Source of the DNA: a virus
IMG/VR virus record: IMGVR_UViG_3300025168_011682
Coordinates: 1 to 30,566 of that record
Direction: 5' to 3' (one strand)
DNA length: 30,566 bases
The stretch's first letter is position 1; each line of letters begins with the position of its first letter. The translations under genes and the position numbers were made by a program. Below, in pieces: positions 1 to 30,566 of the stretch. Under the pieces are notes generated by a model. It saw only the letters and a list, made by a program, of their open reading frames with translations, had not been told where the DNA came from and searched no databases.

Positions 1-1
1 T

Positions 2-862
2 GGTTGGTCGTATAGCAACGGCGGTGGTGCCGATGCTCTTTACGGATTTGATGTGTATCGTGCAAGACTAGGACTCAAGGGTCGTCTTGGCAAGGACGCT
101 TCTTTCCGTCTAAATGGCGAATGGACTCCCGGAAGTGAATTTGAACTTCTAGAAGCATTCGTTGATTACCGTGGTTTTGATTTCGCTGATGTTCGTGTTG
201 GTCAGTTTGTTTCTACTTTCTACAGTGGATTTGTTGCAAACCCTGCCGACCTTACTACGCAGACCTATAGCATCACTGCTCAAACTTTTGGGCAGGGATA
301 TGGTCAGGGTATCGAACTTTCCCGTTCGTTCGGAGAGGTCGAATTCAGTGCGTTTTACAACAACGGTTTTGATAACCTAACTGGTGTTTCCAACGGCGAC
401 TATGCCGCTGGTTTCCATGCAGGTTATGATGTTTGTGAAGGATTTTCTGTTGGTGGCGGTTACGCTTACATCGAAGGTCCAGCACAATACATGAGTTATA
501 CTCTTGATACTACAGTCACGCTCGATGAGTTTTCACTCAACGCAGCATGGATCTCGGATGATAGAATGGATGGTTGGGAAAACTACTCGCTAGTTACAAC
601 TGCCTCATTCAATCTCAGTGATCAATCACAACTGTTTGGTCAGTATGAGTACGGAAACCTTGGAGGTTTCGCTGGTGGTAAACTCAACGTGGGAACCATC
701 GGTCTTAATTATGATTTGACTAGAGGTGTCAAGTGGACCAACTCTGTTGGTTACGCTTTCGACGACATCGCTGCTGGATTCGATACCGATAATACCGGTT
801 GGAATGCTGGTGCTGGTCAAGGTGAATATGTGGTGCGTAGTTTCATCACAATTAGTTTCTGA
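2..862 (+). CDS. Phosphate-selective porin-like outer membrane beta-barrel (5' end missing)
   Basis: The reading frame is open from base 2, so the gene starts before the window and only the C-terminal 286 residues are seen. The chain alternates hydrophobic and polar residues in amphipathic strands rich in G, Y and F, and it ends in F, the usual C-terminal signal for BAM-dependent insertion. The stretch YRARLGLKGRLGKD followed by FELLEAFVDYRG and VRVGQF resembles the start of the OprO/OprP-type phosphate porin barrel. It would make a diffusion channel in the host outer membrane. It is followed 18 bases later by a small membrane protein and then a terminator, so the two probably share a transcript. 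A porin is unusual in a phage; the role (phosphate uptake or superinfection exclusion) is inferred. Barrel class is fairly sure, substrate is not. Confidence 0.75.
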   Translation, partial: GWSYSNGGGADALYGFDVYRARLGLKGRLGKDASFRLNGEWTPGSEFELLEAFVDYRGFDFADVRVGQFVSTFYSGFVANPADLTTQTYSITAQTFGQGYGQGIELSRSFGEVEFSAFYNNGFDNLTGVSNGDYAAGFHAGYDVCEGFSVGGGYAYIEGPAQYMSYTLDTTVTLDEFSLNAAWISDDRMDGWENYSLVTTASFNLSDQSQLFGQYEYGNLGGFAGGKLNVGTIGLNYDLTRGVKWTNSVGYAFDDIAAGFDTDNTGWNAGAGQGEYVVRSFITISF

Positions 863-880
863 ACATAAAGGAGAAATATT

Positions 881-1090
881 ATGTCTACTAAGAAAATGTG
901 TGTAAATCCGTGTCCTGTGACCGGTGATTGCGATAAAGATGTTGTTACCCGAACTTTGGGTAAGATCGGCGTATGCCGCAGTATGTTGATTACTCTTGCC
1001 CTCCTCCCATTCTCATGGGCAGGCGTGGTCTGGGTCGCCTCTTCGGTCAAGTCCCTATGGGATGCTGCGACCGTTGCAGTCGGTTCCTGA
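881..1090 (+). CDS. Small cysteine-bearing membrane protein
   Basis: This 69-aa protein has a strong ribosome binding site (AAAGGAG, 9 bases before the ATG). Residues 7-16 hold three cysteines around a CPVTGDC motif, and a fourth lies near residue 32. A single hydrophobic segment (about residues 34-55, LITLALLPFSWAGVVWVAS) should span the membrane. It lies between the porin and a terminator, so it is co-expressed with the porin. I do not recognise the family. The cysteine cluster could bind a metal or form disulfides; nothing in the sequence decides this. Confidence 0.75.
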   Translation: MSTKKMCVNPCPVTGDCDKDVVTRTLGKIGVCRSMLITLALLPFSWAGVVWVASSVKSLWDAATVAVGS

Positions 1091-1116
1091 TAATCTGATT
1101 TTATAATTTTGCGTTT

Positions 1117-1146
1117 AAACCCCGGTCATGGAAGACCGGGGTTTTT
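1117..1146 (+). terminator. Rho-independent terminator after the porin unit
   Basis: A perfect 10-bp stem, AACCCCGGTC / GACCGGGGTT, with a 6-base loop runs straight into five Ts. It ends the porin transcript. An ATG at 1128 lies in the loop and is not a gene start. Confidence 0.93.
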
Positions 1147-1150
1147 CGCA

Positions 1151-1158
1151 TATAAATA
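1151..1158 (+). promoter_or_regulatory. T4-type late promoter
   Basis: The octamer TATAAATA is identical to the T4 late promoter core. It follows the terminator by 4 bases and precedes the ATG at 1164 by 5 bases. A T4-like start about 6 bases downstream would put the transcript 5' end at or next to the ATG, so the resolvase message may be leaderless. Confidence 0.75.
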
Positions 1159-1163
1159 GTAGT

Positions 1164-1742
1164 ATGGCAATAGCAGGTATTGATTATTCTTTATGTGGTC
1201 CGTGTGTATGTGTCTTCGATGGAAGTATCGAGGATGTTTTTGGTATACACAAATGTTCTTTTTACTTTCTTACAAATGTAAAGAAACATGCAAGGGTATA
1301 TGAGGGAATCATCTTTGGTGAAATGTTTGATGATTATAACCATGAGTGCGAAAGATATCAAACCATTTCAGACTGGGCGGTTGATAAGGTTCTTGGGTGT
1401 GATCAGGTTGGTCTAGAAGGATATGCATACGGTGCTTCCGGTCGGGCAATCTTCCAAATTGCAGAGAACTGTGGATTGTTAAAATATAAATTGTATCAGG
1501 TAGGAAAACCAATTGAGGTTCTGACCCCAACTACCGTGAAGAAGCACGCCACAGGCAAAGGTAATGCCTCTAAGGAGTTGATGGTGAAGACTTTCGATCA
1601 AGATACTGGCATGAAATTAAAAAATACAATTACGCCTGATCGAACAACAATCGGCAACCCCATTACTGACATTGCCGATTCTTATTATATTTGTTCTTTA
1701 TTGCATTCTAACTTGAAGGCACTCGACGACCGGAGGATCTAA
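1164..1742 (+). CDS. RuvC-like Holliday-junction resolvase / RNase H-fold nuclease
   Basis: This 192-aa protein opens with a beta strand carrying D7 (AIAGIDYSL), then has E85 (VGLEGYAYG) and the pair D169/D172 (DIADSYYI). That is the acidic metal-binding set of RuvC-like resolvases. The segment VLTPTTVKKHATGKGNASKE matches the lysine-rich part after the third strand in this family. It likely cuts branched DNA during recombination or before packaging. The start was placed at 1164 because the longer frame begins inside the terminator hairpin. No Shine-Dalgarno is visible; a late promoter lies immediately upstream. The 3' end overlaps the convergent spanin gene by 35 bases. Confidence 0.8.
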   Translation: MAIAGIDYSLCGPCVCVFDGSIEDVFGIHKCSFYFLTNVKKHARVYEGIIFGEMFDDYNHECERYQTISDWAVDKVLGCDQVGLEGYAYGASGRAIFQIAENCGLLKYKLYQVGKPIEVLTPTTVKKHATGKGNASKELMVKTFDQDTGMKLKNTITPDRTTIGNPITDIADSYYICSLLHSNLKALDDRRI

Positions 1743-1950
1743 ATTCCTTCCAGACGAAGTACCCAGCAATACCACAAACACATATCCACAAAATAATATG
1801 TGATGAGTCAAATATTGACATTTGTAAAGAATTATTATCGATCGGGACCGTTTCAGATTCAACTTTAGGTGCCCCTTGGGAGGTAATGATTTTATTCCCA
1901 GTCGCCTTACAACTTGTAAGAAACGGTAACATAATTAAAAACTTTTTCAT
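1708..1950 (-). CDS. Small lipoprotein with C-terminal TM segment: unimolecular spanin candidate
   Basis: This 80-aa protein has a basic start, a short hydrophobic stretch and a good lipobox (L11-T-S-C14), so mature protein would be a lipoprotein starting at C14. A second hydrophobic segment at about 51-67 (HIILWICVCGIAGYFVW) is followed by a positively charged tail. Outer-membrane lipid at one end and an inner-membrane anchor at the other is the layout of unimolecular spanins (T1 gp11 type), which fuse the two membranes in the last lysis step. The linker of about 35 residues is short for the class. It overlaps the upstream holin-like gene by ATGA, which supports a lysis role. An Rz1-like part of a two-protein spanin is the alternative. 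Confidence 0.65.
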   Translation of the reverse strand: MKKFLIMLPFLTSCKATGNKIITSQGAPKVESETVPIDNNSLQMSIFDSSHIILWICVCGIAGYFVWKEFRSSGRRVPSS

Positions 1951-2399
1951 CTAGTCTTTCCTACTGCTGATCCAAAGTAAAATCCAACAATGGTAACGAG
2001 AATCTGTCTGTTCTCTGTGGTGAAAAGATATCCATCAACAGGAACAAATGTTGTGTCCTCGTATGTACCAAACAACCCAAAGAAATCTAAGAAGTGTGGT
2101 TTGTTTTCTACCAATTCAACTACGGTTGGGACCGAGAAGAATGGAAGAATGAATGGTGCAATGATTGTTCCGAATAGAATACAAAGAACAATGAATCGAC
2201 GGACCACTTTACCTGCATCGCTGCCGACTCTCTGGATCGCTTGATTATGTGATTCATTGTTTGCTTTATTTGCATCAAGTAATCTATTAAATCGCTCTTG
2301 TTCGTTTTGTCTTTTTTCTGCAAGAGACTTAAAGATAAAACCAGTGATGCTACCGCCAACTAATGATAAAAATTCTGCTGTTAGTAATCCTTCGATCAT
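1947..2399 (-). CDS. Holin-like membrane protein (3-TM type)
   Basis: This 150-aa protein has a hydrophobic N-terminus (about 5-24), a charged coiled-coil-like stretch (about 27-65), a long hydrophobic block (about 68-95) and a C-terminal segment ending VTIVGFYFGSAVGK. The last feature resembles the end of the GTA_holin_3TM family. Holins form holes in the inner membrane to time lysis. It overlaps both neighbours by ATGA, and the next gene has spanin architecture. The signal-peptide lysozyme that may partner it lies far away, at 19221-19664. Family assignment is by pattern only. Confidence 0.6.
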   Translation of the reverse strand: MIEGLLTAEFLSLVGGSITGFIFKSLAEKRQNEQERFNRLLDANKANNESHNQAIQRVGSDAGKVVRRFIVLCILFGTIIAPFILPFFSVPTVVELVENKPHFLDFFGLFGTYEDTTFVPVDGYLFTTENRQILVTIVGFYFGSAVGKTR

Positions 2400-2836
2400 G
2401 ACTTATTGTGTCTAAGTCTACCGTCGTTTTGTCTACGACGAAGAAAGACAACTTCTCCTGTTTCTTCGTTTCTAATGACAACTGGTTTAGATGGGTTTCG
2501 TAAAGAAAATCTTTTTATCTCCGTCCCCAGTTCAGAGGTTTCATCGATATACTTGTTCCATCTAGCACCACGAACTTTTCCTGCTTTTAGTTTTTCAAAC
2601 TCTTCGGCAGAGACGCTAAATGATTTACCCTCATATTTCTCTAGTTCTTTTTTCTTCTTCTTTTTTAGGAGTGGTTTGTCTAACCCAGCAACCTTATCAA
2701 ACGAACCGTTTGTATCAACTCCGCCCTGTGAAATAGAAGCACCGCCAGCATTTGTCGGTGCTTCTTCTATGAAGAATAATTCTAGTACCCCAGATTGTTC
2801 TTGTGTGTATTGTTTAAATTCTTCAAACGATTTCAT
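2396..2836 (-). CDS. Putative packaged internal head protein with capsid-targeting N-terminus
   Basis: This 146-aa protein starts MKSFEEFKQYTQE, closely like the T4 capsid-targeting sequence (MKTYQEFIAE in IPIII). A fitting gp21-type site is I-E-E near residue 24 (FFIEEA). The rest is charged and includes a run of six lysines (KKKKKK) and an arginine-rich end, suited to contact with DNA. No enzyme motif was found. It overlaps the preceding gene by TAATG and the next by ATGA. Cargo status is inferred from the N-terminus shared with seven other proteins in the window. Confidence 0.7.
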   Translation of the reverse strand: MKSFEEFKQYTQEQSGVLELFFIEEAPTNAGGASISQGGVDTNGSFDKVAGLDKPLLKKKKKKELEKYEGKSFSVSAEEFEKLKAGKVRGARWNKYIDETSELGTEIKRFSLRNPSKPVVIRNEETGEVVFLRRRQNDGRLRHNKS

Positions 2837-3213
2837 TATAGTCTCCTGAGTATCTGTATAACTTTTGTATCCATTGGGACTCGTACATATGCTTCATCTT
2901 CAGGAAGGTAATTTAGGTAAACCAAAAATGTTTTCACTAATGGTTTAAATCTATCTTCCATACGATAGAAAAGCATCTTAGTCGCTGCTTCCATCTCAAA
3001 TACATTATAAAAGATGATGATATGATTCAATATCAATCGTTCTTTAAGTTCTCCGGTTGAGAAGTATCTGCCAAACAGACGCTTGACATATTTGATTCGG
3101 TTTATATCCTCTTCAAATTCTTCTCTTCCCGAGCAAGAAGGATTTTTATAATTTTGCATTGCATAATCTTGGAATGCATCATCATCAAAACCATAATAAA
3201 TATTATCTATCAC
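2836..3213 (-). CDS. Conserved marine-phage protein of unknown function
   Basis: I start this 125-aa protein at a GTG (3213) one base beyond the stop of the upstream gene. The longer upstream frame merely shadows that gene, and the protein reads well from here (IDNIYYGFDDDAFQDYAMQNY). The segment with YVKRLFGRY, GELKERLILNH and FYNVFE resembles a family I recall as common in T4-like marine phages, with no known function. The fold looks helical. It overlaps the next gene by TAATG. Confidence 0.75.
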   Translation of the reverse strand: MIDNIYYGFDDDAFQDYAMQNYKNPSCSGREEFEEDINRIKYVKRLFGRYFSTGELKERLILNHIIIFYNVFEMEAATKMLFYRMEDRFKPLVKTFLVYLNYLPEDEAYVRVPMDTKVIQILRRL

Positions 3214-3214
3214 A

Positions 3215-3532
3215 TCAGTGTTCTTTCCACTTTCCTGCCGCTCGCCCTTGGGCAACTCGCTTCCCAACTTCCTTTTCAAATGCTTTTTGCATCTTAGTTT
3301 CTTGTGGGTTGCCTTTGGATCCAGCAGAAAAATGCTTTTGCATAATCTTGGTGATATCACCCTGAAGATGTGGTCCTTCGATCTTAGCAATCTCCGATGC
3401 TGCTGCATCGGCATGTGTTCCCATTTCTTCTGGGACGGCGGGTTCTCCGCCACTAATAACTTGACTAACCGCATCAATAACCCCCTTGAGGTTATTAGTA
3501 GTGCTGTTGTCAAATGGATTTGGTGCTGTCAT
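3215..3532 (-). CDS. Small hypothetical phage protein
   Basis: This 105-aa protein has a strong ribosome binding site (CAGGAGATAAACA-ATG) and an upstream ATAAATAC element that may be a late promoter. The N-terminal half is polar (S/T/N/A/G). The C-terminal half is basic, with KMQKAFEKEVGKRVAQGRAAGKW. No family recognised. It overlaps the upstream fusion protein gene by 4 bases (ATGA) and heads the small block that leads to the lysis genes. Confidence 0.75.
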   Translation of the reverse strand: MTAPNPFDNSTTNNLKGVIDAVSQVISGGEPAVPEEMGTHADAAASEIAKIEGPHLQGDITKIMQKHFSAGSKGNPQETKMQKAFEKEVGKRVAQGRAAGKWKEH

Positions 3533-5769
3533 TGTTTATCTCCTGTACTAAAGTATTTATGTGCAATTTCATTCAATTCACCCGGAGTCATTTTTTTATA
3601 ACGCCGTACAATTTCATCAGTTCCCTCTTCAGGAGGAGAATCAAAATCAATATCTTCCTCGGTGGCATCACGTTTTGCCATCTTGGTTGCGGTGCCGTAC
3701 ATCACCGACTTGTAATCTGAACCATAGCGTTTTTTAAAATCTTTCGCTTGCTTCTTCATTCCTTTTATATATTTCTCTTTTTTATCCTTCTCACCCTTAG
3801 TGAGAGTTCTCTCTTCAAGTTCCTGCATGTAAACTTCGTTGGTGTGAACCACTACGTTGTTTTCTTTCATAAACTCGTTACCAAGGAGGGAAGGATATAC
3901 ATTTGAACTGCGATCAGATAAAGAGAACTTTACATTTTCAAAAGTCTTTCGACCAATCTGCATGTCCATCTCGACCACATATCGTTCTTCAAATTTACCA
4001 CCACCCATGTTTATCTCTACAGTGTCAACCACTGGACGTTTAAACTTGGTGCTGTCGAAAACAAACCGGACTGTTCCTTTGCTTTCTTTTATTTCTCTTG
4101 CATCAACGACAGAATATGATGAGTTACCAGAATCAACTCTAGTTTTGATTGTACGTCCACCGATCTTGACAGTTTCAACACGACCGACAGTGAATGCCTC
4201 TGCCGGTTTAGTGATGAGTAGCGATCTCTCTACAATATCTCTGACGAGTTCGTCGCCATCGACAACTCCCTCTTCTTGATCCTCGTCGATATACTTTGTA
4301 TAATCTTGGGCACCAGAACCGGGAGAAGCGTTCACTTCAATGGCATATAGTTTTCCGTCCTTAGCAATCGCATGGTCTACGCCAGCAAGGATAGCACCAG
4401 ATGCCTTTGCAATTTTCTTTACAAATTTCTTTTCAGATTCAGAGAGGGAATATGGTTCGCTTTCTGCACCCAACGCCTTGTTGGTTCGGAAGTCTTTCTC
4501 TGCCTTGAGTCGTTTCATGGATGCGACGATTTTACCATCCATGACAATACTTCTTACATCTCCATCGATGTCGATCATTTCCTGTACAAGAATATCCTCG
4601 CCGCTTTTACGCAGTGATTGTACAACTGATTTGAAAGACTCTTGTGAGTCAACCTTCGCAACACCGATTCCCTCTGCGCCATGAAGTGACTTCACGATGA
4701 CCGGGAACTTTCCACCGACCTTCTTGTGCGCCCGATCAATCGATGACTCGTTTGTGATCAACGCGGTTCGTGGGGTATTGATATTTTCTCTTTCAAACAA
4801 AACGTGGGTGGCATACTTGTTACCAAGCAAGTCGAAAACTTGCTTTGAATTTATAACCAAAGTATTGCTACTGTCCAGACCCTCAACTAATGCTCGACCA
4901 CCTGCGGTCTTCATGGAGGATCCTCGGACAAAAGCAATTGTTTCTTTGACATTAATTGTAATGTCTTCGCCCTTCTTATCAATGTTTTCAATTGTTAGAT
5001 TGTCGCCGTCCACATCACCGATATATGCCGTGTCCGCACGAATGACCGTGGGTTTGTGTCCTAAGTCTTCTACTGCATCGATAAGTTTAGATGTAGTGTC
5101 TCCTTTATCAGAAGCACTAACGATGAGGAATCGTTTGAGGTTGTTCTTCTTTGGTTCCTTGGTTTCTTCGTTTAGACCCATCTCTTTCTTCAGAGTATCG
5201 AAGAGTTCTTTTGCAACTCTTTTACCAACACCCTTGGGAATTCCTTTCATAAAGGAGTCGAAGTCATTGTCAGTAACGGCAGCACGCATTTTCGACGCAC
5301 TCATTCCACTGACATCGGTTGCGTCTGGATCACGCTCACCGGCACTAACGACTTGAAACTTTTTAAGTCCCATTTCATCAACGTAGGGTGCGATGGTTTT
5401 CTTGAACTCATCGACCCGATCACCACCGACAACTAGGGTGATGTCGGTGTAATTTTTCTTTACAAGACTTTCAATTGCGGTGAAAACAGTCTTTGCATTT
5501 TTGTCGTTGACAATCCGGGCACGCGGGAAGAACTTCTTGAGAAATTTTACTTTATCTTTGGTCTGAAGAGGGTTCTTCTTTTTATCCTGCGTTCGACTGG
5601 GGAAAATAAAGGCATCCGCCCCCAGTTTCTTCGCAGTTGATAGGACAGCATCCACCAGTTTACCGTGACCGGTTGTTGGTGGTTGAAACCTACCGAATGT
5701 GAGGACAGCAGATTTCTCTTTCTGTCCCCTGAGTAGGGTACGTTCTTTTAATGAACGATATTCTATCAT
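3529..5769 (-). CDS. Nucleotidyltransferase / RimK-like ATP-grasp / aspartyl-protease-like fusion, probable packaged effector
   Basis: This 746-aa protein starts MIEYRSLKERTLL, a capsid-targeting-like N-terminus with an L-K-E site. Domains: (1) about 20-200, a cytidylyltransferase-like fold with GRFQPPTTGHGK (HxGH-type) and SGMSASKMR (ISSxxxR-type). (2) about 212-525, an ATP-grasp ligase close to RimK, with FPVIVKSLHGAEGIGV, an ILVQEMIDIDGDVRSIVMDG strand and the metal-binding AIEVNASPG. (3) about 530-660, a retropepsin-like domain with V-D-S-G and YPSLLGNEFM, like the RimB/RimK-associated proteases. (4) a basic tail with KYIKGMKKQAKDFKKRYG, which I recall as a recurring module in marine phage proteins. 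RimK adds and RimB removes glutamate on ribosomal protein S6, so a ribosome target is possible but inferred. I chose the ATG at 5769, which overlaps the upstream TGA and follows AAGGAC, over a TTG 15 bases earlier. Confidence 0.82.
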   Translation of the reverse strand: MIEYRSLKERTLLRGQKEKSAVLTFGRFQPPTTGHGKLVDAVLSTAKKLGADAFIFPSRTQDKKKNPLQTKDKVKFLKKFFPRARIVNDKNAKTVFTAIESLVKKNYTDITLVVGGDRVDEFKKTIAPYVDEMGLKKFQVVSAGERDPDATDVSGMSASKMRAAVTDNDFDSFMKGIPKGVGKRVAKELFDTLKKEMGLNEETKEPKKNNLKRFLIVSASDKGDTTSKLIDAVEDLGHKPTVIRADTAYIGDVDGDNLTIENIDKKGEDITINVKETIAFVRGSSMKTAGGRALVEGLDSSNTLVINSKQVFDLLGNKYATHVLFERENINTPRTALITNESSIDRAHKKVGGKFPVIVKSLHGAEGIGVAKVDSQESFKSVVQSLRKSGEDILVQEMIDIDGDVRSIVMDGKIVASMKRLKAEKDFRTNKALGAESEPYSLSESEKKFVKKIAKASGAILAGVDHAIAKDGKLYAIEVNASPGSGAQDYTKYIDEDQEEGVVDGDELVRDIVERSLLITKPAEAFTVGRVETVKIGGRTIKTRVDSGNSSYSVVDAREIKESKGTVRFVFDSTKFKRPVVDTVEINMGGGKFEERYVVEMDMQIGRKTFENVKFSLSDRSSNVYPSLLGNEFMKENNVVVHTNEVYMQELEERTLTKGEKDKKEKYIKGMKKQAKDFKKRYGSDYKSVMYGTATKMAKRDATEEDIDFDSPPEEGTDEIVRRYKKMTPGELNEIAHKYFSTGDKQ
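3553..3560 (-). promoter_or_regulatory. Late-promoter-like ATAAATAC
   Basis: Read on the minus strand, CATAAATACTTT differs from the T4 late core only in its first base and lies about 20 bases before the ATG at 3532. The same ATAAATACTT occurs upstream of the 64-aa gene at 6106. It lies inside the end of the fusion-protein gene. Confidence 0.45.
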
Positions 5770-5900
5770 CAGTCCTTGTTCCAAGGAAAGAATTTACGAA
5801 CCCAGTACCAGATCTTTCTGCCACTTAAGGCACCAAGACCAAAGACAACGATACTGTAAAAAATAGTTCCGAGAATGTTAGCAGTGTCTAAATTTTCCAT
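5769..5900 (-). CDS. 43-aa single-pass membrane microprotein
   Basis: This small gene has one of the best ribosome binding sites in the window (GGAGGTGATCT-ATG). The 43-aa product has a hydrophobic core (about 9-25, ILGTIFYSIVVFGLGAL), then a basic aromatic tail with RKIWYWVRKFFPW. Its TGA overlaps the ATG of the fusion protein (TGATG), so the two are translationally coupled. The tail suggests a membrane-interface helix. Function unknown. Confidence 0.8.
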   Translation of the reverse strand: MENLDTANILGTIFYSIVVFGLGALSGRKIWYWVRKFFPWNKD

Positions 5901-5911
5901 AGATCACCTCC

Positions 5912-6106
5912 TTATTTGGTGGACTTTGCACGCAACTTCGGTGCTGGTGCTTTTTTTGGTTTTACAACGGGGACTTCTGCGACAGGTGTAACTGGTTCTG
6001 GTTTAGGTAATGGTGTATAACCACAACGTGTTTTAGAACTAATTTCATCTCGACGAGATAGTCTTTTGATTTGATACGTCTTTGCATTTAATTTTCTAGA
6101 TGCCAT
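5912..6106 (-). CDS. Small basic proline-rich protein
   Basis: This 64-aa protein has a strong ribosome binding site (AAAAGGAGATAAAC-ATG). The N-terminal half is basic (SRKLNAKTYQIKRLSRRDE). The C-terminal half is a low-complexity run of P, V, A and K (PEPVTPVAEVPVVKPKKAPAPK). It resembles small nucleic-acid- or head-associated phage proteins but belongs to no family I can name. Confidence 0.75.
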   Translation of the reverse strand: MASRKLNAKTYQIKRLSRRDEISSKTRCGYTPLPKPEPVTPVAEVPVVKPKKAPAPKLRAKSTK

Positions 6107-6122
6107 GTTTATCTCCTTTTAA

Positions 6123-6130
6123 GTATTTAT
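6123..6130 (-). promoter_or_regulatory. Late-promoter-like ATAAATAC
   Basis: The minus-strand sequence GGATAAATACTTAAAAGGAG places a near-consensus T4-type late core just before the ribosome binding site of the 64-aa gene. It overlaps the stop codon of the upstream gene. Confidence 0.45.
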
Positions 6131-7341
6131 CCTTTTTCCCAGTTCTTGGCGGCATTAAAGTTTGCCTGTGAGAAATTTAATCTATCAACGAGTTTAAATG
6201 CCCGATTTGATAGTCTATCGATTGCAACAAAACCCTCCGGGGCAGTCACATCGAATCCATTGTCCGTCTTAAGGAAGAGTCCAATAGACTTAACCTGTTC
6301 GATCTTACGGACGAGAATCATCTTGACATCACGCAACGCTGCATGTACAGCGAACATCCGTAACAACGCCTTGGAGTTGCTTCGGATATATGACATCATT
6401 TGTTTCTTTACTTGTAGTTTCTTTTCTTTACCTTTTTCAGACTTCATCTTGGCAATGTCTGTATCAAATTTCTTTTCGGTCCACTCCTTGAATCCTGCAT
6501 ATGTGGCAGAGGGAGTTCCGAATGCTCCAGCACGGACGAGTGTATTATAGAATGTCTTAATGTATAATTGCATCGTGTCATCAGCAAGGAAATCATCCAT
6601 AACCTTCATGGTCTTTCGGTCCATCATGGCACGAATCTTCTGTAATTTCTTTTTAACTGCTTCTGTTTCTTTTGCAGTAAATGTTGCAACTCCCGTTTCA
6701 TCTTTAAGTGTTGCATCGTCAAACCATACTGCTGAGGTTTTCTTAAGATATGAAATATCAGGACCAAATGATGCCTTCATCGTCTGGAGATCATTGCCGG
6801 TATATTTGGTATGGAAAATGATTCCCATCTTTGCTTTGACAATTGTATTCGCAAGATCGCTATCTGCCGGAACAGCGTATGTGATTGTGTTTGGAGTAAA
6901 GGTAATATAATCTACGCCATCGATCTTCTGGGAAGCAAGATCGTCACTGAACATCATATCACCCTGTAGCACATCTTTGATTCCTAGTTTTGATAAGTTT
7001 GCTAACGCAACTTTCAATTTATCAGCAAGACCGCCTGTATGATTTTTAGCAATATCTGCGTTAGTATAGTTTATCTTTGGGGTAACATTGAAAACACTCT
7101 TCGACCCAACGAAGAACTTTCCGTTCTCGGGGTTGATGCCCGCAAAGACTGCGGGTGCGCCGTCCCATTTGACAGTGATGTTGTACTTTTTCGACCCACT
7201 ACCTGCTAACATTTTTACAAGAGATTCTGCAAAGGTAATTGCTTCTCTTGCACCCTTGGATCCATTGTTGATCAACTCGTCTTCAAGGTGTTCAAGGTGG
7301 AGGTTCTTTTCTTCGGATAAGAATCTTTTAAAATCTAACAT
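6127..7341 (-). CDS. KWDG-motif nucleotidyltransferase-like protein, probable packaged cargo
   Basis: This 404-aa protein starts MLDFKRFLSEEK, a capsid-targeting-like N-terminus with an L-S-E site. At residues 58-61 it has K-W-D-G (VKWDGAPAVFAG), the motif I lysine of the ligase/capping-enzyme nucleotidyltransferase superfamily. A motif III-like LQGDMMF is at 125-131 and a motif IV-like GIIFHTKY at 173-180. Similar proteins in T4-like cyanophages are, as I recall, listed under a DUF (DUF6267) without an assigned function. If active, it would form a lysine-AMP and join or modify nucleic acid ends. The C-terminal third is helical and basic. It follows the PAP2 gene after 1 base (TGATATG). Confidence 0.72.
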   Translation of the reverse strand: MLDFKRFLSEEKNLHLEHLEDELINNGSKGAREAITFAESLVKMLAGSGSKKYNITVKWDGAPAVFAGINPENGKFFVGSKSVFNVTPKINYTNADIAKNHTGGLADKLKVALANLSKLGIKDVLQGDMMFSDDLASQKIDGVDYITFTPNTITYAVPADSDLANTIVKAKMGIIFHTKYTGNDLQTMKASFGPDISYLKKTSAVWFDDATLKDETGVATFTAKETEAVKKKLQKIRAMMDRKTMKVMDDFLADDTMQLYIKTFYNTLVRAGAFGTPSATYAGFKEWTEKKFDTDIAKMKSEKGKEKKLQVKKQMMSYIRSNSKALLRMFAVHAALRDVKMILVRKIEQVKSIGLFLKTDNGFDVTAPEGFVAIDRLSNRAFKLVDRLNFSQANFNAAKNWEKG

Positions 7342-7342
7342 A

Positions 7343-8056
7343 TCAATATCCTTCCATGCCGGTTGGTGGTGCGGGTAAGTCTTTATATTTTATTTTTTTA
7401 GTCTCATCCGTCTTCATCGAAGCGTATAATTTATTTCCTAGTTCCACACCCGCTTCGTGGTCGCTAGGATAGTGTACACCGGCGTTTAGTCTTGACTGAC
7501 CACATTCTTCCGCTAAATCTAAGAAACTGCTAGAGTGGTCTCTATGGAGTCCTGTGAGGTACAGTGCGATGAGTCTGGACTGCCCACTGTGTCCACTAGG
7601 ATACGCTGGAGAGTCCGCTGTGCCGCTCTTGAGAGGAGATAGGGGAAGACCCATATCTTTCGCTACAATGCCCGGACGAGGACGATCAAAAAGATACTTT
7701 TGCTTTAACATCACGACCGTGGAAGCGTTGATTATATCATTTAAAAGTTCTTTATCATATCGGAGATTGTTGTCTTTAAGATACTTTACAAATGGAGCAA
7801 GAAGATCCAGATCCCACTTATCCAACATTTTCTTATTGTCTGTTCCCAGTTCAAGTCTATCTTGTAATTCCATGAGTTCCGCCCGCGTCTCGTCAGAGGA
7901 ACTGGACGGGGGTGCAGAGATTAGACCCTGAACGGAGTCCACGGGCAGAATCTCATGGGATTTTTGCATAATGCGATATTGATGTGCAGTTGGTTCACCA
8001 TGAGAGGTGACTGCACTTTGTTCTTCTAATGAAATGTAAGTTTTAAAAGATTTCAT
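7343..8056 (-). CDS. PAP2-superfamily acid phosphatase, probable packaged cargo
   Basis: This 237-aa protein carries the full PAP2 signature: K118-x6-R125-P126, P153-S-G-H156, and S188-R-x5-H195-x3-D199. These form the phosphate pocket, with H156 and H195 as the catalytic pair. It has no signal peptide or membrane span, so it resembles soluble class A acid phosphatases and haloperoxidase-like proteins more than lipid phosphatases. Its N-terminus MKSFKTYISLEEQ fits a capsid-targeting sequence with an L-E-E site. The substrate is unknown (phosphomonoesters, nucleotides or a polyprenyl phosphate are all possible). It overlaps the upstream gene by ATGA. Confidence 0.88.
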   Translation of the reverse strand: MKSFKTYISLEEQSAVTSHGEPTAHQYRIMQKSHEILPVDSVQGLISAPPSSSSDETRAELMELQDRLELGTDNKKMLDKWDLDLLAPFVKYLKDNNLRYDKELLNDIINASTVVMLKQKYLFDRPRPGIVAKDMGLPLSPLKSGTADSPAYPSGHSGQSRLIALYLTGLHRDHSSSFLDLAEECGQSRLNAGVHYPSDHEAGVELGNKLYASMKTDETKKIKYKDLPAPPTGMEGY

Positions 8057-9135
8057 ATCTTAGTAAAGTCAATATTGTTGTTAAAGGAAACGCTTGGTTC
8101 TGCTCCGAGGAATTCGATCAGGTTCTTTCCTGACTTGACAACGAATTCTTTGATCTTGGCAATTTGCTTCTTAAGGAAAGCAATGAACTTGTTAAGAATT
8201 CTTCCAAGAATACCTTCGTCGAGTTTACCCTCATTAAGTAGTTGACCAATTTCCTCATAACTCTCGGTGAGTTTATCTACAATAAGTCCGATGGCAGACC
8301 AGTAACGATAACGCCCGGTCTTGACTCCACCAGACTTTTCACTGGTGGTCTTGAACCGGACGGAAACTTTCATCTTACTTGCAACTTTTCTTACATATGC
8401 TTCGTCGCCAACTCCAACCAATTTAATTGTATTGCCGTCGTCAGAGACCGAGAGGAAGTGAGAACATGAACCATCACTACCACCGAATTTAATATCACCA
8501 GTCATTGCTTCATATGCAAATTCGTATGCAAAGTCTGGGTTCGATGCAAACATCTTTTTCATGTCTCCCATCAGAACCTTGTGTGCTTCATTCGCTGCTT
8601 TAACTACTTTATCTTTACCGAGTTTAATTTCATCTTTGAGATTACTCTGTGCGATACTTGAGGGAGATAAATCAAGCATTGCCTTTTCGATACGGGATGC
8701 CATGCCACCCATGTTAAGACCTAGACGGTCAATAGCACAATAGAAGGTAGCGATAGATTCGTTCTTACCACCACTCATTAACTGAGCAGCACCACCAGTC
8801 TTTAATGAAATTTTATCATTGCCGATCTTGAAGTCTGTCTTTGGTGTCTTCGTGGATGCTGGAACCTTTCCGGGTAACCAGTATTGTGACCAGAGTTCAG
8901 TGACTTCTAGTTGGTCTGCACCGAGAACCAAACCTTTTCCCTTCACTCCTGCTTTGCGGAGTTGCTTGGCGATTCGTTCCCCTGCTCCGTCTTCGATACC
9001 GAATTTCGATACGGGTTGCGGTTCTTTGTTGATTGCTGCGATAATAAATTCTTCCATCTCCTCACCGCGAGATCTTGCCTCGTTTAGTTTATAGCAGAAT
9101 TTTGCCTGCTCATATAGGTCGTTGAATTCTTTCAT
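8053..9135 (-). CDS. PD-(D/E)XK-like nuclease candidate, probable packaged cargo
   Basis: This 360-aa protein starts MKEFNDLYEQ and has L-Y-E and L-N-E sites within the first 19 residues, fitting the capsid-targeting pattern. An N-terminal helix with E25/E26/E28/E29 is followed by a D101...S110-L-K112 element (KTDFKIGNDKISLKTG), which looks like a degenerate PD-(D/E)XK core. A basic segment near 275-280 leads to an amphipathic, lysine-rich end. The ribosome binding site is GGGAGA. It is the first gene of the long minus-strand operon, right after the terminator of the RNA module. The nuclease call is tentative; the coding call is firm. Confidence 0.7.
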   Translation of the reverse strand: MKEFNDLYEQAKFCYKLNEARSRGEEMEEFIIAAINKEPQPVSKFGIEDGAGERIAKQLRKAGVKGKGLVLGADQLEVTELWSQYWLPGKVPASTKTPKTDFKIGNDKISLKTGGAAQLMSGGKNESIATFYCAIDRLGLNMGGMASRIEKAMLDLSPSSIAQSNLKDEIKLGKDKVVKAANEAHKVLMGDMKKMFASNPDFAYEFAYEAMTGDIKFGGSDGSCSHFLSVSDDGNTIKLVGVGDEAYVRKVASKMKVSVRFKTTSEKSGGVKTGRYRYWSAIGLIVDKLTESYEEIGQLLNEGKLDEGILGRILNKFIAFLKKQIAKIKEFVVKSGKNLIEFLGAEPSVSFNNNIDFTKI

Positions 9136-9164
9136 GTAAGTCTCCCTTGACCAAATATGTAGGC

Positions 9165-9198
9165 GTAAAAGAAAAGCACCACCCGAAGGTGATGCTTT
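9165..9198 (-). terminator. UUCG-loop terminator ending the RNA module
   Basis: On the minus strand an 11-bp stem (AAAGCATCACC / GGTGGTGCTTT, one G-U pair) closes a C(UUCG)G tetraloop and continues into TCTTTT. It separates the tmRNA module from the operon that starts at 9135. Confidence 0.9.
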
Positions 9199-9205
9199 CT
9201 ATGTA

Positions 9206-9470
9206 TGGTAGAATGTGTGGGACCATTTCGGAGTCCAACAATCAGATTTTTCTGATCGCGTTTCCACTCCACTCTACCAAATTAGATCAATGGGACTCAG
9301 GATTCATGTATACCTGAACTTTTCGAGTGACTGTACATGATGCGTAGTACTCTACTCAGATCTCTCCGCACACCCCGCTAAGGGTCATCCCTCAAGTATT
9401 TCTACATCGTAGGGAACAGGTCGCTAAACCATTCAGAGATTGCACTATCCCCAGTCTGAGGATTATTATG
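9206..9470 (-). ncRNA. Unassigned structured RNA stretch
   Basis: No convincing reading frame fills these 265 bases, yet they lie in a transcribed unit with a promoter at 10038-10011 and a terminator at 9198-9165. The end (9279-9206) is a 74-base block closed by a perfect 7-bp stem (TGGTAGA / TCTACCA). Inside it are an ATCAGA/TCTGAT hairpin with an AAAA loop and a GGAC/GTCC hairpin. This is tRNA-sized, but the T-loop and anticodon loop are wrong for a tRNA. Further hairpins include GTAG/CTAC near 9340 and TCCCT/AGGGA at about 9389-9416. It could be a separate non-coding RNA or a leader. No known family recognised. Confidence 0.45.
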
Positions 9471-9478
9471 CGAGTCCC

Positions 9479-9510
9479 GAAGAGAGAGGATCAGTCTCTC
9501 TTCAATTTTT
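9479..9510 (+). terminator. Hairpin with T-run on the + strand
   Basis: GAAGAGAGA pairs perfectly with TCTCTCTTC around a 7-base loop and is followed by AATTTTTATT on the plus strand. No plus-strand gene lies upstream, so it may stop antisense transcription. On the minus strand it would instead be a stem after the 42-aa gene. Confidence 0.5.
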
Positions 9511-9519
9511 ATTCAATTG

Positions 9520-9648
9520 TCACTTCCGCTTCAACGCTTCGCGTCTTGTCTTCCGTAGTTGTCGGAACTTTTCGTTCCACGATTCTCGCTTCATGTTTTC
9601 GTACCATCGACGGTACTCATTCTTTTCACGATAGGTCATATGAGTCAT
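9520..9648 (-). CDS. 42-aa highly basic microprotein
   Basis: An AAAGGAG ribosome binding site lies 7 bases before the ATG at 9648; an earlier ATG (ATGGCATGA) gives only two codons. The 42-aa product starts MTHMTYREKNEYRRWYENMK and continues with many K and R residues to its end, forming one long charged helix. About 17 of 42 residues are K or R, so it could bind RNA or DNA. It lies just after the tmRNA in the same transcript. No family recognised. Confidence 0.7.
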   Translation of the reverse strand: MTHMTYREKNEYRRWYENMKRESWNEKFRQLRKTRREALKRK

Positions 9649-9679
9649 GCCATTCTCCTTTCTTGTTTCCCGAGTTAGT

Positions 9680-10005
9680 GAGATAGGCATTTGTCTGTAA
9701 TGCCTTGAATGAGGTTGCCCTCATCCAAGGGTCCGTGCTGCTATCAAGCAGCGAGTGAGTAACTGTTGTCAGTTAGATTTTGCAACCGCGATTAATGAGT
9801 AGGTCGCCTTCTCAGTCGTCTCCAACGCTTCGATTTCACCGAATCGATTCCATTTCGCCCCCGCCAAACACACTCTCCCGCCGTGTCATGTCTTTAATTG
9901 TTCTAGCGTTTCATATCTTTGAAACGAGAGAGTGTGTTTGGTGGAGGCGGGGAGAGTCGAACTCCCGTGTCCGTGTGAATCTTGCCGTCTTCCTCAACGA
10001 CACAG
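9680..10005 (-). ncRNA. ssrA: Permuted two-piece tmRNA (ssrA)
   Basis: The gene order is permuted. First comes the acceptor piece (about 10004-9939), containing CGGACACGGG, a T-arm with a 5-bp stem (GGGAG/CTCCC) and loop TTCGACT, then CGCCTCC-A-CCA with an encoded CCA. A 76-base spacer (9938-9863) has 14-bp complementary ends (AACACACTCTC pairing with GAGAGTGTGTT, plus three more pairs), which would juxtapose the two processing sites. The coding piece starts at 9862 with GGGGGCG, pairing fully with CGCCTCC and leaving a G3-U70 wobble, the alanyl-tRNA synthetase identity pair. Next come AAATGGAATCGATTCGG, a P2-like helix GTGAAATC/GATTCAC between the pieces, and a tag frame reading DNSYSLAA (9770-9747) followed by TGA TAG. 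Two hairpins follow: a 12-bp stem with a GCAA loop (9703-9730) and GGCATT/AATGCC (9686-9704). The exact 3' end is not certain. It would rescue stalled ribosomes and tag proteins for degradation. Confidence 0.92.
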
Positions 10006-10010
10006 TATGT

Positions 10011-10038
10011 ATTATAGCAGGTATTCAGTCTCTGTCAA
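10011..10038 (-). promoter_or_regulatory. Sigma70-like promoter for the tmRNA
   Basis: Minus-strand TTGACA (10038-10033), a 16-base spacer and TATAAT (10016-10011). The start would be near 10004, just before the acceptor piece. It lies inside the 3' end of the 69-aa gene. The spacer shares AATACCTG next to the -10 box with the promoter at 13337-13364. Confidence 0.88.
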
Positions 10039-10234
10039 CCCCTTGGGATACTTTCTCGTTTAATTTCTTAAGTCGATCCCAGTATTCTATTTTACTCTGG
10101 TGTTCGTCGATTCTTTGCTTAATATACTTTTTCAATTCAGGACTACCCATGATCATAACTTGCGTTGGGTCTGTCAGGAATACCCGCATATTACCATCAA
10201 ATTCTTTATGGTCTCTGATGGTATATTTGCTCAC
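10025..10234 (-). CDS. Small hypothetical phage protein
   Basis: This 69-aa protein starts MSKYTIRDHKEFDG, has a central hydrophobic strand (VMIMGSPE) and ends in a charged helix (LKKYIKQRIDEHQSKIEYW). It overlaps the DUF4406-like gene by ATGA, so it is translationally coupled to it. Its last codons contain the tmRNA promoter. No family recognised. Confidence 0.75.
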   Translation of the reverse strand: MSKYTIRDHKEFDGNMRVFLTDPTQVMIMGSPELKKYIKQRIDEHQSKIEYWDRLKKLNEKVSQGVDRD

Positions 10235-10635
10235 TTCAATTCTTTCTTTACCTTCGGCAGTGGTGCTTCATAATAAATGTCAAGTCCCAATGCCTTTGCA
10301 AGTGACAACTCTGCGTTCGCACCCTTGCTCTTTTCCCAATTGCTCATCATGTAGATTGCAGTACATTCTTCACAAATTGCAACAACGTCACGGAGCAATG
10401 CTTTTCGCATAAACTCATGGTCTTCGTAGTTTGTGTCTGGTGAGAATGCCATAGGATCCGCCATCGGTTTTCCTGCTTCTCTGTCTAGTTCGGCAGGATT
10501 GATAACAATCCATCCCTGCCCACGAAGGACTCTTGCACATCGATCAAATGCAGGATAATTATAATTCTCAAATCCTCGCATTGGTCCGGCAACATAAATC
10601 GTTGGTTCTCTATTCATAATATTTTCTTCTTTCAT
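10231..10635 (-). CDS. DUF4406 / nucleoside 2-deoxyribosyltransferase-like protein
   Basis: This 134-aa protein has the typical start TIYVAGPMRGFENYNYPAFD, then WIVINPAELD and a final helix after SNWEKSKGANAELSLAKALG. This is the Rossmann-like fold of nucleoside deoxyribosyltransferases and the DUF4406 phage family. The family may act on (deoxy)nucleosides or their phosphates during phage nucleotide metabolism; the reaction here is unproven. The start at 10635 overlaps the TGA of the upstream gene (ATGA). A second ATG at 10617 (MNREPTIYVAG) would also give the full domain. Confidence 0.82.
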   Translation of the reverse strand: MKEENIMNREPTIYVAGPMRGFENYNYPAFDRCARVLRGQGWIVINPAELDREAGKPMADPMAFSPDTNYEDHEFMRKALLRDVVAICEECTAIYMMSNWEKSKGANAELSLAKALGLDIYYEAPLPKVKKELK

Positions 10636-10889
10636 CCATCCCACCCACGACGAACCGGTCGCCAACCTCGGCGAAATTCATCGTTCGCGGCATTTGCTTC
10701 ATCTTGTGCATACCACTCCCCGAAAATGATTCTATTTTCTTCCGAAGGATCAGAACCACGGGCATCTTCTTCGACGATCTTTTGACCCGCCTCAGATACC
10801 CATGCGTCAAATTCATATGTGAATCTGGCGTTGTCTTTTTCAGTCATAGAGTTACCCGTGACGTAACATGTTTTATTCCAATCAGTCAT
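10632..10889 (-). CDS. Small hypothetical phage protein
   Basis: I start this 85-aa protein at 10889 (MTDWNKTCYVTGNSM). That start follows AGGA and overlaps the upstream stop. The mid part is acidic (EEDARGSDPSEEN), and the end is rich in W and R (FRRGWRPVRRGW). No family recognised. It lies in a chain of overlapping small genes. Confidence 0.72.
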   Translation of the reverse strand: MTDWNKTCYVTGNSMTEKDNARFTYEFDAWVSEAGQKIVEEDARGSDPSEENRIIFGEWYAQDEANAANDEFRRGWRPVRRGWDG

Positions 10890-11100
10890 TTTTATTGTTC
10901 CTAGTATATGCATTTTCCCATAGTTTTACATTACCCATGAGATCTCGTTTCGTCTTCCAGATCATAGCAAACATTCCAACGAATGCAAGAGTCATTCCCA
11001 CAGGAACAGGAACAATTTCAAATATCATCAGACCGGCAAAAAATACGTTCATAATAGTCATGAAAATAAGCATCGTCATTGCATATTGCTGTTCGTACAT
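10882..11100 (-). CDS. Small two-span membrane protein
   Basis: This 72-aa protein has two hydrophobic segments, about 8-28 (MTMLIFMTIMNVFFAGLMIF) and about 30-47 (PVPVGMTLAFVGMFAMIW), followed by a basic, polar tail. It should insert in the inner membrane with a short turn. It starts by TAATG overlap with the zinc-finger gene. Function unknown. Confidence 0.78.
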   Translation of the reverse strand: MYEQQYAMTMLIFMTIMNVFFAGLMIFEIVPVPVGMTLAFVGMFAMIWKTKRDLMGNVKLWENAYTRNNKND

Positions 11101-11318
11101 TATCGTGATCTCGCATATTCTCGGTTCAACCGACGAATGTTTTCTTTACCACTTGCAAAGACTAGTTCACCCGCAGTCTTGTGACTGTAGATCATCCGAC
11201 CAACAACTCGTTCGGTGTGGTTGTCTGCACAGTTCACACAATACTCCACATCAGGGAGTGCTTCCAGTCGTGCTTCTGGAATTTTATTATTACAATCGAA
11301 ACAATTCACTTTAACCAT
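11100..11318 (-). CDS. DksA/TraR-type zinc-finger protein
   Basis: This 72-aa protein has a C4 finger, C6-x2-C9 and C27-x2-C30 (CFDCNNKIPEARLEALP then YCVNC), the DksA/TraR zinc-finger pattern. It lacks the long coiled coil of full-length DksA, like other small phage versions. The C-terminus (GKENIRRLNREYARSR) is basic. Short TraR-type proteins can enter the RNA polymerase secondary channel and change promoter choice, so a role in host transcription is plausible. It overlaps the upstream 60-aa gene by 13 bases. Confidence 0.85.
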   Translation of the reverse strand: MVKVNCFDCNNKIPEARLEALPDVEYCVNCADNHTERVVGRMIYSHKTAGELVFASGKENIRRLNREYARSR

Positions 11319-11488
11319 CCTTCTCTGTTCACGATTCGAGTAGTGAGAATTTCAGCACCACGTTTGTGCATATTACGTTGCTTGGTAATTCCTTTACCCT
11401 GTCCTCGTCGGAGAACAGTATGTCCCTTGATTGCATTACCTTCGCGTTCTGCTTCTATATCAAATCTGTCAATGTGTCGCTTTGCCAT
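11306..11488 (-). CDS. Small basic protein
   Basis: This 60-aa protein (MAKRHIDRFDIEAEREG...) is rich in R, K and G, with LRRGQGKGITKQRNMHKRG, and has no acidic patch beyond its first 16 residues. It overlaps the upstream deaminase gene by 20 bases and the downstream zinc-finger gene by 13 bases. A nucleic-acid-binding role is likely from composition only. Confidence 0.65.
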   Translation of the reverse strand: MAKRHIDRFDIEAEREGNAIKGHTVLRRGQGKGITKQRNMHKRGAEILTTRIVNREGWLK

Positions 11489-11948
11489 TTGTACCCATTA
11501 TAGTCTGCATATTGAATTGGTCAATAGACAATACGATGGAATCCGTATAATCCTTTTGACCGGAAATGATTTCGTATCCGTTTCTCGTAGTGTAAATAAT
11601 TTCTTTAAAAATTGCAGTACACCAAGGCATACATTTTACACAAGGTCGGGAGATACGAAAGTCCCCGAACCTGTTAAATCTGTAATTTAAAAGTATAAGA
11701 TCTTTATCGTTTCGCATTCTTTTATCAAGGTGAAGAAGTGCATCGAGTTCCGAATGAACCTCGTTGTATCGATAACCTATCTTTGCCGCCTCTGGATGTG
11801 TACGCATTTCGTTACATCCAATAGAAAGCACACTTCCCTTCTTATCAAGAATCAGGGAAATGTGCTTCTTTGTCCTAGCGATTTCCAACGCTTTGGGGAA
11901 CGCCATCGTCGCATAGGTGTTGAGATTTGTTAGAACGCGATCAGACAT
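11469..11948 (-). CDS. dCMP/cytidine-deaminase-like zinc protein
   Basis: This 159-aa protein has the zinc-deaminase signature: H65-S-E67 (NEVHSELDALL), then P102-C103-x2-C106 (RPCVKCMPWC). In the family, H and the two Cys bind zinc and E is the proton shuttle. T4-type phages use dCMP deaminase to supply dUMP for thymidylate, the likeliest job here, though a nucleoside or tRNA deaminase cannot be excluded. It starts just after tRNA-Lys and heads the chain of small genes running to 10025. Confidence 0.85.
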   Translation of the reverse strand: MSDRVLTNLNTYATMAFPKALEIARTKKHISLILDKKGSVLSIGCNEMRTHPEAAKIGYRYNEVHSELDALLHLDKRMRNDKDLILLNYRFNRFGDFRISRPCVKCMPWCTAIFKEIIYTTRNGYEIISGQKDYTDSIVLSIDQFNMQTIMGTNGKATH

Positions 11949-11953
11949 TTGAA

Positions 11954-12026
11954 TGGATCGGGAGGGACTCGAACCCTCGACTCGCGGATTAAAAGTCCGC
12001 TACTCTACCAACTGAGTTACCGATCC
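11954..12026 (-). tRNA. tRNA-Lys (anticodon UUU)
   Basis: The 73-base cloverleaf has acceptor GGATCGG/CCGATCC, anticodon loop CTTTTAA and a T-arm with loop TTCGAGT. CCA is not encoded. It reads AAA/AAG. Confidence 0.97.
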
Positions 12027-12033
12027 TGAGTAA

Positions 12034-12106
12034 CACGCCCGGTTGGATTTGAACCAACGACCGGCGGTTTAGAAGACCGCTACTCTATCCACTGAGTTAC
12101 GGGCGC
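12034..12106 (-). tRNA. tRNA-Arg (anticodon UCU)
   Basis: The 73-base cloverleaf has acceptor GCGCCCG/CGGGCGT (one G-U at the end), anticodon loop CTTCTAA and T-loop TTCAAAT. CCA is not encoded. It reads AGA/AGG and lies 7 bases upstream of tRNA-Lys in the same transcript. Confidence 0.97.
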
Positions 12107-12111
12107 AATGT

Positions 12112-12246
12112 TTAGCGTACTTTGCGACCAGAACCCGAACGAGTAGTCTTGCCTTTAGTGTTACCGTGTTTAGGTTTCTGTGGTCTAGGACTGCCCGTTT
12201 TAATCATGTTATTCACATGCTTGGAATTTTGAGAGTTGTTTGCCAT
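12112..12246 (-). CDS. 44-aa basic microprotein
   Basis: The 44-aa product starts MANNSQNSKHVNNMIKTGSP and ends in a K/R/G/T-rich tail (GNTKGKTTRSGSGRKVR). The ribosome binding site is weak and overlaps the stop of the preceding gene (AAGGGTTAA). It lies between the Sm-like gene and tRNA-Arg on the same strand. Probably a nucleic-acid-binding protein by charge; no family known to me. Confidence 0.62.
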   Translation of the reverse strand: MANNSQNSKHVNNMIKTGSPRPQKPKHGNTKGKTTRSGSGRKVR

Positions 12247-12254
12247 TTGATATA

Positions 12255-12581
12255 TTAACCCTTAAGGATGTCTGCACCGATGACACCAGCAACACCTGCG
12301 GATTGTGAACCGGGAACGACGAGTCCAGAGACTGCCGACATGTGTTCCTTGGCAAGTTCTGCATGAGGTTCGACGATAAACATAATTCGATCCTCTGCAA
12401 TTTCGATACCATCATCTGCGATAGTAGTGTAAGGCATCCACGGAGCGAGTGCGAGTGACTTCTGCTGTGTAGGAATGAGGATCAGCGGATCCTTGATGAT
12501 AACACCAGTGTCGGTGGTAGTAACCTTACCAATAATTTCTTCATGACTTGTCAGTCGGACGATCTTTGTTTCGTTTTCCAT
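12255..12581 (-). CDS. Conserved phage beta-barrel (Sm-like?) protein
   Basis: This 108-aa protein begins with a strand-rich core: IVRLTSHEEIIGKVTTTDTG, VIIKDPLILIP, LALAPWMPY, then RIMFIVEPHAELAKEH. This order of five short strands, and the HEEIIGKV element, resembles a family I recall in marine T4-like phages that looks Sm/Hfq-like. RNA binding is therefore possible but unproven. The glycine- and alanine-rich end (GSQSAGVAGVIGAD) is flexible. Its start lies inside the end of the upstream 52-aa gene, in another frame. Confidence 0.75.
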   Translation of the reverse strand: MENETKIVRLTSHEEIIGKVTTTDTGVIIKDPLILIPTQQKSLALAPWMPYTTIADDGIEIAEDRIMFIVEPHAELAKEHMSAVSGLVVPGSQSAGVAGVIGADILKG

Positions 12582-12699
12582 TGTTAACTTTCTTTTTTGT
12601 CTTCTTCTTGCCGAAGATCTTTTCGTAATTGTCTCGATACTTTTCGAGATCTACCTGACGATATTTATCGCCTTTTCCTGCTGAGTGTGAACCGCCCAT
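12541..12699 (-). CDS. 52-aa conserved lysine-rich microprotein
   Basis: The 52-aa product contains SAGKGDKYRQVDLEKYRDNY followed by EKIFGKKKTKKK. That GKGDxYR...YxxNYxxIFG pattern occurs, as I recall, in small conserved proteins of T4-like phages. It overlaps the start of the Sm-like gene by 41 bases in another frame, a large but credible phage overlap. No good ribosome binding site is seen. Function unknown. Confidence 0.68.
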   Translation of the reverse strand: MGGSHSAGKGDKYRQVDLEKYRDNYEKIFGKKKTKKKVNNGKRNKDRPTDKS

Positions 12700-12720
12700 G
12701 TATTACCCCGTACCGGTTTC

Positions 12721-12746
12721 TGGGTGGGGGCATTCGCCCCCACCCA
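12721..12746. other. Strong GC hairpin between genes
   Basis: A perfect stem, GGGTGGGGGC / GCCCCCACCC with loop ATTC, lies between the 86-aa gene and the 52-aa gene. Neither strand has a T-run after it, so it may protect RNA ends or be processed rather than terminate. Confidence 0.6.
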
Positions 12747-12769
12747 CCGGATCAGTTGGTCTACTGGAT

Positions 12770-13030
12770 TCAGTAGAGATCAGCAAGATCGTCGGTGTCC
12801 ACGGTAGGACTGACGAGTGCAACTCGCTTCATGGCGAACTGAGTTTCGCCACCGTAGATACCATCTTCGACGATGGTCCAGTTACCGTAGTTTTCCACGG
12901 TGTCACGCACGTTGCGAAGAGTCGCGGTAGGGTTCTTGACCCCGAACTTGGTTCGCATCTGCTTAGGAGTGATGCTCTTGCCTTCGGCAAGGTACGAGAT
13001 GATCTGACGCTTAGGGGAGTTGTTGTTCAT
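12770..13030 (-). CDS. Small winged-helix-like DNA-binding protein
   Basis: This 86-aa protein has a helix-turn-helix pattern: RQIISYLAEGKSITPKQMRT, then KNPTATLRNVRDTVENYG, then a short beta wing (NWTIVEDGIYGG). The layout resembles small phage regulators. The ribosome binding site is AAAGG. It is the last gene of the unit starting at the promoter at 13364 and is flanked by two GC hairpins. It shares function class but not sequence with the HTH protein at 20352-20615. Confidence 0.72.
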   Translation of the reverse strand: MNNNSPKRQIISYLAEGKSITPKQMRTKFGVKNPTATLRNVRDTVENYGNWTIVEDGIYGGETQFAMKRVALVSPTVDTDDLADLY

Positions 13031-13111
13031 ATAAACAACCTTTCATATAAAAGTGCAGTGTGCTTGTTTTTGCTTCCACGACCACTGCAAATCGTTTCTA
13101 GCACATGAAAT

Positions 13112-13139
13112 GTTCTTATGGGGTCTCCCCCATAAGAAC
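13112..13139. other. 12-bp perfect hairpin in a leader region
   Basis: GTTCTTATGGGG / CCCCATAAGAAC with a 4-base loop lies in the leader between the 35-aa peptide gene and the 86-aa regulator gene. On the minus strand it is followed by ATTTC, a poor T-run, so attenuation or RNA protection is more likely than full termination. A shorter TATGGGG/CCCCATA stem occurs at 25807-25826. Confidence 0.55.
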
Positions 13140-13201
13140 GGGGTCCGCGTTCGGAGATATACGACTGGGCATCTAGTTCCCAATCATCTCCTAAATATGA
13201 C

Positions 13202-13309
13202 TCAATCCGATGCGGGTCGGAAATCGCCGCCTACCATATCGCTGGAGACACGCATTACATAATATAAGTTAATCATCTTAAGGGTAGGTTCTTGAGGTAA
13301 GTATTTCAT
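13202..13309 (-). CDS. 35-aa leader peptide candidate
   Basis: An AAGGAG ribosome binding site 7 bases before ATG opens a 35-codon frame starting MKYLPQEPTLKM and ending GGDFRPASD. It is the first frame after the strong promoter at 13337-13364 and precedes the hairpin at 13112-13139 and the HTH gene. It may be a leader peptide or a small early phage protein. The remaining 170 bases up to 13030 hold only an 18-codon frame and the hairpin. Confidence 0.6.
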   Translation of the reverse strand: MKYLPQEPTLKMINLYYVMRVSSDMVGGDFRPASD

Positions 13310-13336
13310 TGGTGTCTCCTTCACGGTTATGCTCTA

Positions 13337-13364
13337 ATTATAACAGGTATTTCGTGCTTGTCAA
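13337..13364 (-). promoter_or_regulatory. Strong sigma70-like early promoter
   Basis: Minus-strand TTGACA (13364-13359), 16-base spacer, TATAAT (13342-13337). The spacer ends GAAATACCTGT, almost the same as in the tmRNA promoter. It drives the 35-aa frame and probably the genes down to 12112, including the tRNAs. Confidence 0.88.
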
Positions 13365-13418
13365 CCCACTTGAACGACTTTCTGAATAGTTTCTTTTTCA
13401 ATGGTATTTTATAAAAGA

Positions 13419-13451
13419 GTAAAATAGAAAAGGGGGGAGTTGCCTCCCCCC
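13419..13451 (-). terminator. Terminator of the large virion-type gene
   Basis: On the minus strand, GGGGGGAG-GCAA-CTCCCCCC is a perfect 8-bp stem with a GNRA-like loop, followed by TTTTCTATTTTA. It ends the unit of the 670-aa gene and insulates the promoter at 13364. Confidence 0.95.
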
Positions 13452-13491
13452 AGTTCTTGTTGAATTGTCATGTTGTAAAAATTTATTTAAT

Positions 13492-15504
13492 TTATGGACG
13501 CTTTGAACCCAACCCGACACTTGGTGCCTGAACGAAGGCGAACCCTGCACCAGTAACACCAGTGGACTCAGGACCAGTTCTTAGAAATACACCCTGACCA
13601 AAATCAAATTCTGCGTGTCTCGATCGCATCTGGAAGTTTTGACCAGTTGCATTCACTCCATCCTGACCGATATAAAATGCATTGAATCCCGGTATGGTGG
13701 GATGTTCACCATTGATGTATGCCTTTTGTTCGGCATACCCATTCAGAACAACAACATCTCCGACCTCTGCTGGGGTGTCGAACGTGTCGCCACCGCGATG
13801 TCCTTCACCTATTCCAAAGTATCCTGCATCGACGTTTAGATTTGTAATCGTGCATCCTGCATCAACATAAAGTTTATTGTTGAATCCACGAACACCAGTC
13901 CTTGTAGAAGGGGATCCCTCCGAGGTGATAACATCCCATCTCGGATTAAACTCTTCAAACTTAATGAGGTTAGCAGAAAATCTCTCATTCCCAGTACCCT
14001 TTATTCTAAAGGTGTCAAATCTACCACCGATAACCTCGTTGGTCTCGCCGGGAGAGTCACTTCCAGAGTCATCATTAAGGAAAGTAATATCGTTAGCATT
14101 TAGATTGTACTTTGAGATGAATTGTGGTCGTACTGATACAGTAGCGGGATTAGTAACTCTTGGAGAGAAGATACCGGTGACATAGTATGGACCAAATATA
14201 ATATTTGGACTGCCAATATTACTCTTAAAGTCTGTCTGGGAAGTGTACCAACATGGGTCGCAACGAAGTGTGTTTGAAACAGTTCCGTTCCATGAGAACA
14301 TGCGGGGAGAGGGTCCGTTTATTTTCTCTGGGGCACCGAAAAGAGCAACCTCTTTCTTCTCGTCATCGCTGGCATTTGGCATATACATGTCGGACATGTT
14401 GAGGTTAATCACATTACCACTGTCTAGGATGAAGGACCGAGTTCCTACGCTCATGTTGACAATACTATCTGCATGAGTTATTTTACATGTACTTCTTGGA
14501 CTTACATTATTCACTGCTTGATCGGCGGCGATCGTGATCGTTCTCCCACCATCATTTTCATCATTTACAATCGTATCCGGAAATAACCGATTACCACTGG
14601 GGTCTAGAGTTTCTGGTCTAGCAATGCGAGGTAGTCGATATGGACTATTTAATTCAACATCCAATGCCTTGAGGTTGATTCCGGTGAAACCAATTGACCA
14701 CGAGACGTTTCCGAATGACGCACCAGAGATAAGACTAGAGGACTGGGTACTGACGCGACCACCCCAAAATTTGTGCCCTTGTTCTCCCTTTCCCCAATCA
14801 GCGTTAGGGAGATTGTCAGCAAAACCAAAGAACTTACTCCTTGAATCCATAACGCCATAAGAATGATGGAAATAACTTGGTTTCACTTTAACAGATGACA
14901 GTGGACCTTGGCGATTTGCTGCCGAAGATCCCGTAGTATCGGCATTTACCCAGATACTGCCTTCACCAGATAGACCATCTGTTGGACGACTCTGACCACC
15001 AAAAAGACATGGTGAAAGAGGAGCGTTAAATGCTTTGGTTTCCATTTGCCCAAACGACGCCCCCACGGACGAAGTGGTTTCACCTACCTGATTTCGTAAC
15101 AGTCCGTTACCTGTCTGTCCTACAACATATTCAAAAACAACATGATCTGCACGGTGTGGAATTCGGTTTGCCCGAACGTAGTAATATTGTTGGGGATCCC
15201 AACCGTCACCACTACTGCCCAAGTCTCCACTGATTCCCTCTATACGTTCCGCCCAGTTATCTTTGTCGTTCCAGAAGACATCAAGTGCCTTCTTGGCATT
15301 TTCGCCCGTCACCGCAGCAATTGCCTCGCTACCTATTCCAACCCAGTTGTTCGCTTGTCCATTTCCACCTGCATATGCCCCGTTCCATGCTCCGATGCCT
15401 GTAGCACCAAACTGAGTTCCTCCTGATATACCTGCCACTATCTGACGATGCCTATGCGCCCGGTCATTACCTATCCATAAAAATGTTTTTCTTTCGACTG
15501 CCAT
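13492..15504 (-). CDS. Large beta-rich virion-type protein (fibre, baseplate or decoration)
   Basis: This 670-aa protein has its own late promoter (15597-15590), an AAAGGAG ribosome binding site and a strong terminator, so it should be highly expressed late as a single gene. It is rich in G, N, S, T and F with few lysines and short alternating strands, as in fibre or surface proteins. The N-terminus (MAVERKTFLWIGNDRAHRHR) may be an attachment segment. The C-terminal 150 residues have repeated GxG turns (DAGYFGIGEGHRGGD, EFDFGQGVF). No receptor-binding family is recognisable by eye. It is structural by context and composition. Confidence 0.75.
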   Translation of the reverse strand: MAVERKTFLWIGNDRAHRHRQIVAGISGGTQFGATGIGAWNGAYAGGNGQANNWVGIGSEAIAAVTGENAKKALDVFWNDKDNWAERIEGISGDLGSSGDGWDPQQYYYVRANRIPHRADHVVFEYVVGQTGNGLLRNQVGETTSSVGASFGQMETKAFNAPLSPCLFGGQSRPTDGLSGEGSIWVNADTTGSSAANRQGPLSSVKVKPSYFHHSYGVMDSRSKFFGFADNLPNADWGKGEQGHKFWGGRVSTQSSSLISGASFGNVSWSIGFTGINLKALDVELNSPYRLPRIARPETLDPSGNRLFPDTIVNDENDGGRTITIAADQAVNNVSPRSTCKITHADSIVNMSVGTRSFILDSGNVINLNMSDMYMPNASDDEKKEVALFGAPEKINGPSPRMFSWNGTVSNTLRCDPCWYTSQTDFKSNIGSPNIIFGPYYVTGIFSPRVTNPATVSVRPQFISKYNLNANDITFLNDDSGSDSPGETNEVIGGRFDTFRIKGTGNERFSANLIKFEEFNPRWDVITSEGSPSTRTGVRGFNNKLYVDAGCTITNLNVDAGYFGIGEGHRGGDTFDTPAEVGDVVVLNGYAEQKAYINGEHPTIPGFNAFYIGQDGVNATGQNFQMRSRHAEFDFGQGVFLRTGPESTGVTGAGFAFVQAPSVGLGSKRP

Positions 15505-15566
15505 GAGTAAAATCTCCTTTAAAAGATTAGTTGCAACATTATCTTCTTGGGATTTTCATACAATGT

Positions 15567-15590
15567 AAAAACCACTAGTTTCCCAGTGGT
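15567..15590 (-). terminator. Terminator after tRNA-Leu, overlapping a late promoter
   Basis: Minus-strand ACCACT / AGTGGT with an 8-base loop is followed by TTTT. It would stop transcripts coming through tRNA-Leu. RNA started at the adjacent late promoter begins within or after the 5' arm and should escape it. Confidence 0.7.
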
Positions 15591-15597
15591 ATTTATA
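15590..15597 (-). promoter_or_regulatory. T4-type late promoter for the 670-aa gene
   Basis: TATAAATA on the minus strand, followed by CCACT. The predicted start (about 15584) leaves a leader of about 80 bases before the gene's ATG at 15504. Confidence 0.85.
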
Positions 15598-15609
15598 AAA
15601 AAACTAAAG

Positions 15610-15695
15610 TAGCGATGGGGGGACTCGAACCCCCATGAGGTTTAACCCTCGACGGATTTTAAGTCCGTTGCGTCTGCCAATTCCGCCACATCGCC
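15610..15695 (-). tRNA. tRNA-Leu (anticodon UAA)
   Basis: This 86-base class II tRNA has acceptor GGCGATG/CATCGCT (first pair G-U), anticodon loop CTTAAAA, a long variable arm and T-loop TTCGAGT. CCA is not encoded. It reads UUA/UUG. The end of the upstream coding frame runs into it. Confidence 0.97.
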
Positions 15696-16148
15696 AAGAA
15701 GTCCATTAATATAAGTTTCCAAATTAACCGGTTGAACTTTTTTCCAGTTAAACTTTTCTTGCAAATTGCCAAATGGCAAAATGTCATAATAAATTACTTT
15801 TGCATCTGTCACGACTGCCATGAGGTGAATGCCAGAATTGTAATATCCAGTGCTTGTCCTCGGTTTGCTATTCTCTCCCGGTGAAACTGGTGCGGTGTTT
15901 GTGGTTCCGCGAGTGCTAAGATTTACATTTGTACTATTTCCATAGCAACTTTTAATTTGTATTTTCAACCAACGGTTCGGCGAAATCTCAATTGTGCAAT
16001 CGTGGATCGAATCTCGGTCTTGTGGTAGGTGTGGATCGTAACCATGAGCGATTAGATCTTGAACGACAGTCGCCTCAGACAACGCCTTGCTTTGTGCAGA
16101 CTTTGCCCGTGAAAAATTACTATGCCATTCTGATGCAAATTCGTTCAT
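15642..16148 (-). CDS. PD-(D/E)XK-like endonuclease candidate running into tRNA-Leu
   Basis: This 168-aa frame has a helical start, then D50 (HDCTIEIS) and a strand with Q64-I-K66 (WLKIQIKSCYG). That D...QxK core is a known variant of PD-(D/E)XK nucleases, including restriction-like enzymes. T4-type phages often carry such proteins as free-standing or homing enzymes. The last 17 residues (starting GDVAELADATDLKSV) are encoded by the tRNA-Leu gene, so the natural C-terminus was probably lost when the two became joined. The preceding ETYINGLL may be the original end. No strong ribosome binding site is seen. Confidence 0.65.
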   Translation of the reverse strand: MNEFASEWHSNFSRAKSAQSKALSEATVVQDLIAHGYDPHLPQDRDSIHDCTIEISPNRWLKIQIKSCYGNSTNVNLSTRGTTNTAPVSPGENSKPRTSTGYYNSGIHLMAVVTDAKVIYYDILPFGNLQEKFNWKKVQPVNLETYINGLLGDVAELADATDLKSVEG

Positions 16149-16177
16149 GATAAAAAAACCGTAGCCGAAATGGATAA

Positions 16178-16250
16178 TGAGACAGGGGAGACTCGAACTC
16201 CCGAAAATATCGTTATAAGCGATACTGCTGATGCCATCCGCTTCTGTCCC
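16178..16250 (-). tRNA. tRNA-Ile (anticodon UAU)
   Basis: This 73-base gene has acceptor GGGACAG/CTGTCTC (one G-U), anticodon stem TATCG/CGATA with loop CTTATAA, a 5-base variable loop and T-arm GGGAG/CTCCC with loop TTCGAGT. The D-arm is imperfect (GCGG with CAGC, one mismatch). UAU is rare in bacteria, which usually read AUA with a lysidine-modified CAU tRNA; this one needs no such enzyme. Confidence 0.82.
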
Positions 16251-16258
16251 TGAATAGG

Positions 16259-16513
16259 TCAGATGCGTATGCGTATCTTCTTATTGGTGGTGTGACCGTT
16301 CTCGTTTACGTCGAGGTAGTTTGACTTCTGTCGATCTTCGTCGTTGCCGAGTCGGCAATTGATTTCTTGAATATCAAACTTGTCAAGTGCAAGACGTTGG
16401 ATACGTTCCTGAGCGTCCACATCACGGAAGACCCACTGTATGACCTGCTCAGCAACCTGCTTGGCAGTATCTTCGTCGTGTCCGAGTGGAATGTCAACAT
16501 GCAATCTATACAT
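16259..16513 (-). CDS. Small conserved phage protein
   Basis: I start this 84-aa protein at the ATG at 16513 (MYRLHVDIPLGHDEDTAKQV), which almost touches the GroES stop, rather than at a TTG two codons earlier. A strand, then a long helix (DTAKQVAEQVIQWVFRDVDA), then charged sequence ending KKIRIRI suggests a small alpha/beta fold. No family named. It lies between GroES and tRNA-Ile. Confidence 0.75.
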   Translation of the reverse strand: MYRLHVDIPLGHDEDTAKQVAEQVIQWVFRDVDAQERIQRLALDKFDIQEINCRLGNDEDRQKSNYLDVNENGHTTNKKIRIRI

Positions 16514-16515
16514 TA

Positions 16516-16800
16516 TCAAAGAACTCCATAGATGGCATCATGCATTACAAGATAAATGCCTTCACTAATTTCTACCGATGGTGCTTCATCACGAATGTAT
16601 ACTGTACATCCTTCGGTAATGTGATCTGAAATGTTTTCACCATCACCAAGTGCAATAACAGTTGCGAGATTTTCAAACATCTTTCTCTTGTGGTTTGCAG
16701 GAAGAATAATTCCTGATTCGGTCTTTTCGTCAATCTTCTGTCGGGTGATGAGGAGTCGATCACCTACGGGTTGAAACCCTTTATCATTTTTATTTGTCAT
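16516..16800 (-). CDS. GroES-like co-chaperonin (T4 gp31 analogue)
   Basis: This 94-aa protein follows the Cpn10 pattern: GFQPVGDRLLI at the start, then the mobile-loop region with ESGIILP (the GroEL contact), ATVIALGDG, GCTVYIRDEA and VEISEGIYLVMHDAIYGVL at the end. Phage co-chaperonins such as T4 gp31 replace host GroES so that the large capsid protein can fold in GroEL. No GroEL is seen in the window, so it would use the host's. The mobile loop is of ordinary length. It lies 2 bases after the upstream gene. Confidence 0.92.
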   Translation of the reverse strand: MTNKNDKGFQPVGDRLLITRQKIDEKTESGIILPANHKRKMFENLATVIALGDGENISDHITEGCTVYIRDEAPSVEISEGIYLVMHDAIYGVL

Positions 16801-16802
16801 TA

Positions 16803-17039
16803 TTAAATAGTCCTGTTTCTTTGTTCAAAAAGCATTTCAGTGCTTTCGTTTTGGTTCATTTCATTTACCTTTGCCGATGCAATTTGTAGTGCGGAGGCAA
16901 GACGCATACACTCATCGGAAGAAAGACCGTCACATTTTTCATTCAGTTGCAGCATCGGAAATGCTGACCACTGACCACGGTGGTTTTTTTCAAATCGGAT
17001 ACCACATCCGTTCACGCCTGTATCTTGCATAAAATTCAT
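16803..17039 (-). CDS. Small hypothetical protein
   Basis: This 78-aa protein starts MNFMQDTGVNGCGIRFEKNH and contains a helix (SSDECMRLASALQIASAKVNE) followed by a polar tail. The ribosome binding site is weak. Together with the genes on either side it forms a minus-strand block around GroES. No family recognised. Confidence 0.7.
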   Translation of the reverse strand: MNFMQDTGVNGCGIRFEKNHRGQWSAFPMLQLNEKCDGLSSDECMRLASALQIASAKVNEMNQNESTEMLFEQRNRTI

Positions 17040-17049
17040 ACTATTTCTT

Positions 17050-17340
17050 TCATTGGTTATAGTTGCGATTTTCGTTTACTTCGATAATCGCCAATTGGTT
17101 CACACGCTTCATTGCCGTAAGAAGAGAGTACATCTCCTCAAGAGTACAATTTGACTGAAGAATATCCATATAATCAGAGATCGCCTTGATACACTCAGAG
17201 ATCTCTACCATAACAACGGCAAAGTCTTCATCAGTCATAGCACCGAATGGGTTTTCATCTTCAGAACACCCGATGATAAAATTACAAGAGTCGGAGAGAA
17301 TACATCCGGATGGTTGGTTCTTTTCGTACAATTCAGACAT
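17050..17340 (-). CDS. Small acidic hypothetical protein
   Basis: I start this 96-aa protein at the second ATG (17340, MSELYEKNQPSG), because AAAGGAC lies 9 bases ahead; the ATG at 17358 lies at the end of the late promoter. It has five cysteines and two acidic helices (TDEDFAVVMVEISECIKAIS and TLEEMYSLLTAMKRVNQLAI). It is the first gene after the late promoter at 17366-17359. No family recognised. Confidence 0.72.
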   Translation of the reverse strand: MSELYEKNQPSGCILSDSCNFIIGCSEDENPFGAMTDEDFAVVMVEISECIKAISDYMDILQSNCTLEEMYSLLTAMKRVNQLAIIEVNENRNYNQ

Positions 17341-17358
17341 TGTGTGAGTCCTTTTCAT

Positions 17359-17366
17359 TATTTATA
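17359..17366 (-). promoter_or_regulatory. T4-type late promoter
   Basis: TATAAATA on the minus strand, overlapping the stop codon of the 64-aa gene and lying 19 bases before the ATG at 17340. It would give a late transcript through GroES to tRNA-Ile. Confidence 0.7.
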
Positions 17367-17556
17367 CAACAGTGAAATACTGCATGACGGTCCTAAGTAG
17401 ATGATTATAGTCGCCATCAGTCGCTTCGTCAAGGAATTCTTCAAGATATCTTTCATCCCATGCTGCTCGCTTCGCGGCATGTTGACACCTTGCAAGAATA
17501 CCAAATGCATTGCCCTCACGATCAGAAATTTCAACTTCGGGTTTGAGATCATTCAT
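17362..17556 (-). CDS. Conserved small phage protein
   Basis: This 64-aa protein is started at the ATG at 17556, which overlaps the stop of the 31-aa gene in an 8-base ATGAATGA. Its sequence NDLKPEVEISDREGNAFGIL with RYLEEFLDEATDGDYNHLLR resembles a small family I recall in marine and freshwater phages, function unknown. Its TAA is the first part of the late promoter. Confidence 0.8.
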   Translation of the reverse strand: MNDLKPEVEISDREGNAFGILARCQHAAKRAAWDERYLEEFLDEATDGDYNHLLRTVMQYFTVV

Positions 17557-17644
17557 TGTCGTGTTCCGTTCCAATCTTCAAAAAACCAAGGATAATAAAA
17601 AGTATAAAGCAATACAGAGAAAGATACAAAAAGAATTCAGACAT
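17549..17644 (-). CDS. 31-aa membrane microprotein
   Basis: Starting in an 8-base ATGTCTGA overlap with the previous frame, the 31 codons give a single span (EFFLYLSLYCFILFIILGFL) and a short polar tail. It ends in an 8-base overlap with the next gene. The precise overlaps on both sides argue for a real gene. Function unknown. Confidence 0.62.
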   Translation of the reverse strand: MSEFFLYLSLYCFILFIILGFLKIGTEHDNE

Positions 17645-17735
17645 GTTCATTCCAATCAACACATTTCATACAGAGTAACCACCAAAAAGACAAAAGTTGA
17701 AACGTCATCATCCAGACTTCGGTCACATCACCCAT
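17637..17735 (-). CDS. 32-aa membrane microprotein
   Basis: Starts in an 8-base ATGGGTGA overlap and reads MGDVTEVWMMTFQLLSFWWL to a short tail ending in CVDWNEHV. The tryptophan-rich hydrophobic core should enter the membrane. It is the first of two tandem membrane microproteins that could act as a pair. Function unknown. Confidence 0.6.
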   Translation of the reverse strand: MGDVTEVWMMTFQLLSFWWLLCMKCVDWNEHV

Positions 17736-17859
17736 TGTGTGTGTTTCTTTCGTCTGAGAGACCGAGGATCTCCAAGCATTCCTCTTCGGTTAGTTCTTCC
17801 CAATTCTTGGGAGTAGGTTCCCAGCGGTATCCGGGATAGAAGATGATTGTATCAGACAT
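17728..17859 (-). CDS. 43-aa acidic microprotein
   Basis: Started at the ATG at 17859 in an 8-base overlap (ATGTCTGA) with the metalloprotease stop. It reads MSDTIIFYPGYRWEPTPKNW followed by an acidic helix (EELTEEECLEILGLSDE). The longer frame upstream only shadows the protease gene. No family recognised. Confidence 0.65.
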   Translation of the reverse strand: MSDTIIFYPGYRWEPTPKNWEELTEEECLEILGLSDERNTHNG

Positions 17860-18238
17860 TGCCACATCTCCAAAAGTCGTCTGCGAGTTCGTACTGGAGT
17901 TCGGTTGCCTCACGCTCACCTTCTCCCTTCCATGATCCACGCTCCCACTGGAGAACGTGTACCATCTCATGCATGAGCGTAGCGATGAAGTCACGGAGCG
18001 ACTGGTCGGTGGCAATGTCGATATTGTAATCAATGCCATTTTCACCTTCGGAGCATTCACCCCAACACTTCATCGTCTTATATGTCTTGAGATTAACATG
18101 AACAATACGACACTCTTGTGACTTCCTGTTCATGGCATATCGACCAAGGAACCAGTGAACGACAGAAGATACAATTTCTCTATCAATTTTCTTATTTCCT
18201 TGATGGAGAGTTCCGTGTGAAATATCCCAATTTGCCAT
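17852..18238 (-). CDS. SprT-like zinc metallopeptidase candidate
   Basis: I start this 128-aa protein at the ATG at 18238 (MANWDISHGTLHQ), which overlaps the upstream stop (TAATG). The motif HEMVHVLQW gives an HExxH zinc site in a helix, with a glutamate-rich second helix (GEREATELQYELAD) that may supply the third ligand. The size and an N-terminal helical part fit SprT-like proteases. It is one of three HExxH proteins in the window, with those at 22488 and 24740. Target unknown. Confidence 0.75.
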   Translation of the reverse strand: MANWDISHGTLHQGNKKIDREIVSSVVHWFLGRYAMNRKSQECRIVHVNLKTYKTMKCWGECSEGENGIDYNIDIATDQSLRDFIATLMHEMVHVLQWERGSWKGEGEREATELQYELADDFWRCGNV

Positions 18239-18411
18239 TATACAGTTTCCTTTGCTGCCGATGCGGCGAGAACGAGTCCAAGATTTGCCAGTGCGTATGA
18301 GATCCATACCAGTGACCATGCGTAGTCCTTCTTGATGAAGTATCCGATGCCAACAATAGCATATAGAATACCTGCAATCAACGGACAGAATTTTACAAGT
18401 AGATCAATCAC
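18238..18411 (-). CDS. 57-aa two-span membrane protein
   Basis: A GTG start at 18411 overlaps the preceding stop (GTGA), and the stop overlaps the next start (TAATG). The 57 residues form two hydrophobic segments (about 2-25 and 31-50) split by a short KKDY turn. Such hairpins occur among holins and antiholins, but nothing here proves that role. No ATG is available in this frame before residue 1. Confidence 0.68.
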   Translation of the reverse strand: MIDLLVKFCPLIAGILYAIVGIGYFIKKDYAWSLVWISYALANLGLVLAASAAKETV

Positions 18412-18743
18412 AGTTCGTCCTCAGTGTTTTCAGCGTTTTTTTCGCCGCGATTTTTTTGAGCAACATTTGCAAGATTTTCGTGATCCTTCTTCGTCCACTT
18501 TGCAGGGTAGTCCACGGCAAGATCCTCGGGATCCCACGAACCATGCTCATTGGATGCGAATGCCATAGTTTCATTTACCATCTCATCCGGAACACCCAGT
18601 GACCGAGTGACATCCGAACTAACCACGGAAGATGAAACAACGACATACTCGTCAGTCGGAACGTGCTGCCAGAGAGTCTGCCAGATCCGGGTGTTCGCAG
18701 TGATTTCCTGCTTCAAAGTTTTAACAAATTTAACATCAGACAT
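18408..18743 (-). CDS. Hypothetical protein, charged C-terminus
   Basis: I start this 111-aa protein at 18743 in an 8-base overlap (ATGTCTGA) with the upstream gene. It has a helical N-terminal half (SDVKFVKTLKQEITANTRIW) and a strand region (DEYVVVSSSVVSS). The last 30 residues are very charged (KKDHENLANVAQKNRGEKNA). No family recognised. Confidence 0.72.
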   Translation of the reverse strand: MSDVKFVKTLKQEITANTRIWQTLWQHVPTDEYVVVSSSVVSSDVTRSLGVPDEMVNETMAFASNEHGSWDPEDLAVDYPAKWTKKDHENLANVAQKNRGEKNAENTEDEL

Positions 18744-19224
18744 TCTTAATACACTCCCAGATCGCGTCTTCAATAGCAAGTTCCTTGTAGGACTTGGGAT
18801 CCTCATCGTACTTGTAATAACTTGAAGAACTTTTCCATTGCTCAAAACCCCCGGTCATCCCATACTTGCTGGACTTGCTTGCGTTCGCTCTCTTGTACAC
18901 ACGGGTTGCCCCGTTGTCCACTGAGTGATTCCAGCAGCGTCTTGCCTCGGATTCGGTGAAAGTAGTGTACTCATCGCTCCCACCACTAACAATCCAACCA
19001 ACACCCTGATTCGTCAGGATCATAACCTTACACTCGTCGGGACTCTTCCACACTTGGTGACAGATGATCTCGTTTCGATGTGCGTCCAAGTAATACTCAC
19101 ATGCCAGTACCATGACTACACCCTTGCTATCGCTCGGAGCATTACGCGGTGGACGTTGAATGTCGTTCGGTAGAAACGGTGCAGTTTCACTTTGATACCA
19201 ATTGTTAATAGAATCCTCGTTCAT
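18736..19224 (-). CDS. Hypothetical phage protein
   Basis: This 162-aa protein overlaps the lysozyme stop by ATGA. A polar start is followed by strands (KGVVMVLACEYYLDA, EIICHQVW, CKVMILTNQGVGWIVSG) and a serine- and tyrosine-rich region. The middle looks like a small beta-sheet domain. No motif allows a function call. Co-transcribed with the endolysin candidate. Confidence 0.72.
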   Translation of the reverse strand: MNEDSINNWYQSETAPFLPNDIQRPPRNAPSDSKGVVMVLACEYYLDAHRNEIICHQVWKSPDECKVMILTNQGVGWIVSGGSDEYTTFTESEARRCWNHSVDNGATRVYKRANASKSSKYGMTGGFEQWKSSSSYYKYDEDPKSYKELAIEDAIWECIKNV

Positions 19225-19664
19225 TTGCTAAGTTCCTTCTGAACCTTTGCCCAATACTTGTCAACATTCTGCTTCTTCTTGCCCTTCGCCCATACTGCAC
19301 GAGGACCACCATTGTGCATCACTGCAATATCGCGTTGAGTTACCGGTCTTCCCAGTCGCTTCTCAGTGGCATAACGTCCCATGTATGCTCGAACGATTTT
19401 ATCTGCGTAAACAGGATCAAGGCAATCACGATACTTGCCACCAATACCGCTATACTGAATAGCATCTTGATGATAAACTTTCCAAATTTGATAAACACCA
19501 ATAGCATTACCAGAATCACCGATAGCACTAGGATTATTGCTAGACTCAACAGTACGAATTGCAGTAAGGACATCAGTGAGTTCTTTCTCGGTTATAGCAT
19601 GTGCAGAAGTTGTAATACTTGCAGCACCGAAAAGATAAATTGCCATTGCAGTTTTAAAAGTCAT
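19221..19664 (-). CDS. Secreted lysozyme-like endolysin
   Basis: This 147-aa protein has a Sec signal peptide (about 1-23, ending SAHA) and a lysozyme/transglycosylase-like domain with E40 as the likely catalytic acid (RTVESSNNPSAIGDSG). That is followed by NAIGVYQIWKVYHQDAI and the later VMHNGGPRAVW. This pattern is seen in phage endolysins of the lysozyme-like fold. A signal peptide lets it reach the periplasm without the holin, as in signal-endolysins. It lies 17 kb from the holin/spanin genes. A virion-associated or secreted hydrolase is the alternative. The ribosome binding site is AAAGGA. Confidence 0.82.
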   Translation of the reverse strand: MTFKTAMAIYLFGAASITTSAHAITEKELTDVLTAIRTVESSNNPSAIGDSGNAIGVYQIWKVYHQDAIQYSGIGGKYRDCLDPVYADKIVRAYMGRYATEKRLGRPVTQRDIAVMHNGGPRAVWAKGKKKQNVDKYWAKVQKELSK

Positions 19665-19682
19665 GTGTGGTCAATCCTTTGA

Positions 19683-20063
19683 TCAGCGTTGGACGAATTT
19701 GATGACGTTTTCGGCAACGCCTTCGGAGGTGAGAAAGGTCACTGCGTTATCGAGGTGACGACCATTGAGGTTACGCGGGGGATCCTTCGCATCTTCCAGA
19801 ATGATGTTGTGAATGTCGGATGGAGCAGAGTTCTTGTCGAGTCTCCCATCGGACATCCAGTCGATCCAGTACGCGGGAGAGTTGCGGTTCGCCACTTGAC
19901 CGAGATCCTTGCGATATCGCTTGATATCTCGCTGCATCTCGCGGAAGCAGTAGAGCAGGGATCGCCAGACCCACGATTGTTGGGTGGTGGGTCGATCGGC
20001 ATCCCGAACCTTATCACAGAGGTAATCGGAGGTGAGTACGTTGGTGGTTGCTGTATCAGTCAT
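19683..20063 (-). CDS. Hypothetical protein, probably from a leaderless transcript
   Basis: This 126-aa protein starts MTDTATTNVLTSDYLCDKVR. It has a tryptophan-rich middle (SWVWRSLLYCFREMQRDIKR) and a basic helix, and ends in VIKFVQR. No Shine-Dalgarno is possible, since the -10 box ends only 6 bases before the ATG. No family recognised. It may be the first gene of the unit that includes the endolysin, 18 bases downstream. Confidence 0.75.
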   Translation of the reverse strand: MTDTATTNVLTSDYLCDKVRDADRPTTQQSWVWRSLLYCFREMQRDIKRYRKDLGQVANRNSPAYWIDWMSDGRLDKNSAPSDIHNIILEDAKDPPRNLNGRHLDNAVTFLTSEGVAENVIKFVQR

Positions 20064-20069
20064 GCGTCT

Positions 20070-20098
20070 ATTGTACCTTAGAATTGGGGGGTTGTCAA
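20070..20098 (-). promoter_or_regulatory. Sigma70-like promoter with start at the ATG
   Basis: Minus-strand TTGACA (20098-20093), 17-base spacer, TACAAT (20075-20070), then six bases and ATG at 20063. The predicted RNA start falls on the start codon. Confidence 0.82.
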
Positions 20099-20351
20099 CG
20101 GGAAGGGTCGGAAATGAGTAAAATAGAAAAAGGTATTTGGGGGAAAAATAGTTTTAAAAAAAATTGGAATCGAGGTTTTTGAAAAAGTTTTACCTATTTT
20201 GTAAAAAACCCTTTTCGTGAAAAACTATATGCACCGCTAAACCTCATATGGAACCTTACCTTTTAATTGCCAAAATACTGTTAAAAGGCGTTTTGCAAAA
20301 ACCGGTTTACCCCGATGACGTTTTTACACGCCACCGGGATTCCGGAGTGAC
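20099..20351. other. AT-rich intergenic stretch, no gene
   Basis: About 250 bases without a credible gene. The half next to the promoter is rich in A- and T-tracts (TTTTGAAAAAGTTTT and similar). It contains GAGTAAAATAGAAAA, also found beside the terminator at 13417-13431. The half next to the HTH gene has short GC patches (ACCGGTT, CCACCGGG) but no clean terminator. It may serve regulation. Confidence 0.5.
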
Positions 20352-20615
20352 TCACGCTGTTGCCATCTCAGTGGTCGCGGTCTCCGTACCGGTGGGTTCC
20401 GGAGTAGTCGCGTCCGCCTTGATGGCGATTCCGCCCGTGCGTCCACGGGTAAACATCACACGATTCGTGTAATGTTCGTTGAGGGCACGTCTCACGATCT
20501 GCGGAGAAACGCTAAGTTCCTCAGCAATGTGGCGGACAGTGACACGTTCGCCATTGGCGATACGTCCCTCAATGGAGGCGAAGTCGAGAGTTACGTTAAT
20601 CATTGGTCGAGGCAT
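20352..20615 (-). CDS. Small helix-turn-helix protein
   Basis: I start this 87-aa protein at the ATG at 20615 (MPRPMINVTLDFASIEG), which has AAGGAAA ahead. The HTH is clear: VTVRHIAEELSVSPQIVRRA, then a basic loop (RVMFTRGRTG). The end is a T/A/E-rich tail. It probably regulates nearby phage promoters. It follows the AAA+ and acidic-protein genes in the same direction. Confidence 0.8.
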   Translation of the reverse strand: MPRPMINVTLDFASIEGRIANGERVTVRHIAEELSVSPQIVRRALNEHYTNRVMFTRGRTGGIAIKADATTPEPTGTETATTEMATA

Positions 20616-20668
20616 TATTGTTTCCTTATGTAATGCGTCTGTAAAAAAAGTGATGAAAAGTTTGTTGT

Positions 20669-20881
20669 TCAGTGTAACCAAGTTACATCGTCAAGTTCGT
20701 GATACGGGAAGTTATCCTGTTCGGACCATCGTCCGTCTGATTCGTCTTCCTCTACAGGGAGGTTATCAGGATCGAAGGTCTGAGGAATGTCCTCTTCGCC
20801 ATCGGTCTCAGGTTCCCACCCCACAGGGAATTCAATGTCGAAATCGGGGAGGTCTTCGATAGTGCTAAATGGTTGTGCCAT
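20669..20881 (-). CDS. Small very acidic protein
   Basis: I start this 70-aa protein at the ATG at 20881 (MAQPFSTIEDLPDFDIE), with AAGGAA upstream. Some 23 residues are D or E and only one is R or K, spread over the whole chain. That composition is seen in DNA-mimic inhibitors but also in plain acidic linkers. It lies 17 bases after the AAA+ gene, so it may be a partner or inhibitor of that ATPase. Confidence 0.72.
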   Translation of the reverse strand: MAQPFSTIEDLPDFDIEFPVGWEPETDGEEDIPQTFDPDNLPVEEDESDGRWSEQDNFPYHELDDVTWLH

Positions 20882-20898
20882 TTGTGAAAAATTCCTTA

Positions 20899-22113
20899 TC
20901 AATAGGGGCAATTGTTGGGATTGGAGGGATCGATTTCGACCGGAGCCGATTCGGGGGTTTCTTCTGAAAGAACGACTTCAGCATCGATCTTTTCGTACAA
21001 TTTGAGAAAGTCGTGCTTCGTTTCTTCGTCGAATCGGGAAATTGCCATGCTGATGGATTTCGCCTTATCGTTGAAGATAGAAAACGCCTGCGTGATGGAG
21101 AGAAGTCGGCGAGTTGTAATAATCTCGGAAATTCCGCCTTCCATGAAAGTCTTTCGGATAGCATCCGCCCACTTCACGAGGTTGCCCGCGAAATCCTTAT
21201 CCTCGACTCCGAGCGTCTTCATTTTTCGGAGGAGAATTCGCTTCTCGACACCGTTGGAAGCATACGCCTGTTCTAACGTGACGGGGAATCGGTCGAGGAA
21301 TGCTTCATTCAAGATACCCGTATGGGCGAATGCACCCGTATCGTCGCCCTTGCCCTTAGTGTTCGCAGTTGCGAAGACTTGGAACCCCGGAGCAGGTTCG
21401 ACGAATTGATTGATTTTCTTAAGGAAAATCCCCTTGCCTTCCAATACGGGTTGGAGGCACATGAGCGGCGAAGCACCGAGGTCGATTTCGTCGAGGAGAA
21501 GAACAGCACCGTTCTTCATCGCTTGGATAACGGGACCGTCATACCAGACAGTCTCACCGTTCACAAGTCGAAACCCACCGAGCAGGTCATCCTCGTCAGT
21601 TTGCGAAGTGACGTTCACACGGTAGCATTCACGATTCACCTTCGCACATGCCTGCATGATCATCGTGGTTTTTCCGTTACCGGAAAGACCAGTCACGAAC
21701 GTGGGATAGAATGCACCCGACTTGATGATGGTAGTAACATCGTCGAAGTGACCCCATGCCACGAAGTCCGAATCCTTCGCAGGAATGACCGATTCGCTCG
21801 ACACAAGCGACTGCTTCAAGATAGCAGACGCCTGTGGAGCGGAATCGCTAACAGGAGCGGGAGCAGCGGGAGCGACACGAGTTTGTCGCTCGACCGGAGC
21901 CGATTGTCCATTAACGATCGAAGAGAGATCATAGCGACCACGACCGACTTTCATCGGGTTTTCGCTATCTTGACGGAACCAGAGCGGGATGACAGTCCAA
22001 CCCTGTGCCAGTGCGATAGGTTCAATATCGCCGTTGGTACAGTTGGCATCGAGATCGCCCGATTCAATATGTTCGCGGAGTACGTCGAGGAAGAGCGTTC
22101 TTGACTTGTTCAT
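20899..22113 (-). CDS. MoxR/CobS-type AAA+ ATPase
   Basis: This 404-aa protein has a Walker A at 142-150 (GLSGNGKTT), Walker B at 203-210 (VLLLDEID), a sensor I region (FATANTKGKG) and an arginine-finger-type DRF at 274-276. The order and the CobS-like TDEDDLLGGFRLVNGETVWYDG identify the MoxR/CobS/CbbQ branch. These ATPases act as hexamers with a VWA partner to remodel or load metal into target complexes. The first 100 residues are a separate small domain plus a proline/alanine linker. A matching VWA protein is transcribed divergently at 22488. T4-like cyanophages carry CobS-like genes, so this is likely the same kind of module. Confidence 0.92.
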   Translation of the reverse strand: MNKSRTLFLDVLREHIESGDLDANCTNGDIEPIALAQGWTVIPLWFRQDSENPMKVGRGRYDLSSIVNGQSAPVERQTRVAPAAPAPVSDSAPQASAILKQSLVSSESVIPAKDSDFVAWGHFDDVTTIIKSGAFYPTFVTGLSGNGKTTMIMQACAKVNRECYRVNVTSQTDEDDLLGGFRLVNGETVWYDGPVIQAMKNGAVLLLDEIDLGASPLMCLQPVLEGKGIFLKKINQFVEPAPGFQVFATANTKGKGDDTGAFAHTGILNEAFLDRFPVTLEQAYASNGVEKRILLRKMKTLGVEDKDFAGNLVKWADAIRKTFMEGGISEIITTRRLLSITQAFSIFNDKAKSISMAISRFDEETKHDFLKLYEKIDAEVVLSEETPESAPVEIDPSNPNNCPY

Positions 22114-22140
22114 GGTGTTAGGTTCCTGTTAGGGAGTTGG
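22111..22140 (-). repeat. Inverted 30-bp leader repeat, left copy
   Basis: The 30 bases ending with the ATG of the AAA+ gene are identical, in inverted orientation, to 22461-22490 at the start of the VWA gene. They contain the AGGA ribosome binding site and CCAACTCCCTAACAGGAACC. Two divergent genes thus share one leader. Confidence 0.95.
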
Positions 22141-22171
22141 GTGATGATTCTCGCCCCGGTGGGACTCCCTA

Positions 22172-22199
22172 ATTATACCACAAACCAGACCCAATGCAA
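22172..22199 (-). promoter_or_regulatory. Early promoter of the AAA+ gene
   Basis: Minus-strand TTGCAT (22199-22194), 16-base spacer, TATAAT (22177-22172), preceded by TTTGTGG. The same TTGTGG-TATxAT block recurs in the divergent promoter. Confidence 0.85.
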
Positions 22200-22305
22200 C
22201 CCCTTTAGACGATTTTCCTAAAATTGTGTATAAATTGTGGATAAATGATATTTTTCGATGAATTATCGTCTTTTTTGCCAAAAATCGTCATTTTTGCTTG
22301 ATTTT
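22200..22305. other. Putative replication origin: tandem DnaA boxes in AT-rich DNA
   Basis: Two perfect DnaA boxes lie head to tail on the minus strand, 11 bp apart: TTATACACA (22233-22225) and TTATCCACA (22244-22236). They match the E. coli R2 and R1/R4 box sequences. A third, degenerate AAATGATA unit follows. Next to them is a 19-bp direct repeat with core ATCGTC...TTTTTGC (22265 and 22284) in very AT-rich DNA. The spot lies between divergent promoters, a usual place for an origin. Confidence 0.6.
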
Positions 22306-22403
22306 CTCAAAAAACCGGAGCCCTAGCCCGCCCATATTAATTTTTGGTTAAATATCAATTTTCTCCTTGACACTAAATATTTGAGAATATTCTTCTTTTC
22401 CTC

Positions 22404-22431
22404 TTGCAATTGACTCCCGTTGTGGTATTAT
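22404..22431 (+). promoter_or_regulatory. Early promoter of the VWA gene
   Basis: TTGCAA (22404-22409), 16-base spacer ending TTGTGG, then TATTAT (22426-22431). A TTGACT at 22410 overlaps the spacer and gives too short a spacing. It mirrors the promoter at 22172-22199. Confidence 0.75.
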
Positions 22432-22434
22432 TAT

Positions 22435-22457
22435 GGTGGAGAGAACGACTCTCCACC
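22435..22457 (+). promoter_or_regulatory. Hairpin at the 5' end of the VWA transcript
   Basis: GGTGGAGAG / CTCTCCACC, a perfect 9-bp stem with loop AACGA, lies at the predicted RNA start. A stem at the very 5' end usually protects mRNA from decay. It is not part of the shared repeat. Confidence 0.6.
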
Positions 22458-22487
22458 TAACCAACTCCCTAACAGGAACCTAACACC

Positions 22488-24743
22488 ATGCTTCAAGTCA
22501 ACCCCGGATTCGCTCGCCTGCTCGCCACTGAAAACATCGGTGTCGCTGTTGATTCCACTGCCCCTACGGCATCCTTCGATGTTAAGCGTCGAGTTCTTAC
22601 CATGCCGAACTGGGATTGCTCGGATCGTCTGAAGGATATGCTCATCGGTCACGAATGCGCCCACGCGATCTTTACTGATTGCGGCGATCTCGAAATTCTT
22701 CTTAAAGAAGTTTTCGGCTCCGTCAATATGGTGGCGAAGGACTATCTCAACGTGGTCGAGGATATCCGAATTGACAAGTTGATCCAGCGAAAGTATGCTG
22801 GTCTTCGACGCGACTATCGTGCGGGATACAGTGAGATGCGAAACCGTGACTTTTTCGGTATGGGCGATCGTGATCCCAATACCATGAAATTCATCGACCG
22901 TCTCAATTGCCACTTCAAGGGTTTCGATGGTGATATCCAATTCGACACCGACGAAATGGTTTTCGTGAATCGTGCTGAGAACACCGAAACTTTCGAGGAA
23001 GTTTGTACGCTTGCGAAGGATATTTACGACTGGTGCAAGGAAAACGAAAGTAGCGAAGAGGTTCCCGAAGAGGGTAACACTGACGCTCCCGGTGAGGGTG
23101 AAGGCGAATCGCCTATCGAAGTCCCCGATGCGAAGGACAGCGACGAAGACGGTCCTGCTGGTCAGGGTGGTGGTATGCCGTCCGACGAAGAGGGTGAAGA
23201 GGGCGAAAGCGGTTCCGGTTCCGGTACTGGCGACGATGGTGAAGACTCCGGCGATAGTGCCGACGACGACACCGATACCGGCGAATCCGCTGAATCGACG
23301 AACGGCTCCGGTTCGGGCGATGGTGATGAAGGTGACGAAAACGACACCGACACCGATGCCGACACTCCGAGCAAGGGATTTTCTAAGGTTCACGCTCCTG
23401 CTCCCGCTACTACGCAGCGAGCGATGGACGAAAACATTGCTGGCGAAGCGAAGGTTGAGAAGAACAACGGTTGGCGTAACGAAAATGCTAACTATGATCT
23501 TCCTCTCATGAATGACATCAACCTCGATAACATCATCGTCGGTCATAAGGATGTGATCGCTGCTGGTGAGGGTCTTGCTGGTAACGATGCCAAGTGGGAA
23601 GAATTCCAGCGTGGTGCGAAGTCCACCGTTGCAAATCTCGCTCAGATGTTCGAGCGTAAGAAGGCGGCAGCAATCAACGCACGAACGCAAACCGCGAAGA
23701 CTGGTCGTCTCGATATGACCAACCTTCACAAGTACAAGATGACCGAAGATATCTTTCTTCGTAACAAGATCGAAGTCAAGGGCAAGAACCACGGAATCGT
23801 CATGTACGTCGATTGGTCCGGTTCGATGGATGATTGTATGGCGGAAACCGTTGCTCAGACCACCATCACTGCGATGTTCTGCAAGAAGGTCGGTATTCCG
23901 TTCCGCGTCTACGGATTCTCGACCTATACCACGGGCGAGCGATACTCGCAGGATGACAACCATTGCTGGGGCAAGTCGGTCAACGGTAACCACTGGAACA
24001 TCGACGAAGACAAGCGGAACAAGCGTTCCATGAATCTTCAGAACTTTTCGCTTATCGAACTTTTCTCCGATAAGATGAAGAAGGCGGATTGGGACCGTAT
24101 GGGTTCGTTCCTCATGTGCATCGGTGACTATGCTAAGTCATACGACTATCCCGGTATGCTCCACCTCGGTGGTACTCCTCTGAATGAGTCCATCGTCGCT
24201 GCTATGAAGATCGCTGGCGAATTCCGTCGAGCGAACGGTATCGACGTTCTCAATAGCATCTGGATCACTGACGGATGTGGTGGAGATCCCTTCGAGAGTC
24301 AGCGTGTTATGGTCCAGCAGCGTGAGACTGGTCGCAACTGGTCATTCGACGCCTACGCTGGCGATGCTTGTGGAACCAACGCTCTCTTCCGTATGTACAA
24401 GGATCTCGCTGGTGGCAACCTCATCGGTATCTTCCTCGATAGCAAGAAGTCCATCGAAAGAAATCTTTACTACGCTGATGGAAACTATGAACTCCGCGAA
24501 AGAAAGATCGAAAACTTCAAGAAGAACGGATTCATCGAGCAGTCACACAATGGTTATGATACCTACTTCCTGATGGATAAGAAGATTGCCGTCTACACCA
24601 GTAGCGAAAAGATGGATGCTCTCCCCGAGAACGCTTCCACCACCCGCGTCATCAACGCATTCCGCAAGGATCTCGGCAAGCGTACCATGTCCCGTCCGCT
24701 GCTCAACACCTTCACGGATAAGATTGCAAAGGAAATTGTGTGA
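22488..24743 (+). CDS. CobT-like VWA-domain protein with N-terminal HExxH motif
   Basis: This 751-aa protein has an HExxH at 55-59 (GHECAHAIFTD) followed by a CobT-like helix (VVEDIRIDKLIQRKY). Residues about 185-300 are an acidic, low-complexity linker of E, D, G, S and T. The C-terminal VWA domain has the MIDAS motif D442-W-S-G-S446 (YVDWSGSMDD), a later GGTPLNES threonine and WITDGCGG. CobT is the VWA partner of CobS-type ATPases in aerobic cobaltochelatase. Here the pair could remodel a phage or host complex, with or without protease activity. Its leader is identical to that of the AAA+ gene. The large frame on the opposite strand is a shadow caused by codon bias. Confidence 0.9.
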   Translation: MLQVNPGFARLLATENIGVAVDSTAPTASFDVKRRVLTMPNWDCSDRLKDMLIGHECAHAIFTDCGDLEILLKEVFGSVNMVAKDYLNVVEDIRIDKLIQRKYAGLRRDYRAGYSEMRNRDFFGMGDRDPNTMKFIDRLNCHFKGFDGDIQFDTDEMVFVNRAENTETFEEVCTLAKDIYDWCKENESSEEVPEEGNTDAPGEGEGESPIEVPDAKDSDEDGPAGQGGGMPSDEEGEEGESGSGSGTGDDGEDSGDSADDDTDTGESAESTNGSGSGDGDEGDENDTDTDADTPSKGFSKVHAPAPATTQRAMDENIAGEAKVEKNNGWRNENANYDLPLMNDINLDNIIVGHKDVIAAGEGLAGNDAKWEEFQRGAKSTVANLAQMFERKKAAAINARTQTAKTGRLDMTNLHKYKMTEDIFLRNKIEVKGKNHGIVMYVDWSGSMDDCMAETVAQTTITAMFCKKVGIPFRVYGFSTYTTGERYSQDDNHCWGKSVNGNHWNIDEDKRNKRSMNLQNFSLIELFSDKMKKADWDRMGSFLMCIGDYAKSYDYPGMLHLGGTPLNESIVAAMKIAGEFRRANGIDVLNSIWITDGCGGDPFESQRVMVQQRETGRNWSFDAYAGDACGTNALFRMYKDLAGGNLIGIFLDSKKSIERNLYYADGNYELRERKIENFKKNGFIEQSHNGYDTYFLMDKKIAVYTSSEKMDALPENASTTRVINAFRKDLGKRTMSRPLLNTFTDKIAKEIV

Positions 24744-25177
24744 TAACAACCTGCCCACAAGCAAATAATTTTATAAAGTTGGTTGACCGGGAAGCATCAC
24801 GTTTCTCGGTTCAACTGCTTTTCGGCTCCGGCAAAACGATCATTGCATCCGACGATAGGACACAGACAGATGGATACTTCAACGCACCAGACGGAGACGA
24901 GTCGGGTGTCATCGCGGTCGCTGTAGGTGGGGCGAAGACCAAATGGTTGCACACACTTGCACATGAATACTCACACATGTGGCAGTGGTTCACCGACGAT
25001 CCCGTGTACATAAACTGGATAAAGAAAAGTAACGATGCCAACTACCTGATCATGGAAGAACACACAGAGAGTCAGGCATGGAGCGTCATTGAGAAATACA
25101 AATTGCCTTGCGGTGATTACCGAAAACGAACAGCGAAGTACCTATCACAGTTGCGAAAAGATGCTGGACTGGACTAA
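24740..25177 (+). CDS. HExxH zinc metallopeptidase-like protein
   Basis: This 145-aa protein starts at a GTG that overlaps the VWA stop (GTGA), so it is co-translated. The zinc site is LAHEYSHMWQW (HExxH), with a helix holding EEHTESQAW that may give the third ligand. The fold resembles small phage-type metallopeptidases. Its coupling to the AAA+/VWA module suggests a shared task, perhaps cleaving what that module unfolds. The next 119 bases hold no gene and are AT-rich. Confidence 0.78.
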   Translation: MITTCPQANNFIKLVDREASRFSVQLLFGSGKTIIASDDRTQTDGYFNAPDGDESGVIAVAVGGAKTKWLHTLAHEYSHMWQWFTDDPVYINWIKKSNDANYLIMEEHTESQAWSVIEKYKLPCGDYRKRTAKYLSQLRKDAGLD

Positions 25178-25296
25178 TTCTCTATGACACTCTGAGCGGC
25201 ACAAACCACGCATATCCTTTTTATTTAATTAATAAAACACATTTTGCAACATTTTCCCCCATTTTCCACCACAACATTAAGAAAGATTCATACACA

Positions 25297-25803
25297 ATGG
25301 CAAACCACGTTAACAACATAATCGAAATCACATTCCCCAATTCCCAGAGCAATACCATCAATTCTATTCTAAAGAAACTTGTTGATGAAGACACTCTTCA
25401 TTGTCTCTATGATTCCTATGAGAATACCGTAAAATGGAATGATAATCATATTGGTGCAAAGTGGACACGGTTTAATGATGTCCCCTACATTGATGAAAAT
25501 TCTCTTCATTTGTGTATTGAATCTGCATGGAGTGAAATTTCGCCATTCATTGATCATATTAATTATCTTACAGACAATGAGTGTTCTATTCGTCATAAGT
25601 TCATTGACGAGTGTCCTACCTTTGTTGGTTCTCGCATCTATGAGAATGGTGAAATGATTGATGAAATTTATCTTGATGATATTGAAGAATTGATTGACAA
25701 GGAGGCAAATAGGCGATCTGTCAAGGAAGGTGTAGAGGATACCGAAGATTGGCGATGGGATTGGATGTGGGACTTTGTGTATGAATCAATGGAGCATCAC
25801 TAG
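25297..25803 (+). CDS. Api92-like (ferredoxin-fold, DUF1281-type) protein
   Basis: This 168-aa protein begins MANHVNNIIEITFPNSQSNT and carries a KWTRFNDVPYIDENSLHLCI region, as in Api92-like phage proteins with a ferredoxin-like fold. It is acidic, with a WRWDWMWDFVYESMEHH end. Family function is unknown; some members sit among anti-restriction genes. Codons here favour T and A far more than in the neighbouring VWA gene. The ribosome binding site is weak (AAGAAAG). A TATGGGG/CCCCATA hairpin follows the stop. Confidence 0.68.
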   Translation: MANHVNNIIEITFPNSQSNTINSILKKLVDEDTLHCLYDSYENTVKWNDNHIGAKWTRFNDVPYIDENSLHLCIESAWSEISPFIDHINYLTDNECSIRHKFIDECPTFVGSRIYENGEMIDEIYLDDIEELIDKEANRRSVKEGVEDTEDWRWDWMWDFVYESMEHH

Positions 25804-25876
25804 GAGTATGGGGACTTTACCCCATAAAATATAAAAAAGTAAAGAACATTACCTTACTTCCCTACATACTAATGAG

Positions 25877-26644
25877 ATGCAGTTACCAATACTTGCTAGG
25901 TATCTCTCAGCGTCTTTAATATGCTCCTCATTCATGGGAAGTTGTGTTTCTCCAGTAACCACAACCACCTTCGATAACACTCCTCCTACATCAGAACCTT
26001 TCACCCTTCCTCAGTCTGATTCTTTTTCTTATCATTTGTTTGATGAAAATGATTCATATGATTTTGTTGGTGCAATACGAAATTATAACACTGGTTCTGT
26101 AATTGGGACGGGTGTACTCATTGCACCTAATGTTGTTCTCTCTGCTGCTCATGTTGTGAACAGTAAAGATATGGATAATCTAGAATGGGTCGAAGTTGAT
26201 GGTGATCGATCTTGTATTAACAGAATTGTCTATTTTCCCTCTATTTTAAGGCGAAATTGGCATGATATTGCCCTTGTATTTCTTGAGTCTGATTCTGATA
26301 AGGATCCTTGTTTAATGTTTAATAATGCGACCGATGACTTGTATAAAAATATGCCTCTTACCACAGTGGGGCATGGTCATGGACTACGCAGAAACAGCAA
26401 TCCCGGTGTCTTCAGATATTACGGGAGACTTGTTCTTTCACCAAGATTCATGATCATGCTCCCGCTAAGGGATACCGTCTGGCACGGTGACTCGGGTGGT
26501 GCGATTCTTACTCATGATAACAAATTGATAGGAATCATTACACATTATGGAATTACAAGTGATGGTCGTATATACGAGAATGCCGGTGCGTCGATTGAAT
26601 TCTACAAAGAATGGATCGACTCGCATCTGGCAACTCTACCCTAA
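25877..26644 (+). CDS. Trypsin-like serine protease with lipoprotein-type signal
   Basis: This 255-aa protein has an N-terminal hydrophobic segment ending in a lipobox-like M20-G-S-C23, so it is probably a lipoprotein. A low-complexity T/P/S linker follows. The catalytic triad is clear: H92 (LSAAHVV), D130 (NWHDIALVF) and S206 (HGDSGGAIL), the S1/trypsin arrangement. It would act in the periplasm or at the outer membrane. Codon use is AT-rich like the gene before it, and no ribosome binding site is seen, so both may be recent arrivals. Possible roles are cleavage of envelope or competitor proteins. Confidence 0.85.
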   Translation: MQLPILARYLSASLICSSFMGSCVSPVTTTTFDNTPPTSEPFTLPQSDSFSYHLFDENDSYDFVGAIRNYNTGSVIGTGVLIAPNVVLSAAHVVNSKDMDNLEWVEVDGDRSCINRIVYFPSILRRNWHDIALVFLESDSDKDPCLMFNNATDDLYKNMPLTTVGHGHGLRRNSNPGVFRYYGRLVLSPRFMIMLPLRDTVWHGDSGGAILTHDNKLIGIITHYGITSDGRIYENAGASIEFYKEWIDSHLATLP

Positions 26645-26673
26645 ATTTAAATACATAAAGTAGGAGTTTTATT

Positions 26674-26961
26674 ATGCCAACGTACAGTTTTAGTTGCGGA
26701 AGTTGTGAAAAGTCGTTTGATAGTTTTCTTACCATGTCCAAGTGTGAGGAACCATTGGGCGAAGCATGTCCAGAGTGTGGTGAGTCGGGTAAAGTCGTGA
26801 AAGCATATACGGCAGCACCCACCGCATGGATGGATTCTAATTATATGGTAGACAAACCACAAGGTGGTCAATTCCAAGATCGTATGCAACACATCATGGA
26901 CAACCATCAAGCACTCGACAAGGAAGCAAGGGATAATCTAGGAAGACACACCACTCGATGA
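26674..26961 (+). CDS. FmdB-like zinc-ribbon protein
   Basis: This 95-aa protein starts MPTYSFSCGSCEKSFDSFLT, the usual FmdB start, and has a second knuckle CPECG (ACPECGESG), giving a zinc ribbon. The C-terminal half is polar and helical. FmdB-family proteins are small putative regulators; the phage role is unknown. AGGAG lies 9 bases before the ATG, and a TAAATACA element upstream (about 26647) resembles a late promoter core. It overlaps the next gene by ATGA. Confidence 0.85.
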   Translation: MPTYSFSCGSCEKSFDSFLTMSKCEEPLGEACPECGESGKVVKAYTAAPTAWMDSNYMVDKPQGGQFQDRMQHIMDNHQALDKEARDNLGRHTTR

Positions 26962-29162
26962 CCAAGCGTATACCCAAATCCAAGGAGGGGCAAGACCCCG
27001 ATACCCACAGTGATCTCTACACAGACGAGGATCCCAAGGGTACGATACATGGACTCGGGTTCACGGATGCGGCAAGGGCGAGAGAGTCGGTTGTCAAGAT
27101 TGAAAAGTCGGATCGCACCCATGCACATAAGGTGCAGGCAGCAATCGCCATGAGTCAGAGGGCAAAGGTCGCCAGCAAGAGGGCGAATGATCCTGATAAG
27201 AAGAAAAACCTCGCTGCGGCAGCAGAGGTTTACTTCGCTTTTATAGAAAAGATGAAAAAAATAACTAAGAAGAGAACTATGAAAGAATTCAAAGATTACA
27301 TCAAAAAAGATTGCGGATGCGGATGCGACGAGTTGTCCGAAACCAGTGGTGAATACAAGGGTAAAGAGGTTGATCTCGATAACCCATTCCGCCTACCACA
27401 AGGATCGAAGAAGAAGTTCGGTGTCTACGTCAAGAACCCGAAGACCGGCAATGTCATCATGGTCAAGTTCGGTGACCCCAACCTATCCATCAAGCGAGAT
27501 AGTCCCGACCGACTCAAGAACTTTCGTGCGAGACACAATTGTGACGAAAAGACTGATAAGACCACTCCCGGTTACTGGTCATGTAAATTCTGGGAGAAGG
27601 ATAGTCCAGTATCGAAACTATTGAGCAAGGGTGATGTGACCGAGAGCATCAACACAGATATAAAGGGTTGGATTCATCCCAAGACAAAGAAGTCATATAT
27701 CACCAAACGCATGACTCCCTACCACGTTCAGTTCATTGTGCAGAAACCAAGAGACTTTGGTATCACCGTAAAAGATATCTTGGGTGTACTTGAAAAGTGG
27801 AACGACTCGATGGACGCACCTGATCCCGCAGAAGAAGCAAAAGATGAATTTTTAGATCTCAAAACCGGAAAGAAAGATATGCAGAAACTCGTCGAGTATC
27901 TTGCAATGAAAAAGGGTTGGTATCGTGTAGTTGGTGCTGACTGGTCTGAAATTACTGGTTTAAAGATAAACGATAAAATTATCAGTGATGTTCTTAATAT
28001 CATGGAAGACGAAGGTGTGATTCCATATGATGGACAAGGCATCAAGTCACTTGTTTGTGGTGAGTATCGACCGGATGGGGATTACATGGTCGAGAAATCA
28101 ATCAAGATACTTGAGGGTGATGCTATTATAAGAGCATTGCGTGGCAAGAAGACAGGTAAGCGTACAGAGATCGGACAGACTATGGCAATGTTCCGTGGTG
28201 AGTCTCTTGAAATTTCGCAACTCGATGAGGCAGTAGATCCCAAGGATATGCTTCGTATTTTCAATGATCTCAACAAGGGCGATAGCATCAAGGTTAAGTT
28301 TAAGTCAGTGATGGCAACAGCATCAAAGAACTTCGTCGAACTCGTTGTCACCAGTGGTCGCCGCACGGTAGGCAAGGCAAAGGTCGAGCGTATCATTCTC
28401 AAGTCGAAGAAAAACCCCGGTGGTGTGAAGTATTTCTTATACCGTCGAGGTGATAATGTATCGTTCGCAATGGGTGACATGGCAGCAATCGTCGATGACA
28501 TTCAAGAGAACGTACAAATAAACGAGGGTCTCAAGGATAGACTTGTTTCCAAGTTGTTGAAAATGACACCTGTTGCTAAACTTGTTGCAAGAAATCCACA
28601 GACTACACATCTTGCGATGAGTCTACTTGCGATCCCCGCAGTCAACAAAATACTTGATAGGGCAAATTATGATAATCTACAAAAGGTTATTGATATTGCC
28701 GAGTTCATGAAGGATTCGGTCGCATCACTTGGTGCAGAAAAAGATCCGTCCATGTGTGAGGATCGAGTCGTGAAATATTCGGAATTCTTAGACGAAAAGA
28801 CCTATGCAAAGTCTGGTCTGGGTAAGTGGATGAATCAACAGTCCGCAGGTGGTGGTGCCGGTTGGGATCGCTACGGGACAGACGGAGAGAAACTTGGCAA
28901 GTGTGGTGATGCCAAAGAGGGTGAACCATACAGTGCCTGTCTCTCAAAGCAGAAGGCAGATAAACTAGGCAAGAAGAAGATCGCATCATTTGTTCGTCGC
29001 AAGAGATATGCACAGGACAAGAAAAAGCGTGGTGACATTGGTGATGGTGGAAAAGGTCAAAAACCAATCAATGTCAAAACAGGCGTAACCGACAAAGATC
29101 CCAAGAAACAAGGAATTCAAGATTCTTGGTCTACTAAATACAATAAAGGATTCGATTCATGA
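26958..29162 (+). CDS. 734-aa mosaic of phage modules with internal capsid-targeting-like sequences
   Basis: Modules in order: (1) about 1-105, HSDLYTDEDPKGTIHGLGF and AHKVQAAIAMSQRAK, which I recall as a separate small protein in other marine phages. (2) residue 108, MKEFKDYIKKDCGCGCDELSE, a capsid-targeting-like start with an L-S-E site. (3) about 125-215, KEVDLDNPFRLPQGSKKKFG through YWSCKFW, a module also seen near phage head proteases. (4) about 215-600, of unknown fold, with a further L-D-E-A site near 425. (5) V605-K-Y-S-E-F-L-D-E, a second internal targeting-like copy. (6) about 635-734, GWDRYGTDGEKLGKCGD and SACLSKQKADKLGKKKIASF, a recurring basic module. It may be a precursor cut by the prohead protease. 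Internal starts at 27279 (ATG) and 28770 (GTG) are possible. Confidence 0.78.
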   Translation: MTKRIPKSKEGQDPDTHSDLYTDEDPKGTIHGLGFTDAARARESVVKIEKSDRTHAHKVQAAIAMSQRAKVASKRANDPDKKKNLAAAAEVYFAFIEKMKKITKKRTMKEFKDYIKKDCGCGCDELSETSGEYKGKEVDLDNPFRLPQGSKKKFGVYVKNPKTGNVIMVKFGDPNLSIKRDSPDRLKNFRARHNCDEKTDKTTPGYWSCKFWEKDSPVSKLLSKGDVTESINTDIKGWIHPKTKKSYITKRMTPYHVQFIVQKPRDFGITVKDILGVLEKWNDSMDAPDPAEEAKDEFLDLKTGKKDMQKLVEYLAMKKGWYRVVGADWSEITGLKINDKIISDVLNIMEDEGVIPYDGQGIKSLVCGEYRPDGDYMVEKSIKILEGDAIIRALRGKKTGKRTEIGQTMAMFRGESLEISQLDEAVDPKDMLRIFNDLNKGDSIKVKFKSVMATASKNFVELVVTSGRRTVGKAKVERIILKSKKNPGGVKYFLYRRGDNVSFAMGDMAAIVDDIQENVQINEGLKDRLVSKLLKMTPVAKLVARNPQTTHLAMSLLAIPAVNKILDRANYDNLQKVIDIAEFMKDSVASLGAEKDPSMCEDRVVKYSEFLDEKTYAKSGLGKWMNQQSAGGGAGWDRYGTDGEKLGKCGDAKEGEPYSACLSKQKADKLGKKKIASFVRRKRYAQDKKKRGDIGDGGKGQKPINVKTGVTDKDPKKQGIQDSWSTKYNKGFDS

Positions 29163-29581
29163 AAACATTCAGTGATCTTTCACTCAATCTCCAAGAGAAA
29201 AATGTTCCCGACAACCCCGCTCTATGGGACAAGGCGATCGCAAAAGCAAAGTCAAAGTTTGATGTTTACCCATCTGCATATGCAAATGCATGGGCATCAA
29301 AGTGGTACAAGGGCGAAGGTGGTACATGGAGTGTGAAGAAGGAAGAAGTCGAGGAAGCACTGATGGACCAAGGATCCGAAGATAAACCACTCATCAAATG
29401 GTTTGATGAGTTCGAGAAAGTTCTCAAGAAGTCAGGTGGTAAATATGAAGACATTAAACCCACCGACATGCTTAAATTATACTATAAGGGTGTAAATCCA
29501 AGGAATGCTGCAAAACAATTAATGGCATCCTATACATGGGACAAAACTAAAGGCGAATACGTCAGAATGGATTCCGAATAA
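29159..29581 (+). CDS. Probable packaged protein with SAYANAWASKWYK module
   Basis: This 140-aa protein starts MKTFSDLSLNLQEK, a capsid-targeting-like N-terminus with L-Q-E. It continues with KFDVYPSAYANAWASKWYKG, a short module I recall from many phage proteins. The second half is helical, with a positively and negatively charged surface (DEFEKVLKKSGGKYEDIKPT). It overlaps the mosaic gene by ATGA. No enzyme motif found. Confidence 0.75.
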   Translation: MKTFSDLSLNLQEKNVPDNPALWDKAIAKAKSKFDVYPSAYANAWASKWYKGEGGTWSVKKEEVEEALMDQGSEDKPLIKWFDEFEKVLKKSGGKYEDIKPTDMLKLYYKGVNPRNAAKQLMASYTWDKTKGEYVRMDSE

Positions 29582-29583
29582 AA

Positions 29584-30357
29584 ATGAAATCATTTAAAAG
29601 ATATTTAAAAGAAAAAGTAGGTGCGAATAACGCATCTTTTGCATCAGCAGGTTCTTCTCCAGCAACTAAGTTTTCTGGTATAATGGGGTTTGGTTCTGTT
29701 TCTGGAGATAGTCCTTCCTCGCCTGCAAACAAACCCGGTAAAGATATCAGTCCAGAGATCACTGCTGCCGTCGCCGCTGGTGTCAAGAGAAACAATATTG
29801 TTAGGGATAAAGAAACTGGTGCAGTACAGTTCAGAGGTATGAACGGTCAACTTTATAGTTCTCCCCATGCCGCGATTGCTGCCTCTAGACCAATAGTCAA
29901 AGCAGAAATGCGGAATGTACCGACGTTAAAAACTGTGAATCAGGTTCATGAATATACTGAGGTGTTCACTGATCTAGTCAAAACAGGTAATATTCAACTT
30001 TCATATGGACAGAATGGTAAAATTTCGAGAATTGAATACCGATCTGGTGACCAAGACCCAGTTGACCCCGATGGTCGTCCATTCCAAACAACCCCACCAG
30101 CAGCACAACCACCGGTCGATCGACCGAACATGGATGACCTCGACCCCGATGGTGACGGAAAACCCGGTCCCTATCCTCCCGATGTTATAGAACCCGATGA
30201 CAGCGGCGGCGGTTGGGGTAGATGGTTTGTTGATATAATCGAAGAGTGGTTTGATCAACAAGAACAGATTCGAGAGATAGAAAATGATTTCTGGGACAAT
30301 GTTTTCCAGATGCCTGATGATGACAATCGATATAACCGTGATAAGGGTGATGGTTGA
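29584..30357 (+). CDS. Probable packaged protein with proline/aspartate-rich linker
   Basis: This 257-aa protein starts MKSFKRYLKEKVGANN, with an L-K-E site at residues 8-10, the most compact targeting-like sequence in the window. The next 55 residues are S/A/G/P-rich and flexible. A central domain (about 65-150) is followed by a D/P-rich linker (DPDGRPFQTTPPAAQPPVDR) and an acidic, aromatic tail (WGRWFVDIIEEWFDQ). No family recognised. It starts 2 bases after the upstream stop. Confidence 0.75.
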   Translation: MKSFKRYLKEKVGANNASFASAGSSPATKFSGIMGFGSVSGDSPSSPANKPGKDISPEITAAVAAGVKRNNIVRDKETGAVQFRGMNGQLYSSPHAAIAASRPIVKAEMRNVPTLKTVNQVHEYTEVFTDLVKTGNIQLSYGQNGKISRIEYRSGDQDPVDPDGRPFQTTPPAAQPPVDRPNMDDLDPDGDGKPGPYPPDVIEPDDSGGGWGRWFVDIIEEWFDQQEQIREIENDFWDNVFQMPDDDNRYNRDKGDG

Positions 30358-30392
30358 CCTCGAAAACTATGGTATGATACGAAAGGATGTGC

Positions 30393-30566
30393 ATGAAACG
30401 AGAAGTATTGCTACTCAACTCATGTGAACAGATACTAAAGATTATATCATGGAAAAAAGCGGTTAGACTTTTGCTTTCTGGTAAGGCAACAAAACCACTG
30501 ACTCCATATAAAAAGACCCACTCGATAGGGACGGTGAACGGAAAGGTAGAAATACCTGCCGCCATC
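30393..30566 (+). CDS. HNH endonuclease-like protein (3' end missing)
   Basis: The ribosome binding site AAAGGA precedes an ATG at 30393. The 58 visible residues (MKREVLLLNSCEQILKIISW, then KAVRLLLSGKATKPLTPYKK, ending VEIPAAI) match the start of a common phage HNH family, in which a VLLLNxxxxPLxxISWxxAV block precedes the zinc-bound HNH motif. The catalytic part lies outside the window, so activity cannot be judged. It may be a homing or packaging-related nuclease. Confidence 0.68.
   Translation, partial: MKREVLLLNSCEQILKIISWKKAVRLLLSGKATKPLTPYKKTHSIGTVNGKVEIPAAI

Follow-up and report, generated by a model that had tools for sequence, protein, structure and literature searches.

T4-like, probable capsid-targeting leaders on a set of unrelated, probably packaged proteins in a virus genome fragment

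Introduction

The closest described counterparts of the proteins analysed here are the internal proteins of phage T4. In the T4 record, ipII and ipIII begin with MKTYQEFIAE/A and ipI with MKTFKEF...TITE/A, the slash marking the cleavage point. T4 mutational data, as given in PMC9026906, assign targeting to residues 4 and 7 of the IPIII leader and processing to residues 8 and 10. According to excerpts of the laboratory literature, the T4 leader has also been engineered to carry whole multi-domain enzymes. Metabolic enzymes have been reported in cyanophage virions, where the papers could not decide between packaging and carry-over; an NMNAT has likewise been reported from S-CBWM1 virions. A text search of the S-CREM2 and S-SM1 papers found no mention of a targeting leader, and a literature search covering mainly journals outside subscription found no published leader in cyanophages. 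Here we describe T4-like leaders on a set of otherwise unrelated proteins in a viral DNA stretch of 30,566 nucleotides, which we call the window.

Results

The initial annotation listed eight peptides in the window as one shared N-terminal tag, and each of them was located in the sequence where it had been placed (Table 1). Seven open a gene, and the remaining one, MKEFKDYIKK, lies at residue 108 of the 734-aa open reading frame. When this protein is aligned with gp131 of HTVC008M, the alignment runs from residue 99, near the start of gp131 itself, which reads MVKSFKEVEE there. Position 4 is Phe or Tyr in all eight leaders and position 7 is Phe or Tyr in five and Leu in three. The proposed pattern, M-K-x-F/Y with an aromatic residue or Leu three residues later, is kept at positions 4 and 7, but Lys2 is missing from two leaders (MIEY and MLDF). 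The proposed (L/I)-x-E site at the leader end is present in six (LKE9, LSE10, LEE12, LYE9, LQE13 and LKE10), but not in MKSFEEFKQYTQE, which ends in TQE and has its next matches downstream at VLE19 and FIE24/IEE25, nor in MKEFKDYIKK, which ends in KK and is followed by LSE21. The P1' residue is mostly Glu, Gln, Arg or Lys, while it is Ala in the three T4 internal proteins. Only the tag is common, as had been claimed: we found no significant similarity among the eight bodies (lowest E 0.014). Leader residues 2–16 have a pLDDT below 50 in both structural models, those of the DUF6267 protein and the 360-aa protein.

Table 1 Tagged and neighbouring genes of the window, with leader peptides (slash, putative cleavage point)
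Feature	Coordinates	Strand	Leader	Leader position
146-aa protein	2396–2836	-	MKSFEEFKQYTQE	2798–2836
105-aa untagged protein, in cluster	3215–3532	-	none	
746-aa fusion: nucleotidyltransferase, RimK ATP-grasp, RimB-like retropepsin	3529–5769	-	MIEYRSLKE/R	5743–5769
64-aa untagged protein, between tagged genes	5912–6106	-	none	
404-aa DUF6267 protein, probably ligase-like	6127–7341	-	MLDFKRFLSE/E	7312–7341
237-aa PAP2 phosphatase	7343–8056	-	MKSFKTYISLEE/Q	8021–8056
360-aa predicted PD-(D/E)XK nuclease	8053–9135	-	MKEFNDLYEQAKFCYKLNE/ARSRGEE	9079–9135
734-aa multi-module protein	26958–29162	+	internal, leader-like MKEFKDYIKK...LSE	27279–27341
140-aa protein	29159–29581	+	MKTFSDLSLNLQE/K	29159–29197
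257-aa protein	29584–30357	+	MKSFKRYLKE/K	29584–29613

The leaders are real and go beyond chance. A lenient pattern, modelled on the T4 internal proteins, matches 7 of 47 curated window genes, the 146-aa protein only via VLE19; shuffling residues 2–25 gave a mean of 0.30 matches and a maximum of 3 in 5,000 shuffles. Among internal ATGs, 21 of 2,145 match. That the leaders merely reflect coincidence, or a translation-start bias towards Lys- and Phe-rich early codons, might be argued because the window leaders had already been seen when the pattern was written and because 12 of the 219 genes called in T4 bases 1–145000 fit it, of which three encode internal proteins and nine do not. The lenient pattern is thus not very specific, and was dropped as a stand-alone predictor. 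Against this reading stand the shuffle maximum and the concentration of a stricter form of the leader in a small number of families from other phages, and we regard it as highly improbable. This strict pattern, which uses the exact IPIII spacing, was defined post hoc, with the proteome tables already known. It marks ipII and ipIII alone among the 219 called T4 genes, 7 of the 4,250 internal ATGs taken from seven phages and, in the window, only 2 of 45 called genes, namely those of the DUF6267 protein and the 257-aa protein.

Several of the tagged bodies are predicted enzymes, and the functions that the initial annotation had guessed for four of them held up, that of the ligase-like protein at the grade of probable. 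The 237-aa protein matches Pfam PAP2 (E 4.4e-10). PAP2 phosphatases are characterised by the motifs K-x6-RP, PSGH and SR-x5-H-x3-D, all of which can be read directly in the sequence. Among six non-redundant members of this family, one has the strict leader and five a relaxed one. The 360-aa protein, guessed to be nuclease-like, matches phrog_22045 (E 1.3e-06) and models as a HinP1I/MspI-like nuclease: its AlphaFold model aligns with HinP1I at Z 9.6 (r.m.s.d. 4.2, 183 residues aligned) and with MspI at Z 8.9, followed by DpnI at Z 4.3 and the first unrelated structure at 4.1, and the Foldseek E-value is 2.5e-03. In 10 aligned sequences (9 of 12 selected homologues and the window, with L143, L008 and L002 left out), E19, D101, S110 and K112 are invariant, the last three bearing out the D...xK core motif of the restriction fold.

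The 404-aa protein belongs to DUF6267 (Pfam E 1.2e-116). The best 80 of 347 relatives were considered, several loci coming from the same contigs. In an alignment of 22 sequences, made up of 21 of 27 selected homologues and the window, F4 and E10 are at least 90% conserved, a figure that is somewhat flattering for F4 because six homologues were left out (L143, the window's duplicate, and L002, L030, L152, L008 and L126). Across all 27, the strict leader is found in 22, a shifted or shortened leader in three and no leader in two; the S-SM1 copy lacks it. KxDG is the motif of the covalent nucleotidyltransferase superfamily of DNA and RNA ligases, and K58, D60 and G61, which match it, are invariant in the alignment. 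All 50 VIA-align matches listed for the model are RNA or DNA ligases, the best at Z 8.6 (r.m.s.d. 3.7, 189 aligned), while a Z near 8 can reflect a common arrangement and the best Foldseek E-value, 0.25, is not significant. The DUF6267 protein is probably ligase-like on this evidence.

The fourth guess, a RimK/RimB-like fusion, is reflected in the 746-aa protein, in which Pfam identifies CTP_transf_like (1.3e-06), RimK (1.3e-34) and Zn_protease (7e-10); the RimB/RloA NCBIfam matches fall below the cut-offs of those models. The nucleotidyltransferase domain ahead of RimK, which had previously gone unnamed, matches a cytidyltransferase PHROG at 2.3e-58. In the fusion's own family the strict leader is found in none of six members and a relaxed one in four. 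In Melnitz a stand-alone gene encodes RimK, and its product likewise starts with a leader, MTQKFSQFITE. The 146-aa protein has an N terminus that varies among homologues. The 140-aa protein has no Pfam family above the cut-off, and neither Pfam nor PHROGs gave a confident match for the 257-aa protein. Of the two untagged proteins of the cluster, that of 105 aa has seven homologues among the fetched loci; that of 64 aa has 12 BLAST matches, the window's own copy included, and none in Pfam or PHROGs. The eight proteins matched no PADLOC defence profile at E 0.01, and megablast of positions 2000–12000 against phage records returned no match.

In related phages, 38 families with at least five non-redundant members were compared for the strict leader. 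It is concentrated in four of them, in 5 of 5, 5 of 5, 13 of 14 and 22 of 28 members, while the families tagged in less than one fifth of their members hold a single match among 329 members, in the PAP2 family. The glutamate ahead of the folded domain is conserved, as E10 in the DUF6267 protein and E19 in the nuclease. A close relative (G001) encodes homologues of gp21 (at 14179–14826), gp22 and gp23, and 4 of 8 related records have a Peptidase_S77 match; none was found in a 44-kb contig of the same phage, this contig and the window both being fragments. As a test of late expression, late promoters were set aside, since TATAAATA- and CTAAATA-type sites do not single out the tagged genes. One site of the late-promoter type, ACTAAATA, lies 26 bases ahead of position 29159.

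Published virion proteomes of relatives lend moderate support to packaging of the tagged proteins, and one proteome of the three shows a clear link between leader and detection. In S-CREM2 virions (published Table 3), detection covers 5 of the 7 proteins that bear the pattern and 47 of the 212 that do not (Fisher 0.009), whereas S-SZBM1 (0 of 4) and S-SCSM1 (1 of 4) show no enrichment; pooling all three gives 6 of 15 with the pattern and 124 of 702 without it (Fisher 0.038). Counted by annotated starts, the strict pattern gives seven genes with five detected in S-CREM2 and four with one detected in S-SZBM1. For S-SCSM1, 48 virion genes are marked in the record against 45 in the accessible text of the paper, and the N terminus could not be extracted for 1 of 282 genes. 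Cytidylyltransferases detected in cyanophage virions have the leader in all four cases examined, and the nucleotidyltransferases start with MKNFSSFLTE in S-CREM2 (gp154), MKSFLQFLKE in S-SCSM1, MRFRQFIIE in S-SZBM1 and MKKFSAFLNE in S-SM1. Another S-CREM2 leader is MKRFDAFLTE, on gp14. Small proteins with leaders of exact IPIII spacing went undetected (191 and 192 of S-SZBM1, 30 of S-SCSM1), as did the terminase small subunits of S-CREM2 and S-SCSM1, which match the lenient pattern.

Such virion signals could also stem from carry-over of abundant enzymes of the infected cell, which the S-CREM2 and S-SCSM1 authors themselves raised for CsCl preparations, with the leader serving some other end, for example attachment to a replication or membrane complex. 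The marked S-SCSM1 set contains a leaderless RegA-type translational repressor that looks like carry-over, and in Melnitz and HTVC008M the cassette stands after a gp41-type helicase gene. Of the four enzymes that the S-CREM2 table contains beyond its structural and lysis lists, however, three bear the leader and one a leader-like stretch, and the table lacks the polymerase, helicase and ribonucleotide reductase annotated in this phage. The leader moreover fits the T4 capsid-targeting positions, and we consider carry-over unlikely.

Discussion

A capsid-targeting role for the leader, as the initial annotation had claimed, is well supported because positions 4 and 7 resemble those of T4 IPI–III, because it clusters in a small number of families and, to a moderate degree, because of the proteomes of relatives, although S-SZBM1 and S-SCSM1 show no enrichment. 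We think it likely that T4-type leaders enclose these unrelated proteins in the head, where they would probably undergo gp21-type cleavage, and that they may then enter the cell with the DNA. Packaging is the probable part of this proposal; cleavage is plausible from the sequence, and is opposed by the two leaders that have no site at their end and by a P1' residue that is mostly not Ala.

We tentatively propose the following sequence of events. During head assembly the leader, with its aromatic residue at position 4 and aromatic residue or Leu at position 7, would bind the prohead core, and this binding would enclose otherwise unrelated proteins in the prohead. A gp21-type prohead protease would then probably cut past the nearby hydrophobic-x-Glu, and the mature proteins would remain with the DNA and enter the cell alongside it. 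The cargo would comprise the probable ligase-like protein, the restriction-nuclease-fold protein, the PAP2 phosphatase, the nucleotidyltransferase/RimK/RimB fusion and three or four more proteins, and the enzymes may act at the very start of infection.

The leader might instead serve as an address only, with the proteins packaged uncleaved. The P1' residues and the missing end sites in MKSFEEFKQYTQE and MKEFKDYIKK fit this account, as does the effect in T4 of Asp at position 10, which, in the part of the source available, stops processing while targeting is still allowed. In two families, however, few leader residues are conserved as well as the Glu at position 10 or 19, and we hold the uncleaved alternative to be rather doubtful. 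It is very unlikely that the leader-bearing proteins are core or scaffold components degraded at maturation, in the manner of T4 gp67 and gp68, and not delivered cargo. T4 gp22, gp67 and gp68 have many L/I-x-E sites and are cut to fragments, as the accessible text of PMC5694885 describes, whereas those window bodies that could be identified are enzyme domains and contain only a handful (LSE10, FAE39 and FKE286 in the DUF6267 protein), and homologous nucleotidyltransferases have been reported from purified virions.

That unrelated enzymes of this ocean T4-like phage share a leader resembling the T4 head address suggests that, in such phages, the particle comes with a kit of finished enzymes. 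The mechanism would be the known one of T4; what is new is how widely it would be used, since marine T4-like phages would tag a conserved set of enzymes whose members can be swapped. Virion enzymes already reported could be accounted for in this way. On a broader reading, towards which we lean slightly, the leader would be a general, swappable address in ocean and freshwater T4-like phages, and the kit freed with the DNA before phage expression would include nucleotidyltransferase/NMNAT-like, ligase-like, restriction-fold nuclease, RimK/RimB and PAP2 proteins as well as SAM lyase, kinases and possibly a Cas9-like nuclease. If true, the leader would help to predict injected effectors across many uncultured T4-like phages. 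A T4-type leader on virion enzymes offers both a mechanism and a sequence test for packaging, and part of the mostly uncharacterised accessory genes of abundant marine phages would become a ranked list of candidate injected effectors. It would also mean that, in nature as in the engineered constructs, entire multi-domain enzymes travel on the T4 leader.

T4 IPI, IPII and IPIII resemble the window proteins in leader length, in the aromatic residue at position 4 and aromatic residue or Leu at position 7, and in their unrelated bodies. They also share the hydrophobic-x-Glu at the leader end, found here in six of eight, and the gp21/gp22/gp23-type head genes, found here in the close relative. However, T4 IP1–3 inhibit GmrSD restriction enzymes, according to the accessible portion of PMC12373910, whereas several of the window proteins are predicted enzymes, the longest measuring 746 aa, and the P1' residue is mostly not Ala. 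The T4 ADP-ribosyltransferase Alt is likewise a capsid enzyme with an N-terminal propeptide that enters the host with the DNA, as far as the source's available text goes, but it starts with MELITELFDE and lacks the aromatic 4/7 pattern. Ejection proteins of SPN3US and phiKZ have propeptides cut past Glu by a gp21-like protease; in the excerpts consulted, several are longer than 100 residues, and SPN3US has a single one that matches T4 in length. The cytidylyltransferase/NMNAT proteins of S-SM1, S-SZBM1, S-SCSM1 and S-CREM2 offer a homologous domain that is reported in virions and has the leader at its start, whereas the nucleotidyltransferase of the window, unlike these cyanophage copies, is fused to RimK and RimB-like domains.

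Results

All eight leader peptides that the initial annotation listed in the window lie where it had placed them. The best published yardstick for these N-terminal stretches is the T4 internal protein IPIII, for which one account reports that the first ten residues are enough for packaging, with targeting at residues 4 and 7 and processing at residues 8 and 10 (PMC9026906). The window leaders are alike at both targeting residues, with F/Y at position 4 and F/Y/L at position 7 in 8/8, and two of them, MLDFKRFLSE and MKSFKRYLKE, match the spacing of IPIII exactly. In the T4 record, ipII and ipIII share the leader MKTYQEFIAE/A (slash, cleavage) and ipI has MKTFKEF...TITE/A. Of the eight for which a gp21-type site was claimed, six end in L/I-x-E and two lack the site at the leader's end. 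Whereas the residue just after the site glutamate (P1') is A in T4's three internal proteins, it is E, Q, R, K, K or Q in the window leaders, except at E19, a second site in the nuclease, where A follows. Both the siteless ends and these P1' residues cast doubt on trimming; that the protease leaves the leaders untrimmed nevertheless seems to us rather unlikely.

A gp21-type protease (Peptidase_S77, E 2.1e-40), followed by gp22 and gp23 homologues, is encoded on G001, an 86-kb contig from a relative whose nuclease protein is 87% identical. Where FLTE/AEIG ends the 65-residue propeptide of T4 gp23, the G001 capsid protein has YLKE/AAPS, by this comparison the putative cleavage site. No gp21-type protease gene was found in the 44-kb contig G002, which, like the window, is a fragment; every compared G002 protein is identical to the window's, and an extra leader-bearing gene, MKSFLQYISEAF, lies just past the window's right end. 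The window also encodes a Cpn10/GroES-like protein, possibly the counterpart of T4 gp31, a head-folding co-chaperone.

The window, which spans an entire environmental virus record of 30,566 bases, carries T4-like genes, their nearest named relatives being Kyanoviridae. Its DUF6267 protein has matches in 464 phage records, the top one Methylophilales phage Melnitz (47.8% identity), while megablast of window bases 2000-12000 against phage records gave no match. A tmRNA is listed in the Melnitz record as in the window.

Features located in the window and in related contigs and phages
Feature	Source	Position (strand)	Remarks
746-aa fusion	window	3529-5769 (-)	
DUF6267 protein	window	6127-7341 (-)	
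PAP2 protein	window	7343-8056 (-)	
360-aa nuclease	window	8053-9135 (-)	
tmRNA (marked tmRNA*)	window	9653-10035 (-)	ARAGORN; tag peptide DNSYSLAA
Cpn10/GroES-like protein	window	16516-16800 (-)	Pfam E 6.5e-11
AAA_5 ATPase	window	20899-22113 (-)	
751-aa protein	window	22488-24743 (+)	
Trypsin-like protease	window	25877-26644 (+)	Pfam Trypsin_2 E 2.2e-11
77-aa protein	G001	72952-73185 (L140 12952-13185)	leader MLSFKQFIDE
Cas9-like nuclease	S-CREM2	L124 7704-10313	
Small protein	S-SZBM1	L131 2611-2928	starts MKSFKSFLSESVNISGDF
Small protein	S-SCSM1	L159 44215-44535	starts MKTFKQFMSESVNISGDF

The enzyme identities proposed for the cargo largely stood. TPKTD and an S-x-K further along are conserved across 10 aligned sequences of the 360-aa protein's family; HinP1I (Z 9.6) and MspI (Z 8.9) match the protein's model far better than the next row, DpnI (4.3), in keeping with its nuclease-like label. 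The phosphatase is a 237-aa PAP2 protein (Pfam). The RimK/RimB-like fusion proved to be a 746-aa protein joining a RimK ATP-grasp and a RimB-like retropepsin domain to a nucleotidyltransferase. DUF6267 keeps K-x-D-G in 22 aligned sequences, and every one of the 50 structural matches listed for its model is an RNA or a DNA ligase, the top one at Z 8.6 over 189 residues (3.7 A); because Foldseek alone gave no significant match with this model, the ligase-like assignment is probable, short of proven.

The order nuclease, DUF6267, nucleotidyltransferase is common to the window, Melnitz and phage HTVC008M, following a gp41-type helicase in the latter two; in the window the PAP2 gene lies between the first two. 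Melnitz encodes the nucleotidyltransferase (MKKFSEIIE) and RimK (MTQKFSQFITE) in two distinct genes, each with its own leader, and also has a zeta-toxin-like P-loop protein with the start MKTFAELQE. Elsewhere in the window, the start of the trypsin-like protease resembles a lipoprotein signal by eye, and the divergently transcribed genes for the AAA_5 ATPase and the 751-aa protein, both with homologues in HTVC008M, have an identical 26-base stretch before their starts.

A lenient pattern, which asks for an aromatic residue at 4, an aromatic or aliphatic one at 7 and hydrophobic-x-E no later than residue 22, was derived from T4 but written with the window leaders already seen; it fits 7/47 curated window genes, against a mean of 0.30 and a maximum of 3 in 5,000 trials with residues 2-25 shuffled. 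It fits 21/2,145 internal ATGs in the window, Melnitz, HTVC008M and T4. As a stand-alone predictor it was rejected as too unspecific, fitting 12/219 called T4 genes, three of them internal-protein genes. The strict pattern (IPIII spacing), which is post hoc, picks out ipII and ipIII alone from the same 219 genes and fits 7/4,250 internal ATGs of seven phages.

Three viral-contig scans yielded 12, 28 and the best 80 of 347 loci, and 38 families had at least five non-redundant members among the matches listed. Among these matches the strict leader is present on 13/14 cytidyltransferase-like proteins, 22/28 DUF6267 proteins and every member of two other families (5/5 each); strict and looser, relaxed counts are 4/11 and 7/11 for the nuclease family, 1/6 and 5/6 for PAP2, and 0/6 and 4/6 for the fusion's own family. 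Families with less than one-fifth tagged gave one strict fit in 329 members listed, a PAP2 protein. F4 and E10 are kept in 22 aligned DUF6267 sequences, and E19, directly before the folded domain, in 10 of the nuclease family; judged from these alignments, what the leader retains is its aromatic residue and the glutamate at its end. Residues 2-16 have pLDDT <50 in both AlphaFold models (nuclease, DUF6267). Since 27 DUF6267 picks comprise 22 with a strict leader, three whose leader is shifted or shortened and two that lack it, the leader behaves as a detachable addition; given the extra tagged 77-aa gene between the nuclease and PAP2 genes of the close relative G001, tagged genes also come and go within the cassette.

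Virion proteomes of related cyanophages bear on packaging. The S-CREM2 virion table holds 52 proteins (PMC10665884); seven of its 219 genes fit the lenient pattern, and 5/7 were detected versus 47/212 others (Fisher 0.009), including a SAM hydrolase (MKDFDSFLEE), an APH-like kinase (MKRFDAFLTE) and a cytidylyltransferase (MKNFSSFLTE). Apart from these three, the only virion enzyme that falls outside the structural and lysis lists is a Cas9-like nuclease; it has the leader-like RFASFMAE at residues 18-25, with no ATG, GTG or TTG directly before it (codon 17 is CTG). For S-SZBM1 (table of PMC9146016) 0/4 pattern-bearing proteins were detected, although the cytidylyltransferase found in its virions, with the start MRFRQFIIE, misses the lenient pattern by a single residue. 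S-SCSM1, scored from virion marks in its database record, gave 1/4, an NMNAT (MKSFLQFLKE). Pooled, the three proteomes give 6/15 versus 124/702 others (Fisher 0.038). The S-SM1 homologue of the cytidylyltransferase, which is reported in S-SM1 virions (PMC3037559), starts MKKFSAFLNE; all four examined virion-reported nucleotidyltransferases (S-CREM2, S-SZBM1, S-SCSM1, S-SM1) thus carry a leader. The small S-SZBM1 and S-SCSM1 proteins in the table, encoded near terminase genes, have exact IPIII spacing and were undetected by mass spectrometry.

Carry-over could not be excluded by the authors of the S-CREM2 and S-SCSM1 papers, and the S-SCSM1 virion-marked set includes a leaderless RegA-type repressor, probably carried over. 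This carry-over, together with the 0/6 strict leaders among relatives of the fusion itself, slightly lowers our confidence in capsid targeting.

Discussion

By analogy with T4, we consider it likely that the leader would bind the prohead core, that the bound cargo would become enclosed in the head, that the protease would trim the leader, and that the cargo would exit together with the DNA on injection. Guessing from domain names, the enzymes might act early in infection by sealing cut RNA, restoring nucleotide cofactors or modifying ribosomal protein S6.

No mention of a leader was found in the S-CREM2 (PMC10665884) and S-SM1 (PMC3037559) papers, and a literature search, mostly of papers free of subscription, found no published account of a leader on marine T4-like phage enzymes. 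From T4 both the leader and its use are already known; PMC12373910 describes T4 IP1-3 as inhibitors of restriction enzymes and the ip genes of T-even phages as having been found by means of the leader. What appears to be new here is the same address as in T4 on a much wider cargo.
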